Positions 1 through 64,000 of a DNA stretch of 64,000 nucleotides are shown here, one piece after another (position 1 is the first letter of the stretch; each line of letters opens with the position of its first letter). Source of the DNA: Microvirga lenta (GTDB lineage Bacteria; Pseudomonadota; Alphaproteobacteria; Rhizobiales; Beijerinckiaceae); contig NZ_JAJBBR010000008.1 of the NCBI RefSeq assembly GCF_020532555.1, forward strand, positions 248,001-312,000. The letters are read 5' to 3'. The notes under the pieces were generated by a model. That model did not search any database and was not told the DNA's origin. It saw only the letters and a list, made by a program, of their open reading frames with translations. Made by a program: the position numbers and the translations under genes.

Positions 1-394
1 GGCGGATCTGCCCGAAGGTCTCGTCGCTCACCGGCCCGAGGCTCGGCAGCATTCCGCCGAAGAGCGACTTGGAGGAGCGCACCTCCCCCGGCCCTGCATT
101 CGGCCTCGCCACCTGCCAATACCAACCCGACAGGGGCAGCTCGAAGCGCGGGTCGCCGATGGGGCCGAGGTCCCGGTCGGGATCGCCCGGCGCGACGAGG
201 TTGGAGGCCAGGGTGTTGGAATAGACCAGCAGGCGCTGGTCGAACGCCCTCTCGGTGGTGTCCCGGTAGAGGGTCGAAAGAATGAGCCCCGCGATCAGCA
301 GGATCGCGAAGCTCCAGAAGACCGAGGAAGCCGCCAGGCGGACCGCGATGGACCGGCCCGTGAAGCCCTTGAGGATCGGGCGGAGCCCGCTCAC
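1..394 (-). CDS. Sensor histidine kinase, N-terminal part (runs off the window)
   Basis: The visible 131 residues begin at a GTG (392-394) whose bases overlap the TGA of the response regulator upstream, a GTGA junction typical of translational coupling. A cytoplasmic start is followed by one strong membrane helix at about residues 17-40. After that comes an extracytoplasmic stretch (RDTTERAFDQRL, then SGWYWQV) that resembles the sensor region of PhoQ/ChvG-like kinases beside OmpR-type regulators. The catalytic domains lie outside the window, so the kinase call depends on operon position and this N-terminal architecture. The signal sensed cannot be read from the sequence. Confidence 0.75.
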   Translation of the reverse strand, partial: MSGLRPILKGFTGRSIAVRLAASSVFWSFAILLIAGLILSTLYRDTTERAFDQRLLVYSNTLASNLVAPGDPDRDLGPIGDPRFELPLSGWYWQVARPNAGPGEVRSSKSLFGGMLPSLGPVSDETFGQIR

Positions 395-1062
395 GTCTTC
401 GACTGGCTCGCGTCGAGGAGATAACCCAGGCCGCGCACGGTCTGGATGATGTCGACGCCGAGTTTCTTGCGCAGCCGGCCGATGAACACCTCGATGGTGT
501 TCGAATCCCGGTCGAAGTCCTGGTCGTAGAGATGCTCGGTCAGCTCGCCCCGGGAGACGATGCGGCCGGTATGGTGCATCAGGTACGACAGCAGCCGGTA
601 TTCGTGCGAGGTGAGCTTGATCGGATTGCCGTCCACCGCCACGCGGCCGGAGCGCGTGTCGAGCTTGACCGGGCCGCAGCTGATCTCGCTCGTCGCATGG
701 CCCGTGGCCCGGCGCAGCAGGGCCCGCACCCGGGCCAGCAGCTCCTCCATGTGGAAGGGCTTGGTCACGTAGTCGTCGGCGCCGGCGTCGAAGCCCTGCA
801 CCTTGTCGCTCCAGCGGTCGCGGGCGGTGAGGATGATGACGGGCATCTTCCTCCCCTCGCGCCGCCAGGCGTTGAGCACGGACACGCCGTCGACCTTCGG
901 CAGGCCGAGATCGAGGATCACGGCATCGTAGGGCTCTGTGTCGCCCAGGAACTGCCCCTCCTCCCCGTCCGAGGCGGAGTCGACCGCGTAGCCGGCCTGC
1001 TCCAGGGCGGTCACGATCTGGCGATTGAGGGTATTGTCATCCTCGACAACGAGAAGGCGCAC
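391..1062 (-). CDS. OmpR/PhoB-family response regulator
   Basis: This is a DNA-binding response regulator of 223 residues, the usual size for the family. The receiver domain (about 1-115) shows the acidic pair D8/D9, the phosphoacceptor D51 (ILDLGLP), T79 and K101 (TKPF). The C-terminal winged helix (about 128-218) has the family pattern LTSHEYRLL, then DRDSNTIEVFIGRLRKKL, then VRGLGY. It is followed by an overlapping sensor kinase and preceded 15 bp upstream by a small secreted PepSY-like protein, an arrangement seen for PhoPQ-like systems. The regulon is unknown. Confidence 0.93.
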   Translation of the reverse strand: MRLLVVEDDNTLNRQIVTALEQAGYAVDSASDGEEGQFLGDTEPYDAVILDLGLPKVDGVSVLNAWRREGRKMPVIILTARDRWSDKVQGFDAGADDYVTKPFHMEELLARVRALLRRATGHATSEISCGPVKLDTRSGRVAVDGNPIKLTSHEYRLLSYLMHHTGRIVSRGELTEHLYDQDFDRDSNTIEVFIGRLRKKLGVDIIQTVRGLGYLLDASQSKT

Positions 1063-1077
1063 GCTTTTCAGCTTTCC

Positions 1078-1392
1078 TTATTGAACCGATTTCACGCGTC
1101 CCGAAGAACCGTCGATCATCACTTGCACGATCCGGCCGTTCTTCTGCAAGGCCATGATCACATAAACCAGGGCATCGCTGCTCCGGCAGAGATTGGCCCG
1201 GACCACGTCGGCGTTGGGAACCTGGCGCCTCGCCGTCATCACGGCGACGGCGGGCGCGACCACGCCCTTGGAGGCCACAGCCTCCTGCATTTCCCGGGGC
1301 GGCAGGCAGTTCCGGAGCGCCGCCGACGCGCTCTGCGCGTGCGCGGAACCCATCAACCCACACAAGACGATGATCGACCAAACCAGACGCAT
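1078..1392 (-). CDS. Small secreted PepSY-like protein
   Basis: A protein of 104 residues with a classical signal peptide (residues 1-19, cleavage expected after AHA). The C-terminal motif IVQVMIDGSSGRV matches the second half of a PepSY-type fold. I chose the ATG at 1392, which follows a GGAAAGG element. A GTG eight codons upstream is possible but would put charged residues before the signal. It is the first gene of the two-component operon, so a periplasmic modulator of the kinase is plausible. That role is inference. Confidence 0.7.
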   Translation of the reverse strand: MRLVWSIIVLCGLMGSAHAQSASAALRNCLPPREMQEAVASKGVVAPAVAVMTARRQVPNADVVRANLCRSSDALVYVIMALQKNGRIVQVMIDGSSGRVKSVQ

Positions 1393-1438
1393 GTTGCGAC
1401 CATGCCTTTCCAGCACTGAACGAAGTCTGAATGTAACA

Positions 1439-1648
1439 CTAGCTCAGGATCTGCTTCGTGGCCAGGATCCGGAACACCGTCGAAGCGATAAAGCTCGCGC
1501 CGGCAACGAGTTGCGCCGCGGCTTCCGCGAAGGCGTCCGAGTCCAGCTCCGAAGCGTCGAAGCCGAGGAGGCCGAGGACGAGCGCCGCGAGGCCGACCAG
1601 ATTGGCCCAGACGGTGCGGCTGGCGAGAATGGTCTTGGTGTCGATCAT
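1439..1648 (-). CDS. Small holin-like membrane protein at the end of the GTA cluster
   Basis: This 69-residue protein has one clear hydrophobic segment (about 14-30, ANLVGLAALVLGLLGF) and a second amphipathic segment (about 45-62). The opening TILASRTVWANL resembles small phage proteins encoded beside endolysins. Its ATG overlaps the TGA of the GH108 lysozyme (ATGA), so the two are translationally coupled. A holin or lysis-timing role is inferred from size, hydrophobicity and this pairing. No family signature proves it. Confidence 0.6.
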   Translation of the reverse strand: MIDTKTILASRTVWANLVGLAALVLGLLGFDASELDSDAFAEAAAQLVAGASFIASTVFRILATKQILS

Positions 1649-2190
1649 GAGGATGGTTCCCTTTCAGGGTGGGTGGAGGAAGGGGCGAGCCGGAGAGCCT
1701 CCCGCTCGACCGCGAGAACCCGAATGCGCCAGCCCCGCCCGAAGACGGGCCAGGCGGCGAGCCGGGAAAGGAAGGCAAGCCGCGCGCGGGTCAGGCGGCG
1801 GACGGCGTCCGCCGTGTCCGCCTCCCGCGCGGCCTGCAGGGTCAGCGGCCCGGCGACGCCGTCCGCCGCGACGCCGAGGACGTCCTGCAGCGTCCGCACG
1901 GCCCGCGCCGGACCGGAATTGACCGCGAAATCGAACAGGGCGAGATCGAGCCCGGGCGGCAGGTCGTCGGCCCGGACCACGTCCCAGTAGAGGCGGCGAT
2001 AGATCCCGCCCGCCTCCTCCCGGCTGAGCCCGCGCACGTCCTCCACCGAGACGGGGCGGCCCCGGGACCGGGCGAGGGTCGCGCGGGTGATGCCGAACTT
2101 GGTCGCTCCGCCCGGATCGGCCGGGTGGTGGACGAACCCGCCCTCGTGCCGCAGGACGCAGGCGAGGCAGGCCTCGAAGGTCGCCGCCAT
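1645..2190 (-). CDS. GH108-family lysozyme (endolysin)
   Basis: A protein of 181 residues with the N-terminal GH108 signature: FEACLACVLRHEGGF with the catalytic glutamate E16 in HEGG, then DPGGATKFGIT. The C-terminal part (about 85-130, FDFAVNSGPARAVRTLQ, then GVAGPLT) matches the peptidoglycan-binding half of the family. It is expected to cleave the glycan strand of peptidoglycan during particle release. The start is fixed by an ATGA overlap with the DUF2793 gene upstream, and its stop overlaps the holin-like gene. No signal peptide is visible, so export would need the holin. In Rhodobacter capsulatus the GTA lysis genes are encoded away from the structural cluster, whereas here they are attached to its end. 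Confidence 0.9.
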   Translation of the reverse strand: MAATFEACLACVLRHEGGFVHHPADPGGATKFGITRATLARSRGRPVSVEDVRGLSREEAGGIYRRLYWDVVRADDLPPGLDLALFDFAVNSGPARAVRTLQDVLGVAADGVAGPLTLQAAREADTADAVRRLTRARLAFLSRLAAWPVFGRGWRIRVLAVEREALRLAPSSTHPEREPSS

Positions 2191-3710
2191 CACGGTTCCG
2201 CCTGCAGGGCGATGAAGGCGGAGGCGCCGAGATGGAGCGCGCCGACCGCGCCCGGCGACCCGCTGAACGAGGTGCCCGCCTGCAGCCTCACGACAGCGGA
2301 GCCGGCCCCCGCGCGCGCCAGCGACAGGGCGAGCCCGCCCGACAGGCCCGCCCAGAGCCCGGCGGCATTGTCGAAGAAGGCGATCTGGTTGCCCGAAGGC
2401 GCCGCACCCGACCACGCGAAGCCGCTGGTCAGGAGGGCCGGAGCGGCCCGCATGGGCGTGGGCAGAGGACAGAACACGTCGATGAGATTGCCCGAGACCC
2501 GCTGGGCGAGAACCATGCCGCCGCCGCTCGCGATGCGCTGGTAGTAGCGGCGGCAGCGGGCCTCCGTGATCTCGATGGGCTCCGCGCTCCATGGCGTCGC
2601 GACCGCTCCGCGTTCGAGCCGGACGCGGGCGAAGGTGCAGGCCGATGCCGGATGAAGGCGGACGGTGACGTGCCCGGTCTCCGATGCGTCGAGCGTCACG
2701 GTGGCGGAGCGGCGGCCGCTTCCGGCCGGGATGGTCGCGGCCTTCGTGCCGACGACCACGGGGATCGGCGCCGAAGGGTTTTCGACCGAGAGGGTCAGGG
2801 TGCCGCCCGCATAGGAGGACGCGCCGGTGAGCGCCGCCGCCTGCGCTACGTCCACCACCTGCTCGACCGGCCCGGTGAGAGTGACGGTTCCGTCGGCCGT
2901 GCGTGCGATCGTGCAGCCCCCCGGCCCCGCCTTCCAGCGGTCGAAGCCGGAGGCGCCCGCCGCCAGGGCGCCGCCTGCGAAGGGGCGCTGGTTGACGAGG
3001 AAATGGCCGTTGACGAGGAGGTTCGGCGCGGTCTCCCCCGCATGGCCGCTGGGAAACGACACGAGCCCCGTTGCCGCATCGACGCGGAGCGCATCGTGCC
3101 ACGCGCTGCCGTCGGGCGAGACGCGGATGCGGAAGTCGTCGCCGCCGATCAGGCCCGTCTCGGCCCGTCCGCTGTAGCCGCTCTGATAGAGCTGGGACAG
3201 CACGCTGGCGGCGCCCTCCTTGTTGAGCACGAAGCGCAGATCCCCCGTGCCGCCCTCCCCCGCGCCGAGCGCCGTGAACAGCGCCGCGTTGAGCTTCGCG
3301 GCGAGGCGGTTGAGATCGTCCGCGCCCGTGCCGATACCGAGGCGCTCCACATGCGAGAGCTCCCGGGTGTAGCGGCCGAGATCGCGCCATTGCGCGCCGT
3401 CGAAGACGAGGATCGCGTCCTCCGCCTCCACATAGGCGCGCCAGCCGGGGCGCGGGACGAGGAAGCGCCACGAGCCGAGGTCGAACAGGGCGATCTCGCC
3501 GCCATGGCCGGCGAAGACGCCGGCGGCGTCGGAGCCGAGGAGATAGCGGTCCCCCTCCTGCGGGGAACCCGGCGCGGCAACGCGGTTCCTCTCCTTCACG
3601 GCGAGGTGGACGAGCGCGTCGAGGGAGGCCAGGGCCTCGTTGTGCGTGACGTGCTTCTGGGCCTGCGCCGCGGCGAGCAGCGGCAGGTCGAGATGGGGTG
3701 TGCTGGTCAT
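2190..3710 (-). CDS. DUF2793 tail-fibre/receptor-binding protein
   Basis: A protein of 506 residues. The N-terminal third carries the DUF2793 pattern: PHLDLPLLAAAQAQKHVTHNEAL, then EGDRYLLG, FAGHGGEIALFD and a WRFLVPRPGW block. The middle (about 225-375) reads as a beta-rich carbohydrate-binding or fibre domain (NLLVNGHFLVNQRPF, then GFDRWKAG). The C-terminus is a further beta-rich region. Proteins of this kind sit behind the GTA baseplate gene in alphaproteobacteria and probably bind the recipient surface. Its 5' end is 17 bp from g15 and its 3' end overlaps the lysozyme gene. Confidence 0.82.
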   Translation of the reverse strand: MTSTPHLDLPLLAAAQAQKHVTHNEALASLDALVHLAVKERNRVAAPGSPQEGDRYLLGSDAAGVFAGHGGEIALFDLGSWRFLVPRPGWRAYVEAEDAILVFDGAQWRDLGRYTRELSHVERLGIGTGADDLNRLAAKLNAALFTALGAGEGGTGDLRFVLNKEGAASVLSQLYQSGYSGRAETGLIGGDDFRIRVSPDGSAWHDALRVDAATGLVSFPSGHAGETAPNLLVNGHFLVNQRPFAGGALAAGASGFDRWKAGPGGCTIARTADGTVTLTGPVEQVVDVAQAAALTGASSYAGGTLTLSVENPSAPIPVVVGTKAATIPAGSGRRSATVTLDASETGHVTVRLHPASACTFARVRLERGAVATPWSAEPIEITEARCRRYYQRIASGGGMVLAQRVSGNLIDVFCPLPTPMRAAPALLTSGFAWSGAAPSGNQIAFFDNAAGLWAGLSGGLALSLARAGAGSAVVRLQAGTSFSGSPGAVGALHLGASAFIALQAEP

Positions 3711-3727
3711 GTGGTACCGACGGGAGG

Positions 3728-6700
3728 TCAGAGGATGGGAACGGTGACGGCGCGCGCGAAGCCGCGCCCGGCCGCGGCGCTCACCTGCGCGATGCGCAGG
3801 TCGAGGCTCGTCTGCGGCGCGCCGAAATCGGCGATTTCCTGCACGGACGGATAAAGGACGAAGGGCGCCGCGCTCGACAGGACGCGGCAGACGGCGCCGC
3901 CCTGGAGGATGTCGACCTCATAGAGCTCCGCATCCTCCCCGAGCGGCACGTCGGCGGGCTCCCAGGCGTCGCCGTCGCGGCGCGTGCGGCGGAACCAGCG
4001 CAGGGCGATGCCGCCCTCCTCCCGCCTCGCGCTCACGCCGACGGGACTGAAGGGCTTCAGCGCCTCGCGGCCCGCGGCGGCCGCGAACTCCACCACGGCC
4101 GGATCCGCATGGTCGCGGCCCGCCGGTCCGACGCGGTAGCGCCATGTCCGGCCGAGGTCCTGAAGGTCGCTCGTGAGCGGCACGACGCCCTCGTCCAGGC
4201 GCACGATCAGCGCCCCTTGCGGCACGGCGCGCATGGCCTCGGGCTCGCTGCCCGCCAGGCCGCGCAGCAGGCGCGAGAGGCGGTATTGCCGCTCGCCGAT
4301 CATCTCCGCGCGGGCGGCGGACAGGATCTCCCACCGGCCGTCCGCTCCCTGCACGGCGAAGGGGTTGCCGCCCGCGAGCGCCGCCTCGTCGTCGATGGAA
4401 CCGACGGCGCCGGATGAGATCTCGACATCGACACTCCCGCGCCGGTCCCAGCGCCAGAGGGGACCGGGATCCAGCGCGGTCAGCGTCCTCCCGATCACCG
4501 CCGGCAGGCTGAGAATGCGGTGCGGCGTGAAGCTCGCGCCGTTGCCCGAACGCCAGACGGCCACCGCGCCGGGCCACGGATCGGCCGCCACGGCGATATG
4601 CTGCAGCGGCGTCGGATCCGCCGGGCTCGCGGGCAGGTCGAGGACCACCGCGAGCGGCTTGCCCGGAAGCGGCGGCGGACGGCGGACCGGGCGCGGGATC
4701 GAGGCGCCCGGCGTCTCGAACACGGCAGGCTCCACCGCCCGCGCCGTCACCTTGCGGGTCGGCCCGTCGGCGATGCGCGTGACCCGGTGCAGCTTTCGCC
4801 CGGCATCCGTGGAAAGGGAGATCACGTCGCCGGGTTCGATATCGACCCGGCGCGGGGACAGGGCGAACTCGGCGCTCTCGCGCCCGGCCCAGAGGTCCTG
4901 CAGCCAGGCATCGGCGAGGCGCTGCGCCTCGGCGCGGCGGGTCACGACGGCGGTATCCGCCCGCGCCTCCCGGCGGCTGGTGCCCGCGAGGCGGCGCGAG
5001 GCCACCGCGGCCCGGCGATAATCCAGGTCCCCTTCCGTGTAGCCGATCTCCACCTGCTGCGGCAGGTCGGTCTCCTGGGACCGGACGAGCTTGAGGGAGG
5101 GCTCGCGCTCGTCGAGAACGAGGTCTTCCGGCGCGAGGTCGAGCACCGCCCGGCCGCCGCGCCCGCGCCAGAGGATCCGGCCGCCGCTCGCCACCGCATC
5201 GACGCCGAAGAGGCGCAGCAAGGGTTCGAGGGCGCCGCGGGCCGACAGGGGGCGGTCGATCACATAGCCGTCCACGAAGCCGTCGACCGGAAACGGGCCC
5301 GACGCGTCGAGGCCGAAATCCCTGAGGATGGCGGCGAGAAGCCGGTCGAGGGGCGCGCCCTCGATGCGCCCGGTGATCCAGTGCCCGGTCTCCCAGTTGG
5401 CGCCGTCGTTCCAGACCGTGTCGAAATCGGGAAAGGCCGGAAAGGGGCGCGCATCCCAGGCCCAGACATAGACGTGGTCCGGATCGACCATGCGGCCGCC
5501 GTAAGCAGGCGAGACCGGATTGTAGGTCTCCTGGAAGCCCGGCAGGCCGGGATCGAACCGGGACAGGATCGCCTCCAGTCCCCGCGCCTGGATGAGGTCG
5601 TCGCGCACGCCCCGGGAGAACGGCGGGCGGGCCGACTCGGAGGATTTCGGGTCCGGGAAGACGTTGGGGCCGTTGGAGCCCTTGTCCACGGCCGGAATCC
5701 CGATCTCCGTGAGCCAGATCGGCTTCGACCGGGGTTCCCATGCGGTAGTACGGATTTCCGTACCCCCCTGGCGCTCCACATGCGGGTTCGACCACCAGGA
5801 GACGAGGTCCTTCGCCCGGTAGATCCAGGGCTTGCCGTAGGCCCCGTCCGCGATGGGCCGGCGGACCTGCCCGGCGCGCTCGGCGGCATCGGCATAGTAC
5901 CAGTCGAAGGCCTCGCCGCTGCCGAGCCGGGCGCGCAGGTAATCCACGTCATGGACGCTGCGCCCGTCCGGAAGGTCCGCGTGATCCGGCCCGTCGCGCC
6001 AGTCGGAGATCGGCGGATAATAGTCGATGCCCACCGCGTCGATGCTCGCCTGCGCGAAGAGCGGATCGAGGGGAAAGCGCACCTCGTTGCCGCCGTCGAG
6101 CACATGGGCGCCGTACTCGGTCCAATCCGCCGCGTAGACGATCTTGGTGCCCGGGCCGAGAATGGAGCGGACCTCGTTCGCAATCTGCCGCAGGCGCGTG
6201 ACGGCCGGGTAGATGCCCGAGGACGAGCGCACCCGCGTGAGCCCCACGAGTTCGCTGCCGATGACGATGGCGTCGACCCCGCCTTCGTCCTTGGCCATCC
6301 TGGCGTAATGCACGATCAGGTCGCGAAGGCCGCCGCCGTCCCGGAAGAAGAACTGGTTGATCTGCAGCGTCGCATCGCTGGTCCCGTCCGGCGAGCCCGG
6401 CTGGCCGGGCGCCGGATGGCAGGTGATGCGCCCGCGCCAGGGATAGGCGGGCTGGCCCGTGCCGCCATAGGGGTTCGGCAGGTCGTTGCCGGCGGGCACG
6501 TCCATCATCACGAAGGGATAGAGCACCACCTCCAGGTCGCGCTCCTTGAGCTCCGCGATCAGGCGCCGCACGGAGGCGTCGGAGGGCGTGCCGCCATACG
6601 CGGGGGCGCCGTCGGCCTGCGACACCGCCTTTGCGTCCGCGCGGGACCGGCCTGCCACCGCCCATTCCGACCCGTCGGTGGTCTTGGTCTTCACGTCCAC

Positions 6701-7600
6701 GCGCGGCTCGATGAGGCACGAGCCCGCGCGCAGGTCGTCGCCGAACCAGCTCACCACCAGGGAGACCCGTTTCAGGTTCGGGCAAAGGGCCTGCAGGGCA
6801 TCGAGGGAGGCGGCCACGTCGGTGCCGTTGCGCAGCTGGTGGCGGTTCTCCGGCCGCGTGGCCCCGAGGCCCAGGACCTGGGTGACGGGCCGCGTGTCAT
6901 AGCCGAACTCGCTCGCGCCCGGGATCAGGCAGACGGCGCGCACCATGCGGTTGAGGCCGTCCACGGGCCGCACCACCTCGAAGGCGAATTGCGGCACGCG
7001 GTTGCCGTAATCGGCGAGGGGCAGGCGCTCGAACACCACATAGGCGAGGCCGCGATAGGCGGGTGCGTGGGAGGAGCCCTCCTTCGCGACGATGAGCGGA
7101 TCGGGACTCTGCGTCTCCGAGCCGCGATGCACCCGCATGGTGACGGTCGACAGGTCGATCTCGCGCCCGTCGGCCCAGACCCGGCGGACGAAGGCGATGC
7201 GGCCCTCGCACAGGCCCACCGCCAGATTGGCGAAATAGGAATAGGTCTTGTTGACCGTCTCCGGCCCCTGGCCGCCCACGCCCTTGCCGCCCTGGCTCCC
7301 GGAGCGCTGCGTGCTGGTGTTGACCACCTCCTCCAGGCGGGTCGCCCAGATGAGCTGGCCGCCGATGCGGGCGCGTCCGTAGACGCGGGGGATCGGCGCG
7401 CCCTCCGTGGAGGTGAGGCCGTCGATCTCCTTCAGGCGCGGTCCCTCCACGACCTTGGGGCCGTCGGAGCCGGCAAAGAGCGCGTTGTCGATGGCGGCTC
7501 CGGCCAGGGCCCCGAGGGCCCGGCCCGCCATGGCCCCGATGGGCCCGGCGATCGCGCCGCCGACCACGGAGCCGACGGTTTGCAGGACGAGAGTGGCCAT
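3728..7600 (-). CDS. GTA g15 baseplate multidomain protein ('megatron')
   Basis: A protein of 1290 residues, the large GTA baseplate/host-specificity protein equivalent to R. capsulatus gp15. I chose ATG 7600 (MATLVLQTVGSVVGG), which follows g14 by 5 bp, over an upstream alternative that would overlap g14. A glycine-rich N-terminus (about 1-40) is followed by hub-like domains. A TIM-barrel domain (about 330-720) contains AIVIGSELVG (Glu near 450) and WLTEIGIP (Glu near 631), a spacing that suggests a glycosidase-type acid pair. A baseplate/tail-hub region follows (about 770-930). The frame is intact throughout. It probably forms the tail tip that penetrates the recipient envelope. Confidence 0.93.
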   Translation of the reverse strand: MATLVLQTVGSVVGGAIAGPIGAMAGRALGALAGAAIDNALFAGSDGPKVVEGPRLKEIDGLTSTEGAPIPRVYGRARIGGQLIWATRLEEVVNTSTQRSGSQGGKGVGGQGPETVNKTYSYFANLAVGLCEGRIAFVRRVWADGREIDLSTVTMRVHRGSETQSPDPLIVAKEGSSHAPAYRGLAYVVFERLPLADYGNRVPQFAFEVVRPVDGLNRMVRAVCLIPGASEFGYDTRPVTQVLGLGATRPENRHQLRNGTDVAASLDALQALCPNLKRVSLVVSWFGDDLRAGSCLIEPRVDVKTKTTDGSEWAVAGRSRADAKAVSQADGAPAYGGTPSDASVRRLIAELKERDLEVVLYPFVMMDVPAGNDLPNPYGGTGQPAYPWRGRITCHPAPGQPGSPDGTSDATLQINQFFFRDGGGLRDLIVHYARMAKDEGGVDAIVIGSELVGLTRVRSSSGIYPAVTRLRQIANEVRSILGPGTKIVYAADWTEYGAHVLDGGNEVRFPLDPLFAQASIDAVGIDYYPPISDWRDGPDHADLPDGRSVHDVDYLRARLGSGEAFDWYYADAAERAGQVRRPIADGAYGKPWIYRAKDLVSWWSNPHVERQGGTEIRTTAWEPRSKPIWLTEIGIPAVDKGSNGPNVFPDPKSSESARPPFSRGVRDDLIQARGLEAILSRFDPGLPGFQETYNPVSPAYGGRMVDPDHVYVWAWDARPFPAFPDFDTVWNDGANWETGHWITGRIEGAPLDRLLAAILRDFGLDASGPFPVDGFVDGYVIDRPLSARGALEPLLRLFGVDAVASGGRILWRGRGGRAVLDLAPEDLVLDEREPSLKLVRSQETDLPQQVEIGYTEGDLDYRRAAVASRRLAGTSRREARADTAVVTRRAEAQRLADAWLQDLWAGRESAEFALSPRRVDIEPGDVISLSTDAGRKLHRVTRIADGPTRKVTARAVEPAVFETPGASIPRPVRRPPPLPGKPLAVVLDLPASPADPTPLQHIAVAADPWPGAVAVWRSGNGASFTPHRILSLPAVIGRTLTALDPGPLWRWDRRGSVDVEISSGAVGSIDDEAALAGGNPFAVQGADGRWEILSAARAEMIGERQYRLSRLLRGLAGSEPEAMRAVPQGALIVRLDEGVVPLTSDLQDLGRTWRYRVGPAGRDHADPAVVEFAAAAGREALKPFSPVGVSARREEGGIALRWFRRTRRDGDAWEPADVPLGEDAELYEVDILQGGAVCRVLSSAAPFVLYPSVQEIADFGAPQTSLDLRIAQVSAAAGRGFARAVTVPIL

Positions 7601-7605
7601 GGGCG

Positions 7606-8028
7606 TTATCCGGGAAAGCGAAAGACATGGGCGAGATGGCGCCGCCACCAGGGCCGGAACGCCACCTCGGCGACGCAGGCCCCGTCATGGGCATGGATCA
7701 TGGTGGCGTCCGACGTGGCGATGGCGCAGTGCTTGGCGGGCAGGCCCGCGCGCCAGCGGAAGAGCAGCACGTCCCCCGGCGCGAGATCCGCGATTTCCAC
7801 CTCGACCAGGTGCCGCCGCGCCGCGGCGAGAAGCGTGTCGGCCCCCGCCTCCGCCCAGTCGGCGGCATAGGGCGGCGGCTTTTCGGGCTCGGCGCCCATG
7901 ACCTCCCTCCACACCCCGCGCAGAAGGCCGAGGCAGTCGCAGCCGACGCCCTTGAGCGAAGCCTGATGGCGATAGGGTGTGCCGAGCCAGGAGCGCGCCT
8001 CGGCGACGACTATGTCGGGTATGGGCAT
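7606..8028 (-). CDS. GTA g14 NlpC/P60-family peptidase
   Basis: A 140-residue protein of the NlpC/P60 cysteine peptidase fold, the GTA gp14 equivalent. The nucleophile is in GVGCDCLGLLRGVW (C32, with C30 beside it), the catalytic His in LPAKHCAI (H100), and H112 follows. ATG 8028 begins MPIPDIVVAEARSWLGTPYRHQ, the normal family N-terminus. In R. capsulatus this protein belongs to the baseplate and is thought to open recipient peptidoglycan. Unlike the usual tight packing, it is separated from g13 by 450 bp of repeats. Confidence 0.93.
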   Translation of the reverse strand: MPIPDIVVAEARSWLGTPYRHQASLKGVGCDCLGLLRGVWREVMGAEPEKPPPYAADWAEAGADTLLAAARRHLVEVEIADLAPGDVLLFRWRAGLPAKHCAIATSDATMIHAHDGACVAEVAFRPWWRRHLAHVFRFPG

Positions 8029-8039
8029 GGAAGATGCAG

Positions 8040-8215
8040 CCTCGTTCCTCTCCCCTTGGGGAAGAGTCAGGGATGGACGTGCGACGGATGAGGAGGCGGG
8101 TCGGTCGAAGGCCCACACGGGCAGCGCCGCGCGAGCTCTCCTCCCTCACGGATCTTGGGCCTTGGAAGCGCCGACCGGCTCTCCTCCCCACGGACCTCGG
8201 ACTTGCCGGAAGCGC
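8040..8215. repeat. Modular short repeats in the g14-g13 gap
   Basis: Between g14 and g13 (8029-8478) I see no gene. The first part holds degenerate copies of a module reading CTCTCCTCC-C-ACGGA-CTTGG near 8135-8160 and, more cleanly, near 8175-8200. The same module recurs beside the main palindromic repeat at 16410, 16465, 20735-20790 and 42170. The palindromic elements at 8221-8342 and 8379-8460 fill the rest of the gap. Confidence 0.55.
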
Positions 8216-8220
8216 CGCGT

Positions 8221-8342
8221 TGCTCTCCTCCCCCTTGTGGGGAGGAGGTGGAGGTGGGGGTGTGAGCGCCATCCTGGTTCCAGTCCTGCGCTCACACCCC
8301 CACCCTGGCCCTCCCCACAAGGGGGAGGGAATGAGGTCGCGC
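8221..8342. repeat. Palindromic repeat family A, copy 1
   Basis: Two perfect small hairpins face each other: CTCCTCCCC-cttgt-GGGGAGGAG and CCCTCCCC-acaag-GGGGAGGG. They are joined by GC-rich arms (GGTGGGGGTGTGAG and its complement) and a loop of about 24 nt beginning CATCCTGGTTCC. The unit ends in AATGAGGTCGCGC. The architecture is that of a REP pair (BIME-like). Other copies are at 12553, 16541, 20618, 42211 and 46585. Confidence 0.85.
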
Positions 8343-8378
8343 TGTACGCTGCCACATTCGGAAGCGACACATCTCCCA

Positions 8379-8460
8379 CCCTCATCCCGAGGAGCCGCGA
8401 AGCGGCGTCCCGAAGGAGGCTCCAGGGCATTCCGGAGACGCCTCGCCCCTGAGAATGAGA
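8379..8460. repeat. Palindromic repeat family B, copy 1
   Basis: The element begins CCCTCATCCCGAGGAG, continues with a small CGCGAAGCG hairpin and CGTCCCGAAGGAGGCTCC, and ends in a degraded reverse arm (GCCCCTGAGAATGAG). It is related to the better preserved copy at 12406-12513. Confidence 0.75.
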
Positions 8461-8478
8461 CTGCGGAAGTGCCTTGCG

Positions 8479-9369
8479 TCACCGGAAGAAGCTGCCGCCG
8501 TCGAGGCCGGGTTCGCCCTGGCGCGGCATGCGGATGATGAAGTCGTTGCCGGGCATGTGCGGGAAGCCGCGGAAGTTCGCCACGTTGCGGAACCTGGCGC
8601 GGCACATGGCATGGGTCTTGTCGCATCCGGCCGTGACCCGGAACGTGTCGCCGGCCGCGATGGCCTGCGGCGCGCGCTGCCAGAGGTCGAATTCGTCGGT
8701 GCCGCTCACGGCGCGATGGACCTTGACCTCGACCGACAGCCCCGCATTGGCCCCGCCGGTCCAGGTGAGCCGCCCGCCCGTGCACCAGCCGTCGGCGAAC
8801 CCGATGCCGGCAGCCGCGATGACCAGCGCGCCGTCCGTGCGGGTGACGGTGCCGGTGCCGGAATAGCTCGACGACGAGAGGTTCACGCCGCATTTCCCAT
8901 CGCCCAGATCGGCCGAGCAGGTGGCGCGGAACAGGCGGCCGCGTTCCTCGTCGAACCGGTGCATGAGCCCCCTCACCTCGGCCACGAAGCTGCCGTCCGA
9001 GCGGCGGATCTCGCCGATGGAGCCGATGTCGAGGAGAATGCGCTCGTCCGGGCTCTCCCAGTTGACGAGCCAGGTCTCGACGCTCGCGTCGTCGTAGAGG
9101 CCGGACGCGATGTCGTCCTCGGTCAGCCCGGCCGAGACGAGCGCGCCCGCCACCTCCCCGCCCCCGACCGCGAAGCCGAGCTCGGCGGAGGCCTCGGCGG
9201 CTTCGAGCCCGGTACGGGCCGCGAAGACGGTGCCGCCGAAGGCGAGGTCGCGGTCGTGGTCGGTGAAGCCGAAGGCCTGCCCGTCGCGGCGGATCAGCTT
9301 CCAGCAATGGCAAAGGAAGGTCGCCCCCTCCGCCAGATGGGCGGCGAGGTCTTGGGGGATGGTGCGCAT
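8479..9369 (-). CDS. GTA g13 DUF2163 tail hub protein
   Basis: A 296-residue protein with the DUF2163 / phage BR0599 domain pair. ATG 9369 (MRTIPQDLAAHLAEGATFLCHCW) is the family start. The C-terminal domain carries C151-x8-C160 (TCSADLGDGKCGV) and C249-x6-C256 (GCDKTHAMCRARF). In the R. capsulatus GTA structure the equivalent hub protein was reported to hold an iron-sulfur cluster, and these four cysteines are the likely ligands here. The protein should form the hub between the distal tail (g12) and the megatron. The reading frame is intact. Confidence 0.92.
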   Translation of the reverse strand: MRTIPQDLAAHLAEGATFLCHCWKLIRRDGQAFGFTDHDRDLAFGGTVFAARTGLEAAEASAELGFAVGGGEVAGALVSAGLTEDDIASGLYDDASVETWLVNWESPDERILLDIGSIGEIRRSDGSFVAEVRGLMHRFDEERGRLFRATCSADLGDGKCGVNLSSSSYSGTGTVTRTDGALVIAAAGIGFADGWCTGGRLTWTGGANAGLSVEVKVHRAVSGTDEFDLWQRAPQAIAAGDTFRVTAGCDKTHAMCRARFRNVANFRGFPHMPGNDFIIRMPRQGEPGLDGGSFFR

Positions 9370-9418
9370 GGGGACTCCAAGGAGAAGACGCAACCGCCAG
9401 CGATCCGAGGCGCGCCCT

Positions 9419-9566
9419 TCCCGTCATCCCGGGGCGCACCGGAGGTGCGAGCCCGGGACCCATAACCGCCGACGTGGCAGGAAGAGGTGGGACGCTTGCC
9501 GCTTTTTAGCAGAACGTCAGTGGTTGTGGGTTCCGGTCCCGGCCTGCGGCCGTCCCGGAATGACGG
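9419..9566. repeat. Palindromic repeat family C, copy 1 (g13-g12 gap)
   Basis: The arms CCCGTCATCCCGGGGCGC and CGTCCCGGAATGACGG are inverted relative to each other and enclose GGGACCCATAACCGCC on one side and GTGGGTTCCGGTCCCGG on the other. Family members recur at 13166-13310 and 20850-21014, with a fragment at 14105-14145. The element fills the whole gap between g13 and g12. Confidence 0.8.
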
Positions 9567-9569
9567 CCG

Positions 9570-10208
9570 CTACGGCACGATCTCGATCAGCGGGATCTTC
9601 GGGATCTCGCCGGCGTCGAAGGCCGAGAGGTCGATATCGAGTTCGTCGGTGTCGAAGCGGACCGGCACGTCGAAGGCAAAGCCCGCGGTGACCGCCGAGC
9701 CGGGCGGCGGCGGGGCCGTGAAGACCACGACGCCCGTGGCCGGGTCGCAGGTGAAGGCGGCGCCGACGGGCTGTTCCACGCCGTCGAGGGCGACGCGCAC
9801 GGTACCGCCCACCGGCTTGGCGATCGGGCGCCGGTAGGGCGCGTGAGCGGAGCCGTAGGTCTTCGCCAGGGGAAAGGCCAGGCTCGTCCCGTCGCCGGTG
9901 CCGATGCGCTGGTCCAGGGGCGTCGGCTCCCGCGAGGGCGGGCCGGAGCGCCAGTCGGCGCGGTCGCGGAAGCGGAAGCCGATGAGGCGCCCGCGCCTTT
10001 CCTCGAAGAAGGCGATCACCGCGTGCAGCGCGTCCACGGTCCGCACGCCCAGGCCCGCATCGTAGCGGCGGCGCGACCGGACCCAGCGGCTGTTGCGGTG
10101 CTCCCGGCCCGAGGCCAGCGTGACGATATCCGTGCGCCGCACGGGCCCGCCGCGGCTGCCGAGGCTGACGTCGAGGGGAAAGCGCACCTCGTGGAAGTCG
10201 GAGGCCAT
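9570..10208 (-). CDS. GTA g12 DUF2460 distal tail protein
   Basis: A 212-residue DUF2460 protein, the distal tail component of GTA (gp12). The diagnostic opening is MASDFHEVRFPLDVSLGSRGG, followed by RRTDIVTLASGREHRN, SRRRYDAGLGVR and GFRFRDRADWRSG. The C-terminus ends in a beta-rich segment. The ATG at 10208 gives the family's conserved N-terminus. The gene is complete. The gene next upstream in physical order (DUF465) lies on the opposite strand, which separates g12 from g11. Confidence 0.93.
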   Translation of the reverse strand: MASDFHEVRFPLDVSLGSRGGPVRRTDIVTLASGREHRNSRWVRSRRRYDAGLGVRTVDALHAVIAFFEERRGRLIGFRFRDRADWRSGPPSREPTPLDQRIGTGDGTSLAFPLAKTYGSAHAPYRRPIAKPVGGTVRVALDGVEQPVGAAFTCDPATGVVVFTAPPPPGSAVTAGFAFDVPVRFDTDELDIDLSAFDAGEIPKIPLIEIVP

Positions 10209-10294
10209 GATCCTCACCTTTTGCGATGAAACGGAAAATGCGGGGTGACGTTGTCGTGTCGACACGTCGAAAACGAAAAGGGAGACGACAGGCG

Positions 10295-10543
10295 ATGAGC
10301 AACGCCCCCAACGACCTCGCCTCGGACTTTCCGGACAAGACCGACCGGATCCACCAGCTCAAGACGAGCAACAACCACTTCGCGCGGCTCTACGACGAGT
10401 ACAACGAGCTGAACCGCACCATCCATAGGGTCGAGACCCGGGTGGAGCCGACCACCGAGGACGTCGAGGAGGACCTCAAGCGCCGCCGCGTCAGGCTCAA
10501 GGACGAGCTGCTGGCGATGATCGAGAACGAGGAGAACGCCTAA
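10295..10543 (+). CDS. DUF465 (YdcH-like) protein inserted between g12 and g11
   Basis: An 82-residue protein, largely alpha-helical and charged. The DUF465 signature is clear: KTDRIHQLKTSNNHFARLYDEYNELNRTIHRVE, read in parts at residues 15-48. ATG 10295 is preceded by GGGAG. It is transcribed opposite to the flanking tail genes, so the presumed GTA transcript crosses it antisense. DUF465 proteins are widespread small cytoplasmic proteins without an agreed function, and I know of no established tail role. It is either an inserted host gene or a passenger of the cluster. Confidence 0.85.
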   Translation: MSNAPNDLASDFPDKTDRIHQLKTSNNHFARLYDEYNELNRTIHRVETRVEPTTEDVEEDLKRRRVRLKDELLAMIENEENA

Positions 10544-10604
10544 AGCACCGGACCCAGAAGTGGACTTGCACTTTGGGGCTGATCCGATGCTTTCCCTATG
10601 GATG

Positions 10605-10653
10605 AGAGCATCGTTCATGCGGAAAACCGGATCCCCTTTTCGCACGATGCTCT
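10605..10653. repeat. Palindromic repeat family D, copy 1
   Basis: Perfect 10-nt inverted arms AGAGCATCGT (10605-10614) and ACGATGCTCT (10644-10653) enclose a core with AAAACCGGATCC. A related element with GGATCCGGTT in its core lies before the superoxide dismutase gene at 56591-56633. This resembles intergenic palindromes common in Rhizobiales. Confidence 0.7.
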
Positions 10654-10664
10654 AGGCACCGTCC

Positions 10665-11336
10665 TCACATCCCGCGCTGCCCCCGCGCCACGGCCCGGGC
10701 CAGCGCGGCGGAAACCTGCGCCTCGGACCGGCGGAAGCTCTCCGCGTCCGGGGTCGCGATATTGACCGTGATCGAGGCGGAACGCCCCGCCCCGCCCGCC
10801 TGCACGCCGAGCCGTCCGTCCGGCCCCCGCGCCAGAGGCATCACGGCCTCGGCGCCGCGCTCGCCCATGAGCCCGAGGCCGCGCCCGAGCGGGAAATAGG
10901 TCGGCGCGCCGACCACGCCTCCTTGCGCGAACGGCATCACCATCCCGCGCGAGAGCACGCCGCCCTGCGCGAGCGCCGTGGCCTGCCCGCCACCGAAAAG
11001 CGAGCCGAAGAACGAGCCGATGCCCTTTCCGACATCGGACAGGCCGGACCCGTCCGACAGCGAATTGTCGAAGATGCCCCCAAGCAAGCTTTGGAGACCT
11101 TTCGTCAGGGAATTTTGCAGCGGCGCGATGGCGCTACGTAAAGCGAATTGTGTGAATGTCTGCCGGACATTCTTCAGAACATCGTCAAACTTCTTGCCCT
11201 CGGCAATGTTCTTTGCGAAGGCACTGGCCATGGACTCACCGAAACGGTCGGAAAGACCTATGAGCGTATTGAGCTGCCGGTCTTTATCCTTGAAAACTTC
11301 TTTTTGCGTATTCTTGAAATCGATAGGATCAGCCAC
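10665..11336 (-). CDS. GTA g11 tape-measure protein
   Basis: A 223-residue protein that sets tail length in GTA (gp11); the R. capsulatus protein is of similar size. I place the start at GTG 11336 (VADPIDFKNTQKEVFKD) because AAGGAG lies 8 nt upstream. A longer upstream frame only reads antisense through another reading frame. The helical N-terminus (SDRFGESMASAFAKNIAEGKKFDDVLKN) is followed by a glycine-rich segment (about 90-145) and a C-terminal GERGAEAVMPLARGPDGRLGV tail motif typical of lambda-like tape measures. A frameshifted, diverged copy of its 5' part lies at 11640-11757, directly behind g10.1. Confidence 0.88.
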   Translation of the reverse strand: MADPIDFKNTQKEVFKDKDRQLNTLIGLSDRFGESMASAFAKNIAEGKKFDDVLKNVRQTFTQFALRSAIAPLQNSLTKGLQSLLGGIFDNSLSDGSGLSDVGKGIGSFFGSLFGGGQATALAQGGVLSRGMVMPFAQGGVVGAPTYFPLGRGLGLMGERGAEAVMPLARGPDGRLGVQAGGAGRSASITVNIATPDAESFRRSEAQVSAALARAVARGQRGM

Positions 11337-11637
11337 GATCCGATCTCCTTTAAACCTGTTCCTGATTCCGATCCTGAGCCTGGCCGCCTGCGTGTCGGAG
11401 CCGGTATCGCTGGTGTTCGACACCAGCAAGCTCACGCAGCAGGAACGGGTGCGGATGCAGGATGAATGCGACTACGAGGCCGAGAAAGCCACGGCCTCGG
11501 CACCCGTCAACATCGCCTATTACAGGTGGCGAAGGCTCTACATCGGCTGCATAGAATTGCGTGGAATCAAATATCTGGGAACAACCGACGACTTTCCGCA
11601 CCTGAGGAGGAGTGCGGTGCAGAAAACCAGCGATTGA
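11314..11637 (+). CDS. Lipoprotein-like reading frame between g11 and its remnant (start uncertain)
   Basis: The frame encodes a lipoprotein-type signal (NLFLIPILSLAAC, lipid cysteine codon at 11389) followed by 81 residues with SKLTQQERVRMQDECDYEAEKATAS and YYRWRRLYIGCIELRGIKY. This cysteine-poor helical pattern is one I associate with small phage-linked lipoproteins. No ATG or GTG precedes it. TTG 11314 would give an MKS start but has no Shine-Dalgarno and lies antisense inside g11. The 5' end may therefore have been lost when g11 was placed here. It is listed as a possible truncated gene, with function unknown. Confidence 0.4.
   Translation: MKSIGSATIRSPLNLFLIPILSLAACVSEPVSLVFDTSKLTQQERVRMQDECDYEAEKATASAPVNIAYYRWRRLYIGCIELRGIKYLGTTDDFPHLRRSAVQKTSD
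11345..11350 (-). promoter_or_regulatory. Ribosome binding site that fixes the g11 start
   Basis: AAGGAG on the minus strand, 8 nt before GTG 11336. It is the only good Shine-Dalgarno in the region and excludes the longer frame beginning at 11435. Confidence 0.75.
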
Positions 11638-11639
11638 TG

Positions 11640-11757
11640 ACATCGTCCAATCTGGCGCTCTCGGCAGTATTCCTTGCGAGGCATTGGCCGTGGACGCACC
11701 GAAACGGTCGGAGAGGCCGATGAACATGTCGAGGCGTTGCCTGTCGTCCGCAGGTCC
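11640..11757 (-). pseudogene. Frameshifted remnant of a second g11 (tape-measure) 5' region
   Basis: On the minus strand this stretch reads DRQRLDMFIGLSDRFGAST, against DRQLNTLIGLSDRFGESM in intact g11. The nucleotide match continues to a shared TGGACGATGT / TTGACGATGT end. One base is missing (GCC-TCGCAA against GCCTTCGCAA), so the frame then shifts to nonsense. The copy is clearly diverged, so it is not a fresh duplication. It sits immediately behind g10.1, the canonical place for g11, which suggests it is the relic of the original gene. Confidence 0.78.
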
Positions 11758-11761
11758 GTCG

Positions 11762-11992
11762 TCACTTGTTCGCAGATGATCCTTCCGTGCCTCGTTCATC
11801 CGGAAATGCCGCCATCAGCCGCATGAGATCGTGGCCCAGCGCCGGCTCGGCTCTTCGCCCACCGTTCAATCCCTCCCACGCCGCCATCAGCTTGCGCGGG
11901 GTGGCGCGCCAGAAGGCGGACGGGCTCCACCGCAGGACACTCAAAGCGAACATCATGGCGTCGTCCCAGGGAAACGCCTGCGGCTCGCTCAC
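11762..11992 (-). CDS. GTA g10.1 phage tail assembly chaperone
   Basis: A 76-residue protein starting at GTG 11992, whose bases overlap the stop of g10 (GTGA). The pattern FPWDDAMMFALSVLRWSPSAFWRATPRKLMAAWEGL, read in pieces at residues 7-42, matches the short tail-assembly-chaperone family encoded after GTA gp10. It probably works with g10 as a chaperone for the tape measure. The frame is intact. Its natural downstream partner g11 is displaced by about 425 bp. Confidence 0.87.
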   Translation of the reverse strand: MSEPQAFPWDDAMMFALSVLRWSPSAFWRATPRKLMAAWEGLNGGRRAEPALGHDLMRLMAAFPDERGTEGSSANK

Positions 11993-12327
11993 GCGTCCTG
12001 CGGCTGCAGATGGTTTGGAGCGGCTCCGAAGGTCGCGGCGAGAAGATCCGCAATCGCCGCCGCCACGGGCGCGATGCCGTCGTTCAAGGGCAGGCTCGCC
12101 ACCTCGGCGTCGGAAAGCGCATGACCGCCGCCGCGCAGGGAGATCGCGAGCAGCGCGAGGAGATCCCGGCTCGACAGGCGACCCGTGCCGAAGCGCTCGG
12201 CCAGGGCCATGAGATCCTGCACGCCGAAGGCATCCTCGAGCTCCGCGAGCGCCCCGAGGGTGAGGCAGAGCGTGTAGCGCACCTCGCCGATCTGCAGCGC
12301 GACCTCGCCGCGTCGTCTGTTGGGCAT
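11989..12327 (-). CDS. GTA g10 (gene transfer agent family protein)
   Basis: A 112-residue protein of the GTA-gp10 / tail assembly chaperone type. The family pattern is GEVALQIGEVRYTLCLTLGALAELEDAF, seen at residues 7-34, with a helical C-terminus (LSDAEVASLPLNDGIAPVA). ATG 12327 is the family start. It overlaps g10.1, and about 390 bp of repeats lie upstream before g9. Confidence 0.9.
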   Translation of the reverse strand: MPNRRRGEVALQIGEVRYTLCLTLGALAELEDAFGVQDLMALAERFGTGRLSSRDLLALLAISLRGGGHALSDAEVASLPLNDGIAPVAAAIADLLAATFGAAPNHLQPQDA

Positions 12328-12405
12328 GGTCGTGTCCTTTCGTGATGGATGGTGTCGTTCGGGACCGTACGAAGACCCGTTCCGGCGGCTTCCCGCCGTT
12401 TGGAA

Positions 12406-12513
12406 GCCTCATCCTGAGGAGGTCATGCCGTGACCGTCCCGAAGGACGAGGCGTCTCGGGAGTAAACTGGAGCCTCCTTCGAGACGCCGCTTCGCGGCTC
12501 CTCAGGATGAGGG
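12406..12513. repeat. Palindromic repeat family B, copy 2
   Basis: Perfect 15-nt outer arms CCTCATCCTGAGGAG (12407-12421) and CTCCTCAGGATGAGG (12498-12512). Inside are CGTCCCGAAGG and CCTTCGAGACG arms and a CGCTTCGCG hairpin. This is the best preserved member of family B in the window. The g10-g9 gap (12328-12718) holds only this element and the family A copy. Confidence 0.85.
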
Positions 12514-12552
12514 TGGGAGCGGTTGCGGCCCTCGTTAATGCGGCGCTGTCTG

Positions 12553-12672
12553 GCGCGACCTCCTTCCCTCCCCCTTGTGGGGAGGGCCAGGGTGGGGGTG
12601 CCGGCGCCACACCTTCATAGGCTATCGCCCACACCCCCACCTCCACCTCCTCCCCACAAGGGGGAGGAGAGC
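12553..12672. repeat. Palindromic repeat family A, copy 2
   Basis: This copy is in the opposite orientation to copy 1: CCCTCCCC-cttgt-GGGGAGGG first, CTCCTCCCC-acaag-GGGGAGGAG last. The loop is CACCTTCATAGGCTATCG, shared with the copies at 16541 and 20618. Confidence 0.87.
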
Positions 12673-12718
12673 AACGCGGCGCTTCCGACCTGCCGCCGAG
12701 TGCAGGCCGCGCCGCTTG

Positions 12719-13129
12719 TCACAACGCCGCGAAGGTGAGCGCGCCTGCGGATTCGAAGGCCATCTCGAAGGTCACTTCGCCCGCATGGTCGCCGCGATAT
12801 TCGAGACTCGTGATCTGGAACGGGCCTTCGATGCGGCCGAAATCCGGAACGACGATCTGGTAGGCGAGAATGTCGCCGTCGAAGAAAACCTGGCGCATGC
12901 GCGCGTCGGAGGCTTCGTCCTTGAACACGCCGGAGCCGGTGATGCCCGCGCGGCGCACGCCGACCCCGGCGAGAAGCTCGCGCCAGCGTCCGGCGGATTC
13001 CGCGTTCGTCACGTCGACCGTTTCGGCGTTGAACGCGATCTGGCGCGTGCGCAGCCCCGCCACCGTGACGAAGCCGCCATCCGCATCGCCGATCTTGACG
13101 AGCAGGTCCTTGCCCTTCTGTGCAGGCAT
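12719..13129 (-). CDS. GTA g9 major tail (tube) protein
   Basis: A 136-residue protein of the TP901-1-type major tail protein family, the GTA tube subunit. It shows MPAQKGKDLLVKIGD, then TRQIAFNAETVDVTNAESAGRWRELLAGVGV and ITGSGVFKDEASDARMRQVFFDG, all typical of GTA gp9. The start is ATG 13129 after a purine-rich stretch, and the frame is intact. Both neighbours are separated from it by repeats (families A/B on the 3' side, family C on the 5' side). Confidence 0.93.
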   Translation of the reverse strand: MPAQKGKDLLVKIGDADGGFVTVAGLRTRQIAFNAETVDVTNAESAGRWRELLAGVGVRRAGITGSGVFKDEASDARMRQVFFDGDILAYQIVVPDFGRIEGPFQITSLEYRGDHAGEVTFEMAFESAGALTFAAL

Positions 13130-13165
13130 GGAAGATTCCTTTCATGATCGATGAGGAACGCTCCA

Positions 13166-13310
13166 CCGTCATTCCGGGGCGAGCGCAGCGAGAGCCCGGA
13201 ACCCATAGACGCTGACGATGCAGAATGAAGCGGGACGCTCGCTGCATGTCTCGGATACGCTGGCGGTTATGGGTCCCGGGCTCCGCTTCGCGGCCCGGGA
13301 TGACGGCGGG
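13166..13310. repeat. Palindromic repeat family C, copy 2 (g9-g8 gap)
   Basis: The arms CCGTCATTCCGGGGCGAG and GGCCCGGGATGACGGC are inverted. Internal blocks GAACCCATAGACGCTG and CGGTTATGGGTCCCGGG pair with each other. It occupies almost all of the 194 bp between g9 and g8. Confidence 0.82.
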
Positions 13311-13323
13311 CGTTGAAAAAATG

Positions 13324-13733
13324 TCAACCCACCTCCGTCACCGCGCGCAGATTGAGCGCCACGCGGGTGAGCTGGCTATCCTTGTCGCGGCTGGCGGAGA
13401 GTTCCGTCACGCGCAGGTTCACGAGGCGGTGGCCGTCGAGGGGAAGCGCCGCATCGTCGAGGATCGCCGCGAAGCGCTCGGCGACTGCGAGCGCCGTGCC
13501 GGCGCTGCCGCGCTCGGCCCAGACCACGAGGCTTGCATCCTGCTCGTGGCCCCGGTCGAAATCGGTGGACCAGTCCTGCGCGGTCACGTTGCCGAACAGC
13601 GCATAGACAGGGCGCTGGCGCGGGGCGGCTCGTCGTGGAGCCGCAGGGTGCCGCCCATGAGCGCGACGAGGTCCGGATCGGCCGTCGCCGCATCGAGAAT
13701 GGCGCGGCGCAGGGCCAGGACCGGGCTCGTCAT
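13324..13733 (-). pseudogene. GTA g8 (DUF3168) with an apparent frameshift
   Basis: The start ATG 13733 overlaps the g7 stop (ATGA) and opens normally: MTSPVLALRRAILDAATADP, then GGTLRLHDEPPR. Near 13615-13628, in a CGCGCC-rich stretch, the frame is lost and ends at a TGA around 13584. The expected continuation (QRPVYALFGNVTAQDWSTDF, then HEQDASLVVWAERGSAGTA) is intact in another frame down to 13324. One missing base, or two extra bases, explains it. In GTAs this protein links the head-tail adaptors to the tail terminator. Either the gene is broken, or there is a sequencing error, or frameshifting occurs. Confidence 0.8.
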
Positions 13734-14065
13734 GCCTTGATCTCCTCGACGAGGCAGACGAGGTCGCGCCGTGAGCCGTCGGGATCGGACGCGGCGCGGA
13801 TCGCGAAGCGCCGGAGGCCGCAGACGATCCGCATGGCGCCGGTCACGCCCTCGCGGTAGCGCAGGGTGATGCGGTGGGTGAGCGCCTGTTCCGGCCGGTC
13901 GGCGCGCACGCGCTCGGCGCCCGAGAGCATTTCCATGGCGCCCCAGATCTGGGGGCCCGGCGCATAGGACCGGATGACGCCGCCGAAGCCGTCGGGCCGT
14001 TCGAGCGGCAGTTCGAGCACGAACCGGCGCGCCCGCGCGCCGATGGGAAGGGTTTTGGATGGCAT
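13730..14065 (-). CDS. GTA g7 head-tail adaptor (head closure) protein
   Basis: A 111-residue protein of the phage head-closure/adaptor type. It shows the beta-rich pattern RRFVLELPLERPDGFGG, then WGAMEMLSGAERVRADRP, THRITLRYREGVTGAMRI and GLRRFAIRAASDPDG, as in GTA gp7 (Rhodobacter) and SPP1 gp16-like proteins. ATG 14065 and the 3' ATGA overlap with g8 are as in other GTA clusters. The frame is intact. Confidence 0.87.
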   Translation of the reverse strand: MPSKTLPIGARARRFVLELPLERPDGFGGVIRSYAPGPQIWGAMEMLSGAERVRADRPEQALTHRITLRYREGVTGAMRIVCGLRRFAIRAASDPDGSRRDLVCLVEEIKA

Positions 14066-14104
14066 GGTTCTTTTCGGATGACGGGAGATGTCTCCGCCGC
14101 CCCT

Positions 14105-14145
14105 CCGGGCTCAGCCCTGCGGACTGCCCGGAATGGCGGCGGCGG
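14105..14145. repeat. Family C repeat fragment (g7-g6 gap)
   Basis: A short relic with GGGCTCAGCCCTGCGGACTGCCCGGAATGGCGG, read in parts. It matches one arm of family C (CTGCGG then CCCGGAATGACGG in copy 1). Confidence 0.5.
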
Positions 14146-14148
14146 TTT

Positions 14149-14709
14149 TCACAGCCGCGCGCGCCGGAACGGCGCGACGAGGGCGAGGGCCTCCGGCGGC
14201 AGGGTCTGCTCGCCGGTCATGTCGCCCCGGTTCTCGAACCAGCGGGCGACGAGCATCCGCACGGCGAGGCGCAGGGTGGCGGGCACGTCCTCGGGCGCAG
14301 GCCCGAACCCGGCCCGCACGGTGACGGCGATGCCGTTGCGGGCGAGCGGCGATTGCGGCGGCGGCAGAACCGCGAGGCGCGGCGGATCGCTGAGCGTGTC
14401 GGCCTCGATGCGGTCCGGCGCGATCTCGGTTTCCGTACCGGAAGAATCGCGCACCGAAACGTTCTCCACAGCGATGATGGGCGACAGGGGCAGCATGAGG
14501 GTTCCGTTCTCGGGCCAGCGGTCCAGCACCACGCGCCAGCGCTGCGAGACGAGCACGCGCCGCGAGGCGGCTTCCACCGTCAGGCGCGCCGCCGTCACGA
14601 GGCCGCCGATGAGTTCGTCCTCCGCATCGCCGTCGACGCGCAGGTGCAGCTTCATCTCCGGCAGGCTCACGGGCTCGACGGCGGGGCCTTCGACGAGTAT
14701 CGGGGTCAT
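14149..14709 (-). CDS. GTA g6 head-tail connector/adaptor protein
   Basis: A 186-residue protein of the phiE125 gp8 / GTA gp6 type that docks under the portal. The N-terminal pattern EPVSLPEMKLHLRVDGDAEDELI is followed by VTAARLTVEAASRRVLVSQRW and the helical AEDVPATLRLAVRMLVARWFENRGD-like block typical of the family. ATG 14709 is only 20 bp from the divergent start codon of the first serine protease, so g6 has no room for its own promoter. It must be reached by transcription through two genes lying on the other strand. Confidence 0.9.
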   Translation of the reverse strand: MTPILVEGPAVEPVSLPEMKLHLRVDGDAEDELIGGLVTAARLTVEAASRRVLVSQRWRVVLDRWPENGTLMLPLSPIIAVENVSVRDSSGTETEIAPDRIEADTLSDPPRLAVLPPPQSPLARNGIAVTVRAGFGPAPEDVPATLRLAVRMLVARWFENRGDMTGEQTLPPEALALVAPFRRARL

Positions 14710-14729
14710 GGAAACAGGGATCCTTTTTC

Positions 14730-15476
14730 ATGAAACGGCTCACCACCCTCCTCCTCGCGTGCGGCCTGTCGGCGACGGCCGCGCAGGCGATCGTCGGCGG
14801 CCGCGAGGACAACGGTCCTCTCGCGCGGCAGAGCGTGATGGTCCTGAGTTCGAACGGCGGCGTGTGCAGCGCCGTGGTCGTGGCGCCGGACGCGGTGCTC
14901 ACCGCCGCCCATTGCGTGACCGGCGCGGCGGAACACCGGGTGCATTTCCGCGACGAGTCGGGAGAGCCGGTGCTGATCGTGCCCGCCGCGAAGGCGGTGC
15001 ATCCGGCCTACGACCCGAAGGCCATCGAGACCCGCCGGCGCTCCATCGACCTCGCGCTGCTGCGCATTCCCGAACCGCTGCCGGACCGATTCGAGACGGC
15101 GACCCTCGGCGCGTCATGGCCGGCGAAGAACGGCACCGTCGTGGTGGGCGGCTACGGCCTTGCCCGCCGCAACGACCCGAAGACCACGGGCACCTTCCGC
15201 ACCGCGTCCCTGACGGTCATCGAGCCCTACGGCCCAAGCCGGATTCTCCTGTGGTCGAAGGGCACGGGCGCGATGGGCGCGTGCCAGGGCGATTCAGGCG
15301 GGCCGATGGCCTCGGGAGATTCGGTGGTCGCGGTCACGAGCTGGTCCACCGCCGCCAAGGGAGAGAGCTGCGGAGACGTGACGCAAGGCATCCTGGTGGG
15401 GCCGCAGCGGCAATGGATCGATCAAACTCTCGCGAGCTGGCGGCGAAGCGCGCGGTGGAACGGCGCGGTGCCCTGA
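14730..15476 (+). CDS. Secreted trypsin-like serine protease 1 (S1 family), inside the GTA cluster
   Basis: A 248-residue S1 peptidase. The signal peptide (1-20) ends in ATAAQA and is followed directly by I21-V22-G23-G24. Signal peptidase cleavage alone would therefore create the IVGG N-terminus that activates chymotrypsin-fold proteases, with no propeptide. The catalytic triad is H61 (LTAAHC), D107 (SIDLALL) and S189 (CQGDSGGP). The start ATG has AGGGA upstream. It is divergent from g6 and followed by a second, diverged S1 protease. Roles in particle maturation, recipient envelope damage or unrelated secretion are all possible, and none is shown by the sequence. Confidence 0.92.
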   Translation: MKRLTTLLLACGLSATAAQAIVGGREDNGPLARQSVMVLSSNGGVCSAVVVAPDAVLTAAHCVTGAAEHRVHFRDESGEPVLIVPAAKAVHPAYDPKAIETRRRSIDLALLRIPEPLPDRFETATLGASWPAKNGTVVVGGYGLARRNDPKTTGTFRTASLTVIEPYGPSRILLWSKGTGAMGACQGDSGGPMASGDSVVAVTSWSTAAKGESCGDVTQGILVGPQRQWIDQTLASWRRSARWNGAVP

Positions 15477-15551
15477 AATTCCTCAGGGAACCATTGGCCT
15501 ACCCCAAACCTTCACTTGTGGAAACGCCCACCACCCCTCACACTCGTTCCC

Positions 15552-16346
15552 ATGCGCATCCTGCCGTTCCTCATCGCCGCCTTCATGCTTTTCGCCGCTC
15601 CCGCGCAGGCCGTGCTGCTGGGCACCACGACCCGCGATCCGAACGGCCTGCGGCGCTCGGTGGTCTACATCGAGAACAGCGCGGGCGAGCTCTGCTCCGG
15701 CGCGGTGATCGCGCGGGACCTCGTGCTCACCGCCGCCCATTGCATGATGGACGTGGCGTCCTACCGGGTCGTCGCGGTGAACCGCGCCTTCCGTCCGCAG
15801 CGCTACGCGGTGGTGGCGATGGCGGTTCACCCGACCTTCGTGCACGGCACGACGCCGCGCACCCAACCCGGCGTGGACCTGGCGATCCTCAAACTCGGTC
15901 AGCCCCTCAGCCCCGACTACGCGCCGCTCGATCCGAGGCTCGCGGTGGACATCGACACGGGCAACCGGGTCACCATCGCGGGGTTCGGGCTTCTGTCCGA
16001 GCGGCAGCGGCGCACGGCGCGCATTCTGCGCCAGACGGATCTGGTCTCCCTCGGCCCGGTGGAGGTGGCGAACCGGGTGATCATCGTCGCCGACAGGACC
16101 CGGCTCGCCGAGACCACGGGCGCGGGCGCCTGCCGCGGCGATTCCGGAGGCCCCGTTCTGGCCGCGACCCGCGGCGGCTACCGCCTCCTCGGCATCGTCA
16201 GCTGGTCGAGCGGCGCCCTGCGCAGCCGCGACACCAGCGCCTGCGGCGGGCTGACGGCCGTGACGCCGATTTCCGAGCATCTGGGCTGGATCATGGAGGG
16301 CATCCGCTCCCTGGACGGAATCGGGCCCGCCTGGACGCGGCGCTGA
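15552..16346 (+). CDS. Secreted trypsin-like serine protease 2 (S1 family), inside the GTA cluster
   Basis: A 264-residue S1 peptidase. I chose ATG 15552 (MRILPFLIAAFMLFAAPAQA) because the upstream alternative is a TTG that would spoil the signal peptide. After cleavage the N-terminus is VLLGTTTRDPNG, not IVGG, so activation differs from its neighbour. The triad is H63 (LTAAHC), D109 (GVDLAIL) and S198 (CRGDSGGP). It shares with protease 1 the order signal peptide, triad and final CG disulfide region but is strongly diverged, so the pair is an old duplication or two acquisitions. It ends 447 bp before the capsid gene, in a repeat-filled gap. Confidence 0.91.
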   Translation: MRILPFLIAAFMLFAAPAQAVLLGTTTRDPNGLRRSVVYIENSAGELCSGAVIARDLVLTAAHCMMDVASYRVVAVNRAFRPQRYAVVAMAVHPTFVHGTTPRTQPGVDLAILKLGQPLSPDYAPLDPRLAVDIDTGNRVTIAGFGLLSERQRRTARILRQTDLVSLGPVEVANRVIIVADRTRLAETTGAGACRGDSGGPVLAATRGGYRLLGIVSWSSGALRSRDTSACGGLTAVTPISEHLGWIMEGIRSLDGIGPAWTRR

Positions 16347-16519
16347 GGGCGAAAACCGGGCTCCTCATCACCCTCCGTCCTTATCCTGAAAGTCTGGCTC
16401 TCGGGGCGCCGACAGCCCTCCTCCCCACGGAACTCGGGCCTGCCCCTGTTCACCGGTGGCGCTGACCGGCTCTCCTCCCCACGGACCTCGGGCTTGCCCG
16501 AGATCCGCATCCTCTTGCG

Positions 16520-16541
16520 CAAGTCGGGAACACCCGACTTG
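16520..16541. repeat. Perfect 9-bp hairpin replacing one arm of a family A repeat
   Basis: CAAGTCGGG-aaca-CCCGACTTG. It stands exactly where the family A copy at 16541 should have its CTCCTCCCCCTT arm. The same gap (16347-16793) contains no gene, only two upstream modules (near 16410 and 16465), this hairpin, and the family A and B elements. Confidence 0.8.
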
Positions 16542-16648
16542 CGGTGGGGAGGAGGTGGAGGTGGGGGTGTGGGCGCCACACCGTCATAGGCTATCGCTCA
16601 CACCCCCACCCTGGCCCTCCCCACAAGGGGGAGGGAATGAGGTCGCGC
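16541..16648. repeat. Palindromic repeat family A, copy 3 (altered left arm)
   Basis: GTGGGGAGGAGGTGGAGG, the CCGTCATAGGCTATCG-type loop, and an intact right hairpin CCCTCCCC-acaag-GGGGAGGG ending AATGAGGTCGCGC. The left hairpin is replaced by the perfect palindrome at 16520-16541. Confidence 0.85.
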
Positions 16649-16664
16649 TTCATGGGCCAGATTT

Positions 16665-16763
16665 GAGGGGCGGCGTAGCCGCGTCCCGAAGGATGGTTCC
16701 AGCGGTCTCCGGAAACGCCCTCGTGCTTCGAGACGGTCACTGCGTGACCTCCTCAGCATGAGG
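16665..16763. repeat. Palindromic repeat family B, copy 3
   Basis: GGCGGCGTAGCCGCGTCCCG, then AAGGATGGTTCCAG, and the reverse arm CTTCGAGACGGTCACTGCG with CTCCTCAGCATGAGG. The outer left arm is degraded. Confidence 0.7.
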
Positions 16764-16793
16764 GCTGTGGTGAGGCGATGATGACCCCGACTA

Positions 16794-18032
16794 TCAGCTC
16801 GCGAACTTCAGGAGCTTGATCGCCGCGAAGTCCTGCACGCCGCCGCCCACGCGCTTGGTGGTGTAGAACAGCACGTAGGGCTTGGCGGAGTAAGGATCGC
16901 GCAGCACGCGCATCCCGGCCCGGTCCACCACCAGATAGCCGCGCTTGAAGTCCCCGAAGGCGACCGCGCAGGCATCCGCCGCGATGTCAGGCATGTCCTC
17001 GGCCTCCACCACGGGAAAGCCCATCAGGGTCGCGGCCTGTCCGGCGCTCGCGGGCGGCGCCCAGAGATACTGGCCATTATCGTCCTTGAACCGGCGAATC
17101 GCGCTCTGCGTCTTGCGGTTCATCACGAAGGCGGCGTTCTGCCGGTAGCCGGCCTTCAGGGCGTAGATCAGCTCCACCAGTACGTCGGACGGGTTGGTGG
17201 CCGGAAAGCCCGCGCCGCCGGTCTGCACCGTGCCGAGGCGGCCCCATTCCCAGATCTCGTCCTCCACCGTGTCGGCGGCCAGAAAACCCTTCGGCTTGTT
17301 CACGCCGTCGCCGTTGACGAAGGCGGCGCCCTCCTGTTCGGCGAAGGCGGATTCGACCTCCTCCGCGATCCAGCGGTCGATATCGACCACCGCGTCGTCG
17401 AGAAGGGTCTGGGTCGCGGCCGGCATGGCATAGAGCTCCATGGCCGGGAAGCTCATCTCCGAAAGGGTCGGGCCCGCCGTCTGCGGCCGGGCCGCCGTCT
17501 CGCCGACCCAGCCGGTGGCCGGTCCCGAGGCCGAGAAGGCGCGCTTGTACTGCCCGCCGGAAATCACCCGCACGGACGAGATGGCACGGATCGGCGACAC
17601 CGCGGACAGGCGCCGCAGCACCTCGCGCTCCACGACATCGGGCACGAGATAGCCGCCGTCCGGTCCGGAGCCCGCCGACAGGGCCTTCTCCTCGAGCCGC
17701 TTGAGCCCCGAGGCCTCGCCGCTGCGGATATAGGCGTGGAACGCGGTCTTGTGCTCGGCCTGCGCCGGATCGCGCGCTCCCTCCCCGCCGTCGCCCAGGG
17801 GCGGGCGCGAGCGGTCGAGGGCCAGGCGGTCCAGGCGGCGCTTGGCGTCGTCGAGGGCGGCGTCGATGCGGGCGAGCTTCTCGTCCGTCACCACGTCGCC
17901 GGTCAGGCGCGTCTCGATCTCGCCGAGGCGGGTGTCGTTGGCGTCCTTGAAGGCCTCGAAGGCCCGGGCGAAATCCTCGAAGGCCTGGGCCACGTCGGCG
18001 GATTGCGCCTTGGTTTCAACAATGGGGATCAT
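16794..18032 (-). CDS. GTA g5 HK97-fold major capsid protein
   Basis: A 412-residue HK97-type major capsid protein (GTA gp5). The N-terminal 95 residues are a charged coiled-coil scaffolding delta domain (DTRLGEIETRLTGDVVTDEKLARIDAAL), removed by the g4 protease in related particles. The fold starts near SAGSGPDGGYLVPDVVEREVLRRL and continues through GWVGETAARPQT, MELYAMPAATQTLLDDA, EEVESAFAEQEGAAFVNGDG and a C-terminal GDFKRGYLVVDRAGMRVLRDP. I chose ATG 18032 over a TTG three codons upstream. The frame is complete. Confidence 0.95.
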   Translation of the reverse strand: MIPIVETKAQSADVAQAFEDFARAFEAFKDANDTRLGEIETRLTGDVVTDEKLARIDAALDDAKRRLDRLALDRSRPPLGDGGEGARDPAQAEHKTAFHAYIRSGEASGLKRLEEKALSAGSGPDGGYLVPDVVEREVLRRLSAVSPIRAISSVRVISGGQYKRAFSASGPATGWVGETAARPQTAGPTLSEMSFPAMELYAMPAATQTLLDDAVVDIDRWIAEEVESAFAEQEGAAFVNGDGVNKPKGFLAADTVEDEIWEWGRLGTVQTGGAGFPATNPSDVLVELIYALKAGYRQNAAFVMNRKTQSAIRRFKDDNGQYLWAPPASAGQAATLMGFPVVEAEDMPDIAADACAVAFGDFKRGYLVVDRAGMRVLRDPYSAKPYVLFYTTKRVGGGVQDFAAIKLLKFAS

Positions 18033-18062
18033 GTCACTCAATCGAATGGATGGATTTCAACG

Positions 18063-18086
18063 AAAAGGCCCGCCGGATGGCGGGCC
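18063..18086 (-). terminator. Intrinsic terminator just upstream of the capsid gene
   Basis: On the minus strand GGCCCGCC-ATCC-GGCGGGCC is followed by TTTT. It lies between the lipoprotein stop (18116) and the capsid ATG (18032). It would end transcripts from the g4 side unless read through or overridden. Confidence 0.65.
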
Positions 18087-18115
18087 CTGCGGTTTTCCCT
18101 CGGTGAGGGAAAGGG

Positions 18116-18331
18116 TCAGCGGCGACGGCGAACCGTGCGCGTATTGTCCTGAACCGTGTCGACCACCGTGGGCGCCGTCGCGGCGCCCACGGCGCCGCCG
18201 GCGATTGCGCCGACAGGACCGGCCACCGCACCGACGCCCGCGCCGACGGCCGCGCCGCCGATCCGCTCCTCGGTGGTGGTGCAGGCCGCGGCCGCGAGGG
18301 CCAGGAGAGCGACAAATCCAAGCTTCTTCAT
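18116..18331 (-). CDS. Small glycine-zipper lipoprotein between g4 and g5
   Basis: A 71-residue predicted lipoprotein. MKKLGFVALLALAAAAC has its lipobox at AAAC (C17), followed by TTTEERIGGAAVGAGVGAVAG and two further glycine-zipper repeats, then a basic VRRRR end. ATG 18331 has a strong GGGAGG Shine-Dalgarno 5 nt upstream. Such proteins are outer-membrane-associated host lipoproteins, and no GTA component of this type is known to me. It is followed by a terminator, so it looks like an independent inserted unit. Confidence 0.85.
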   Translation of the reverse strand: MKKLGFVALLALAAAACTTTEERIGGAAVGAGVGAVAGPVGAIAGGAVGAATAPTVVDTVQDNTRTVRRRR

Positions 18332-18435
18332 CAAAACCTCCCAGGCGAGCGGACTTGAGATACCGGACACCCGAAGATGCCCGCAGCGTCCGCCCCTCTG
18401 CGGGCTTTCAGCTAACGCGCTGTCGCAGCTAAGGT

Positions 18436-18972
18436 TCAGGGGAACAATCGGGCCGCGGCCCGGCGGATCGCGCCCGCCAGATCGGGCCTGCCGCCCTTCA
18501 CGCTCGCCACGCGGGCGCCGGGCAGCATGGGGAAGGTCACGACGGAGATTTCCCACAGGTCGAGCTTTTCGAGCCGGCGCAGGCCGGTGGGCCGCTCGGC
18601 CCGGGCGCGCTCGACGCGAAAGCCGATGGACAGCCCGTCGACCGCGCCGTCGCGCATCAACGCATGGATCTCCCGCGCCCGCTCGACCGCGAGGTTGAGC
18701 CTGCCGCGCACGAAGAGGCCGCGCCGGTCCTCCTCGATGGCGAGCCAGCGTCCGATGGGCTCGGACGGATCGTGCTGCCAGAGCAGGCGCACGGCGGCGG
18801 CGCCGCGCTTGGCGAGGCTGTCGGCGAAGGCGCCGGGCATCACCACGTCCTTGCCGAGATCGGCGATGCCGAACAGGCTGGCATAGCCCTCGAACACCCC
18901 GTCCGCCTCGACGGTGCTCAGCGGCTCGGCCAGGAGCTTCACCTCGCGGGTGAAAGGGGTGCGGGCCTTCAT
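18436..18972 (-). CDS. GTA g4 HK97-family prohead protease
   Basis: A 178-residue U35-type prohead protease. The catalytic His is H67 (LLWQHDPSEPIG) and the serine S115 (DGLSIGFRV), followed by LEKLDLWEISVVTFPMLP. The start ATG 18972 overlaps the stop of the small gene upstream (ATGA). It trims the capsid delta domain during head assembly. The core frame is intact, and the Arg-rich C-terminus (RRAAARLFP) is short. Confidence 0.93.
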   Translation of the reverse strand: MKARTPFTREVKLLAEPLSTVEADGVFEGYASLFGIADLGKDVVMPGAFADSLAKRGAAAVRLLWQHDPSEPIGRWLAIEEDRRGLFVRGRLNLAVERAREIHALMRDGAVDGLSIGFRVERARAERPTGLRRLEKLDLWEISVVTFPMLPGARVASVKGGRPDLAGAIRRAAARLFP

Positions 18973-19142
18973 CGCGCACCGCCGCGGGCGGCCTTCAGCG
19001 GGCGGGCGTCGAGCTTTTCGAGCTGGCGCACGAAATCGCGGAACACGAGCGAGGCGCGGCTCTGCGTCTCGCGCGCCGCCTTGGGCTTGCGGGCGGGGCG
19101 GGTCGAGGCGCGGCAAGGGGCGTTGGAAGCGGCGCGGGTCAT
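18969..19142 (-). CDS. Small basic GTA-linked protein (g3.5-like, second of two)
   Basis: A 57-residue, Arg/Lys/Ala-rich protein (MTRAASNAPCRASTRPARK, then VFRDFVRQLEKLDARP). Its start overlaps the stop of the preceding small gene, and its stop overlaps the g4 start (both ATGA). The region between portal and prohead protease carries the small g3.5 gene in R. capsulatus. Positional equivalence is all I can claim, and the function is unknown. Confidence 0.6.
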   Translation of the reverse strand: MTRAASNAPCRASTRPARKPKAARETQSRASLVFRDFVRQLEKLDARPLKAARGGAR

Positions 19143-19339
19143 GGGGTGTCTCCCGAGTGGCGGCGGTTGAAGAGGGCGAGCTCGCGCACGAAGGCGTCGA
19201 AGCGGCGGTTGGCCGCGAACAGATCGCGCAGGGTCATGGCGAGCAGCGCGGAGGCCCCGCTCGCCCAAACGAACAGGGCGAGATGGGCAAGGTCGCCGCG
19301 CCGGATCACGGCTTCGGCGACCTGATCGAAAATGTTCAT
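19139..19339 (-). CDS. Small membrane protein (g3.5-like, first of two)
   Basis: A 66-residue protein with one membrane segment (about 20-37, LALFVWASGASALLAMTL) and a positively charged C-terminus (RDLFAANRRFDAFVRELALFNRR). ATG 19339 begins MNIFDQVAEAVIRRGDLAH. It is translationally coupled to the next small gene. Its position matches GTA g3.5 between the portal and protease genes. Upstream it faces the divergent DUF4174 gene. Confidence 0.65.
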   Translation of the reverse strand: MNIFDQVAEAVIRRGDLAHLALFVWASGASALLAMTLRDLFAANRRFDAFVRELALFNRRHSGDTP

Positions 19340-19501
19340 GATTTGTTCTAGCCTGGATATGGGGGAATACGGAGAGGTGAACGAGGCGCGGTGCAACCCG
19401 CGCCCGTCCGGCGGCTTACCTCCTGGTCCGGGCGGCAGGTTCGGGTCGCCCCTGTGGCCGATCCGAAAGCCGCCGTCGTCATTGCCGATGGAGCCTCAGC
19501 C

Positions 19502-19864
19502 ATGCCGTCGTCCTGGCACGACAAGCGCGTCCTTCTCGTCTTCGCCGATGCAGCCGGCCCGCGGGTCGACGAGCAGACCGGCGCCTTCCTGTCCGACCGC
19601 GATGCGCTCGCGGAGCGCGACATGGTCGTCCTCGCGGTGGTCGGCGACCGGGTCGATCCCGTTTTCGGAGACGCCCCCTCCGGCGCCGACGCGGCGGCCC
19701 TGCGGGCCCGTTACGGCGTGGAGGCCGGAACGCCTTTCACGGCCCTGCTGATCGGCAAGAACGGCGGCGTGAAGCGGCGCGAGCACAAACCCGTGACCCC
19801 GGCCGAGATCTTCGGGCTGATCGACACCATGCCGATGCGAAGGGCGGAGATGCGGGAGCAATAG
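19502..19864 (+). CDS. DUF4174 protein, opposite strand inside the GTA cluster
   Basis: A 120-residue protein with the thioredoxin-like DUF4174 pattern: SWHDKRVLLVFADAAGPRVDEQ, RDALAERDMVVLAVVGD, GVEAGTPFTALLIGKNGGVKRRE and a final IFGLIDTMPMRRAEMRE. ATG 19502 has GGAG 8 nt upstream. DUF4174 proteins are usually chromosomal, not phage. It is divergent from the g3.5-like genes and convergent with the PD-(D/E)XK-like gene (13 bp apart), so it interrupts the head operon. Function unknown. Confidence 0.85.
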   Translation: MPSSWHDKRVLLVFADAAGPRVDEQTGAFLSDRDALAERDMVVLAVVGDRVDPVFGDAPSGADAAALRARYGVEAGTPFTALLIGKNGGVKRREHKPVTPAEIFGLIDTMPMRRAEMREQ

Positions 19865-19877
19865 GGCCCGAACGCCC

Positions 19878-20450
19878 TCACGCCGACCCACTGACCGGAG
19901 TTTCAAAGCCCGATCTCGCCCGGCGAACTCTCTCGACGCTCGCCAGGAGGTCGGCGTATCCGACCGGCTCGGCAAGACTCCGTACGCGCGAAAGAGTGAT
20001 GGTCTTGTTGTTCGGCAACAGGTCGGATGGCGTCACATGGAAGATCCACTGCGAGGGGTCGCGATGGTCGGCCGTGTCGTCACTCACAGGATGGAAGGCG
20101 AAAACATAGAGGTTGGCGAGACGGCCTGCCGTCTCGTTTTGCTGCCAATTGCCTCCCTCCACCCAGTGGCCACTACGCGCTTCGATGTCGAATCTGGGAG
20201 ATTGCGGACGCTTCGGTCGCGTGGACCAGGATTGTCTGGCCGCTGACTGCTTGACTTCGAGGCGCGTTCCATCCGCGTGTTCGAAGTCCCAGCCGGCCCA
20301 GTCCCCTGAGCACCATCGCCACTCGGGCCGCAATGCGCAGTCGACGATCAACTCGGCCACCAGGGCTCTCAGATTGTTGACGATCAATGGCTTGCCGAAC
20401 GCGACTTCGGCGGCCTGCTGCTTGATCTGTTCGGGTAACGGCAACTGCAT
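19878..20450 (-). CDS. Putative PD-(D/E)XK-fold nuclease-like protein
   Basis: A 190-residue soluble protein. The segment D55-F-E followed by L64-E65-V66-K67-Q-S-A (GWDFEHADGTRLEVKQSA) matches the D-x(n)-E-x-K core of restriction-endonuclease-like folds. A preceding helix with E33 (VAELIVDCAL) and a following beta/alpha region (LYVFAFHPV) fit the fold too. It is AT-richer than g3 and g4. It lies between the portal and g3.5-like genes, where GTAs have no nuclease, so it looks acquired. A role in DNA processing or in defence is inference from the motif only. Confidence 0.6.
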   Translation of the reverse strand: MQLPLPEQIKQQAAEVAFGKPLIVNNLRALVAELIVDCALRPEWRWCSGDWAGWDFEHADGTRLEVKQSAARQSWSTRPKRPQSPRFDIEARSGHWVEGGNWQQNETAGRLANLYVFAFHPVSDDTADHRDPSQWIFHVTPSDLLPNNKTITLSRVRSLAEPVGYADLLASVERVRRARSGFETPVSGSA

Positions 20451-20617
20451 GTCAGGACGGCGCTCTCCTCAACCTGCGATATATGAAACATGATTGCAGA
20501 AAACATTCCACACCCGTGCCCGCTTCCCGCCGTCGTCTTCGCGGGGGCTGTCGCTGGAAACAGGCCCTTGGCTCACGCCGAATGGCACTGCGTCCTCTCC
20601 CACGTGGCGGTGTCCAG

Positions 20618-20736
20618 CGCGACGTCCTTCCCTCCCCCTTGTGGGGAGGGCCAGGGTGGGGGTGTGAGCGATAGCCTATGAAGGTGTGGCGCCCACACCC
20701 CCACCTCCACCTCCTCCCCACAAGGGGGAGGAGAGC
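20618..20736. repeat. Palindromic repeat family A, copy 4
   Basis: CCCTCCCC-cttgt-GGGGAGGG, the loop GATAGCCTATGAAGGTGTG, and CTCCTCCCC-acaag-GGGGAGGAG. The orientation is the same as copy 2, but the loop is inverted relative to its arms. Confidence 0.87.
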
Positions 20737-20790
20737 CGGTCGGCGCGTCCGAGGTCCGTGGGGAGGAGAGCCGGTCGGCTCCACTCGCGT
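20735..20790. repeat. Tandem pair of the short repeat module (E)
   Basis: Two direct copies of a unit ending GTGGGGAGGAGAGCCGGTCGG, one behind the family A element and one about 28 bp further on. The rest of the 20451-21045 gap holds family A and C elements and no gene. Confidence 0.6.
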
Positions 20791-20849
20791 CATGGCCGGG
20801 CCTGTCCCGGCCACCCACGCCTTCAAGCGGCATTGAGTGCTCCCACGCC

Positions 20850-21014
20850 CGTCATTCCGGGGCGGCTCGTCAGAGCCGCGCCCGGAACCCATAAACGTCA
20901 GCATCGCAGGAAGGAGCGACAACATTGCCGCTCATCCTGAACCGTCAGCGGTTCTGGGTTTGCCCGCTTCGTGTGCCCCTTCGGGTCGGGCTCCGCTACG
21001 CGGCCCCGGAATGA
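20850..21014. repeat. Palindromic repeat family C, copy 3
   Basis: The arms CCCGTCATTCCGGGGCGG and GCGGCCCCGGAATGATTG are inverted. GAACCCATAAACGTCAGC pairs with the CGTCAGCGGTTCTGGGTT side. An extra GCCCCTTCGGGTCGGGCTCC block widens it compared with copies 1 and 2. Confidence 0.8.
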
Positions 21015-21045
21015 TTGAGGTGGCGCATCGAAACATCTGTGCCGC

Positions 21046-22197
21046 TCACCGCCGCCCGTATCCCACCGCCTCGCGTTTCTCGTCGTCCGTGAGAAACGCC
21101 GCCGCCGAGACGCGCCGCCACAGGCTTTCGCGCTCCTCGGCCAGCGCCTCGATGGCGTCGAGGTCGGGCATGAGCGTCAGCGTCTCGCCAAAGGCAGGCG
21201 AGAGCCAGTGCGCGAGGGCTTCGGCCGTGCGGCGCACCAGCGGGATGACCGTCTGGCGGTAGAAGGCGCGGTTGGCCTCCGCATAGTTCGCATGGGTGTT
21301 GTCGCCGGAAAGTCCGAGCAGCAGCGGCGGCACGCCGAAGGCGAGCGCGATCTCCCGCGCGGCGGCCGCCTTGGCCTCGACGAAGTCCATGTCCTTCGGC
21401 GACAGCGACAGAGGCTTCCAATCGAGGCCGCCTTCCAGCAGCAGCGGGCGGCCCGCATTGGCGGAGCCCTGGTATTGCGTGTCGAGCTCCCCTTTGAGCC
21501 GGTCGAACTGCGCATCCGTGAGTGACGCGCCGCCGACCACCAGCGCGCCGGAGGGCCGCGCCGCGTTGTCGAGGAGCGCCTTGTTCCAGGCGCCCGCCGC
21601 GTTGTGGATGTCGAGGGCGGTGGCGGCCGCCTCCATGGGCGACAGGCCGTAATGATCGTCCGCCGGATGGAACAGGGTGAGGTGCAGGACCGGCGGCACT
21701 GTCTCCCCGGCCCTCGGCGCGAAGCGGATCGTCTCGCCGCCCACGGCGTAGTTGTAGGCGGCGGGCCAGCCGTCCGCGCCCGGCACCACGCGCATCCGGT
21801 CGGGACGCAGCGCGTGGAGTTCGCGCGGCATACCGTCCACCTGCACGGCTTCCACATAGGCATTGCCGGACACCATGAGATGCCCGTAGACGCTCTCCAG
21901 GAAACGCTGCCCCTCCTCCCGCATGTTGGGCCGGGCGAGAAGCGCCAGGAGCGGATGCTCGACGAGTTCCCCTGCCCCGCGCCTGAGCACCAGCGGCAGC
22001 GACGCCGCCGCCTCGGCCACCAGCCGCACGGCGCGATGCACGACGGCGTTCTTCTGGAATCCCTCGCGCGAGAGCGCCGTGTAATCCCGCGGCGTCCAGA
22101 CGGGATGTCCCGCCACGTAGAGCGCGATGGCCCCTTGCGTGCGCGAGGCCTTGGCTTCGGGCGGCGCCTGAAGCCAGCGGGTCAGCAGATCGATCAT
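21046..22197 (-). CDS. GTA g3 portal protein (HK97 family)
   Basis: A 383-residue portal protein. ATG 22197 (MIDLLTRWLQAPPEAKASR) gives the family N-terminus. Characteristic blocks are WTPRDYTALSREGFQKNAVVHRAVRLVA, VYGHLMVSGNAYVE, LRPDRMRVVPG, FHPADDHYGLSPMEAA, WNKALLDNAARPSGAL and FGVPPLLLGLSGDNTHANYAEANRAFYRQTV. It forms the dodecameric channel through which the terminase packs DNA. The frame is complete. A DUF2267 gene and an ABM-fold gene separate it from the terminase. Confidence 0.95.
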   Translation of the reverse strand: MIDLLTRWLQAPPEAKASRTQGAIALYVAGHPVWTPRDYTALSREGFQKNAVVHRAVRLVAEAAASLPLVLRRGAGELVEHPLLALLARPNMREEGQRFLESVYGHLMVSGNAYVEAVQVDGMPRELHALRPDRMRVVPGADGWPAAYNYAVGGETIRFAPRAGETVPPVLHLTLFHPADDHYGLSPMEAAATALDIHNAAGAWNKALLDNAARPSGALVVGGASLTDAQFDRLKGELDTQYQGSANAGRPLLLEGGLDWKPLSLSPKDMDFVEAKAAAAREIALAFGVPPLLLGLSGDNTHANYAEANRAFYRQTVIPLVRRTAEALAHWLSPAFGETLTLMPDLDAIEALAEERESLWRRVSAAAFLTDDEKREAVGYGRR

Positions 22198-22291
22198 GAA
22201 AAAGGCTCCTGCCCCGGCGGGGCGAAGACGGGTGGATGCGGCGACGGTCCGGTTCAGCCGCCATGAGGCCCGTAAAGAGGCCCGTATCGGA

Positions 22292-22711
22292 TCAGGCGCT
22301 CCAGAATTCCCGCGCCGCCGCCGGCAATTCGGCGAGGACCCGGTCCAGCCCGGCCCCGTCCGCGTGGCGCCGCAGGGCCGCCGCCACGTCCCGGATCGAG
22401 CTGTCGGGCGCAAAGTTGTGGTGGCGGCGGACGGCCTGCACCTCCCGGGTCATTGCGGCGCGATCCGCGAAGGGAAGCCTCGGCTCGTCCACGTCCCAAT
22501 CGGTCACGAACAGCGCCCGCAGGACGGGCGGCAGCGCGTTGGCGAAGCGGATCGCCTCCTTCACCGCGAGGCGGCGGCGGAAGACCTGGAGAACGGCCTG
22601 CACCATCGTGTAGGTCTGGTTGCGGGTCGCAAGGCCCGCGAGATCCCGCGCATCGGCCAGGAATCTCTCGAAATCCTCCGAGGCGTGCTGGAACTCCATC
22701 GGTATCGTCAT
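22292..22711 (-). CDS. DUF2267 protein between terminase and portal
   Basis: A 139-residue helical protein with the DUF2267 duplication pattern: FERFLADARDLAGLATRNQTYTMVQAVLQVFRRRL with FANALPPVLRALFVTDWD, then TREVQAVRRHHN and a C-terminal half repeat. DUF2267 proteins are cytoplasmic proteins of unknown function found in soil proteobacteria and actinobacteria. It is on the GTA strand and would be co-transcribed with the portal gene, but GTA clusters do not normally contain it. Confidence 0.85.
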   Translation of the reverse strand: MTIPMEFQHASEDFERFLADARDLAGLATRNQTYTMVQAVLQVFRRRLAVKEAIRFANALPPVLRALFVTDWDVDEPRLPFADRAAMTREVQAVRRHHNFAPDSSIRDVAAALRRHADGAGLDRVLAELPAAAREFWSA

Positions 22712-22795
22712 GGGCCGTCCGGTCCGTCCGTGTCGCGATGCTTCACGAACCGGGTCATAGCACGATCCCGTCCGGGGCGTGCGCGGTCGGCCTTC

Positions 22796-22845
22796 CGCCT
22801 CATCCCGAGGAGCAGCCGGCAGGCCGTGTCCCGCGGGAACGACCC
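22796..22845. repeat. Family B repeat fragment
   Basis: CGCCTCATCCCGAGGAG followed by CAGCCGGCAGG and CGTGTCCCG. It is one arm of family B in the gap between the DUF2267 and ABM-fold genes. Confidence 0.6.
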
Positions 22846-22855
22846 GGAGCGCCGG

Positions 22856-23167
22856 TCATGCCATCACGACGCCCTGCATGGCGGTGTCCTTCATGGCCGC
22901 CACCTCCAGGAACCGCGCGGTCGGCTCGCCCTCGACCATCGGCGCCATCTGGGCCCAGAGGGCCCTGGCGTGCGGCAGGGCATCACGGGCGGCCCGCTCG
23001 TCGTCGAAGATCGCCAGGACGAAGAACTCGCCGCCGGTGTCCATCATCCCGATCCATTGCCGCAGCCCCGGCTGGGCATAGATCGCGGCCTCGTTCTGCT
23101 CGCGCCAGCGGCGCAGCTCTTCGAGCTTGTCGGGCTTGACGCGGAACGTCGTCAATCGTGCGTACAT
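22856..23167 (-). CDS. ABM-fold (antibiotic biosynthesis monooxygenase-like) protein
   Basis: A 103-residue dimeric alpha/beta-barrel type protein: MYARLTTFRVKPDKLEELRRW, GLRQWIGMMDTGGEFFVLAIFDD and a final helix region (FLEVAAMKD). ATG 23167 is preceded by a strong GAGGAGG. Members range from quinol monooxygenases to heme-degrading enzymes, and no residue here identifies the reaction. It lies between g2 and the portal genes on the GTA strand but has its own strong ribosome site and is probably a host gene. Confidence 0.8.
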   Translation of the reverse strand: MYARLTTFRVKPDKLEELRRWREQNEAAIYAQPGLRQWIGMMDTGGEFFVLAIFDDERAARDALPHARALWAQMAPMVEGEPTARFLEVAAMKDTAMQGVVMA

Positions 23168-23314
23168 GATGACCTCCTCGTGGAGGCTGATGTGACTGGC
23201 ATCAGGCCAGCGCTGCACCGGATACGACGGCGGGAGTCTAGACCGGTTCGAGAAGCCGGGAAAGAACAATCCTCTGCGAGCCGCCGGGGATGGCAGGAGG
23301 GCAGCGCCGCCCGC

Positions 23315-24643
23315 CTACAGCACCCGCACCCGCGGCTCGCGCCGTTCGCGCAGCATCAGCTCCGTGAGCGCCCAGACCAGCGCGTCCATGCGGTCGGGGG
23401 AGCGGCCGTTGCTCAGGCCCCCGGGGCCGAAATCGCACAGCTCGTCCTCCAGCTCCGGCAGCGCGCCCACGTGGCGCACCCGGTTCTGCGCGTAGAGCAC
23501 GGAGACCGGCTCCGCGCGCAGGTATTTTCCCCGCGTGGCGCGCACGCTCGCCACCGGCACGGCGGGATCGACCTCGCGGATCACGCCGGTCGCCATCTCG
23601 CCGCCCTGGTTGGTTTCGACCACGAGGGCGTCGGCCTGCAGGCGGCGATACAGCGCCACAGCCTTCGTGGCCCATTCCGGCGGCCTGAGGCCGGAGGCGG
23701 TGGCGTCCTCCAGCACATAGGCCGTGCCGCCCTCGTCCACGCCCGCCGCGACGATGCCGCAGGCATCCGCCCGCTTCGACGACGAGGCGGGCGGATCGAC
23801 TGCGACGACGATGCGCATGAGCGGCGGCGGCGAGTCCACCCGGTTGAGTTCGAGCACGTCCCGGGTCCAGAGCGCGTCGGGCCGGTCCTCCACGATCTCG
23901 CCGTCGAGCTCCTGCCGCCCGAGCCGCGTGCCGCCGTAGCGGCCGATGACCGTTTCCAGAAAGGCGGGTGCGAGATTGTCCGCATTGTCCGCCGTCCTCA
24001 CCCGCGACACCGCCACGTGAGGATCGGCGAGGAAGCGCTTGAGCAGCGGGATCGGGCGCGGCGTCGTCGTGACCATCTGGCGCGGATGCTGGCCGAGGCG
24101 CAGGCCGAATTGCAGCATGTCCCACGTCTCCTCGGCGTGCTTCCACTTGGCGAGTTCGTCCGCCCAGGCGGCTTCGAATTGCGGGCCGCGCAGGGAGTCG
24201 GGGTCCTCCGCCGAGAAGACCTGCGCCACCGCGCCGTTGCGCCATTCCAGCTTGCGCAGGGAGGGCGACCAGGCCGGGCGCTCGTGGCGGTCATGGACCT
24301 CCAGGATTCCGGCGGGTCCCTCCACCATCACGTTGCGCGCATCGGAAAAGGTTTCGCCGATGAGCGCGATGCGCCCGACGGCGTTCGGGGAAAAATCCGG
24401 CAGGCCGAGCGCGAGGCCGCGCACCCATTCGGAGCCAGCGCGGGTCTTGCCCGCGCCGCGCCCGCCGAGCATGAGCCAGGTGGTCCAGGGATCGTGATGC
24501 CGCGCGAGGCCCGGCATTCGCTGTTCGGGACGGCAGCGCAGCGGCCAGTGCCGGAGCGCGACGTCGAACTCCGCCTCAGACCAGGAGGCCGTCGCGGCCT
24601 CGAGCCTCCTCCTCCGCGATAACCCGCTCAAGATGGCGAGCAA
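23315..24643 (-). CDS. GTA g2 terminase large subunit
   Basis: An approximately 442-residue packaging ATPase/nuclease. Walker A is WLMLGGRGAGKTRAG, the Walker B region WADELAKWKHAEETWDMLQFGLRLG, and the nuclease domain shows VVAVDPPASS, ALVVETNQGG and a final DRMDALVWALTEL. The start is uncertain. TTG 24643 and TTG 24631 fit the family's short leader before WPLRCRPEQ. ATG 24700 has AGGAAGG upstream but overlaps g1 more deeply. It drives headful packaging of host DNA in GTA. The frame is complete. Confidence 0.93.
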   Translation of the reverse strand: MLAILSGLSRRRRLEAATASWSEAEFDVALRHWPLRCRPEQRMPGLARHHDPWTTWLMLGGRGAGKTRAGSEWVRGLALGLPDFSPNAVGRIALIGETFSDARNVMVEGPAGILEVHDRHERPAWSPSLRKLEWRNGAVAQVFSAEDPDSLRGPQFEAAWADELAKWKHAEETWDMLQFGLRLGQHPRQMVTTTPRPIPLLKRFLADPHVAVSRVRTADNADNLAPAFLETVIGRYGGTRLGRQELDGEIVEDRPDALWTRDVLELNRVDSPPPLMRIVVAVDPPASSSKRADACGIVAAGVDEGGTAYVLEDATASGLRPPEWATKAVALYRRLQADALVVETNQGGEMATGVIREVDPAVPVASVRATRGKYLRAEPVSVLYAQNRVRHVGALPELEDELCDFGPGGLSNGRSPDRMDALVWALTELMLRERREPRVRVL

Positions 24644-25091
24644 GTTCGTCGCGGAGTTCGTGGATGCTGCGGGGCGGTTTTTCGGTGTGCCCGTGTCCAT
24701 CGAGCGTGCTGCCTTCCTGTTCCAGCAGGGATTGCGCGGCCGTGAGCGTCTTCGCATAGGAGGCGAGCGTGCGCGCGGTCCTGTCGTGATCGTCGGCGCC
24801 GTCCGCGCGCTGCTCCCTCACCAGCGCGTCGATGCGCGTGCGGGTGACCTGCGCGAGCGACAGGGCCGCCTCGCGCAGGGTGTTCTGCGGCGACGCGGGA
24901 ACGCTCTGCGGCGGCTCCGCATTCAGGGCCTCGGAGCGCGGCGGCCAGCCCCAGCTCTTGCGCAGGCGGCGGAAGCTCCACACGCTCACGCCGAGGAACG
25001 ACGCGATGGCGCCGAGGGAGACTTTCGGGTGACGGGCATAGTAGTCGTAGGCCCGCTGCCTGACGTCGTCGGTGATGGCGGATGTCTTCAT
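24576..25091 (-). CDS. GTA g1 terminase small subunit
   Basis: A 171-residue protein with an N-terminal helix-turn-helix (YARHPKVSLGAIASFLGVSVWSFRRLRKSWGW) and a helical oligomerisation region (TRTRIDALVREQ, then ASYAKTLTAAQSLLEQEG), as in rhizobial GTA gp1. The C-terminus (ELARHLERVIAEEEARGRD) overlaps the g2 start. In R. capsulatus gp1 binds DNA without sequence preference and regulates the large subunit. ATG 25091 lies 7 bp after the LamG-like gene, so the two form one operon. Confidence 0.88.
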   Translation of the reverse strand: MKTSAITDDVRQRAYDYYARHPKVSLGAIASFLGVSVWSFRRLRKSWGWPPRSEALNAEPPQSVPASPQNTLREAALSLAQVTRTRIDALVREQRADGADDHDRTARTLASYAKTLTAAQSLLEQEGSTLDGHGHTEKPPRSIHELRDELARHLERVIAEEEARGRDGLLV

Positions 25092-25098
25092 GTCTGTC

Positions 25099-25836
25099 TC
25101 ATGCTTGTCCGAGAGTGACGCCGGCTTCGGCCGCGACCTGCGCGGTGCGCTGCGCCACGAGGGCGGGCGCGAGCGCGCCGGTCCAGACCTCGAAGGCCGC
25201 CAGCACCATGTTGTTGCCGTCGCCGGTGCCCGTGTCGCTGTAGATCGAGTTGATCATCATGCCGGCCGAGCCGCCCGGATCCCAGACCGGCGCATCGGCC
25301 GCGGCCACCACCTCGCCGTCCATGTGGACCTTGAGGTGGTTGGACGGCAGCGCCGGATCGAACGTGACGCAGAAGACGCGCCAGACGCCCGGCACCACCG
25401 TTCCGCCGACCGCGCGGCTGCCGTTGCCGGCGGTGCCCGCATTGAGGCTCGCGCCGCCCGGCTGTCCGCGCCAGAGCATGTAGGGCAGCGGCGAGCTCCT
25501 GGCGGTGAAATACACCCCCTGCCCGTCGAGGCTGGCGTTCTTCACGAGCATCAGCACCGTGAACGGACCTGCGGGAAGAGTGGCGGCGGTTTCGAGGATC
25601 TGCGCGGCGGTGAATTGCAGCGCCCCGCCCTCGCCCAGCGCGACGAGTGCCGGCTCCTCGCCGGGTTTCGGGCGCCATTCCGTCGTGTCCGTGCCGGTGC
25701 TCGGCACCACGAGGGGCGCGGTCTGCGCATGGGCGAAATCGAGGCGGATCATCGGGTCCGGCATCGCGACGGGGGAACGGGTTCGCCTCCGGCGCCGCTG
25801 CAGCCCGTAGCCGTAGCCGAAGCTGTAGGCGGCCAT
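25099..25836 (-). CDS. LamG/concanavalin-like jelly-roll protein upstream of the terminase
   Basis: A 245-residue protein: a Gly/Tyr/Arg N-terminus (MAAYSFGYGYGLQRRRRR) followed by a LamG-type beta-sandwich (ALQFTAAQILETA, FTVLMLVKNASLDGQGVYF, GVWRVFCVTFDPALPSNHLKVHMDGE, GNNMVLAAFEVWTGAL). Such domains bind glycans. There is no signal peptide. A start overlap of one base (TGATG) ties it to the small gene upstream, and it is 7 bp from g1. It may be a fibre or head decoration for attachment. That is inference from fold and context. Confidence 0.68.
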   Translation of the reverse strand: MAAYSFGYGYGLQRRRRRTRSPVAMPDPMIRLDFAHAQTAPLVVPSTGTDTTEWRPKPGEEPALVALGEGGALQFTAAQILETAATLPAGPFTVLMLVKNASLDGQGVYFTARSSPLPYMLWRGQPGGASLNAGTAGNGSRAVGGTVVPGVWRVFCVTFDPALPSNHLKVHMDGEVVAAADAPVWDPGGSAGMMINSIYSDTGTGDGNNMVLAAFEVWTGALAPALVAQRTAQVAAEAGVTLGQA

Positions 25837-26180
25837 CAGGCGATCTCGACGAGCGAGAACAGGGTGCCCGCCTCGCAGAAGACCGGCACCTCCTCGCCGG
25901 GCTCGACGAGCTTGCCGTTCGTCTCCGACGCGACCGGATCCTCGCCCCAGGCGACGGCGACGGGATTGTCCGACCCGCCCAGGCAGCGCACCAGCGCATA
26001 GCCCGAGGCGCGCGAGCCGAAATCCGGCGCCGCCGGTCGCGCCGCGCCCGCCGTCGGCGCCGTGGTGACGGCGAGGATCACGGCGGAGCCGTGCAGGCGC
26101 TGGATGATGTTGTGAGCCGACCCGTTCAGGGAGCGGCCCTCGCCGAGGGTGACCCATTCGATGCGGGCGCGTGCGGCCAT
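25836..26180 (-). CDS. Hypothetical protein, first gene of the GTA operon
   Basis: A 114-residue protein starting at ATG 26180 (MAARARIEWVTLGEGRSLNG) with a beta-rich composition (HGSAVILAVTTAPTAG, ASGYALVRCLGGSDNPVAVAW, EEVPVFCEAGTLFSLVEIA). I do not recognise the family. The pattern resembles small accessory proteins encoded beside tail-fibre genes. It heads the minus-strand series and follows a promoter (26363-26391) and a terminator (26261-26294). Confidence 0.6.
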   Translation of the reverse strand: MAARARIEWVTLGEGRSLNGSAHNIIQRLHGSAVILAVTTAPTAGAARPAAPDFGSRASGYALVRCLGGSDNPVAVAWGEDPVASETNGKLVEPGEEVPVFCEAGTLFSLVEIA

Positions 26181-26260
26181 GGGCGATCTCCGAATATGAC
26201 TGAAACGAATGCCGGGGCCCGAGGCGAAGGTCGCGCCTGCGAGGGCCCCGGAAGGGGAAT

Positions 26261-26294
26261 AAAAAAACCGCCCAGGCCGGAGGCTTGGGCGGTT
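26261..26294 (-). terminator. Intrinsic terminator (possible attenuator) upstream of the GTA operon
   Basis: On the minus strand AACCGCCCAAGCC-tcc-GGCCTGGGCGGTT is followed directly by seven T residues in all. No minus-strand gene precedes it, only the promoter at 26363-26391. It therefore stands in the leader between promoter and first gene and could hold GTA transcription off. Confidence 0.85.
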
Positions 26295-26354
26295 GCAGAC
26301 TGACAGGAGAGCAAAGAGGCCGGGGGGCACGGGTCTCATTCACACTTCGTCAGC

Positions 26355-26391
26355 GTTCTTGTTTTGTACTCTAAGAGCGTCGCGCTGTCAA
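26355..26391 (-). promoter_or_regulatory. Sigma70-type promoter overlapped by an SOS-like box, pointing into the GTA cluster
   Basis: The minus strand reads TTGACA (26386-26391), a 17-nt spacer, then TACAAA (26363-26368). Overlapping the -10 and the expected start site, GTAC-N7-GAAC (26355-26369) differs by one base from the alphaproteobacterial LexA direct repeat GAAC-N7-GAAC. The promoter is seen directly. LexA control is inference. Confidence 0.65.
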
Positions 26392-26472
26392 GGTGGATTT
26401 TCTGAATAGGCAAGTGGACACAATGTTGCACATCGTGCCATTCTATCCAGAATAAAACCCACAATTCGGTCA

Positions 26473-26898
26473 ATGCACGGGCGTCAAGCGGAATCGGTTG
26501 AGGAGTGGCTACAGTTGGTGGAGCTTTCTCGCCGGCAAGCAGAGTTTTGTCTCCAATTTCCTGAAATGGCCGCCGCAGCTTGGAGCCACTGTGGCTTTGC
26601 CTGTGAGTGTGTTCTCAAGGCTGCAATTATGGATAAAGAACGTTTGAATTCCTGGCCTTCCAAGGGAGCTAGAAAGGAATCACACACCCATAATCTACAG
26701 GATTTAGCTAAGATCTTGGGCTGGCAACCTATCCCTCGGGATCACGTTGCCCCAGCATGGAGTGTTGTGGTCAACTGGCGGCGCGGCCATATGTATAGCC
26801 TTGAGATGTCGCCTGCGGCGGCACAGGATCTATTTGACGCAACCTTTGGAGAAGAGGGAGTAGTGACATGGATACGCCAGCGCTTCCTGAAGCTCTAA
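26473..26898 (+). CDS. HEPN-like protein of a low-GC two-gene island
   Basis: A 141-residue helical protein. The pattern HCGFACECVLKAAIMD, a linker, then THNLQDLAKILGW, and NWRRGHMYS with AQDLFDATFGEEGVVTWIRQRF resembles HEPN domains (E-x-ALKA helix, THxL, RYP-like turn, A-x-x-W helix). The R-x4-6-H RNase motif of active HEPN toxins is not clearly present. GC content is far below the surroundings, with codons such as TTA and ATA, so it was probably acquired recently. It overlaps the next gene by 31 bp. A toxin/antitoxin or defence role is plausible but unproven. Confidence 0.6.
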   Translation: MHGRQAESVEEWLQLVELSRRQAEFCLQFPEMAAAAWSHCGFACECVLKAAIMDKERLNSWPSKGARKESHTHNLQDLAKILGWQPIPRDHVAPAWSVVVNWRRGHMYSLEMSPAAAQDLFDATFGEEGVVTWIRQRFLKL

Positions 26899-27344
26899 AG
26901 CGAGCAGGCGCAGACTATCAGAGGAAGTTAAGAGCTCTTGGCTTAGACCCCGAGGGCTTCCTTTGGGCCTTTGATCGATATGACGAGAAGTTTCACCTCT
27001 GGATTGTGTGGTCTGGCGTTGATGAGTTCGGCCCTTACAAGCTTGCTCAGCTCCTGTTCAAAGCCTATCGCCTATCGGCGCTCCCGCAGGAAATCGACCC
27101 CTTTACAGTGGAGGTTTTGAGCCCACGCCTTAGCATCGTTCATGCTCTTCGTAGATTGATTGAAGAATCAATCAAGAAGGGACCTCAGGAAATGAAAATC
27201 TCTGAGACATCCGACCATACGACTGAGCTAACCCGCTTCAAGACCGCTTGGATCTACAAATTCGACCGGAAAGATTTACCGACGACAAGGGTCTTGAAAG
27301 ACTGGAAACGTTTTCAGCACAACGTCGGTGCTTTGGCTGCCTGA
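26868..27344 (+). CDS. Unknown protein coupled to the HEPN-like gene
   Basis: A 158-residue protein starting inside the end of the HEPN-like gene (31-bp overlap), so the two are probably co-translated. Visible features are an amphipathic N-terminus (LPEALKRAGADYQRKLRALGL), an aromatic beta-like stretch (GFLWAFDRYDEKFHLWIVWSGVDEFGP), and a basic, Lys-rich C-terminus. I recognise no family, and it lacks the GSxxxD motif of MNT nucleotidyltransferases, the usual HEPN partners. Codon use is as AT-rich as its partner's. Confidence 0.65.
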   Translation: MDTPALPEALKRAGADYQRKLRALGLDPEGFLWAFDRYDEKFHLWIVWSGVDEFGPYKLAQLLFKAYRLSALPQEIDPFTVEVLSPRLSIVHALRRLIEESIKKGPQEMKISETSDHTTELTRFKTAWIYKFDRKDLPTTRVLKDWKRFQHNVGALAA

Positions 27345-27369
27345 GGGTTAAAAAGCTTAACGGCTCCGC

Positions 27370-28269
27370 ATGGACTATGACACCTCCTTCGACGACAAGG
27401 CCCTCTCCATTATCCGGCGCGCCTATGCCCGGCAGATGCTGGCCGTGGCCGGAATCGAGGACGATCCCCGGCTGGAGGAGGCCTTCGCCAGTGTCCCGCG
27501 CGAACACTTCCTCGGCGACCCGCCCTGGCTCATGTCGGGCTTCGGCGGCTACAAGCCCCTGCCCTCCGGCGACCCGGTGCTCGTCTATCAGGACGTCAAT
27601 TTCGCGCTTTCGCCCTCGCGCGGCGTCAATAACGGCTCCCCGTCCCTCCATGCGCGCTGGCTGCATCAGGCCGGGCTGAAACCCGGCGAGCGCGTGGCGC
27701 ATATCGGCGCCGGAACCGGCTACTACACCGCGCTGATCGCGGATCTCGTCGGCGAATCGGGGCATGTTCTCGCGGTGGAGTTCGATCCCGCCCTCGCCGA
27801 CATGGCCCGGCGCAATCTCGAGCCCTCGGCCAACGTCACCGTCGTCCAGGGCGACGGCGCCGAATGGCCCCGGGAGGAGGTGGACTGCGTCTATGTCAAT
27901 TTTCTCGTGCAGCGTCCGGCGGATGCCTGGATCGAGCGTCTCGCTCCGGGCGGCCGTCTGATCTTTCCCCTCGGCGTGCCGCGTCCGCAGCGCAGCCCGG
28001 CCGGCGGGATGCACACGCTCCACGGCGCCGGCCTGCGCATCGAGCGCCGCGCCGGGGGCTTCGCGGCGCGCTGGCTCGGCGCGGCCTATTTCGTCTGCGC
28101 GGAAGGCGCGCTCGCCGGTAGCCCGGAGGAGAGCGCGGCGCTGAAAGCCGCCTTCGAGCGGGGCGGCGTCGAGTTCGTGCGAAGCCTCGCCTGGAAGGAG
28201 CCGGGCGATCCCGGGCGCTGCTGGTTCAGCGGACCGGACTGGAGCCTGAGCTACGACGAGGCCGCCTGA
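27370..28269 (+). CDS. Protein-L-isoaspartate O-methyltransferase-like SAM methyltransferase
   Basis: A 299-residue Class I methyltransferase of the Pcm type. SAM motif I is VAHIGAGTGYYTALIADLV (about 117-135), followed by VLAVEFDPALADMARRNL and TVVQGDGAEW. The N-terminal Pcm region has IRRAYARQMLAVAG and VPREHFLGDPPW, but the substrate loop reads NNGSPSLHARWL in place of the usual ISQP segment, so the substrate may not be isoaspartate. The C-terminal 80 residues are additional. GC returns to the genomic level, marking the right edge of the low-GC island. Confidence 0.82.
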   Translation: MDYDTSFDDKALSIIRRAYARQMLAVAGIEDDPRLEEAFASVPREHFLGDPPWLMSGFGGYKPLPSGDPVLVYQDVNFALSPSRGVNNGSPSLHARWLHQAGLKPGERVAHIGAGTGYYTALIADLVGESGHVLAVEFDPALADMARRNLEPSANVTVVQGDGAEWPREEVDCVYVNFLVQRPADAWIERLAPGGRLIFPLGVPRPQRSPAGGMHTLHGAGLRIERRAGGFAARWLGAAYFVCAEGALAGSPEESAALKAAFERGGVEFVRSLAWKEPGDPGRCWFSGPDWSLSYDEAA

Positions 28270-28543
28270 CCGGCCCCTGCGTCGGCCGTGTTCACGATAA
28301 GTTCCCACAATACCGTTTTCCGGTAAATATTGTTGCAGATGATCACGATCAAAATCGGAACATTCCGGCAATCAATCGGCAACAACGACAGTCTAAATTT
28401 CGCCTCAACAGAATAACCTATATGTTTATATAGCTATTCCCTGACGTTATTACTTGATGTGATGTTTCTGCATTACCTATACGATTGAGTAGGTTATTTT
28501 ACAACGGCCTGTTCTGTTGCCCCGCTTCGGGTGGCGCCGGGCC
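28270..28543. other. AT-rich intergenic region with inverted repeats
   Basis: No gene is visible. The centre is AT-rich. AATAACCTA (28412-28420) and TAGGTTATT (28490-28498) form a perfect 9-nt inverted repeat around a 69-bp spacer containing a second ATTACCTAT. An imperfect palindrome lies near 28307-28335. It could be an operator or the relic of the island boundary. Confidence 0.5.
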
Positions 28544-29569
28544 TCAAAGGACCAGATCCACCGCGACCATCTCATGATCCGAGATCGGTTTTCCGGACCC
28601 GTCGAGCACGGGAACGACCTGGGGATTCTCCGCCGTCACGCCGCGCACCACGAGCCAGTCGAGCTTGCCGAAGGGCGGCCGGGGCTTGTTCGCCGGTCCG
28701 GTGCGCTGGGTCGGGCGGGCCAGGTTGGATTCGGCCCATGAGAACCCGGCGGCGCGCAGGTCGCCGAAGAGAGGCTCGAAGCGTTCGGGCGCGTCGATCA
28801 GGAGATGGCGCTCGTCCTCCCCGCGCGGCAGCGCCTTGGTGTTGAAGTCGCCGCCGATGATGCAGGCATCGTTGGGCGCGAAGCCGTCGAGGGCGCGCAG
28901 AAGCGCCTGAACCTGGCGTTGCCGGTCGGCCTCGTCAGTCTTGCTTTCGAGGTGGGTGCTCACGAGCCATAGGGGACGCGGCGCGGCTGCGACCCGCGCG
29001 GCCAGGGCCATGCGCCCGCCGATGCGCCGCTGGGTCCCTTTCCGGCCCGGGAACCAGAAGCCGCTTTCCTCCAGCGGGATCAGGCACGGCTCCTCCAGCG
29101 CCAGGCGGGTCACGACCGCATTGCCGTGGAAGCCGCAGGCGTTGCGCTCGCCCGCATGAAGACGCGTCTCGCTCACCCCGCCGAGATCGAGTTCGACGAA
29201 CTCGACCCCGTAGAGATAGCCGTCGCCCGTCTCCCCGATCAGATCGCGGATCGTGTGGACGTTGCCGGAACGCGCCATCCCCACATCGACCTCGCTGAGA
29301 AGGGCCGCATGGGCGCCGATCCGGTCCAGCAGGGCGCGGGTCGCCGGGCGGTACTTCAGGCGCTCCGCATTGAACGCCGCGACCCGCAGACGGCCCGGCC
29401 AGTCGAGCGGCTGCGCGGGCGGGCGCCGCTCCAGGGCGTGCAGCGCCGCGATGCGCTCCAGGAAGCGCCGGTGCTCCGTCGGATTCGGCTCGGCGCGGCG
29501 CGCCTCGGCAAGAAGCGCGTCGTCCGGTGCCGGAAGCTCATCGAGCGCGTGCTTGATCGGGGGCCGCAT
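28544..29569 (-). CDS. Endonuclease/exonuclease/phosphatase (EEP) family hydrolase
   Basis: A 341-residue EEP-fold enzyme. Metal and catalytic motifs are RVAAFNAERLKY, ALLSEVDVGMARSGN, HGNAVVTR, LVSTHLESKTDEADRQRQVQAL, IIGGDFNTKALPRG and the C-terminal ISDHEMVAVDL. The start ATG 29569 (MRPPIKHALDELPAPDD) avoids a signal-less extension. No transmembrane segment is seen, so it should be cytoplasmic. Its substrate (nucleic acid or phosphoester) cannot be told from the sequence. Confidence 0.87.
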   Translation of the reverse strand: MRPPIKHALDELPAPDDALLAEARRAEPNPTEHRRFLERIAALHALERRPPAQPLDWPGRLRVAAFNAERLKYRPATRALLDRIGAHAALLSEVDVGMARSGNVHTIRDLIGETGDGYLYGVEFVELDLGGVSETRLHAGERNACGFHGNAVVTRLALEEPCLIPLEESGFWFPGRKGTQRRIGGRMALAARVAAAPRPLWLVSTHLESKTDEADRQRQVQALLRALDGFAPNDACIIGGDFNTKALPRGEDERHLLIDAPERFEPLFGDLRAAGFSWAESNLARPTQRTGPANKPRPPFGKLDWLVVRGVTAENPQVVPVLDGSGKPISDHEMVAVDLVL

Positions 29570-29735
29570 GGAGGTCGGGGGCGCTGACGTCAGGAAGAAC
29601 TCTCGCGCAAGATAGGGTCGCGCGGCGCCCGCCACAGGGCCTCCGCGGCACAGAAATTTTTCACCGCGGCCAGGAACTTTCACCCGGCTTGGCCGTTGAC
29701 CGGCCGCACAACAAAGAATGCCTGGGAGAGGGCCC

Positions 29736-29891
29736 ATGATCGCTTGGGCTGCCGTTGTCGCGCTCATCTTGAGCGCAATCGCTTACTTGAGCAGCGATCC
29801 TTCTTCCTTTTTCCTCAGTCTGGCCGAACTCGGCGGAGTCCTCGCGCTCTTCGCCCTTGTCTGCGCCGCCGAGTCCTTCGACCAGACCTGA
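29736..29891 (+). CDS. Small two-helix membrane protein
   Basis: A 51-residue protein (MIAWAAVVALILSAIAYLSS, then LAELGGVLALFALVCAAES) with two hydrophobic segments. ATG 29736 has GGGAGAGG 5 nt upstream. It follows the divergent EEP gene. No family is recognised. The coding call rests on the ribosome site, codon use and membrane pattern. Confidence 0.6.
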   Translation: MIAWAAVVALILSAIAYLSSDPSSFFLSLAELGGVLALFALVCAAESFDQT

Positions 29892-30132
29892 GCCGCGCCA
29901 TCCGGCATGATCGCTCCGCGGACCCGTCATTGGCCGTGGCGTCGTGTGCCGTGAGAGGACCGACCGGCGGCAGGAAGGCGCCCGCACGAAGTCTGCAGAT
30001 CACGACGATGAGGCCAAAAACGGCAGCGCCGCAGGCCCGGCGACCGGTCGCCTGCGTCCCCGGAACCACCCCGCAGCCTTGGAGTTCAGTCCTAGAACGG
30101 CAATGCCGGCAGGCTTCGAGGAGGAGAACGTC

Positions 30133-30411
30133 ATGGGTCCGCGCAGATGGGGTGCACTCTCGATCATTGCCATCGCGACGATCGTTCTCTGCGCCGTCCT
30201 CTGGTACGTCTTCATCGCCGGCGAACCGACTCCCGCCCTCGACCAGGGCACGGTCGCTCCGGCGCCGGCGCCAGCCGCCCCTGCCCCGGCACCGGGCGTC
30301 GCACCGGCTCCAGCTCCAGCTCCAGCACCAGCCCCGGCTCCGGCACCGGGCGTCGCACCGGCACCGGGCGTCGCCCCGGCTCCGACACCTGCCCCCGCCC
30401 CTGCCCAGTAG
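30133..30411 (+). CDS. Membrane-anchored Ala/Pro-repeat protein
   Basis: A 92-residue protein. The basic start MGPRRWGAL leads into one membrane helix (about 9-30), after which residues 40-92 are almost only (AP)n with PGVAPAP insertions. ATG 30133 has GAGGAGGAG upstream. A rigid, periplasm-spanning or wall-anchoring tail is likely, as in TonB-like linkers, but there is no C-terminal domain. The DNA is a GC-rich imperfect tandem repeat, so the number of units may vary between strains. Confidence 0.72.
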   Translation: MGPRRWGALSIIAIATIVLCAVLWYVFIAGEPTPALDQGTVAPAPAPAAPAPAPGVAPAPAPAPAPAPAPAPGVAPAPGVAPAPTPAPAPAQ

Positions 30412-30534
30412 CGCGGCGGCTTTCCTAGGCGGGCGGTCCCACGCGGCAAGGGGTGCGAACGTTATCCTATAGACTGATTGCCACGGAGCTTGGCCGCATT
30501 GCCTCAACGGCATTTTGTGACTAAGTTTCACTTG

Positions 30535-32034
30535 ATGGACATCGCCCGGCCCAAATACGCCGATTCGCCCGCCCTCGCGCAGCTCGTCAGCGACGCGACG
30601 GCGGCCGCCTCCCGCCCGGATGCGGGCGGGCTGGCCGAAGCGGCCCTCGAGAAGGCGATCCAGCTTTCCGTCGACGCCAAGGTCGAAGCCCGCCTCTCCG
30701 TGATCCTCGAAGGCATCGGCGACGCCTTCTATTCCCTCGATGGCGACTGGCGCTTCACCTACATCAACCGCGCCGCCGAGACGTTCTACGGCATGCCGCG
30801 GGACGAGATGCTGGGCCGGGTGATCTGGGATCTCTTCCCCTGGTCTGAAGGCACGGAGCTTCGTGCCCGCTACGAGGAGGTGTTCCGCACCGGCCGGCCG
30901 GTCGCGTTCGAGGGCAAGGCCGTCAGCGCGCCCGACCGCTTCGTGGAATTCCACGTCTTTCCCTACGATGGCGGCCTCGCGGTCAGCTTCCGCGACTGGA
31001 CCGAACGGCGGCGGGCCGAGGAGGAACTGCGCGAAACCCAGGCGCGCCTGAGCGCGCTCGCCGACAACCTGCCCGTCGGCATGGTCTACCAGATGCTGGA
31101 GAGCGACAATTTCTTCGCGCGCAAGTTCATCTACCTGTCGGCGACCTGCGAACGGCTCAACGGCATTCCCGCCGAGGAGGCGCTGAAGAACCCGTTCCTG
31201 CTCTACGAGCTTCTCCTGCCGGAACACCGCCAGCGCATGTTCGAGAAGCAGGTCGAGTCCTTCCACAAGCGCCAGCCCTTCGACATCGAGGTCGCCCTGC
31301 GCCATGCGCAGACGGGCGAGACCCGCTGGCAGCGCATCGTCGCCACGCCGCGCGAGCTGCCGAGCGGCGCCGTCGTGTGGGACGGAATCCAGATCGACAT
31401 CACCGACCACAAGCGGGCCGAGGAGCACCTGCAGCTTCTCGTCAACGAGCTGAACCACCGGGTGAAGAACACCCTCGCCATCGTCCAGTCCCTCTCCTCG
31501 CAGAGCTTCTCCAGAATCGGCGCTCCCGGGGACGAGGGCGGCGCCTCCGCCCGCAGCGCCTTCGAGGCGCGGCTCTTCGCCCTGGCGCGCGGGCACGACG
31601 TCCTGACCCGCGAGAACTGGGAGGGCGCGAGCCTGCGCACGGTTCTCGACGAGGCCTTCGCGGCCTATCGCGAGCGCCCGGAAGGCTGCGACCTCTTCCG
31701 CATCTCCGGGGAGGACCTGCGGGTGACCCCCGCCATGGCCCTGAGCCTGTCGATGGCCCTGCACGAGCTGTGCACCAACGCGCTGAAATACGGCGCCCTC
31801 GCGGCGCCCGGCGGCCGGGTCTCGGTCTCCTGGGAAACGCCGTCCGGCCCGGAGGGAACCCGTCTGGTGATGCGCTGGGAGGAAAGCGGCGGCCCGCCCG
31901 TGGCGCCGCCGGCCCGGAAGGGGTTCGGCTCCCGCCTGATCGAAGGGGGCCTGGCGCGGGAGCTGAACGGCTCCGTCCGGCTGGAATTCGCCCCCGGCGG
32001 CGTGGTCTGCACGATCGACGTGCCTCTTGCTTGA
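30535..32034 (+). CDS. PAS-containing HWE-family sensor histidine kinase
   Basis: A 499-residue soluble kinase. There are two PAS domains (about 53-155 with FYSLDGDWRFTYINRAAETFYG, and about 175-290 with MVYQMLESDNFFARKFIYLS). They are followed by the HWE dimerisation motif with H308 (LLVNELNHRVKNTLAIVQSL) and an HWE ATPase (ALHELCTNALKYGALA, GFGSRLIEGGLARELNG). ATG 30535 (MDIARPKYADS) is preferred to an upstream TTG. HWE kinases are typical of Rhizobiales and often act in light or general stress signalling. No response regulator is adjacent. Confidence 0.92.
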   Translation: MDIARPKYADSPALAQLVSDATAAASRPDAGGLAEAALEKAIQLSVDAKVEARLSVILEGIGDAFYSLDGDWRFTYINRAAETFYGMPRDEMLGRVIWDLFPWSEGTELRARYEEVFRTGRPVAFEGKAVSAPDRFVEFHVFPYDGGLAVSFRDWTERRRAEEELRETQARLSALADNLPVGMVYQMLESDNFFARKFIYLSATCERLNGIPAEEALKNPFLLYELLLPEHRQRMFEKQVESFHKRQPFDIEVALRHAQTGETRWQRIVATPRELPSGAVVWDGIQIDITDHKRAEEHLQLLVNELNHRVKNTLAIVQSLSSQSFSRIGAPGDEGGASARSAFEARLFALARGHDVLTRENWEGASLRTVLDEAFAAYRERPEGCDLFRISGEDLRVTPAMALSLSMALHELCTNALKYGALAAPGGRVSVSWETPSGPEGTRLVMRWEESGGPPVAPPARKGFGSRLIEGGLARELNGSVRLEFAPGGVVCTIDVPLA

Positions 32035-32128
32035 GCAAATCCCCGTGAGATCTCCTCAGGCATCTCAGCCATTGGTCGATAGTATGACGAAAGCTCCTTG
32101 CTAGGGTGGTGGGATTTGGTGTCAATAA

Positions 32129-33262
<1,134 letters not shown>

Positions 33263-33283
33263 GGCGTCGTCTTCACGATCTCG

Positions 33284-33312
33284 ACAAAGGGCGATCCACG
33301 GATCGCCCTTTT
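33284..33312 (+). terminator. Intrinsic terminator after the TRAP binding protein
   Basis: AAAGGGCGATCC-ac-GGATCGCCCTTT followed by TTT. A perfect 12-bp stem. Confidence 0.93.
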
Positions 33313-33418
33313 TTGTTGCGACGTTACGTCCTTCCCGGCATCAAGGAACGATTCCCATATGAGGTGGCCCGCGGGGGCCTCCCGCCCGCGCCTATCGGCC
33401 GGAAGGAAAGACGAAGAC

Positions 33419-34042
33419 ATGATCTGGACGCTGCGCATCACATTCCTGCTCTTCATCGCCTGGATCGTCTTTCTCGTCTCGCCCTTCGTGGCCCTGTACG
33501 ACCTCTCCCGGGCCGTGGAGGCGAAGGACGTCGATACCATCACGGAGCGGGTGAATTTCCGCGCCTTGCGGATCTCGCTCTCGCGCCAGATCGCCAGCGA
33601 GTTCCTGAAGACCCGCGACGGCAAGGAGGAGCTCGGCGGCCTCGACCCCCGCGCCGCGGCCAATGCCGGCGCGGTCATGGTCAATCCGCTGGTGGAGCAG
33701 CTCGTCACGCCGCAGGCCCTGATCGACCTGCTCGAGGACGGCTGGCCCCAGGCGGCGGCGGGCAGCCGCCGCGGCGGCGCTGCCGCGCCCGCGGTCTCGC
33801 CGATCAGCTTCGACATCGGGTCCCTGGGACAGGCCCTCAAGCTGTTCTTCACCTCGGAAGGCCAGGGCTTCAGGAGCGTGACCGTGCCCGTTCCGGTCGA
33901 CGAGCCGCGGGACAAGCAGTTCAGGCTCACCCTTCGCCTCAGCGGGATGACCTGGCGCCTGACGGGCGTCGAGCTGCCCCAGGCCCTGCGCCAGGAGCTG
34001 ATCCGGCGCGCCCCCAAGGCGACCACCTTGAACATTCCCTGA
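33419..34042 (+). CDS. DUF2939 membrane-anchored protein
   Basis: A 207-residue protein with an N-terminal membrane anchor (about 4-26, TLRITFLLFIAWIVFLVSPF). It then has the DUF2939 pattern YDLSRAVEAKDVDTITERVNFRALRISLSRQIASEF, and a C-terminal LRLSGMTWRLTGVELP block. ATG 33419 has GGAAGGAAAG upstream. DUF2939 proteins are probable periplasmic proteins of unknown role. It is monocistronic between two terminators. Confidence 0.85.
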   Translation: MIWTLRITFLLFIAWIVFLVSPFVALYDLSRAVEAKDVDTITERVNFRALRISLSRQIASEFLKTRDGKEELGGLDPRAAANAGAVMVNPLVEQLVTPQALIDLLEDGWPQAAAGSRRGGAAAPAVSPISFDIGSLGQALKLFFTSEGQGFRSVTVPVPVDEPRDKQFRLTLRLSGMTWRLTGVELPQALRQELIRRAPKATTLNIP

Positions 34043-34087
34043 CCGGATCCGCACGATCCGCACGATCCGCCAGTCACGGCCAGAAAA

Positions 34088-34121
34088 AACCCGCCCGGGC
34101 AAGCTCGGGCGGGTTCTTTTT
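34088..34121 (+). terminator. Intrinsic terminator after DUF2939
   Basis: AACCCGCCCG-ggcaagct-CGGGCGGGTT followed by CTTTTT. AAAAAA on the other side makes it usable in both directions. Confidence 0.92.
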
Positions 34122-34196
34122 CAAATGCTACGCAACTTTCAAGTCATGCAGTACAAATAAATACTTCAATAAAAACCAGGAAAACAATGCCCTTCG

Positions 34197-34277
34197 TCAG
34201 CCGTTCACAAGCAACCAACCCACCGTAGCCAAGGGGAATACCGTTCCCAACAGAAAACAGATTACGCTCGATGTCAT
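34197..34277 (-). CDS. 26-residue membrane micropeptide
   Basis: MTSSVICFLLGTVFPLATVGWLLVNG, given here as MTSSVICFLLGTVF then PLATVGWLLVNG, is almost entirely one membrane helix. The ATG at 34277 has GGAGGG (34285-34290) with ideal 7-nt spacing. The surroundings (34122-34463) hold no other gene on either strand. No family is recognised. The strong ribosome site and the membrane pattern argue that it is translated. Confidence 0.55.
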   Translation of the reverse strand: MTSSVICFLLGTVFPLATVGWLLVNG

Positions 34278-34463
34278 AGGAGAACCCTCCTTCATCGGAT
34301 CAACCTCCGGAAAAAGGAACCGTTCCCTAATTTTTTCACTCACCGAGGAGTGAATACTTTTTCGCCGCGAGCCGGCACGCGGCGCCGCCACGCCCGGGTT
34401 TTCACTTTCCAAGGAACCAAGCTTCACCGTTTCCATTGTCCAGCGGAGACGTGAGGTGCGACG

Positions 34464-35537
34464 ATGAACGAGCAAGGCGGCTCATCGAGGGGCCTGATCA
34501 GCGATGCGGAATTCATCCGCAAGTGCCTGATCGTTCTGGGAATCGTCCTGCTCACCCTGGTCCTGTGGAGCCTGTCGAGCGTCCTGCTCCTGGGCTTCGG
34601 GGCCATTCTGGTCGCCATCATCTTCCATTCCGCCGCCGAGGGGCTCGTGCGCTACCTGCGCGTGCCGGAGCGCTGGAGCCTTGCCCTGGCCAGCCTCCTC
34701 ATCCTGGGCCTCTTCGTCGGGCTGGCGATCCTGTTCGGAACCCAGCTCCGGTCGCAGCTGACCAACGTCATCGAGCAGTTGCCCAGGGCCCTCGACAATT
34801 TCGGCCGGGCCATCGGCGTGGGGGCGGTCAGCGACGATCTCAGCAACATCATCGATTCCCAAAGCGCCGGCGGGCTCGCCAGCCGCCTGGCCGGTATCGG
34901 GGGAACCATCCTGGGCGGCCTGGCCGACTTCCTCCTGGTGATCGTCGCGGGCCTCTACATCGCCGCCTCGCCCAAGACCTACGTGGACGGGCTGGTCAAG
35001 CTGTTCCCCGTGAAGCACCACGAACGGGTGAGAGGCTCGCTCCACGCCTCGGGCGAGGCGCTGAAGCTCTGGCTGCTGTCCCAGCTCATCGCCATGGTGT
35101 GCGTCGGCGTGCTGTCGACCCTCGCCTACTGGATGATCGGCCTGCCCTATTTCTACGCCCTCGGCCTCATCGCGGGGCTGGTGGACTTCATCCCGTTCCT
35201 CGGCCCGATCCTGGGCGCCCTGCCGGCCGTCATGATCGCCTTCACGCTCGAGGGCAACGCGGCCCTGTGGACCATCGTGGCGGTGCTGGCGATCCAGCAG
35301 ATCGAGGGCAACATCATCTTCCCCCTGGTGGCGCGCAAGGTGGTCACGATCCCGGCGGCGCTCGCCCTCTTCGCCATCGTGGCCGGAGGCATCCTGTTCG
35401 GCAGCTTCGGCCTGATCTTCGGCTTCCCGCTCGCCGTGGTCACCTACGTGCTCGTGAAGAAGCTCTATGTCCGGGAGACCCTGGGCGAGGACACGCCGAT
35501 CCCGGGCGAGGACGAGACCGCCGACAAGCCGTCGTGA
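34464..35537 (+). CDS. AI-2E family transporter (PF01594-type permease)
   Basis: A 357-residue membrane protein with about eight helices: the N-terminal pair (CLIVLGIVLLTLVLWSL, VLLLGFGAILVAIIFHSA), a central pair flanking a soluble region (NVIEQLPRALDNFGRAIG), and the C-terminal bundle with the family signature ALGLIAGLVDFIPFLGPILGALP and AIQQIEGNIIFPLVARKVV. ATG 34464 follows GTGAGG. The family includes Na+/H+ antiporters and TqsA-like exporters, so the name does not fix a substrate. Confidence 0.9.
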   Translation: MNEQGGSSRGLISDAEFIRKCLIVLGIVLLTLVLWSLSSVLLLGFGAILVAIIFHSAAEGLVRYLRVPERWSLALASLLILGLFVGLAILFGTQLRSQLTNVIEQLPRALDNFGRAIGVGAVSDDLSNIIDSQSAGGLASRLAGIGGTILGGLADFLLVIVAGLYIAASPKTYVDGLVKLFPVKHHERVRGSLHASGEALKLWLLSQLIAMVCVGVLSTLAYWMIGLPYFYALGLIAGLVDFIPFLGPILGALPAVMIAFTLEGNAALWTIVAVLAIQQIEGNIIFPLVARKVVTIPAALALFAIVAGGILFGSFGLIFGFPLAVVTYVLVKKLYVRETLGEDTPIPGEDETADKPS

Positions 35538-35569
35538 CCGGCGGCCCGAGCCTCGCGAACCCATGGAAA

Positions 35570-35599
35570 AGGGGTTCTGCGCTGGGACTCAGAACCCCT
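35570..35599 (+). terminator. Stem-loop after the AI-2E family gene
   Basis: AGGGGTTCTG-cgctgggact-CAGAACCCCT, a perfect 10-bp stem 32 bp past the stop. No T run follows, so it may be a Rho-linked or processing site. I see nothing else in the rest of 35538-35803. Confidence 0.5.
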
Positions 35600-35803
35600 C
35601 CGTGACGATGTCGTCATGCGCCAATGGCGAGAATCCGGCAGAAGCCGGCAAGTATAAGACGGATTTTATGTCCTGTTCCGGTCACAAGCGCAGCTGTTTC
35701 GCTGCAGCCTCAGGTCGACCTCAAGCATTCCTCTGCGGCGGCGTCATTATCTTAGCCTCCAGCATCGAAGAGACCGGGATTCTGGGCGCGATCGTCAGGG
35801 GCG

Positions 35804-36307
35804 TCAAGCCGGATTTTCTTGCGGCCAGTCGGTGATCCGCTCCAGCAATTCACGAATGGTGAAGTCTTCCTCGGGTCCGGCCACGCGGTCGCGGACCGAG
35901 ATCCCGGCCGCATGGACCGTCTCCGCATCCCCGGACACCAGGGGGTGCCACCAATAGAGGTCGTGCCCCTCCGCCACGAGCCTGTACGCGCAGGTCTCCG
36001 GCAGCCAGGACAGGCCGCGCACGGCATTGGGGGTCAGGCGCACGCAATCCGCCACCTTGGCCTGCCGGTTGGGATAGTCCCGGCAGCGGCAGGCTTGGTC
36101 GTCCAGAAGGGTGCAGCCGACATCCGTGTAGAGGACATCCCCCGTATCCTCGTCCTCCAGCTTGACCAGACAGCAGCGGCCGCAGCCGTCGCAGAGGCTT
36201 TCCCACTCGTCCGGGGTCAGGCTCTCGAGGGTCTTGGCGCGCCAGAAGGGCAGCTCGTCCGGACGGTCTTCCGGAAGGGGGGCGGCGGGGGACGTTGCGT
36301 GTGTCAT
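35804..36307 (-). CDS. YcgN-family cysteine cluster protein (UPF0260)
   Basis: A 167-residue protein with the cysteine cluster [39 protein letters not shown] and VADCVRL, followed by [10 protein letters not shown]. The conserved cysteines suggest a metal or Fe-S site. ATG 36307 gives [27 protein letters not shown], the usual YcgN N-terminus. The gene is widespread in alphaproteobacteria and is divergent from the penicillin-binding protein gene. Its molecular function is not established. Confidence 0.9.
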
Positions 36308-36542
36308 AGGGGGAGCCTTGGCGCCTCCTTTGCGGCGGTTTGAGGGAAGTCGCGAGGATGTGAGGTGCGGCTTTGTTGGCTCTGTCCCGTTTTCGCCCGG
36401 AAGAGGTAGAACCGTTTGAACCGATAAACCTGTTTGTGAGTTGTTGATAGAAGGTTTCGGCAGCTCGGAAGCGTTGCCGTAACGAAATTCAACAATCATA
36501 TAAGCAGGCACAAGGTTGCCTGACCTGCCCCGAAGGACCGCC

Positions 36543-38759
36543 GTGCGCCCTCAACCCACTCCCCCCCTGTCAACCCGTCTCAAGCGCGCGGCTCTGGCAT
36601 TCGACGCATGGCTCAACTCGTTCCTGTTCCAGAGCGGTCGGGGACTGGCAGGCGCCTGGGATGCCTATTCCGAAAAGGCCAAGTGCCTGAGATTCCGCGG
36701 CGTTCCGCGCGTCGCCCTCGACCTCGCCAGCGAGGCGACGACGCTCGGCCTGGTCGGCGGCGTGGTGATGCTCGCCCTCGCGCTTCCGGCCTTCCGGGAG
36801 ACGGAGGACGACTGGCTGAAGACCCAGGACCTCGCCGTCACCTTCCTGGACCGGTACGGGCAGGAAATCGGGCGCCGGGGCCTGAACCTGGACGATTCGT
36901 ACAAGCTCGAAGACTTTCCGGACTACATGATCAAGGCCGCCCTGGCGACCGAGGACCGGCGTTTCTACGAGCACTGGGGCATCGACCCGATCGGCACCTT
37001 CCGGGCCCTCGTGGTCAACGCGCAGGGCGGCGGCGTGGTGCAGGGCGGCTCCTCGATCACGCAGCAGCTCGCCAAGAACCTGTTCCTCACCAACGAACGC
37101 TCCCTCGAACGCAAGATCAAGGAAGCCTTCCTGGCCGTGTGGCTGGAATTCCACCTGACCAAGGACGAGATCCTCAAGCTCTATCTCGACCGCGCCTATA
37201 TGGGCGGCGGCGCCCACGGCATCGTGGCCGCGGCGGAGTACTATTTCGGCAAGTCGGCCAAGGACCTGACCCTCGCCGAGTCGGCCATGCTGGCCGGCCT
37301 GTTCAAGGCGCCGACCAAATATGCGCCGCACGTGAACCTGCCGGCGGCCCGCGCCCGCGCCAACGAGGTCCTGCGCAACATGGTCGAGGCCGGCTTCCTG
37401 ACGGAGGGCCAGATCCAGATCGCGCGGCGCAACCCGGCGACCCCGGTCAACCGCAGCCGCGAGACCACCCCCGACTACTATCTCGACTGGGCCTTCGACC
37501 AGGTGAAGCGCCTCGCCGCCGACAAGAAGCTCGGCAGCGAGCGGGTGCTGATCGTGAAGACCCCGCTCGACACCGCGCTCCAGCAGCATGCGGAGCAGAC
37601 CCTGGAGAACATGCTCCGCCAGCACGGCCGCCAGTACAAGGTGGGCCAGGGCGCCATGGTGGTGATGGACGTGGACGGCGCCGTCAGGGCCATCGTGGGC
37701 GGCCGGGATTACGGCCAGAGCCAGTTCAACCGCGCCGTCGGGGCGCTGCGCCAGCCGGGCTCGTCGTTCAAGCCCTTCGTCTACGCGGCCGCCATGACGG
37801 TGAACCCGAAGCTGCGGCCCAACTCGAACGTGGTCGACCAGCCCATCTGCCTGGGCAACTGGTGCCCGCAGAACTACGGCCGCAAGTTCTCCGGCAGCAT
37901 GTCGCTCACCTCCGCCATCGCGCGCTCGATCAACTCGATCCCGGTGCGGATGTCGCTCGAGATCGGCAAGGGCAACGCCAAGGCCGGCCGCGCGGTCATC
38001 ATCGACACCGCGAAGCGCATGGGCCTGACCCATCCGCTGACGGATTCGAGCTCGCTGCCCATCGGCGCGGCCGAGGCGACCGTCATCGACATGGCCGCCT
38101 CCTACGCGGTCTTCGCCAACGGCGGACGGCGGGCCGATCCCTACGCCGCCTGGGAGGTGCGCAGCTCCTCCGGCGAGATCATCTACCGCCACGACCGCGA
38201 CACGGAGCCCAAGCAGGTTCTCGAACCCCGCGTCGTGAACGACATGAACTTCATGTTGAGCAAGGTGGTGGAGGAAGGCACCGGCAGGCGCGCCGCCCTC
38301 GACGGGATCAAGGTCGCCGGCAAGACCGGCACGACCAACGCCTATCGCGACGCCTGGTTCGTCGGCTACACGGGCAATCTCAGCGCGGCGGTCTGGTACG
38401 GCAACGACGATCACAGCACCATGAACGACATGACCGGCGGCAGCCTTCCGGCCATGACCTGGAAGGAAGTGATGACCGTCGCGCACCAGAACCTGGAGAT
38501 CCGGCCGATGCCGGGCCTCGAGCCGGAGAGCGCCCGCGTCGCCTCGAAGGGCGGCTCCGCCACGGATCAGCAGGCCGCGCCTCCCGCCTATCTGGCAGGC
38601 ACCCTGTCCCGTCAGTCCTACGAGGTGCTGGGCAACATCGGCAACCTGTTCCAGTCGGTGGAGCGCGCGGCCGCCCCGGCGGCTCCGGCGGGTGCCCAGA
38701 GCCAGGCGGCATCCACAGGGAACACGACCCGCGTCGCCCGTCAGGTCACCGTCCCCTAG
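36543..38759 (+). CDS. Class A penicillin-binding protein 1A
   Basis: A 738-residue bifunctional peptidoglycan synthase. One N-terminal membrane helix (about 65-85) precedes the GT51 glycosyltransferase domain ([41 protein letters not shown]). The transpeptidase domain follows with SxxK in PGSSFKPF, SxN in ARSINSIP and KTGT in [12 protein letters not shown] chose GTG 36543, which has GAAGGA 5 nt upstream. A TTG at 36516 is the alternative. It sits divergently to YcgN, and its C-terminal tail is Ala/Pro-rich. Confidence 0.95.
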
Positions 38760-38763
38760 CAGG

Positions 38764-39432
38764 ATGGAGCGCCACGCGATATTGACGAACCTCCCGGCGG
38801 GCGCTTCGGCGCGCGCCTATTCGAGCTTGCCGTTTTCCGTGACAGCCAGATTCAACCTGACCGCCCTTCTGATCGTCTATGCGCTCCTGCTCGCGCTGGG
38901 GCTCGGATTGGGCACGGCCTACTGGGCCCTGAAGGGCGATCCGCCCTTCGGTGGCGTGCGGCTGGGCCCGTGGGAGACCTGGCCCCGGCTCGGCTCGCCC
39001 CAGGCCGATCCCTACATGCGGGCGATCGTCGCCCGGCGCGGCGAGATTCCGCTGGCGACCGGCGAAGGCCTGGCCCTGACCGCGAGGGTCGACAGCGAAG
39101 GCCGCCGCCTCGACGCCGGGTGCTCCTACCGCATCGGCTCGGTGATGCCGCCGGCGCGCCTGTGGACCCTGACGCTCTACGATTCCGAGGGCCGCCTTCC
39201 CCCGTCCGAACTCGGGCGCAGCAGCTTCACCTCCGCCGAGATCGTGCGGGCTCCCGACGATACCTTCTCCATCGCGCTGTCGCGCAACCTGACCGCCGGC
39301 AACTGGCTGCAGGTTCCGGCCGGGGGGCCGTTCAGCATCGTGCTCCGCCTCTACGACATGCCCGGCGCGGCCGGCTCCAACCTGGAGGCAAGCGCCTATC
39401 CGATCATCGAGCGCGTGGGGTGCGGGTCATGA
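38764..39432 (+). CDS. DUF1214 protein
   Basis: A 222-residue protein with an N-terminal membrane anchor (about 30-53, LTALLIVYALLLALGLGLGT) and the DUF1214 fold: WETWPRLGSPQADPYMRAIVARRGEIPL, GCSYRIGSVMPPARLWTLTLYDSEG and AGNWLQVPAGGPFSIVLRLYDM. It starts 4 bp after the PBP1A stop and overlaps the DUF1254-type gene (ATGA). This paired arrangement is common in Rhizobiales. The proteins are probably periplasmic, with no established activity. Confidence 0.88.
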   Translation: MERHAILTNLPAGASARAYSSLPFSVTARFNLTALLIVYALLLALGLGLGTAYWALKGDPPFGGVRLGPWETWPRLGSPQADPYMRAIVARRGEIPLATGEGLALTARVDSEGRRLDAGCSYRIGSVMPPARLWTLTLYDSEGRLPPSELGRSSFTSAEIVRAPDDTFSIALSRNLTAGNWLQVPAGGPFSIVLRLYDMPGAAGSNLEASAYPIIERVGCGS

Positions 39433-39992
39433 AACTCCGCCACCGCTTCCTGCTCGCCACTCTCGTCGGCGTCGTGCTGGGCCTGGGCGTCCACATCGCC
39501 GCGATCATCGCCGCCCCGCGCCTTGCCGAAAACGACGCCTTCGGCAAGATCCTGCCGACCCTGGCCGCCGAGCGGGCGCAGATCGTCAGCGCCCCGGGCG
39601 GCGGCGACACCTGGCTTCCCCTGCCCGACCCGTCCGTCGCGGTCGCGGCCTGCGCGTTCGACCTGCGGACCGGCCCCATGCGCGTCGGCGCGCAGACCGG
39701 ATCGCTCTTCCTGTCGTTCTCGTTCCACACCAAGACGGGCGGCGTGTTCTTCGCGGTGACCGACCGGGCCGCCGTGCGCAACCAGCTCGAAATCGTCGTC
39801 ATGACGCCCCGGCAGCTCGACGAGGCCCGCGCGGCGGAAGACGAGAACGACCCGTCCCGCGACGTGCGCATCATCGCGCCCGAGGAACAGGGCTTCGTGG
39901 TGGTGCGCGTCGCGGCGCCGTCCCACAGCCTGCGCACCCAGGCGGAGGAATCCGCCAAGGCCGTCGCCTGCACGGTGGACGAGGAAGCCTGA
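39429..39992 (+). CDS. DUF1254-type partner protein
   Basis: A 187-residue protein with a membrane anchor (about 6-28, RFLLATLVGVVLGLGVHIAAII) and a DUF1254-like body (FGKILPTLAAERAQIVSAPGG, DPSVAVAACAFDLRTGPMRVGA, FFAVTDRAAVRNQLEIVVMTPRQ). The ATG overlaps the DUF1214 stop, and its own stop overlaps the acetyltransferase start (TGATG), so three genes form one operon with PBP1A. The function is unknown. Confidence 0.83.
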   Translation: MKLRHRFLLATLVGVVLGLGVHIAAIIAAPRLAENDAFGKILPTLAAERAQIVSAPGGGDTWLPLPDPSVAVAACAFDLRTGPMRVGAQTGSLFLSFSFHTKTGGVFFAVTDRAAVRNQLEIVVMTPRQLDEARAAEDENDPSRDVRIIAPEEQGFVVVRVAAPSHSLRTQAEESAKAVACTVDEEA

Positions 39993-40498
39993 TGCCGTGG
40001 CGTCCGATGACGTCGCCGGACCTCGATCGGGTGCAGGAGCTGGCAGACCGGATTCATGTCGATCATCCCGAGGACAGGGATGTTCTGGCCGAGCGCCTGG
40101 AGCTCTATCCCGCGGGCTGCCACGTGCTCGAGGAAGGCGGAAGCATCGTCGGCTATGCGCTCACCCATCCCTGGCGCTTCGGAGAGCCGCCGCCGCTGAA
40201 CGAGCGCCTGCGCGGGATCCCGCCGGTCCCCACCACCTATTACATCCACGACGTCGCGCTGCTGCCCGGCGGACGCGGCAAGGGACATGCGGCCGACATC
40301 GCGGAGCGCGTGGCCGAACATGCACGGTCGGAGGGCTTCACCAACATGTCGCTGGTGGCCGTGAACGGGTCTCGACGGTTTTGGGAGCGGCTGGGCTTTC
40401 GTGCGGAGGCCGTACCGGGCCTGGAGACGAAGCTGCTCAGTTACGGGTCGGACGCGACACTGATGGTGCGCGATCTGACGACGGCCGGCCGGCGCTGA
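39992..40498 (+). CDS. GNAT-family N-acetyltransferase
   Basis: A 168-residue GNAT protein. The acetyl-CoA loop is VALLPGGRGKGHAADIAERVAEHA (about 88-111), followed by NMSLVAVNGSRRFWERLGFRAEA. The N-terminal half has VQELADRIHVDHPEDRDVLAERL and IVGYALTHPWRFGEPPPLN. It overlaps the DUF1254-type gene by one base. The substrate is unknown. Confidence 0.9.
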   Translation: MPWRPMTSPDLDRVQELADRIHVDHPEDRDVLAERLELYPAGCHVLEEGGSIVGYALTHPWRFGEPPPLNERLRGIPPVPTTYYIHDVALLPGGRGKGHAADIAERVAEHARSEGFTNMSLVAVNGSRRFWERLGFRAEAVPGLETKLLSYGSDATLMVRDLTTAGRR

Positions 40499-40522
40499 AC
40501 GACGCGCGGGCCCGATCTTGGA

Positions 40523-40729
40523 TCAGAAGCGGCGGCGACGGCCCGGGCCGTCCGACGCGAAGGGCTTCGAGGGACCCGGATTGGGAGAAGGCCGCTCGTA
40601 CCGCACGCCGGTGAAGAGCAGGATCTCGCCCCTCGGCTCGTCGGGAGAAAGGTGCGGACGCAACGGCCGCGAGGCGGCATCGGGAAAATCGATCACCACA
40701 CCGGGCGATCTTATCGAGACCTCACGCAT
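40523..40729 (-). CDS. Small conserved Rhizobiales protein
   Basis: A 68-residue protein (MREVSIRSPGVVIDFPDAAS, then DEPRGEILLFTGVRYER) with a Pro/Lys-rich end. The GEILLFTGVRYER motif is one I associate with a small conserved rhizobial family of unknown function. ATG 40729 has GGAGG 7 nt upstream. It is convergent with the acetyltransferase. Confidence 0.7.
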   Translation of the reverse strand: MREVSIRSPGVVIDFPDAASRPLRPHLSPDEPRGEILLFTGVRYERPSPNPGPSKPFASDGPGRRRRF

Positions 40730-40919
40730 CGGATATCCTCCCTTCACCGGGACAAAGCTGCTTCGACCGACCTCAACAAAATAGCCCTATGGTTAACAGA
40801 CGGTTTCCGGGAAGGCGGGCTTTGCTTCAAAAACCTTGCTCGGACACAAAACCAACAACTACGGCTGCGCTTCTGTTCCATGCGCGCCCGATCACATCCT
40901 CTCCATCTGGAGGGGCTGG

Positions 40920-40934
40920 TTAAAGATGCGCTAA
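40920..40934 (+). promoter_or_regulatory. CtrA-like site upstream of the DUF2336 gene
   Basis: TTAA-N7-CTAA, one base from the CtrA consensus TTAA-N7-TTAA, 48 bp before the ATG. A similar site lies before the DivJ/PleC-like kinase at 45412-45426. Confidence 0.35.
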
Positions 40935-40982
40935 CGGACATTCTCTAAGCTTCCGGCTCAGTTGCGTGAGTAGAGTTGAGTG

Positions 40983-42083
40983 ATGGCGTCCCTTGCTTCG
41001 CCGGACCGCCGGCCGGATCTGTCGGGTCTCGACATGGCGGAGACCAACGGCACCGATGCGCGTGCGGCCCTCCTGAAGGCCAATGCGGAGATGTTCGTCG
41101 CGGCGCCCGTCCGCGACCGGGAGATGATCGAGACCTTCGAGATGCTGGCGCTCGGCTTCCTGCCGATGGTGAGCCACGCCACCCTGGTCGAGATCGCGCG
41201 CATTCTCGCCGCCTGCGAGGACACGCCCGCTTCCGTGCTCGACCATCTCGCGCGCCATTCGCCGCAGGCGCGGGACATCGTTCTCAAAGGTGCCGCTCGC
41301 CTGCCCTCGCCACAGGGGGACAAGCGCCTCGCGACACGGGAGGGGCGGATGCGGCTGGCCTCCCGCTCGGACATCGAGCCGGCTCTCGCGGAGCGCCTTC
41401 TCGTCCTGCACGAGGACGACATCGACGACCGTCTGGCCGCCAATGCGGGCTTCGTTCCGGCGGAGCCTGCTTTCGACGCCCTCGTGCGCCGCGCGCAGCA
41501 CCGCCCTGCCCTCGCGGCCCTTCTCCTTGCGCGCAGCGATCTCGCCTGCGCGCAGGAGGCGGCGCTCTATCTCTCCGCATCACCCGAGCGCCGTGCGCAG
41601 ATCAGGAACAGGATCGCGGCCTCGCTCGCGCATCGGCGTGCGAAGCTGACCTTCGTGCTGACGCAGCACGACATGGGCGAGTTCCTCGATGCCGCAAAGG
41701 AAGGCGATGCGCGGCGCCTCGAATGCCTGATGAACGCGGCCCTCGGCTTTCCGCCCGCAACCGATTGGTGCTGTCTGCAGATCGGCCGCCACGGACTTCT
41801 CGCCCTCGGCCTGAAGGCTCTCGGTTTCGCGCACAAGGATGCCGCGCGCGTCTTCATCGCCCTGCATCCGGCGCTCTCGCATCCCCTGTCGGCGCTCAAG
41901 GCGCTGGCGCGCATCGTGCGCGACGTTCCGAGTCCCGTGGCGCTCGCGCTCGTGGAATCGATCCTGGATGTGCAGGCCCTGTCCTGGAGCGAGGCCACGC
42001 AGCGGGCGCTCGCGGATGCGCAAGTCGATCGCCGCGCCTTCGCGGCCCTGGCGCAACGGGGACAGACCAACGCAGATCCCTGA
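40983..42083 (+). CDS. DUF2336 protein
   Basis: A 366-residue helical-repeat protein with the DUF2336 pattern: MIETFEMLALGFLPMVSHATLVEIARILAACEDTPASVL, HSPQARDIVLKGAARLP and LAERLLVLHEDDIDDRLAANAG. The C-terminal half has HDMGEFLDAAKEGDARRLECLMNAALGFPP, DWCCLQIGRHGLLALGLKALGF and a final VDRRAFAALAQR. ATG 40983 is preferred over a GTG directly before it. DUF2336 proteins are alphaproteobacterial and cytoplasmic. Their function is open, though some are linked to cell-cycle control. Confidence 0.85.
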   Translation: MASLASPDRRPDLSGLDMAETNGTDARAALLKANAEMFVAAPVRDREMIETFEMLALGFLPMVSHATLVEIARILAACEDTPASVLDHLARHSPQARDIVLKGAARLPSPQGDKRLATREGRMRLASRSDIEPALAERLLVLHEDDIDDRLAANAGFVPAEPAFDALVRRAQHRPALAALLLARSDLACAQEAALYLSASPERRAQIRNRIAASLAHRRAKLTFVLTQHDMGEFLDAAKEGDARRLECLMNAALGFPPATDWCCLQIGRHGLLALGLKALGFAHKDAARVFIALHPALSHPLSALKALARIVRDVPSPVALALVESILDVQALSWSEATQRALADAQVDRRAFAALAQRGQTNADP

Positions 42084-42210
42084 CAGCCCGTTTCAGCGCT
42101 CGATGCTCATCATGCCTCGCGTTGCTGTCCTCCCGGATCTCGAGTCTCGCCGGAAGCGCCGCGTTGCTCTCCTCCCCACGGAGTTCGGGGCCCGTCGAAG
42201 GCGCCAGCCT

Positions 42211-42330
42211 GCTCTCCTCCCCCTTGTGGGGAGGAGGTGGAGGTGGGGGTGTGGGCGCTAAGGCTTCAGGATGTGGCGCCGGCACCCCCACCCTGGCCCT
42301 CCCCACAAGGGGGAGGGAATGAGGTCGCGC
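42211..42330. repeat. Palindromic repeat family A, copy 5
   Basis: CTCCTCCCC-cttgt-GGGGAGGAG and CCCTCCCC-acaag-GGGGAGGG in the same orientation as copy 1, with a unique loop TAAGGCTTCAGGATGTGG. A short module (CTCTCCTCCCCACGGAG) precedes it near 42165. The gap 42084-42435 holds no gene. Confidence 0.87.
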
Positions 42331-42369
42331 CATCACAGCCACATCCACGACGGTCGCAACCAAACTCCA

Positions 42370-42421
42370 CCCTCATCCTGAGGAGCAGACGAAGTCTGCG
42401 TCTCGAAGGAGGGCTCACGGA
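42370..42421. repeat. Family B repeat (half element)
   Basis: CCCTCATCCTGAGGAG, the hairpin CAGACGAAGTCTG, and CGTCTCGAAGGAGGGCTC. The reverse half is missing. Confidence 0.7.
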
Positions 42422-42435
42422 TGCCGGTGAAGGCC

Positions 42436-42777
42436 TCAGATGTCGGGCGCGAGATCGAGGAAATGCCTTCCGTCGCGGTCGTCCACCTCGACCAGCCAGA
42501 GATCGGAATCGAAGCGCAGCTCCCGCTGCACCCGTTCCTCCACATCGAGCGGCGTCACGTCCTGCAGCACCGGGACGAACAGGCGCTCGCCGGAATCATC
42601 GAGGAAGAGCTGCGGCGCGGGACCGTAGAGGCTCGCGGTGCCGTCGAGACGATCCACCTTCACGAAGATGGCCCCGGCCTCCGCCGCGCCGCGACGGCGC
42701 AGGGCGGCCTCGATCCCCTCCACGCCGCAGCGGCGCAGATAGGCCGAGACCCAGAAGTCGGAACGAAGGCGCGCCAC
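42436..42777 (-). CDS. DUF1491 protein
   Basis: A 113-residue protein starting at GTG 42777, which shares a base with the TAG of the upstream gene (TAGTG). The DUF1491 pattern is VARLRSDFWVSAYLRRCGVEGI, AGAIFVKVDRLDGTASLYGPAPQ, RLFVPVLQDVTP and DLWLVEVDDRDGRHFLDL. The family is alphaproteobacterial and of unknown function. It is coupled to the peptidoglycan-binding protein and the kinase upstream, and the three probably form one operon. Confidence 0.9.
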   Translation of the reverse strand: MARLRSDFWVSAYLRRCGVEGIEAALRRRGAAEAGAIFVKVDRLDGTASLYGPAPQLFLDDSGERLFVPVLQDVTPLDVEERVQRELRFDSDLWLVEVDDRDGRHFLDLAPDI

Positions 42778-43583
42778 TACGGGACCGCGATGCCGGAGGC
42801 GGCGGACAGCTCGCGGATCGTGCGGGCATTGAGCTCGCCCGTCACCGGCAGGTTGCGGTCCTGTTCGAAGCGCTCGATGGCGTGGCGCGTCTCCGAACCC
42901 ATGATGCCGTCGACCTTGATGTTGAACCCGAGCTTGGCGAGCGCACGCTGGCCGGAGAGCACCACGTCGCCGTTGTCGCTGTGTCCCACATTGGCGGGCG
43001 GCATCGGAACCGGGCCGCCCATGCGGATGATCTCCGCGATGGGATCGCGCACGAGCGGCGCCCTGGACGGAGCGGCCGCGACCTTCGCTGGCGGCGCAGG
43101 CGCCGGAGCGGGCGCGGCACGCGGGGACGGCTGGGAAACGGCGCCCGGCTGACCGTTGTTGCGGATCAGATCCGTGATGGCGCTGCGCGAGGGCGGCATG
43201 GGCACGGCGACGGAGGGCGACGCCGCAGGAGCGGGAGCCGCCTCGAACGTCTGCGGCGCCGTCTCCGCCTGCGCCTGGGACGGAGCCGCCATGGGATGTG
43301 CCGCCGGCAGCGGCTGCGCGGCCTGCGGCGCCTCGGGGCTCTGGTTGAAGAGCGGCGCGGGGTGATGGGCCGTCTGAAGCACGAGAGCGTTCCAGGCGAT
43401 GTAGGTGCCGCACCCGCCCAGGATCAGCGTCCCCAGGATGCGGCGGGGATGCTGCAGGGCCAGCGACAACAGGCGCGAGGACAGGCTCGGCGTCTTCGGC
43501 TTGCGCTTCACGGCCGATCTCCTCCGCACGGGCGCGGAGATCATGAAATCATCGTCGGAGCGGGCGGCTAGGGCTTCACGCAA
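42777..43583 (-). CDS. Membrane-anchored peptidoglycan-binding protein
   Basis: A 268-residue protein. The cytoplasmic basic N-terminus (SAVKRKPKTP) leads to one membrane helix (about 49-69) and a long Ala/Pro linker (about 74-190). The C-terminal PG_binding_1 domain has VLSGQRALAKLGFNIKVDGIMGSETRHAIERFEQDRNLPVTGELNARTIREL, read in parts. A bitopic protein that tethers the inner membrane to peptidoglycan is likely. Its stop overlaps the DUF1491 start, and it begins just after the kinase gene. Confidence 0.88.
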   Translation of the reverse strand: MREALAARSDDDFMISAPVRRRSAVKRKPKTPSLSSRLLSLALQHPRRILGTLILGGCGTYIAWNALVLQTAHHPAPLFNQSPEAPQAAQPLPAAHPMAAPSQAQAETAPQTFEAAPAPAASPSVAVPMPPSRSAITDLIRNNGQPGAVSQPSPRAAPAPAPAPPAKVAAAPSRAPLVRDPIAEIIRMGGPVPMPPANVGHSDNGDVVLSGQRALAKLGFNIKVDGIMGSETRHAIERFEQDRNLPVTGELNARTIRELSAASGIAVP

Positions 43584-43589
43584 GAGAGG

Positions 43590-45386
43590 TCATCCCGTCT
43601 TGAGAACGATCACGTCGGATTCAGGGCGCTTGGCTGCCGGGACAAGTCCCTTGGCGGCAGCGGCGCGGTGCGCGTCGACCGGCAGGCTGATCTTCACGCA
43701 GGTCCCGTTGCCGGGCGCGCTGGAAATGCGCAGCCGGCCCTGATGCAGGGTCACGAGACCGCGCACCACGGAAAGGCCGAGGCCGTTGCCCTTTTCCGGG
43801 CGGGCGCGCGTCGAGCCTTGATAGAACGGCATGCCGAGTCGCGGAAGCTCGTCCTGCGCCACGCCCACGCCCGTGTCGCGCACCGCGAGGGTGACGGCAT
43901 CGGCCTCGTGCCGCACCTCCACGGTCACCTGCCCGCCCTGCGGCGTGAACTTCACCGCGTTGGAGAGCAGGTTCAGCAGGATCTGCCGGCAGGCGCGCCG
44001 GTCGGCCACGAGCGCAGGCAGGCCGGGCGCCAGCTCCTGCTTGAGCACGATCCCGCCCTGCTCCGCGGGCAGCGCCATGACCGTGCAGCATTCGCCGATC
44101 AGCTCCGCGAGGTCGATGGTCTCGAAGGCGAGATTGTAGTGCCCGGCCTCGATGGCCGAGAGGTCGAGCAGCGTGTTGACCACGCCCAGCATGTGCTGGC
44201 TCGATTGATTGATGATCTGCGCGTAGCCCTCGCGCCGGTCGAGCAGGATCGGCCCGCCCTTGCCCATGAGGATTTCGGAATAGCCGATGATGGCGTTGAG
44301 CGGCGTGCGCATCTCGTGGCTGACAGTGGCGAGGAGCTGGGCGCGGCCCTCGCTGGCGCTCACCGCCTCGCGGCGCATGGCGTCGAGCTCCTCCGCATGG
44401 CGGCGATGCTCGGTGATGTCGCGGATCACCGCTACGGCGGCGCAGCGGTCGTCGCCCGGCAGGACGAGCCGGTTCGCGCGCATCTCGATCCAGATCGTGG
44501 ACTGGGACGGACCCTCGCCCGTCTGCACGCGCAGCTGCGCGACCGCGAAGCCGCTGCCGTTGGCGGCGTCGCTGATCGCCTTCAGGAAGGCGGGCCTGTC
44601 GGCGACGTGGATGCGCGTGAACAGGCCGTTGCCGTGGATCGAGGACGGCGATGCGCCGAGCAGGCGCGTACAGGCGCCGTTGGAACGCAGGACGATGCCG
44701 TTGCCGTCATGCCAGGTGACGAGGTCGTCGATGGCGAGCAGGGTCTGCGCATCGCGCTCCGCGCCCGCATCGGCGCCCGTGCCGAGCAGCGCCGCAACCG
44801 TCCGGTCCGACACGAGACGGGACAGGACATGCCCGAACGCCACCGCCCCCGCGATGGCGAACACGGCCCCGGCAGGCAGGCTCTGGCCGGCCATGCCGTA
44901 ATTCTGGAGAAGGAGGGTCAGGGGAAGGCCCAGCAGGGCGAGGAGGCAGGCGGCGAGAAAGCCCCGGCGCGAGCCGGACGAGGCGGCCTCCAGCGGCACC
45001 GCGAGCAGGGCCGGCAGGGCGAGGAGAAGCGGTCCGCCGCCCGCCGCCATGGCCTTGGCGACGAAGAAGGTCAGGGCCGCGGACATCACGGCCTGGGCCG
45101 TGCCGAGCCGCCCCCAGCGGGAGAGGACGAACACGGATGCGAGAGGCGCGAGAATCAGGATGGCCCAGTAATCGAGAAGCTCGGGCGCCACCTCCCCCAG
45201 CAGGGACAGGGGTAGGCCCGCCATGGCCACCAGGGACGTCGCCATGCGGCCGACGACGAACCGCTCCTGACGCAGACGCTCGGCGGGAACGGCCAGAGCC
45301 GAACGATGGACGAGCCCGGAGAGCCATTCATCGGTCCAGTTGCCTGTGAGGTCCGTTTGCAAGGCGTTTCCGCTCCCCGTCTTCAC
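43590..45386 (-). CDS. DivJ/PleC-like PAS sensor histidine kinase
   Basis: A 598-residue membrane kinase with several N-terminal helices between about 45 and 190, a PAS domain (about 215-325, DDLVTWHDGNGIVLRSNGACTRLLG), and HisKA with H357 (ATVSHEMRTPLNAIIGYSEIL). The HATPase shows NLLSNAVKFTP, DTGVGV and GNGLGLSVVRGLVTLHQG. The YAQIINQSSQHMLGVVNTLLDLSAIEAGHY region resembles cell-cycle kinases of the DivJ/PleC group. That specific name is inference. A CtrA-like site lies upstream. Confidence 0.88.
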   Translation of the reverse strand: MKTGSGNALQTDLTGNWTDEWLSGLVHRSALAVPAERLRQERFVVGRMATSLVAMAGLPLSLLGEVAPELLDYWAILILAPLASVFVLSRWGRLGTAQAVMSAALTFFVAKAMAAGGGPLLLALPALLAVPLEAASSGSRRGFLAACLLALLGLPLTLLLQNYGMAGQSLPAGAVFAIAGAVAFGHVLSRLVSDRTVAALLGTGADAGAERDAQTLLAIDDLVTWHDGNGIVLRSNGACTRLLGASPSSIHGNGLFTRIHVADRPAFLKAISDAANGSGFAVAQLRVQTGEGPSQSTIWIEMRANRLVLPGDDRCAAVAVIRDITEHRRHAEELDAMRREAVSASEGRAQLLATVSHEMRTPLNAIIGYSEILMGKGGPILLDRREGYAQIINQSSQHMLGVVNTLLDLSAIEAGHYNLAFETIDLAELIGECCTVMALPAEQGGIVLKQELAPGLPALVADRRACRQILLNLLSNAVKFTPQGGQVTVEVRHEADAVTLAVRDTGVGVAQDELPRLGMPFYQGSTRARPEKGNGLGLSVVRGLVTLHQGRLRISSAPGNGTCVKISLPVDAHRAAAAKGLVPAAKRPESDVIVLKTG

Positions 45387-45411
45387 TGGACCGGACCCTG
45401 ACAGAGGCCGC

Positions 45412-45426
45412 TTAAGCGAACCCTAA
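45412..45426 (-). promoter_or_regulatory. CtrA-like site upstream of the DivJ/PleC-like kinase
   Basis: Read on the plus strand, TTAA-N7-CTAA; on the minus strand TTAG-N7-TTAA. It is 26 bp before the kinase ATG and one base from the CtrA consensus. Confidence 0.35.
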
Positions 45427-45658
45427 AGGGACCGGCGGCAGCCCCGCACCCGGGTCCCGCAGGCAGTCCACAAGGAACGGCACCGCCTGCGGGACACCCG
45501 GTTTTGGCATGGTTCCTCAACAGCTTAACGGCACTCGCGCCGGTTTAACCCTTTGTTCATCCTGTCCGCAGGTTGTCGCCGGAGGTCCTACGCGGCGGCG
45601 GGCGGGCACGTTATGATGCTGCGCGTCATCTCCCGCCCAGGGCAATCAGCAGCCGGCC

Positions 45659-45970
45659 ATGTTCTCCATTCTGCGTTTCATCCTCATCGTCGGAGCGATC
45701 TTCTACTATTCGCCCGTGCGCGAGCGCAGCGACATGCCCGCCTCCCTCGAGGCCCTTCTCGGCTGGTCGAAGGGCGGAAACGAGGACGACGCGGAAGCGG
45801 CCCCTCCCCTGACGCCCGACCGGCTCGAAACCGTGTGGCAGGCCCTGCCCGACAGGGCCAAGCAGGCGGTGATCGAGAAGATCCTCACCACCTCGGGCCT
45901 CGGCGCCCCGGCCCCTTCCGGGCCGACCGACACCCTCCAGCCGGGCGAGCGCCACCCTTCCTTACGCTGA
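45659..45970 (+). CDS. Small membrane-anchored hypothetical protein
   Basis: A 103-residue protein with an N-terminal hydrophobic anchor (MFSILRFILIVGAIFYYSPV) and a soluble C-terminus (DRLETVWQALPDRAKQAVIEKILTTSGL). The pattern resembles DUF5330-type proteins found beside sufE in Rhizobiales, though I would not press the family name. It is followed at 80 bp by sufE on the same strand. Confidence 0.65.
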   Translation: MFSILRFILIVGAIFYYSPVRERSDMPASLEALLGWSKGGNEDDAEAAPPLTPDRLETVWQALPDRAKQAVIEKILTTSGLGAPAPSGPTDTLQPGERHPSLR

Positions 45971-46049
45971 AGCGCGCCTTTGCGCGCCTGCCGCCATCGC
46001 CAAAGCGGCCCGCCATGACTATATGAGCGGCAGACACGATAGGGATGCC

Positions 46050-46484
46050 ATGCTGCCGTCAATTGACGAGATCGTCTCCAATTTCGAGCTGCTCGACGAC
46101 TGGGAAGAGCGCTACCGCTACATCATCGAGCTCGGCCGCCAGATGGAGCCGCTGGCCGAGGAGGCCCATACGGACGCCAACAAGGTGCAGGGCTGCGCCA
46201 GCCAGGTCTGGCTCGTGACGCAGCTCGACCCGACCCAGGGCGACAAGCCGGTGCTGCGGCTCGTGGGCGACAGCGACGCCCATATCGTGCGCGGCCTCGT
46301 GGCCCTGCTGATCTCCCTCTACAGCGGCAAGACCCCGGCGGACGCCCTCTCCACCGACGCCCTCGCCCTGTTCAAGGAACTCGGCCTGTCGGAGCATCTG
46401 ACGCCGCAACGGTCGAACGGCGTCAGATCCATGGTCGAGCGCATCCGCCACGACGCGCAGGCGGCGCTGGCCGCCTCAGGATGA
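46050..46484 (+). CDS. sufE: SufE cysteine desulfuration protein
   Basis: A 144-residue SufE. The sulfur-accepting cysteine is C49 in NKVQGCASQVWL. The family pattern continues LPSIDEIVSNFELLDDWEERYRYIIELGR, KPVLRLVGDSDAHIVRGLVALLISLYSGKTP and LGLSEHLTPQRSNGVRSMVERI. I chose the ATG at 46050 because it begins the conserved N-terminus; an in-frame ATG at 46023 would add nine residues. SufE receives sulfur from SufS for Fe-S cluster assembly. No other suf gene is nearby. Confidence 0.95.
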   Translation: MLPSIDEIVSNFELLDDWEERYRYIIELGRQMEPLAEEAHTDANKVQGCASQVWLVTQLDPTQGDKPVLRLVGDSDAHIVRGLVALLISLYSGKTPADALSTDALALFKELGLSEHLTPQRSNGVRSMVERIRHDAQAALAASG

Positions 46485-46512
46485 GGCCTTCGAGACGCCG
46501 CCGACGCGGCTC
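46474..46512. repeat. Family B repeat (half element) at the sufE 3' end
   Basis: CCTCAGGATGAGG, then CCTTCGAGACGCC and GACGCGGCTCCTCGG. The first bases include the sufE stop codon, so the repeat has been placed exactly at the gene end. Confidence 0.65.
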
Positions 46513-46584
46513 CTCGGAGTCTCGCTCATGAAGCGCCGATAGCCCTCCCCCACGAATCTTGAGCCTCACCGGAAGCGCCGCGCT

Positions 46585-46700
46585 GCTCTCCTCCCCCTTG
46601 TGGGGAGGAGTTGGAGGTGGGGGTGTGGGCACCATCCTGGTTCCAGTCCTGCGCCGGCACCCCCACCCTGGCCCTCCCCACAAGGGGGAGGGAAATCGCG
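46585..46700. repeat. Palindromic repeat family A, copy 6
   Basis: CTCCTCCCC-cttgt-GGGGAGGAG and CCCTCCCC-acaag-GGGGAGGG. The loop CCATCCTGGTTCCAGTCC is the same as in copy 1, 38 kb away. Confidence 0.87.
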
Positions 46701-46728
46701 CCGCGCCTTCATGGGCCAGACTTTGAGG

Positions 46729-47694
46729 TCAGGTCCGCCCGCCCTCGATCACCACCGCCTTCCAGGTGCGGATGCCCCGCGATGCGGCGGGGCCCTGCGC
46801 GGCGGCCTCGATGCCGTAATGCTCGGCGAGTCGCGCCAGCGCCATGCGCAGCACGATCTTGGCGGAGCGTGGCGGCCAGTGCCGTTCGCGCTCGATCACC
46901 TCCAGCCCCTTGAGGAAGCCGCAGAGATCCATGAGCAGGTCGGCGAAATCGGCGCCGACCGCGTCGAAGGCGTGCCGGATCCGCTGGCGCGCCGCCACCA
47001 TGCGGTCCGAGGCATCGGAGGGCGAGGACGGACCGCCGCTGCGGGGCATCGCGTCCCAGCGCGCCGTCACGCTCGGCAGCATCCCGGCGAGCATGATGTC
47101 GGTCCGCAGGCGCTCGCCCGCCTGATACGACGCCTCGTCGATCAGCGGCTGCCCGTCGCGGCCCTTGCGGCGGCGCAGCCAGTCGAGGGGGCTCTCGTCC
47201 GTGTCGACCCGCACCCGCTGCATCCCGGTCTCCGTCTCCATGGCGACCAGCGCCGTCTCCCGGTGCTGATGGAAGAAGGCGGCGTCCGGCTCCGGCGCCT
47301 CGGCGCGGCGCAGATGCGCGCGCCCCGCTTCGGTCAGGCACAGGGTCGTCTGCCCGGTCTTCGCCTTCTCCCAGCAGGCGAGATCGTGCCGCTGCAGGGC
47401 ATCGGCCGCCGCGCGGGAGAACCGGCCCGCCCCCACGGAGACCCCTGCCCTCCTGCGCTGGAGGATCACGTCCTTGTCGTCGGTGGGGTCGAGCAGAACC
47501 CGCGCCTCCGGCAGCCCGAGGGCGCTCAGCAGGCGCTGCGCCTCCTTCGCCAGCAGGTCGTTGCGGCGCAGGTTGGAAGGCTCCCTCGCCCGTCCCTCGC
47601 CGTCGCGCCTCCGGCCCGCCCGGCGGCTCCGCCCGGCGGCGGGATCGGGCTTCTTCGAAATCGTCTCGTCTGAGCAATCGCCTTTTTTGTTCAT
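46729..47694 (-). CDS. DUF6456 protein
   Basis: A 321-residue protein with a basic, disordered N-terminus (about 1-45), a winged-helix-like middle (KEAQRLLSALGLPEARVLL, SRAAADALQRHDLACW, TTLCLTEAGRAHLRR) and the C-terminal DUF6456 domain (ESPLDWLRRRKGRDGQPLID, YQAGERLRTDIMLAGMLPSVTARWDA, VLRMALARLAEHYGI). The family is alphaproteobacterial and often found near sufE and mucR. Nucleic-acid binding is likely from the winged-helix part. Confidence 0.87.
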   Translation of the reverse strand: MNKKGDCSDETISKKPDPAAGRSRRAGRRRDGEGRAREPSNLRRNDLLAKEAQRLLSALGLPEARVLLDPTDDKDVILQRRRAGVSVGAGRFSRAAADALQRHDLACWEKAKTGQTTLCLTEAGRAHLRRAEAPEPDAAFFHQHRETALVAMETETGMQRVRVDTDESPLDWLRRRKGRDGQPLIDEASYQAGERLRTDIMLAGMLPSVTARWDAMPRSGGPSSPSDASDRMVAARQRIRHAFDAVGADFADLLMDLCGFLKGLEVIERERHWPPRSAKIVLRMALARLAEHYGIEAAAQGPAASRGIRTWKAVVIEGGRT

Positions 47695-47836
47695 GATTTG
47701 TTCCTAAAATAACTAAACGGAGGGACGAGTCCCTCCGCCCTTGATAGTGGGCCATCATTCCTACCTGTCAACGGCGATTCATGGGCGGTGTTGATAGCGA
47801 GGATAACTCCCTCCCGAACCGTGCCGGAGAACGAAC

Positions 47837-47863
47837 GCGCCCTTGCCGCTCGGCGAAGGGCGC
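47837..47863 (-). terminator. Possible hairpin terminator after the rhodanese gene
   Basis: GCGCCCTT-g-CCG-ct-CGG-c-G-AAGGGCGC, 10 bp past the stop. There is no T run, so this is a weak call. Confidence 0.35.
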
Positions 47864-47872
47864 ATCCGATTC

Positions 47873-48307
47873 TCATGCGGCGGTGGTGGCCGAGGGCGTT
47901 CCGGGTTCGCTGCCATGGGCGAAGGCGAAGCCCTCGTCGGCCCAGCCCGTCATGCCGCCCAGCATGAGTTTGACGGAACGGCCGAGGGTCGCCAGCTTCA
48001 AGGCCGCGCGGTCGGCCCCGTTGCAGTGGGGACCGGCGCAATAGACCACGAAGAGCGCGTCGCGCGGCCATGCCGCCAGCGTCTCCGCCGTGATCTGCCG
48101 GTGCGGAAGGTTGATCGCGCCCGGCACGTGCCCGCGCAGATAGGCGTTCGGGCCGCGCACGTCGAGCAGCACGAAATCGACCGTGCCGCTCTGCATGGCG
48201 TCGTGGACGTCGGCGCAGTCGGTCTCCAGGGAAAGACGGCGCGCGAAATGCTCGGCGGCCTGGGCGGGTGAGGCCGCGACGACGGCGGCGACGGAACTGA
48301 CTGGCAT
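47873..48307 (-). CDS. Rhodanese-like sulfurtransferase
   Basis: A 144-residue single rhodanese domain: VDFVLLDVRGPNAYLRGHVPGAINLPHRQI, then RDALFVVYCAGPHCNGADRAALKLATLG with the active-site cysteine loop, and GGMTGWADEGFAF. ATG 48307 is the family start. It is divergent from an FtrA-like AraC-type regulator, a pairing repeatedly seen with FtrA and indicating that the regulator controls it. Confidence 0.9.
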   Translation of the reverse strand: MPVSSVAAVVAASPAQAAEHFARRLSLETDCADVHDAMQSGTVDFVLLDVRGPNAYLRGHVPGAINLPHRQITAETLAAWPRDALFVVYCAGPHCNGADRAALKLATLGRSVKLMLGGMTGWADEGFAFAHGSEPGTPSATTAA

Positions 48308-48374
48308 TGCAATCTCCCTGTGGAAAAGCCGCTGCCAGATTTCCGCGCCGGAGCTAAGGTGAAAAGTGGCACTC

Positions 48375-49388
48375 ATGCCAACAAGCGTTCAAATCATGCC
48401 AAACCGTCTCGTCGTCGCCCTCGCCTATGACCGGCTGTGCACTTTTGAATTCGGCATCGCCACGGAAGTGTTCGGCCTGCCGCGTCCCGAGATGGGACCG
48501 GACTGGTATCGCTTCGCGGTCTGCGCCATCGAGCCGGGCCCGCTGCGGGCCACGGGCGGCTTCCATGTCATCGCCGATGGCGGGCTGGAGCTGCTGGAGG
48601 ATGCGGGCACCATCGTCATCCCGGGGTGGCGCGGCGCCATGGCGGAGCCCGTTCCGCCCGCGCTGATCGAGAGCCTCAGGCGGGCCCATGCGCGCGGCGC
48701 GCGGCTGATGTCGATCTGCTCGGGTGTCTTCGTTCTCGCGGCCGCGGGTCTGCTCTCCGGCAGGAAGGCGACGACCCACTGGCATTACGCGGAGCAGCTT
48801 TCCGCCGCCTATCCCGACATCCAAGTGGAGCCGAACGTTCTTTACGTGGATGAAGGCAGCGTGCTCACCTCCGCCGGCAGCGCGGCGGGCATCGATCTGT
48901 GCCTGCACGTGGTGCGCCACGATTTCGGACCCGAGATCGCCAACCGCATCGCGCGGCGTCTCGTGGTGCCGCCGCACCGGGAAGGCGGGCAGGCCCAGTT
49001 CGTCGAGCGCCCGGTGCCTCCGGCCCGGGAGGGCGTGCGCTTCGGGCCGCTCTTCGACCGCATGCGCTCGCGCCTGACCGAGGAGCAGCCGGTGGCGGAG
49101 CTCGCCGTCGAGGCCGGCATGAGCCTTCGCACCTTCCTGCGGCGCTTCAAGGCGGCGACGGGAATGCCGCCGGGGGAGTGGCTGCTGACGGCGCGGCTCC
49201 TGCGCGCCCGCGAGCTGCTGGAGACGACGACGCATTCCATCGACGCCATCGCGGCGGCATCGGGCTTCGGCTCGGCGGCGGCCCTGCGCCACCACTTCCG
49301 CGCCCGCCTGGGCACGAGCCCGGCCGCCTACCGGATCAGGTTCGCGCGCAACAACGGCGGCGATGCGGACGCCGCACGGCCCGCATAA
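48375..49388 (+). CDS. FtrA/GlxA-type AraC-family regulator
   Basis: A regulator of 337 residues. The N-terminal DJ-1/PfpI domain (LVVALAYDRLCTFEFGIATEVFGLPRPEMGPDWY) has its nucleophile-elbow cysteine in LMSICSGVFVLAAAG. The C-terminal AraC double helix-turn-helix reads PVAELAVEAGMSLRTFLRRFKAATGMPPGEWLL and SIDAIAAASGFGSAAALRHHFRARLGTSPAAYR. GTG 48366, ATG 48375 and ATG 48396 are possible starts. I chose 48375 because AAGGTG lies upstream. Divergent from the rhodanese gene, which it probably regulates. Confidence 0.9.
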   Translation: MPTSVQIMPNRLVVALAYDRLCTFEFGIATEVFGLPRPEMGPDWYRFAVCAIEPGPLRATGGFHVIADGGLELLEDAGTIVIPGWRGAMAEPVPPALIESLRRAHARGARLMSICSGVFVLAAAGLLSGRKATTHWHYAEQLSAAYPDIQVEPNVLYVDEGSVLTSAGSAAGIDLCLHVVRHDFGPEIANRIARRLVVPPHREGGQAQFVERPVPPAREGVRFGPLFDRMRSRLTEEQPVAELAVEAGMSLRTFLRRFKAATGMPPGEWLLTARLLRARELLETTTHSIDAIAAASGFGSAAALRHHFRARLGTSPAAYRIRFARNNGGDADAARPA

Positions 49389-49389
49389 C

Positions 49390-49413
49390 AAAAAAGCCGC
49401 CCGTGGGGCGGCT
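49390..49413 (-). terminator. Intrinsic terminator after mucR
   Basis: On the minus strand AGCCGCCC-cac-GGGCGGCT then TTTTTT. It lies between the convergent regulator genes and serves the mucR side best. Confidence 0.88.
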
Positions 49414-49435
49414 GATTTAAAGTATTCGTTAAGGA

Positions 49436-49864
49436 TCAGCCGCGGGAGGAGCGGCGCTTGCGGCGCTGCTGACCGAGACCCATTTCCTTCGCGAGCTCCG
49501 AGCGGGCCTTCGCGTAGTTGGGAGCGACCATCGGGTAATCGACGGGCAGGCCCCACTTCTCGCGGTACTGCTCAGGAGTCATGTTGTACTGCGTCCGCAG
49601 GTGACGCTTCAACGACTTGAACTTCTTACCGTCCTCCAGGCAGACGATGTAGTCCGGAGTGACGGACTTCTTCACCGGAACGGCGGGCTTCGGAGCCTCG
49701 GCCGGCACCTCGATCGCGCCGCCCCCGACACGCAGAAGAGCCGAATGGATATCGTTGATCAGGTTCGGGAGTTCGCCCGACGGAACGGAGTTGTTGCTCA
49801 CGTAGGCCGAAACGATGTCTGCCGCCAGCTCGATATAGTTCGATGTAGCGATGTTGTCGCTCAT
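49436..49864 (-). CDS. mucR: MucR/Ros-family transcriptional regulator
   Basis: A 142-residue MucR-type regulator. ATG 49864 begins [28 protein letters not shown], the oligomerisation region. The C-terminal zinc-finger-like DNA-binding domain reads [61 protein letters not shown], given here as a position range of about 79-136. The last histidine of the usual C-x2-D/C...H...H set is Q (RTQYN), so zinc binding may be lost or altered, as in several related proteins. It regulates virulence, polysaccharide and cell-cycle genes in relatives. A 430-bp AT-rich region lies upstream. Confidence 0.92.
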
Positions 49865-50297
49865 TTTGATTTTGTTCCTTTCCGGTTCTTTAGAACAACT
49901 CAAAAAAGCTTTTAAGCCCATATTTTGAGCAGTCTTTTCCGAGGCTATGCTTGCCTCATCATCGAACCGCACTGTAATCACGCATAAAACGTGCCTGACC
50001 GCTCAGGTATGGCAAAATTCACCGGATTACAAGATGTTCAAAAGGAAAACTTTGGAAAACTCTGTATCATCTTCGTGAACGCAATAAAGACCGCTTGTTT
50101 ACAGCTCCTGCTTTTAACCATAGGTCACGTGCTGGCTAAGCTCATGTCCGGCATCCGGACCAGAAGAAGTAGCTATTTATCGTTCTCTTCCGTTCCTTCG
50201 CCCGCTTCGCAGCATCGGGCGGGACTGTCACCGGTTAATCGGTGTTATATATGGGTGCCGGTCCCGTATTCCTTAACGTCACGATCTGGATGGTTTC
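49865..50297. other. AT-rich region upstream of mucR
   Basis: I see no gene in these 433 bases. The sequence is AT-rich with many T-A steps, and has a near palindrome CGCATAAAACG near 49980. MucR proteins often bind AT-rich tracts and control their own genes, so an autoregulatory region is plausible. The oligopeptidase promoter must also lie here. Confidence 0.4.
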
Positions 50298-52409
50298 ATG
50301 AAGCTCGAGCGCCTTCCTTCTCCTGTGCTTCCGCCCGCCCCCGCCGCCCCGGCGAAACCCCATGTCTTCGAGCTTCATGGCGAGCGGATCCGGGACGACT
50401 ACGCCTGGCTGAAGGCTGAAAACTGGAAGGACGTGCTCAAGAACCCGCAGGCGCTCGATTCGTCGATTCGCGAATACCTGGAACGGGAGAACGCCTACAC
50501 GGCGGCGGCCTTCGCGGGCACGGAGGCGTTCCAGCAGCGTCTCGTTGCGGAAATGCGCGGCCGCATCAAGGAGGACGATTCCTCCGTGCCTCAGCCGGAC
50601 GGGCCCTATTCCTATTTCACCCGCTACCGCGAGGGCGGACAGCATCCCCTCGTCTGCCGCATGCCGCGCGACGGCGGCGCGGAGACGATCATGCTCGACG
50701 GGGACAAGGAGGCGGACGGCCACGCCTTCTTCGACCTCGGCGGCGCGGATCACTCTCCCGACCACCGCCTGATGGTCTGGGGCTCCGACGTCAAGGGCTC
50801 CGAATACTTCACCCTGCGCGTGCGAGATCTTGAGAGCGGCGAGAATTTCGCCGACGAAGTGCCCCACACCTCCGGCGGCGCCGTCTGGCTCAACGACTCG
50901 TCGGGCTTCTACTATGTCGAACTCGACGAGAACCACCGTCCCGTGCGCGTCAGGCGCCACATGCTCGGCACGCCGGCCGATCAGGACGCGGTGATCTACG
51001 AGGAGAAGGACCCCGGCTTCTTCGTCAAGCTCGGCGTGACGCAGTCCGACGCCTTCGTGCTGATCGAGGCGAGCGACCACGAGACGTCGGAGGTCTATCT
51101 CATCGACAGGACCGACCCGACGGCGACGCCGCGCCTGGTCGAGCCGCGCACGCCGAAGCTGCAATACGACGTGGAGCATCACGGCGACAGCCTGATCATC
51201 CTGACCAATGCGGACGGGGCCGAGGACTTCAAGATCGTCACGGCGCCGGTCGCGACGCCCGGGCGCGCCCATTGGCGCGACCTCGTTCCCTACCGGCCGG
51301 GCGTGATGATCCTCTTCGTCATGGCGCTCGCGCGCTATCTCGTGCGCCTCGAGCGGGAGAACGCCAATCCCCGCATCGTCCTGCGCGAGATCGCGACCGG
51401 CCGCGAGGAGACCATCGCCTTCGAGGAGGACACCTATTCCCTCGGGGTCGATCCCGGCTACGAGTTCGACACCGACACGATCCGCTACCGCTACTCGTCC
51501 CTCACCACGCCGACGGAAGTCTACGACTACGACCTGCGCACGGCGGAGCGGACCCTGCGGAAGCGGCAGGAAGTGCCGAGCGGGCACAACCCCGCCGATT
51601 ATGTGACGCGCCGCCTGTTCGCGACCGCGCCCGACGGCGAGCAGGTTCCGATCTCCATCGTCCACCGGCGCGAGATCGCCCTCGACGGCACGGCGCCCTG
51701 CCTGCTCTACGGCTACGGCTCCTACGGCATGTCCATGTCGGCGAGCTTCCGCACGGGCATCCTCTCGCTGGTCGATCGCGGCTTCGTCTATGCCATCGCC
51801 CATATCCGCGGCGGCACGGAGAAGGGCTGGCGCTGGTATCTCGACGGCAAGCGCGAGAAGAAGACGAACACCTTCACGGACTTCATCGCCTGCGGCGAGG
51901 CGCTGATCGCGGCGGGCTACACCGCGCGCGGGCGCATCGTGGCCCATGGGGGCAGCGCGGGCGGCATGCTCATGGGCGCGGTCGCCAATCTGGCGCCGAA
52001 CCTGTTCGCCGGCATCGTGGCCGAGGTGCCGTTCGTGGACGTGCTCAACACCATGCTCGACGCGGATCTCCCCCTCACCCCGCCGGAATGGCCGGAATGG
52101 GGCAACCCGGCCGCCGACGAGGCCGCCTTCCGCACGATCCTGTCCTACTCCCCTTACGACAATGTGAAGCCCCAGGCCTATCCGGCCATCCTGGCGCTCG
52201 CCGGCCTCACCGATCCGCGGGTGACCTATTGGGAGCCGGCCAAATGGGTGGCGAAGCTTCGCTCCACCGCGACCGGCGGCGGCCCGATCCTGCTCAGGCT
52301 CAACATGGATGCCGGCCATGGCGGCGCCTCCGGCCGGTTCGACAGGCTGGAGGAGGTTGCAATCGCCTATACATTCGCGATTAAAACCGTGGCAGGTTTC
52401 CAGAACTGA
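50298..52409 (+). CDS. S9-family oligopeptidase B-like peptidase
   Basis: A 703-residue prolyl-oligopeptidase-fold protein of the oligopeptidase B type. The N-terminal beta-propeller (HVFELHGERIRDDYAWLKAENW, YFTRYREGGQHPLVCR, MVWGSDVKGSEYFTLRV, GHNPADYVTRRLFATAPDG) is followed by the alpha/beta-hydrolase domain. The triad is Ser in VAHGGSAGGMLMG, Asp in GLTDPRVTYWEP and His in MDAGHGGASGRF. It cleaves after basic residues in short peptides. There is no signal peptide, so it is probably cytoplasmic. Confidence 0.93.
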   Translation: MKLERLPSPVLPPAPAAPAKPHVFELHGERIRDDYAWLKAENWKDVLKNPQALDSSIREYLERENAYTAAAFAGTEAFQQRLVAEMRGRIKEDDSSVPQPDGPYSYFTRYREGGQHPLVCRMPRDGGAETIMLDGDKEADGHAFFDLGGADHSPDHRLMVWGSDVKGSEYFTLRVRDLESGENFADEVPHTSGGAVWLNDSSGFYYVELDENHRPVRVRRHMLGTPADQDAVIYEEKDPGFFVKLGVTQSDAFVLIEASDHETSEVYLIDRTDPTATPRLVEPRTPKLQYDVEHHGDSLIILTNADGAEDFKIVTAPVATPGRAHWRDLVPYRPGVMILFVMALARYLVRLERENANPRIVLREIATGREETIAFEEDTYSLGVDPGYEFDTDTIRYRYSSLTTPTEVYDYDLRTAERTLRKRQEVPSGHNPADYVTRRLFATAPDGEQVPISIVHRREIALDGTAPCLLYGYGSYGMSMSASFRTGILSLVDRGFVYAIAHIRGGTEKGWRWYLDGKREKKTNTFTDFIACGEALIAAGYTARGRIVAHGGSAGGMLMGAVANLAPNLFAGIVAEVPFVDVLNTMLDADLPLTPPEWPEWGNPAADEAAFRTILSYSPYDNVKPQAYPAILALAGLTDPRVTYWEPAKWVAKLRSTATGGGPILLRLNMDAGHGGASGRFDRLEEVAIAYTFAIKTVAGFQN

Positions 52410-52432
52410 TCGAGGCCCTATGTCCAGGGGTC

Positions 52433-54889
52433 ATGTCCGGAAATCGGGGCAACGAGAAGGATGGGACGCGCGTTAAGAGCATCCGCGAGTACGAGTACGA
52501 GTACATGAAGAAGCAACGCGAATTGCCGGATGCAAAGAACGGCGCCCCCGCCGCGGGCGACGATCCTGCCCGCATGGCCGAGCTGCGGAGCCGCCTGGAG
52601 GCCGCGGAAGCGGAGCTGGACCGGTGCCGCGGCACCCTGCGGATGTCGCTCGACGTGGGAAGGCTCGGCTCCTGGGAGCGCGACCTCGCCACGAACGAGC
52701 TCGTCATCGACAAGGCCGGCAAGACGATTCTCGGCGTCGGGCCCGACGACACCCTGACCTACGAGCAATACGAGCGGATGATCCATCCGGGCGACGTGGA
52801 GCGGCGCAGTCAGGCCCTCGCCTATGCCCTGGCCACGAAGACCGACCTCAACATCGAGCACCGCATCATCCGCTCCGACGGCCGGATCGGGCGGGTTCTG
52901 GTCCGGGGCGGCGCCATCTACGAGGCCGGCCGCCCGATCCGCATCCTCGGCGTCATCCAGGACGTCACCGAGCGTGAAAAGGCCAAGGAGGAGATCAACC
53001 TCGCCCAGCGCCGCCAGGAATTCCTCCTGCGCCTGAACGACCAGCTTCGCGGCATCGACGATCCCTACGAGATCATGGAGGCCACGGCCCGCGCCCTGGG
53101 CCGCTTCCTCAAGGTCGACTGCGCGGGCTACGGAGAGGTCGACGAGAACCGGGAGCTCATTCTCGTGGAGCGGGAATGGTCCAGGGGCGCGATCAGCAAC
53201 GAAGGGCGGCACTACCGCCTCCAGGACTTCCTGCCCGACATGCTGGCGGAGCTCAAGCAGGGGCGCACGCTCTCGTTCAACGACCTGAAGAACGACCCCG
53301 ACCGGGCCAACCTGTCCCGCCAGGGGGTCTTCAACGCGGTGAACGCCAGGACCGCGCTCGCCATCCCCCTGCTCAAGAACCAGCGCCTGACGGCCCTGCT
53401 CTATCTGAACGCGGCCGAGCCCCACGAATGGTCCAGCGACGAACTCGCGCTGATCGAGGACGTGGCCGAGCGCACCTGGATCGCGGTCGAGCGGGCCCGG
53501 GCGGAAGCCGCCCTGCGGGAGAGCGAGGCGCGCTTCCGCGTGATCGCGGAGTCGCTCCCGGCCCTCGTCTGGATCATCGACACCAACCTGCACCTGACCT
53601 ATGCCAACGACCGCTGGCGCGAGTTTTCCGGGCTTCCGGCGGAAGACGCCCTCGGCGACAGCTGGATGCACTGGATCCACCCGGACGACCTCGCCCGGGT
53701 GCGCGCCGAGATGGAGCCGGTGGGCCGGAGCCAGTCGGCCCACACCACCGAGATGCGCTACCGCACCCTCCAGGGCGAGTATCGCTGGCACATGATCCAG
53801 GCCGCGCCGGTTCACGACGCCCGCGGGGAGTTCAGGGGCTGGTGCGGCACGAGCGTGGACATCCACGACCTCAAGGAGACCGAGCAGGCCCTGCGCCGCA
53901 GCGAGGAGCAGCTCCGCATCGCCCTGCGGGCCGCGAAGATGGGCGACTGGAACTGGGACATGGACAGCGACGTCATGACCCTCTCCGAGCGCGCCGCCGA
54001 GATCTTCGGCCTGGAGCCCGGCACCGCCCTGACCTGGACCGACCTGCGCAACCTGCTTCATCCGGCCGACATGGAACGGGCATCCGCGGCCATGCTGCGG
54101 TCCATGGACACCCAGGCGCCCTACGACGTGGAATACCGGATCACCCGCGCCAGCGACGGGGTCCGGGCCTGGGTCGCGGCGCAGGGCCAGACGACCTTCA
54201 ACGAGTTCGGCATCCTGAGCGGCATGACCGGCGTGGTGCAGGACATCACGGACCGCAAGCACGCCGAGGAGCGCCAGCAGCTCTTGATCCGCGAGCTGCA
54301 CCACCGGGTCAAGAACACCCTCGCCACCGTGCAGGCCATCGTGGGCTCGACGGCGCGCACCGCGTCGAGCATCGACGATTTCTACCAGGGCTTCGTCGGC
54401 CGCATCGTGTCGCTCGCCCGCACGCACAACCTGCTCACCGAAGACCTCTGGCAGAAGGCCTCCCTGGAGGAGCTGGTCCAGACGGAGCTCGGCCCCTACG
54501 AGGACGAGGCGAGGAACCGGGTCGTCGTCGAGGGCCCGTCCGTCGAGCTGCCCTCCGAGGCGGCCGTTCCCATCGGCATGGCGATCCACGAACTGACCAC
54601 CAATGCGGCCAAGCACGGCGCCCTCTCGACCTTCGGCGGTCAGGTGGAGGTGAAATGGGAGGTCGTGCGCGGCGGCGACCGGCCGATCCTTCGCTTCTCC
54701 TGGACGGAGCGCGGCGGTCCGCGCGTCTCGATGCCGACCCGCCAGGGCTTCGGCTCGCGCCTGCTGCAACGGGTTCTCGCCACGCAGCTCCAGGCCGATG
54801 TGAACATGGATTTCCCGGAAGACGGTTTGCGGTTTACGATGGTGCTGCCCATCCCCGGCGACCCGCCGCTCTTCAATCCGGACAAGTGA
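52433..54889 (+). CDS. PAS/GAF HWE-family sensor histidine kinase
   Basis: An 818-residue soluble kinase. The order is: a coiled N-terminus, a PAS (about 66-185), a GAF (about 190-350, FLLRLNDQLRGIDDPYEIMEATARAL and ARTALAIPLLKNQRLTALLYL), and two further PAS domains (about 360-480 and 490-600). HWE motif H624 follows in LLIRELHHRVKNTLATVQAI. The ATPase ends with GFGSRLLQRVLATQ. No partner regulator is adjacent. Three or more sensory inputs are likely. Confidence 0.92.
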   Translation: MSGNRGNEKDGTRVKSIREYEYEYMKKQRELPDAKNGAPAAGDDPARMAELRSRLEAAEAELDRCRGTLRMSLDVGRLGSWERDLATNELVIDKAGKTILGVGPDDTLTYEQYERMIHPGDVERRSQALAYALATKTDLNIEHRIIRSDGRIGRVLVRGGAIYEAGRPIRILGVIQDVTEREKAKEEINLAQRRQEFLLRLNDQLRGIDDPYEIMEATARALGRFLKVDCAGYGEVDENRELILVEREWSRGAISNEGRHYRLQDFLPDMLAELKQGRTLSFNDLKNDPDRANLSRQGVFNAVNARTALAIPLLKNQRLTALLYLNAAEPHEWSSDELALIEDVAERTWIAVERARAEAALRESEARFRVIAESLPALVWIIDTNLHLTYANDRWREFSGLPAEDALGDSWMHWIHPDDLARVRAEMEPVGRSQSAHTTEMRYRTLQGEYRWHMIQAAPVHDARGEFRGWCGTSVDIHDLKETEQALRRSEEQLRIALRAAKMGDWNWDMDSDVMTLSERAAEIFGLEPGTALTWTDLRNLLHPADMERASAAMLRSMDTQAPYDVEYRITRASDGVRAWVAAQGQTTFNEFGILSGMTGVVQDITDRKHAEERQQLLIRELHHRVKNTLATVQAIVGSTARTASSIDDFYQGFVGRIVSLARTHNLLTEDLWQKASLEELVQTELGPYEDEARNRVVVEGPSVELPSEAAVPIGMAIHELTTNAAKHGALSTFGGQVEVKWEVVRGGDRPILRFSWTERGGPRVSMPTRQGFGSRLLQRVLATQLQADVNMDFPEDGLRFTMVLPIPGDPPLFNPDK

Positions 54890-54890
54890 C

Positions 54891-55445
54891 ATGCTGCTGA
54901 ATGCCGCCCGCTCGCATCTCGTCGTCGTCGACATGCAGGAGCGCCTCATGCCGGCGATCCTGGACGGCGACCAGGTCGTCAAGCGGGCGCGGGTCCTGAT
55001 CGCCGCCGCCGCCCGGCTCGGCGTGCCCGTCACCGTAACCGAGCAATATCCCAAGGGCCTCGGCCCCACGGTCTCCGCCGTCGCCGAGGCCCTCCCGGCC
55101 GATCCCGTCGTCCTGCCGAAAATGGACTTTTCCGCCGCCGGCGATGCCGCCACCATGGAGCGGATGATGGCCCTGCGCGCCGAGCGGCGCGACCAGGTGG
55201 TGCTCTGCGGCGTGGAGGCTCATGTCTGCGTGCTGCAGACCGCCCTGGGCCTGAAGAACGCGGGCTTCGACGTCTTCGTCACGGGGGACGCGGTCTCGAG
55301 CCGCTCCGGCCACAGCGTGAGCGCGGCCTGCGCACGCCTGCTCCATGCGGGCTGTCACTGGGTGACGACGGAGATGGTGGTGTTCGAATGGCTCGAACGG
55401 GCGGGCACGGACGATTTCCGCGCCCTGTCGGCGCTCATCAAGTAG
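54891..55445 (+). CDS. Isochorismatase-fold hydrolase (YcaC-like)
   Basis: A 184-residue cysteine hydrolase. The triad is D14 (LVVVDMQERLMP), K78 (VLPKMDFSA) and C114 (LCGVEAHVCVLQTA). The family pattern continues VFVTGDAVSSRSGH. It starts one base after the kinase stop and its end overlaps a convergent membrane-protein gene by 8 bp. The reaction (isochorismatase, nicotinamidase or other) cannot be assigned. Confidence 0.9.
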   Translation: MLLNAARSHLVVVDMQERLMPAILDGDQVVKRARVLIAAAARLGVPVTVTEQYPKGLGPTVSAVAEALPADPVVLPKMDFSAAGDAATMERMMALRAERRDQVVLCGVEAHVCVLQTALGLKNAGFDVFVTGDAVSSRSGHSVSAACARLLHAGCHWVTTEMVVFEWLERAGTDDFRALSALIK

Positions 55446-56442
55446 CCGAGGAGCCGCGGTCGCCCTCGCCGCCGGACGCGATGAATTCCTTCAGCTCGTC
55501 CAGGGAGTTGAACCGGAACACGCCCTGGGGCGTCTGCGCCTCGATCGAGCCGTCCGAGAACATGACGTAGCGGTTGTCGCCGGAATTGTAGGTTCCGACG
55601 ATCGTGGAGGCGGAATCTCCCGCGTCGGCCCGGGTCTCCTCGTCGGCCGCGGCATCCTCTTCCGGCGCCGTCTCCGTGACCGGCTCCTCGGTCTCGTCGA
55701 AGCCGCGTGCCTCGCGCCGCTCTTCCTCCTCCTCGGGCGCCGCGGACGGCTGCTCTTCTTCCTCGGAACGGGCTTCGTCGGGCCCGGGCGCATAGAGGGT
55801 TTCGTCGGTCTCGGGATCCTCGATCTCGGTATAGACCGCCTCGCGGTAGCGGTCGGCGATCAGGAAATCCGGCACCCTCACCTCGGGCGCCTCTTCCTCC
55901 TCGGCGACACGCTCGGGCTCGCGGGGGGCCTCGGGATAGACGCGCGGCTCCATGGGCTGGAACAGGTCGGCCGGCGCCTCGTCGCGGCTGTCGGCGGCGG
56001 GCCCGGGCTCGAAGTCCCGGTCCCTGTCCAGGTTGCTTTCGGGCGCCTCGGGGAAGAGCGGCAGCGGCGGCTGCTCGGTGCGCGGCTCGGGCTCCGGAGC
56101 GGCTTCCGCCGACCGGCTGCCGAACAGCCCGCCGGACAAGGCCGCCAGCGAAAGCCCGCCCGCGGCGGCCGGCGCAAGGGAGGGTTGCGCTGTCGGCAGG
56201 GACGCTCCCGCCTCGTCGTCGTTCAGGTCGGCGTGAAGGCGCGCCAGCTCGCCCTGGATCCGGCTCAGCTTGGACACCGCGGCCGCGATGCCCAGAAGCA
56301 GCGCACCGCTCGCGGCAAAGACGCTTCCGGCGATCACCATGGTCCAGCCGCGCTCGACCAGAACGATGTCCCAGCCGAGAAAGGCCGCCAGCAATCCGCC
56401 TACAATCATCGCGACAGCTAGGGCGAAAAGGGCGATGATCAT
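55438..56442 (-). CDS. Acidic two-helix membrane protein of unknown function
   Basis: A 334-residue protein with two N-terminal membrane helices (about 2-24 and 35-56, MIIALFALAVAMIVGGLLAAFLG and WTMVIAGSVFAASGALLLGIAA). A short coil follows, then a very acidic, disordered Glu/Pro-rich middle (about 110-280), and a conserved C-terminus GTYNSGDNRYVMFSDGSIEAQTPQGVFRFNSLDELKEFI. The C-terminal block is conserved in Rhizobiales. The family is unknown. Confidence 0.8.
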   Translation of the reverse strand: MIIALFALAVAMIVGGLLAAFLGWDIVLVERGWTMVIAGSVFAASGALLLGIAAAVSKLSRIQGELARLHADLNDDEAGASLPTAQPSLAPAAAGGLSLAALSGGLFGSRSAEAAPEPEPRTEQPPLPLFPEAPESNLDRDRDFEPGPAADSRDEAPADLFQPMEPRVYPEAPREPERVAEEEEAPEVRVPDFLIADRYREAVYTEIEDPETDETLYAPGPDEARSEEEEQPSAAPEEEEERREARGFDETEEPVTETAPEEDAAADEETRADAGDSASTIVGTYNSGDNRYVMFSDGSIEAQTPQGVFRFNSLDELKEFIASGGEGDRGSSAT

Positions 56443-56590
56443 GCGGGCTCCATGTTACGCAACGTCATGTACATTCAAAGGCAAAGCTATGGTCCTATAG
56501 GCCAAAGGCAATATCATGGAAAGCTTGACGGGAAAAAAGTCAGGAGCTTGGCCGTTGCCCTTGGGCTTTCGGCGCTTTAACTAAGCCCCA

Positions 56591-56633
56591 GAGCATTTTC
56601 CGACGTGGATCCGGTTCGCCGTGGAAAATGCGG
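56591..56633. repeat. Palindromic repeat family D, copy 2
   Basis: GCATTTTCC and GGAAAATGC arms (56593-56601 and 56623-56631) enclose GGATCCGGTT. It lies 68 bp before the sod start and may act in the mRNA leader. A similar element is at 10605-10653. Confidence 0.7.
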
Positions 56634-56700
56634 CACGAGAAGCAGAGGGACCGTTCCGCCTGGACGATCCCCTGGTCGCTCAACCCCGAAGGAGACGCCG

Positions 56701-57300
56701 ATGTCTTTCACCCTGCCCGAACTGCCCTACGCCTACGACGCGCTGCAGCCCTACATGTCGCGGGAAACGCTGGAGTTCCACCACGACAAGCATCACGCCG
56801 CCTACGTGAACACCGGCAACAATCTGCTGAAGGGCACCGAGTTCGAGGGCAAGAGCGTCGAGGAGGTCGTCCAGGGCTCCTACGGCAAGAACCAGGCGCT
56901 CTTCAACAATGCGGGCCAGCACTACAACCACATCCACTTCTGGATGTGGATGAAGCCCAATGGCGGCGGCGCCCTCCCGGGCAAGCTCGAGAAGAAGATC
57001 GTCGAGGATCTCGGCTCCGTCGACAAGATGAAGGAGGACTTCATCCAGGCCGGCGTCAGCCAGTTCGGCTCCGGCTGGGCCTGGCTCGCGGTCAAGGACG
57101 GCAAGATCACCGTCATGAAGACCCCGAACGGCGAGAACCCGCTCGTGCACGGCGCACAGCCGATCCTGGGCTGCGACGTGTGGGAGCATTCCTACTACAT
57201 CGACTACCGCAACCGTCGCCCCGACTACCTCAAGGCCTTCCTCGACAACCTGGTGAACTGGGAGCATGTCGAGGAGATGTTCGAGACCGCGACGCGGTAA
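56701..57300 (+). CDS. sodB: Fe/Mn superoxide dismutase
   Basis: A 199-residue Fe/Mn-type superoxide dismutase. Metal ligands are H27 (EFHHDKHHAAY), H74 (NNAGQHYNH), D159 and H163 (GCDVWEHSYYIDY). QFGSGWAWL and PLVHGAQPILGCDVWEH are typical of alphaproteobacterial SodB. ATG 56701 has GAAGGAG 7 nt upstream. A terminator follows at 57321. Fe or Mn preference cannot be decided reliably from the sequence. Confidence 0.95.
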   Translation: MSFTLPELPYAYDALQPYMSRETLEFHHDKHHAAYVNTGNNLLKGTEFEGKSVEEVVQGSYGKNQALFNNAGQHYNHIHFWMWMKPNGGGALPGKLEKKIVEDLGSVDKMKEDFIQAGVSQFGSGWAWLAVKDGKITVMKTPNGENPLVHGAQPILGCDVWEHSYYIDYRNRRPDYLKAFLDNLVNWEHVEEMFETATR

Positions 57301-57320
57301 GGAACGATCCCACGACCGTG

Positions 57321-57349
57321 AACGGGCCCTTCGGGGCCCGTTTTCTTTT
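57321..57349 (+). terminator. Intrinsic terminator after sodB
   Basis: AACGGGCCC-ttcg-GGGCCCGTT followed by TTCTTTT, with a stable UUCG tetraloop. Confidence 0.92.
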
Positions 57350-57359
57350 GCACGATGCG

Positions 57360-58160
57360 CTAGGCCCTCGCGGCCTCGATGGCCTGCGGGATCAGCGCCT
57401 CGATGGCCTCGATGCGGTCCTGCGGGGCCGGATGGGTCGAGAGGAGCGCCGGGGTGCCGCCCCCGCGCTCGTCCATGCGCCGCCAGAGCTCGGCGGCCTC
57501 GCGCGGGTCGTAGCCGGCCTTGGCCATCGTGAACAGGCCGAGCCTGTCCGCCTCCAGCTCCTGGGCCCGGCCATAGGGCCGGACGAGGCCGAACTCCACG
57601 CCGACGCCGAGCAAAGCCGCGATCTCGCGGGCGAACGCGACGTCGTTGACCTGGAGCAGGAAGCTGATGAGCTGCAATCCCCATTGCCGCAGCGTCTCGC
57701 CGGAGACCCGCTCCCGCGAATGCTCGGCCTGGAGATGCCCGATTTCATGGCCGATGACGGCAGCGAGCTGGCTCTCGTTCTCGGCCACCCGGATCATGCC
57801 TTCGAGCACGCCGATCTTCCGTCCCGGCAGCACGAAGGCGTTCGCCTCCGGCTGGGCGAAGACCTGCACCTCCCAGCGGCGGGGATCCTCGCCGGCGGCG
57901 ACGAGCAGGCGGGTCGCGATCTCGGCCACCTGCCGCTGCGCCCCGGCATCGCGCGAGACGGGCATCCGCTGCTGAAGCCGGCTCCAGGTCTCCAGCCCGA
58001 GCTGCTCCACCGTCTCGTCCGAGACGACGAAGGGGGCGATCCGCTCGCAGCCCGCCAGGGCGGGCGCAACGGCGGCGCAGGCCATCAGGCGCAGGGCCTT
58101 GCGGCGCGACAGCGCATTCTTCGGGGAGGAGGCGCGGTAGGAAAAATCGCAGTTGCACAT
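57360..58160 (-). CDS. M48-family metalloprotease lipoprotein
   Basis: A 266-residue M48 peptidase. HEIGH lies at 138-142 and E203 in ELEADRLG completes the zinc site. The N-terminus has an RRKALRL stretch followed by a lipobox (ALAGC, C38), so export as a lipoprotein by Sec or Tat is likely. NAFVLPGRKIGVLEGMI and the C-terminal STHPAPQDRIEAI are typical of BepA/YcaL-like proteins that check outer-membrane protein assembly. The start ATG 58160 gives MCNCDFSYRASSPKN. Confidence 0.9.
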   Translation of the reverse strand: MCNCDFSYRASSPKNALSRRKALRLMACAAVAPALAGCERIAPFVVSDETVEQLGLETWSRLQQRMPVSRDAGAQRQVAEIATRLLVAAGEDPRRWEVQVFAQPEANAFVLPGRKIGVLEGMIRVAENESQLAAVIGHEIGHLQAEHSRERVSGETLRQWGLQLISFLLQVNDVAFAREIAALLGVGVEFGLVRPYGRAQELEADRLGLFTMAKAGYDPREAAELWRRMDERGGGTPALLSTHPAPQDRIEAIEALIPQAIEAARA

Positions 58161-58194
58161 CGTATCGACAAACTCCCTGGGCCGTGACTGGTTT

Positions 58195-59043
58195 CTATCC
58201 GCCGGGACGGGGCGAGAGCCGGGCTCCGCATTTTTCCAGCAGGGCGGGAAACGCGTCCGATCCCAGATAGTCGCGCTCCTCCCGGCGGCTATCGAGAGCC
58301 GGATCGAGGCTGCGCAGTTCGTCGTCCACATAACCCGGGTGGCACATGACGACGGGCTTCGGCCCCAGATGCGAGAAGGCCGCCGCGAAGATCCGGTCGA
58401 CGGGAATGGAGAGATCGAGAGGGGCGAAGCCGGAAAAGCCTTCGTTCGTCCCGAAGCCGGAGGCGCGGACATCCCCGGCGAATCCTGCCGCCAGGGCCTG
58501 GACCACGAAGGCCTTCCTCCGCCCGACGGGACGGCGCAGGATCGCGGCCGGCCCGTCCGACGGATCCCGCAGCCAGAGGCGTCCGGCATATCCCCGCTCC
58601 GTCAGCTCCTCGATCAGCGCCCGCCGGACGACCGGCAGCACATGGACATGCTGGTGCCCGTCCACGAAGGCGGGATGCTCCCCGTGGTGCTCCACGAAGG
58701 CGTCGAGCTGCCGTGCGATCTCGCCGCGCACCTCGTCGGCGGGCACCCGCCGCCTCAAGGCCTTCGCCATCAACGTCCCCAAGGGCGGGAACACGCCGCC
58801 GGGGGCAAGCTGCGGCATGGCTCCGAGGGGCCTCCCCGTCGTGAGGTTGAGGTGCAGGCCGATTCCGATGCGTCCCTTCAGGGGCTCCAGCATCGGGGCG
58901 TTGCGCCGCCAGCCCGGCATGTTGGTCATGGCTCCGGTCGCGGAGATGCGGCCGGCCTCCGCCAGCTCGGCGATGCCCCGGCTCACCCCGTCGGCCAGGC
59001 CGAAATCGTCGGCGCAGAGCACGACGGAACGCTTCGAGACCAT
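58195..59043 (-). CDS. ChbG/HpnK-type (YdjC) carbohydrate deacetylase
   Basis: A 282-residue YdjC-fold protein. The metal site is CADDFGLADGVSRGI, the histidines GIGLHLNLTTGRPLG and VDGHQHVHVLP, and VMCHPGYVDDEL follows. ATG 59043 begins MVSKRSVVLCADDFG. It probably removes acetyl groups from an N-acetylated sugar, such as a lipid-linked or hopanoid-linked sugar. It is divergent from a polyprenyl-phosphate-type glycosyltransferase and MurJ, so a shared envelope sugar pathway is likely. Confidence 0.9.
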   Translation of the reverse strand: MVSKRSVVLCADDFGLADGVSRGIAELAEAGRISATGAMTNMPGWRRNAPMLEPLKGRIGIGLHLNLTTGRPLGAMPQLAPGGVFPPLGTLMAKALRRRVPADEVRGEIARQLDAFVEHHGEHPAFVDGHQHVHVLPVVRRALIEELTERGYAGRLWLRDPSDGPAAILRRPVGRRKAFVVQALAAGFAGDVRASGFGTNEGFSGFAPLDLSIPVDRIFAAAFSHLGPKPVVMCHPGYVDDELRSLDPALDSRREERDYLGSDAFPALLEKCGARLSPRPGG

Positions 59044-59110
59044 GGATATCCCCAAATTCGGCTTTGCCGCACCCTAATACTCTTGAGGAAAGCCGCAAAC
59101 TCGGCTCTCA

Positions 59111-60127
59111 ATGCGCGCGACAACGAAGGATCACCGCGTGGCGTCGCCCGAGCTCAGCGTCATCATTCCCGTTCACAACGAGAGCGCCAATATCGCGCCC
59201 TTGTGCGGCCGTCTGCTGCCGGTCCTGAACCGGATCACCTCCCGCTGGGAGGTCATCTTCGTCGACGACGGCAGCCGGGACGACACCCTGGACCTGATCA
59301 GAGCCCAAAGCCTGAAGGAGCCCCGGATCGGCGCGGTCTCCTTCAGCCGGAACTTCGGCAAGGAGATCGCCATCGCGGCGGGGCTCGACCATGCGCGCGG
59401 CGATGCGGTGGTCATCGCGGATGCGGACCTTCAGCACCCGCCGGAGATGATCGAGACCTTCGTGGAGCGCTGGAAGGAAGGCTACGACATGGTCTACGGC
59501 CAGCGCACGGACCGGTCGGACGAGACCCGGGCCAAGCGGGGCTTCGCCCATCTCTTCTACCGCCTCTTCGCCCGCTTCGGCGAAATCGAGCTGCCGCCCG
59601 GCGCGGGCGATTTCCGCCTCATCGACCGCAAGGGCGTGGACGTGCTGCGGGCGCTGGGCGAGAAGGCCCGGTTCTCCAAGGGCCTCTATGCCTGGATCGG
59701 CTTCAAGAGCACGGGCGTGCCCTTCGTGGTCGAGGAGCGCCTCCACGGCGCCACCAAGTGGAGCTTCAGGAAACTCTTTCGCTTCGCCTTCGACGGCATC
59801 GCCGCCTTCTCCACGGCCCCCTTGCGGATCTGGACCTATCTCGGCTTCCTGATCTCGTTCCTGGCCATCGCGACGGCCGTCTACTTCCTGGTGCGCACCA
59901 TGCTGTTCGGCACCGACCTCCCGGGCTTCCCGAGCCTCATCGTCTCGGTCATGTTCTTCTCCGGCATCCAGCTCATGTCGCTCGGCATCATCGGCGAGTA
60001 TGTCGGCCGCATCTTCGCGGAGGTGAAGCGGCGTCCGCTCTACGTGGTCTCCGAGCGGCTCGGCGGCGCGGCGGAGGTCGGGACGGGCCTCGTCCCGGAC
60101 GGCTCCCGGATGATGCGCCGGGTCTGA
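59111..60127 (+). CDS. Family 2 glycosyltransferase (polyprenyl-phosphate glycosyltransferase type)
   Basis: A 338-residue GT2 enzyme with two C-terminal membrane helices (about 240-262 and 275-300). Nucleotide-sugar motifs are SVIIPVHNESANI, VIFVDDGSRDDTL, VIADADLQHPPEMI and GDFRLIDRKGVDVL. It resembles GtrB/ArnC-like enzymes that load a sugar on undecaprenyl phosphate. It is divergent from the deacetylase and 3 bp before murJ, which supports a lipid-linked sugar role. Confidence 0.9.
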   Translation: MRATTKDHRVASPELSVIIPVHNESANIAPLCGRLLPVLNRITSRWEVIFVDDGSRDDTLDLIRAQSLKEPRIGAVSFSRNFGKEIAIAAGLDHARGDAVVIADADLQHPPEMIETFVERWKEGYDMVYGQRTDRSDETRAKRGFAHLFYRLFARFGEIELPPGAGDFRLIDRKGVDVLRALGEKARFSKGLYAWIGFKSTGVPFVVEERLHGATKWSFRKLFRFAFDGIAAFSTAPLRIWTYLGFLISFLAIATAVYFLVRTMLFGTDLPGFPSLIVSVMFFSGIQLMSLGIIGEYVGRIFAEVKRRPLYVVSERLGGAAEVGTGLVPDGSRMMRRV

Positions 60128-60130
60128 CCG

Positions 60131-61657
60131 ATGTTCAGGAAAATCCTTTCCGTCGGCGGCTGGACCCTCGTCTCCCGCCTCACCGGCTTCGTCCGCGACG
60201 TGGTGATCGCCGCCGTGATGGGCGTCGGCCTGGTGGCGGACGCCTTCCTGGTCGCCCTGCGCATCCCGAACCACTTCCGGGCGATCTTCAGCGAGGGCGC
60301 CTTCAACAGCGCGTTCCTGCCGACCTATGCCCAGGTGCTGGAGAGCGAGGGCGCGGCCCCTGCCCGTTCCTTCGCGAGCCGCATCACGACCCTGATGCTG
60401 ATCGTGCAGATCGGCGTGCTCGTCCTCGCCTTCGTCGGCATGCCGGTGGTCGTGACCCTGCTGGCGCCGGGCTTCACCGAGGATCCGGCGAAGTTCGACC
60501 TTGCCGTCACCCTGACCCGGATCACGTTTCCCTACCTGCTCTTCATCACCCTGGTGACGATCCTTTCGGGCATCCTCAATGCCCATGAGCGGTTCGCCGC
60601 CGCCGCCGCCGCGCCGGTCCTGCTCAACGTGGCCATCGTGGCGGCCCTGGGGGTGGCCTTCCTGTTTCCCAGCGCCGGCCATGCCGCCGCCTGGGGCGTG
60701 GCGGCCGCGGGCGTGCTCGAACTGTTGCTGGTCTGGTTCGCGGCCAAGCGGGCGAAGGCCGCGCCGGGGCTGGAGGCGCCGCGGCTCGACCCGGCCATGA
60801 AGCGCTTCTTCAAGACCCTCGGCCCGGCCGTGATCGGCTCGGCGGGCGTGCAGCTCGCCATGTTCGCGGACACGATCATCGCGTCCTTCCTGCCCACGGG
60901 CGCGGTCGCGTCCCTGTATTACGCCGACCGGCTCTACCAGCTTCCCCTGGGCGTCATCGGCATCGCGGCCGGCACCGTGGTCCTGCCCGAGATGAGCCGC
61001 CGCATCGCGGCGGGCGATGTCGGCGCCGCCCACAACGCGCAGAACCGGGCCATGGGCATGACCCTGGCGCTCGCCGCGCCCTTCCTCGTGGCCTTCGTCG
61101 CCATGCCGGAACTCATCATGTCGGCCCTGTTCCAGCGCGGCGCCTTCGACGAGGCGGCGGCGGAGCGCTCCGGCGCGGTGCTCGCCGCCTATGCGCTGGC
61201 GCTGCCGCCCGCGGTGCTGATCCGCTCCGCGGTCGCAAGCTTCTACTCGCGCTCCGACACGGTGACGCCGCTCATCGCCTCCCTCTCGGCGGTGGCGGTC
61301 AACATCCTCACCAAGGTCCTGCTCATGGACCGTTTCGGCGTCGTCGGGCTCGCGCTCGGCACCGCCGTCGGGATCTGGGTGAATTTCGGCCTCCTCGTCA
61401 TCCTCGCCTGGCGCCGGGACTGGATGGCGCCGAGCGGGGCGCTCGCCCGCACGCTCGCGGCGGTGGCCGCGGCGAGCGTGGTGCTGGCGGCCTTCGCCTG
61501 GCTCGCGCCCGCGCCGCTCTCGGCCTGGACGGACACCCTGTCCGTGTGGCGCAACGAGATCCTCCTCGGCCTTCTCGGCACGGGCGGGGCGCTGGTCTAC
61601 GGCGCGGTGCTGCTCATCTCGCTGAAGGTTCTGGGAGTCAGGCTCTCGCGCCGCTGA
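60131..61657 (+). CDS. murJ: Lipid II flippase MurJ
   Basis: A 508-residue MVF-family membrane protein with about 14 helices. The start (MFRKILSVGGWTLVSRLTGFVRDVVIAAVMGVG, then FLVALRIPNHFRAIFSEGAFNSAFLP) and GSAGVQLAMFADTIIASFLPTGAVASLYYADRLYQLPLGVIGIA are the MurJ signature. It exports lipid-linked peptidoglycan precursor. It follows the glycosyltransferase by 3 bp. Its end overlaps a convergent cyclase gene by 20 bp. Confidence 0.95.
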   Translation: MFRKILSVGGWTLVSRLTGFVRDVVIAAVMGVGLVADAFLVALRIPNHFRAIFSEGAFNSAFLPTYAQVLESEGAAPARSFASRITTLMLIVQIGVLVLAFVGMPVVVTLLAPGFTEDPAKFDLAVTLTRITFPYLLFITLVTILSGILNAHERFAAAAAAPVLLNVAIVAALGVAFLFPSAGHAAAWGVAAAGVLELLLVWFAAKRAKAAPGLEAPRLDPAMKRFFKTLGPAVIGSAGVQLAMFADTIIASFLPTGAVASLYYADRLYQLPLGVIGIAAGTVVLPEMSRRIAAGDVGAAHNAQNRAMGMTLALAAPFLVAFVAMPELIMSALFQRGAFDEAAAERSGAVLAAYALALPPAVLIRSAVASFYSRSDTVTPLIASLSAVAVNILTKVLLMDRFGVVGLALGTAVGIWVNFGLLVILAWRRDWMAPSGALARTLAAVAAASVVLAAFAWLAPAPLSAWTDTLSVWRNEILLGLLGTGGALVYGAVLLISLKVLGVRLSRR

Positions 61658-62816
61658 TCGAGGCCAGGGTGAACAGCTCCCGCTCGGCCGCGATCCCGCG
61701 CAGGCGCTGGCGGCCGAGGGGGCGCACGGGCAGCGGGCTCGCATCCGCGATCCTCTCGGACATGACGACCGCGCAATCGAGCTCCCGGCACAGCGCCTCC
61801 ATGCGGCTCGCCTCGTTGACCACCGGGCCGATGACCGTGAAGTCGAGACGGCCGGCGGCGCCGATATTGCCGTAGAACACGTCGCCGCAATGGAGCGCGA
61901 TGTCGAGGTGGAGCGCGGTCTCGCCCTCGTAGAGGCGGTTGACGGCGTCGTTGCGGGCCAGCGCCGCCTCGGCCGCGCGCACGGCGGCGGCGCAGGCGGC
62001 CTCCGAGGGCTGCTCTTCGGTGATGGGGAAAGCCGCGAGAAGCCCGTCGCCCATGAATTTCAGCACCTCGCCGCCCTGCTCGGCCACGGGATCTGCCATG
62101 GCTTCGAGATGCCGGTCGAGGCGTTCGATGAGCTGCGTCCCGCCCCCGTCGGCAAGGGCGCTGAAGCCGCGCAGATCGGCGAACATCAGCGCCGCCGTGA
62201 TGGTGGTGCCGAGGCCGCGCCGGATCTCGCCGCTCAGCACGCGGCGGCCCGCAGAGAGGCCCACATAGGTGTCGAGGATGCCGACGGTCAGGTCGAACAG
62301 GGTCATGCGGTAGGCGGCAAGCGCCAGCAGGGGCAGCACGGCGTCGATGCGCGCGACCTCCTCCGGGGAGAAGCCGCCGTCGCGGTGGGACGAGAGCGCC
62401 GCCGCGCAGCCGCGAAGATCGGGAGCCGCGGCATTCTCGAAGCTGAACAGGCGGGCGAGATAATCCGTGCCGCCTATCTGCCTGACGTCCTCGAACACGG
62501 CGAAAGCCTCCGCGTCGGGTCCGTCGAAGCGCCAGTGGCGCTTCATCTCCCCGATCCTGAGCAGATGGCCGAAGGGACTGACCTCGAAGGCGTCGTTGTT
62601 GCGCTCATGGGAGACGCCTTCGACGGACAGACCGGCGGAGCGCGTCCAGACATGGTTGTAGACGCGGAATGTCGGATTGACCGTCGGCAGGGCGAGATAG
62701 GCCCGCGCCACGGGAATGCCTTCCGCCGCGAGTCCTTCGGCAAACCCGGCGAGCAGCGGGGCGACGCCTGTGCCGCTCAGGCCCTGTTGGATGATCCAGC
62801 TTTCGAGATTCGTCAT
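61638..62816 (-). CDS. Class III adenylate/guanylate cyclase
   Basis: A 392-residue protein. A helical N-terminus with a sensory-like domain (about 10-180) is followed by the class III cyclase domain (about 200-392): LMFADLRGFSALADGGG with metal aspartate, LKFMGDGLLAAFP, LHCGDVFYGNIGAAGRLDFTVIGPVVNEASRMEAL. ATG 62816 gives MTNLESWIIQQGLSG. Adenylate is the common substrate, but guanylate is not excluded. The regulation is unknown. Confidence 0.9.
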   Translation of the reverse strand: MTNLESWIIQQGLSGTGVAPLLAGFAEGLAAEGIPVARAYLALPTVNPTFRVYNHVWTRSAGLSVEGVSHERNNDAFEVSPFGHLLRIGEMKRHWRFDGPDAEAFAVFEDVRQIGGTDYLARLFSFENAAAPDLRGCAAALSSHRDGGFSPEEVARIDAVLPLLALAAYRMTLFDLTVGILDTYVGLSAGRRVLSGEIRRGLGTTITAALMFADLRGFSALADGGGTQLIERLDRHLEAMADPVAEQGGEVLKFMGDGLLAAFPITEEQPSEAACAAAVRAAEAALARNDAVNRLYEGETALHLDIALHCGDVFYGNIGAAGRLDFTVIGPVVNEASRMEALCRELDCAVVMSERIADASPLPVRPLGRQRLRGIAAERELFTLASISGARA

Positions 62817-62881
62817 GGCGCGCAATCTAGCATTCCGCAAAGGAATGTTCGCTCGTAGCGTGGCGGATCGGCGAAGCGGGA

Positions 62882-63601
62882 CTACCGGCTCGCGTGGCGT
62901 GCCGCGCCGCCCGTACCCGCGATCTCGGTCAGGAGCTTGCGCCGCGCCGCGACCGCGAAGGGCTGCGTCTCGTTCGCGATCTCCACGAAGGAGCCCGGCC
63001 CGCCGATGACGTTCTGGCCGTAATAATCCTCCAGCGGCATCCCGCCGGGCCCGCCCGGCCGGCCGCTGCCGGGACGGCGGATCGCCAGGGCATTGATGGT
63101 GAAGCCCTTGGCGAGCGCATCCGCCCGCGCCTCCTCCAGCGGGCGCCCGCCCCGGTTCGCTCCGTCGCCGGACACGTCGATCACCTTGCGGGTGCCATCA
63201 TGGGCGTTCGTTTCCACGAGGCGGACGGAGAAGTCGATGGCGTTGGAGATGGAATTGTAGCCGTAGGCGCCCCGGGGCGCGCTCATGAGCTTGTCGGCGA
63301 AGACCTGGGCGCTCGCGGCGTCGCGGATCACGTGCCAATCGACGATGAGCACCTGCGAACTCGGCCCGCCCCACTCCATGTAGGCGACCGCGATGACGCC
63401 GAGGGGGCCGTTCCTGATCCCGTTGAGCACGTCCTCGCTCGTCAGCGCATCGGCCCAGCCCTTGCGCTGGAGGCGCAGTTCCTCGTCGTCGATGGAGCCG
63501 GAGCCGTCCGCCGCGAAGACGAGTTCGAGATCGACGGATTCGGCGCGGGCCGCTCCCATCGCGAGGCCGAGAGCGAGCAGGCTGGTCAGTGCAAGGCGCA
63601 T
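62882..63601 (-). CDS. DUF1194 von Willebrand factor A-like protein
   Basis: A 239-residue secreted protein. ATG 63601 has GGAG 8 nt upstream and starts a signal peptide (MRLALTSLLALGLAMGAARA). The DUF1194 body shows the MIDAS-like VFAADGSGSIDDEELRLQRKGWADAL, VAYMEWGGPSSQVLIVDW, VIDVSGDGANRGGRP and TINALAIRR. Two in-frame starts upstream (63625, 63649) are less likely. A metal-dependent adhesion or scaffold role is inferred from the fold. Confidence 0.88.
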   Translation of the reverse strand: MRLALTSLLALGLAMGAARAESVDLELVFAADGSGSIDDEELRLQRKGWADALTSEDVLNGIRNGPLGVIAVAYMEWGGPSSQVLIVDWHVIRDAASAQVFADKLMSAPRGAYGYNSISNAIDFSVRLVETNAHDGTRKVIDVSGDGANRGGRPLEEARADALAKGFTINALAIRRPGSGRPGGPGGMPLEDYYGQNVIGGPGSFVEIANETQPFAVAARRKLLTEIAGTGGAARHASR

Positions 63602-63738
63602 CGGAAGGCTCCACCGCAGTTCCATGAAAGGGACACACGATGGAGCCATCTAGGGCGTTCTTCCGGCGAAGGGCCGAGGGGACCGGATCACAACTTCGTT
63701 GAGACCGGCCCTCAGCCCTTCCCGGCCGGGAGAGACGG

Positions 63739-64000
63739 TCAGCGGGCCTTCAGCAGGTCGCCGACCTCGAGCAGGACGAACTCGTTGTCGTCCGCCTTGT
63801 TGGGCTCGCGGCTCGACGAGAAGGGAAGGTTGTTGTCGTTGCCGACGATGATGTGACGGTCGTCGACCACGTCCACGTTCTCGATGGTGAAGAACGGGAA
63901 GGTGAGCATCGTGTCGTTCAGCGGCTTGCGGGCCTTCTTGTTCGGATCGGCGATCTGCATGAGATCGACATAGCCGATCTTGCGGACGGGCGCGTTCGCG
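63739..64000 (-). CDS. Phytase-like esterase, C-terminal part (runs off the window)
   Basis: The visible end encodes 86 residues: KIGYVDLMQIADPNKKARKP, then TFPFFTIENVDVVDDRHIIVGNDNNLPFSSSREPNKADDNEFVLLEVGDLL. This matches the C-terminus of 'esterase-like activity of phytase' proteins, extracytoplasmic beta-propellers. The N-terminal part is beyond the window edge. Confidence 0.72.
   Translation of the reverse strand, partial: ANAPVRKIGYVDLMQIADPNKKARKPLNDTMLTFPFFTIENVDVVDDRHIIVGNDNNLPFSSSREPNKADDNEFVLLEVGDLLKAR

What the first reader, a model, noticed from the sequence alone, without database searches (positions are those of the whole stretch)
1439..26394. Near-complete GTA cluster broken by opposite-strand genes, terminators and repeats
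Genes equivalent to GTA g1 to g15 are present in the canonical order on one strand, which in known GTAs is one long transcription unit. Here that unit is crossed by at least four opposite-strand genes (DUF465, two secreted proteases, DUF4174), two intrinsic terminators (18063, 26261) and palindromic repeats in most gaps. Either the GTA is being dismantled in an ordered way while most frames stay intact, or its transcription uses antitermination and several promoters. Most genes remain undamaged, which argues for recent change or for selection on parts of the particle.
Basis: partly seen in the sequence, partly recalled or inferred. Interest (0 to 1): 0.85.

Follow-up and report, generated by a model that had tools for sequence, protein, structure and literature searches.

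The report
Gene transfer agent carrying host genes
A bacterium keeps a virus-derived DNA-delivery particle whose long gene cluster has ordinary host genes lodged in it on the opposite strand; relatives that lost the particle kept those host genes, and the cluster seems to be switched on by one promoter whose transcripts must run through two built-in stop signals.

Summary
The window's nearest named relatives are Microvirga. RcGTA-type genes g1-g15 lie in order on the minus strand, with DUF465, two trypsin-like proteases (prtA, prtB) and DUF4174 on the plus strand; both terminators exist. The decay reading fails: DUF465 and the proteases hold the same places across the genus (34/36 and 34/34 loci), and a protease sits there in 65/70 named loci (51/56 outside Microvirga). 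GTA genes show purifying selection. Three relatives that lost the GTA, apart on a tree, kept DUF465, prtA and prtB, so these are independently retained host genes. The one damaged core gene seen here is g8 (frame split, cause unknown). One promoter (TTGACA-17-TACAAA, dyad between the hexamers) lies upstream of g1 and occurs in 47/48 genomes. A leader terminator follows it (33/38 loci), and one internal terminator precedes capsid gene g5 (34/34). This resembles GafZ antitermination in Caulobacter; a DUF6456 (GafZ/GafA-C-like) gene near sufE lies 20 kb away. I conclude: a GTA kept by selection, read by antitermination from one promoter through antiparallel host genes. Antitermination itself is inferred. 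New variant of a known kind.

The parts
26361..26392 (-). GTA promoter: TTGACA, 17 nt, TACAAA, with dyad AGCGnnnCGCT between the hexamers; about 20 further conserved bases downstream
   Evidence: a match in 47/48 genus genomes, G013 having a second, weak one; perfect dyad in 35/38 loci; same arrangement in loci of other genera
26262..26293 (-). leader terminator between promoter and first gene
   Evidence: 33/38 loci, shuffles 0.4%; 4 of 13 predicted pairs in the 32-leader alignment show two-sided changes
25836..26180 (-). extra ORF between leader terminator and lectin-like gene (start uncertain; frame open to 26339)
   Evidence: no PHROG match for 25836-26339
25099..25836 (-). lectin-like (laminin-G) gene before g1
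   Evidence: Pfam PF13385 on ORF 25099-26343, E 7e-7; start
24576..25091 (-). g1 (small terminase position)
   Evidence: position and conservation in genus; no PHROG match
23315..24703 (-). g2 large terminase
   Evidence: Pfam PF03237, PF17289
22856..23170 (-). passenger ABM-like gene, patchy in genus
   Evidence: Pfam E 7e-4, below cut-off
22292..22711 (-). DUF2267 passenger, no tblastn match in the other genus loci mapped
21046..22200 (-). g3 portal
   Evidence: PF04860 E 2e-87
19391..19864 (+). DUF4174 passenger, seen only here and in nearest relative G046
19139..19339 (-). g3.5, small conserved gene; kept in GTA-less G009 and G037
   Evidence: 44/48 genomes
18436..18975 (-). g4 prohead protease
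   Evidence: PF04586
18116..18331 (-). gzl: small glycine-rich putative lipoprotein, kept in GTA-less G009 and G037
   Evidence: no Pfam match
18065..18088 (-). terminator after gzl, 32 nt before the g5 start codon
   Evidence: 34/34 genus loci; none of 17 other internal gaps tested has one on the GTA strand
16794..18032 (-). g5 major capsid
   Evidence: PF05065 E 2e-90
15552..16346 (+). prtB, trypsin-like protease passenger with signal-peptide-like start
   Evidence: PF00089; His63 and Ser198 in 79/79 aligned rows, some of them prtA copies
14730..15476 (+). prtA, trypsin-like protease passenger; IVGG follows the signal-peptide-like start
   Evidence: PF00089; His61 and Ser189 in 79/79 rows; match in 47/48 genomes
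14149..14709 (-). g6 connector
   Evidence: PF05135
13730..14065 (-). g7 head completion
   Evidence: PF05521
13324..13733 (-). g8 tail completion, frame split near 13611
12719..13129 (-). g9 tail tube
   Evidence: PF06199
11989..12327 (-). g10
   Evidence: PF11836
11762..11995 (-). g10.1 tail chaperone
   Evidence: PF09550
10665..11435 (-). g11 tape measure (conserved part 10665-11264)
   Evidence: PHROG tape measure families
10295..10543 (+). DUF465 passenger
   Evidence: PF04325
9570..10208 (-). g12
   Evidence: PF09343
8479..9369 (-). g13 baseplate hub
   Evidence: PF09931, 6tba/6teh
7606..8031 (-). g14 NlpC/P60
   Evidence: PF00877
3728..7648 (-). g15 with GTA TIM barrel
   Evidence: PF13547, PF13550, PF23666
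2190..3710 (-). DUF2793 tail-fibre-like gene
   Evidence: PF10983, PHROG tail fibre hits
46729..47694 (-). DUF6456 protein, candidate GafZ / GafA C-half, near sufE (46023-46484 +)
   Evidence: PF20057 E 3e-45, SufE E 6e-46; DUF6456 in 46/48 genomes

Best explanation
This is a chromosomally fixed RcGTA-type gene transfer agent cluster that selection still maintains, with old host genes lodged inside it. Shown: gene content and order; an antiparallel DUF465-prtA-prtB set that is conserved and survives GTA loss; a promoter that occurs once in the genome, with a dyad between its hexamers; a terminator in the leader; one conserved terminator before the capsid gene. Inferred: the DUF6456 protein loads on RNA polymerase at the promoter dyad and lets it pass both terminators, so one long minus-strand transcript covers g1-g15 and runs antisense through the plus-strand host genes. 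When uninduced, transcription would stop within about 100 nt. The host genes have their own function, unrelated to the particle as far as retention shows, and sit there as old passengers.
For: Passengers: a prtA match in 47/48 genus genomes, a strong GTA_TIM match in 41/48. G007, G009 and G037 have no strong TIM match genome-wide and no intact core GTA gene in 28 kb around the site, yet keep DUF465+prtA+prtB; G009 and G037 also keep g3.5 and gzl. These three are apart on a prtA+prtB tree. Selection: GTA genes dN/dS 0.04-0.40 vs nearest relative, g5 0.08, g9 0.04. Promoter: in 47/48 genomes; the genome without it, G007, also lacks DUF6456, g3.5 and the GTA. Leader terminator 33/38 vs 0.4% of shuffles. 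Terminator before g5 34/34, 0 in the 17 other internal gaps tested; the window's g5 ATG is 32 nt after the hairpin, too close for a promoter wholly between. In Caulobacter the GafZ element is a palindrome between -35 and -10, and GafZ bypasses a terminator and has one target (PMC11150451: abstract, sections 9 and 12, passages). Hyphomicrobiales gafA homologues are DUF6456-type genes with sufE downstream (PMC9638019, passages).
Against: No RNA data exist here. g8 is split in this assembly, so this strain may not make particles. No GafY was found: PF08299 gave only a DnaA-sized frame, although a divergent GafY could be missed. The Caulobacter promoter differs (poor -35, terminator after the first gene). 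Promoter, leader terminator and DUF6456 persist in GTA-less G009 and G037, so they may serve g3.5/gzl or something else. G026 has the promoter but no DUF6456 match (92% complete, 780 contigs). A stricter scan found a GTA-strand hairpin within 1.5 kb of g1 in only 17 of 31 loci, two of them other hairpins, and missed the window's own. In other genera only 2 of 23 promoter hits had a leader terminator by my scan. Of 47 prtA matches, three contain a stop (G002, G024, G029) and one is split between frames (G004), so the proteases are not intact everywhere.
Confidence: 0.66

Rival explanations
1. The cluster is divided into several transcription units (g1-g4, g5, g6-g11, g12-g15) with own promoters, the antiparallel genes marking the borders; no read-through is needed.
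For: prtA and g6 starts face each other across a median of 24 bp (19-674), and DUF465 and g12 across a median of 82 bp with little variation (69-97), as divergent promoters would.
Against: No second copy of the promoter in this genome; no sigma-70-like site in the cluster (weak test); the terminator-to-g5 distance leaves no room for a separate g5 promoter in the window. The short divergent gaps may just reflect packing.
Confidence: 0.2
2. This copy is being dismantled; most frames stay open only because loss is recent.
For: g8 frame split; repeats and inserted genes in gaps; the GTA is lost or broken in at least 6 of 48 genus genomes. Further relatives show a stop inside the TIM match (G006, G039), g3 interrupted (L018) or a promoter far from g15, as by insertions (G003, G034).
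Against: dN/dS mostly below the flanking median (g8 by its second part only, g15 by residues 1-890); no inner stop in the 15 other core ORFs read; DUF465 and the proteases are at least genus-old.
Confidence: 0.12
3. The embedded proteases are part of the GTA life cycle, for example lysis or release, as trypsin-like LypA and LypC are in Caulobacter.
For: Same site in at least 10 genera; active-site residues invariant; trypsin-like peptidase activity of LypA and LypC is needed for GTA release in Caulobacter (PMC13236601, passages).
Against: Both proteases are found in all six GTA-less or GTA-broken relatives with a mapped site (the G024 prtA match has one stop); opposite strand to the GTA; signal-peptide-like starts, whereas LypA and LypC are described as multidomain proteins of another layout.
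Confidence: 0.12

Closest known systems
RcGTA of Rhodobacter capsulatus (head-tail cluster g1-g15)
   Same: Gene set, order and strand; g13 matches the solved RcGTA protein.
   Different: Antiparallel host genes inside, extra small genes such as gzl, about 25 kb against about 14 kb (PMC9836097 passage).
CcGTA of Caulobacter crescentus with GafYZ control (PMC11150451: abstract, sections 9 and 12, passages)
   Same: Palindrome between -35 and -10, terminator inside the cluster, regulator of the DUF6456 family (the family model also rings in Caulobacter), one target promoter.
   Different: Near-consensus -35 here; the first terminator lies before the first gene, a second before the capsid gene; no GafY detected.
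Lambda PR'-tR'-Q late control (recalled, not tested)
   Same: Promoter, binding site at the promoter and terminator in the leader before the late operon.
   Different: No Q family protein or Q pause was tested.
Noncontiguous operon / excludon arrangements (recalled)
   Same: Gene on the opposite strand within a co-transcribed unit.
   Different: No transcripts were measured.

Membership tests
RcGTA-like gene transfer agent | Most of g1-g15 present in canonical order on one strand | tested here: met
RcGTA-like gene transfer agent | Host chromosomal surroundings without integrase, repressor or replication genes | tested here: inconclusive
   Five nearby ORFs scanned: response regulator, PCMT-type methyltransferase, endo/exonuclease-phosphatase family, HWE kinase, and a 69-aa ORF with no match over its cut-off; none is a phage gene of that kind. 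The other flanking ORFs were not scanned.
RcGTA-like gene transfer agent | Purifying selection on the cluster | tested here: met
   dN/dS 0.04-0.40 against G046
RcGTA-like gene transfer agent | Vertical inheritance | not tested
   Presence across the genus fits, but GTA and species trees were not compared
RcGTA-like gene transfer agent | Particles packaging host DNA and gene transfer | not testable with these tools
   needs culture; g8 is split in this assembly
GafZ-type antitermination control | GafZ/GafA-C family regulator gene | tested here: met
   DUF6456 near sufE
GafZ-type antitermination control | Palindrome between -35 and -10 of the cluster promoter, single target in genome | tested here: met
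   (sequence only; binding not shown)
GafZ-type antitermination control | Terminator downstream of the promoter that must be bypassed | tested here: met
   the need for bypass is inferred
GafZ-type antitermination control | GafY partner | tested here: inconclusive
   PF08299 found only a DnaA-sized frame in the genome
GafZ-type antitermination control | Regulator travels with RNA polymerase | not testable with these tools
   needs ChIP-seq

The most novel reading that the evidence does not exclude
Induction of the GTA makes one antiterminated 25-kb transcript that runs antisense through DUF465, prtA and prtB, silencing these secreted proteases as particles are made (an exclusion switch within one cluster), and this antiparallel arrangement has been kept by selection in at least ten Rhizobiales genera. 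The promoter-leader module, with a structured leader RNA before the terminator, is a GTA switch used widely in the order.
Probability: 0.22. Interest if true: 0.8.

Novelty: new variant of a known kind. Interest (0 to 1): 0.6.

Why it matters
It turns an apparent ruin into a natural experiment: three separate GTA losses show which genes in the cluster are GTA and which are host. It also gives a concrete promoter and terminator module, essentially one copy per genome, by which GTA expression in Rhizobiales can be tested, and would extend antitermination control beyond Caulobacter.

Tried and rejected
Stock promoter and terminator scans found nothing useful; custom scans replaced them, with thresholds that I chose after seeing the two hairpins. 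Rfam gave no match in the window; no tRNA. Search for a GafY by PF08299 found only a DnaA-sized frame. An RNA model for the leader was not built because the alignment outside the terminator is uncertain; 32 of the 33 leaders with a terminator went into that alignment (L027, longer, was left out). A link between proteases and LypABC was considered and put down as a rival, since the proteases outlive the GTA. The repeats were considered as regulators and rejected: they are a genome-wide family. Their density in the cluster (7 of 90 half-sites in 25 kb) was noted, not tested. dN/dS controls include ORFs with ratios above 1 that look like wrong frames (3 of 26), kept in the quoted median. The lectin query was in a frame with stops; its tblastn matches are unreliable and not used. 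In one search a row lacking one protease may hold the other one's copy, so 79 of 79 is not 79 independent genes. G013 has a second promoter match at 3 mismatches, taken as chance. The tree used FastTree on 44 rows (42 of the genus); support values were not examined. Protease and DUF465 profiles were built from the genus only, so distant copies may be missed. Order-level contingency of proteases and GTA loss outside the genus was not tested (searches failed). No call names the window's own strain.
Full report
What is there. The window lies in a 4.5-Mb genome. Forty-seven further genomes held are in its genus, and the closest named loci are Microvirga. Pfam confirms g2, g4-g10.1 and g12-g15 on the minus strand in RcGTA order, a portal search g3, PHROGs the tape measure g11; g1 and g3.5 are assigned by position and conservation. 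g13 matches the RcGTA protein in 6tba/6teh. Plus-strand genes are DUF465, two trypsin-like proteases and DUF4174.

Is it recent? I fetched the cluster from 38 same-genus genomes (three of these stretches were cut short by contig ends) and mapped the window's proteins on them. DUF465 lies plus-strand between g12 and g11 in 34 of 36 loci with both, and the proteases between g6 and g5 in 34 of 34. Of 80 named loci fetched, 70 contain both g6 and g5 in order, and 65 of these carry one or two proteases between them on the opposite strand: Microvirga (14 of 14), Methylobacterium (25 of 25), Methylorubrum, Bosea, Chelatococcus, Pseudochelatococcus, Enterovirga, Salinarimonas, Phreatobacter, Rhodoblastus, Pseudolabrys, Pseudorhodoplanes and unnamed relatives. 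The five without are Hansschlegelia, Methylopila, Fulvimarina, Parvibaculum and one unnamed isolate. DUF465 is patchier (18 of 77). Those 80 were chosen by a GTA gene (g9) and are the best 80 of 530 candidates, so they say nothing about GTA-less genomes and lean to close relatives. Of the 12 other-family loci in the order sample with g6 and g5, only one has a protease there. DUF4174 is young: only the window and its nearest relative G046 showed it.

Is it decaying? Against G046 the core genes have dN/dS 0.04-0.40 (g1 highest, g9 lowest; g15 compared over residues 1-890, g8 over its second part); 26 flanking ORFs have median 0.275, three of them with ratios above 1 that look like wrong frames. 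The one lesion seen is g8: its first part reads in one frame and the rest in another, with the change near 13611; six relatives printed have it whole. Assembly error or true lesion cannot be told here. The other 15 core ORFs read have no inner stop. Upstream of g11 lies a degraded copy of its 5' end (repeat at 11679-11733 against 11219-11273).

What survives when the GTA is lost. Of 48 genus genomes, 41 have a strong GTA_TIM match (two of these, G006 and G039, with a stop inside); 7 do not. One of the 7 is a fragmentary assembly (G026) and one has a contig end at the site (G045). In G007, G009 and G037 the region beside the same response regulator holds DUF465, prtA and prtB and no intact core GTA gene; G037 still has scraps of g10, g6 and g5. 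G009 and G037 also keep g3.5 and the small lipoprotein gene gzl. G011, G024 and G027 are partly broken, again with both proteases, the prtA match of G024 containing a stop. On a prtA+prtB tree the three complete losses are apart: G007 near the base, G037 among G035/G030/G016, G009 beside G042 (support values not examined). A prtA match is in 47 of 48 genomes; in G002, G024 and G029 it contains a stop and in G004 it is split between frames. The host genes are therefore kept for their own sake in most species. I could not check genome-wide for core genes other than g15 in the three.

The proteases. His61/Ser189 (prtA) and His63/Ser198 (prtB) are invariant in 79 aligned rows each (some rows hold the other protease's copy). 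prtA has a signal-peptide-like start directly followed by IVGG, the mature N-terminus of trypsin-like enzymes; residue 21 aligns to residue 1 of mature factor Xa and trypsin chains. Secretion and activation are inference.

The terminators. The hairpin at 18088-18065 follows gzl and ends 32 nt before the g5 ATG. A strict scan finds one in the g4-g5 gap of 31 of 34 genus loci, in one of them far from g5; a scan allowing one G-U pair finds it in 34 of 34, and in none of the 17 other internal gaps tested (30-34 loci each) on the GTA strand. The hairpin at 26293-26262 lies between the promoter and the first gene. A scan allowing one mismatch finds counterparts within 220 nt of the promoter in 33 of 38 loci, against 0.4% of shuffles; the stricter scan had a hit within 1.5 kb of g1 in 17 of 31, two of them different hairpins, and missed the window's. 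In an alignment of 32 leaders 4 of 13 predicted pairs show two-sided changes. The leader upstream of it also folds in most single sequences, but its structure varies.

The promoter. A block of about 50 bases upstream of g1, with TTGACA, 17 nt, TACAAA and the dyad AGCGnnnCGCT between them, was found in 31 of 32 genus loci that contain g1, in the stretch adjoining the 32nd (G046), and in the window. Genome-wide a match occurs in 47 of 48 genomes, once each except for one weak extra match in G013; in the window's genome once. It is missing only in G007, which also lacks DUF6456, g3.5 and the GTA. A looser expression, made after seeing the motif, finds the same arrangement in 23 of 81 further loci scanned, among them Methylobacterium, Bosea, Hansschlegelia and Methylopila, besides two hits (L054, L058) that look like chance; some of the 81 end before the place would be reached. 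In the five order-level loci that I worked out by hand (L047, L048, L049, L052, L059) it lies about 490-660 nt before g2. Only two of the 23 had a leader terminator by my scan (L059, L108).

How it probably works. In Caulobacter GafZ binds a palindrome between -35 and -10, joins RNA polymerase and bypasses a terminator after the first gene (PMC11150451: abstract, sections 9 and 12 and passages read). Hyphomicrobiales gafA homologues are DUF6456-type genes with sufE downstream (PMC9638019, passages). This window has such a gene 20 kb from the promoter. The parsimonious model is one promoter, default stop in the leader, and antitermination through the leader and gzl terminators, with transcription running antisense through the host genes. 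The binding, the read-through and the antisense effect are inferred.

In print? Searches for GTA with Microvirga (two papers listed, one mention of each term), with trypsin-like/DUF465 (six), with serine protease/Hyphomicrobiales (20 of 41 listed), with Methylobacterium (ten), with Rhizobiales and RcGTA-like (20 of 26 listed) and with antitermination terms showed no description of embedded antiparallel proteases or of this promoter in the listings. I read passages of PMC13236601, PMC9836097, PMC6821227, PMC11409702, PMC9632790, PMC9638019, PMC9765227 and PMC3338782, and none whole; the library lacks most subscription papers. Methylobacterium nodulans prophages with RcGTA genes are described in PMC11409702 (passages) as distinct from ordinary RcGTA-like clusters.

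Verdict. The surprise is the old, antiparallel host genes that outlive the GTA, and the single-copy promoter-terminator module.

Noticed in passing
window 8227-8328, 12567-12667, 16616-16634, 20631-20731: REPIN-like paired inverted repeats (half-sites often 82-83 bp apart), 90 half-sites genome-wide, 7 of them in the GTA gaps.
   Followed up: partly
G000:C11:98903-99883 (L002): A second phage portal gene in the genome, probably a prophage.
   Followed up: no
window 1439-1648: 69-aa minus-strand ORF downstream of the DUF2793 gene with a hydrophobic stretch, possibly holin-like; weak PHROG match of unknown function; kept in G011 and G027.
   Followed up: no
window 11350-11727: Degraded copy of the g11 5' end and low-GC sequence between g10.1 and g11, a gap of very variable length in the genus (82-1765 bp).
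   Followed up: partly
L187:2787-2818 and L193:2400-2431: GTA-less G009 and G037 still keep the GTA promoter and leader terminator, perhaps now serving g3.5 and gzl.
   Followed up: partly
window 19878-20450: Minus-strand ORF (190 aa) between g3.5 and g3 without Pfam match, no tblastn match in the other genus loci mapped.
   Followed up: no
G003 (g15 near C267:197000, promoter near C267:119900) and G034 (C2:212700 and 242100): In two relatives the GTA promoter lies much farther from g15 than elsewhere, as if DNA had been inserted in the cluster.
   Followed up: no
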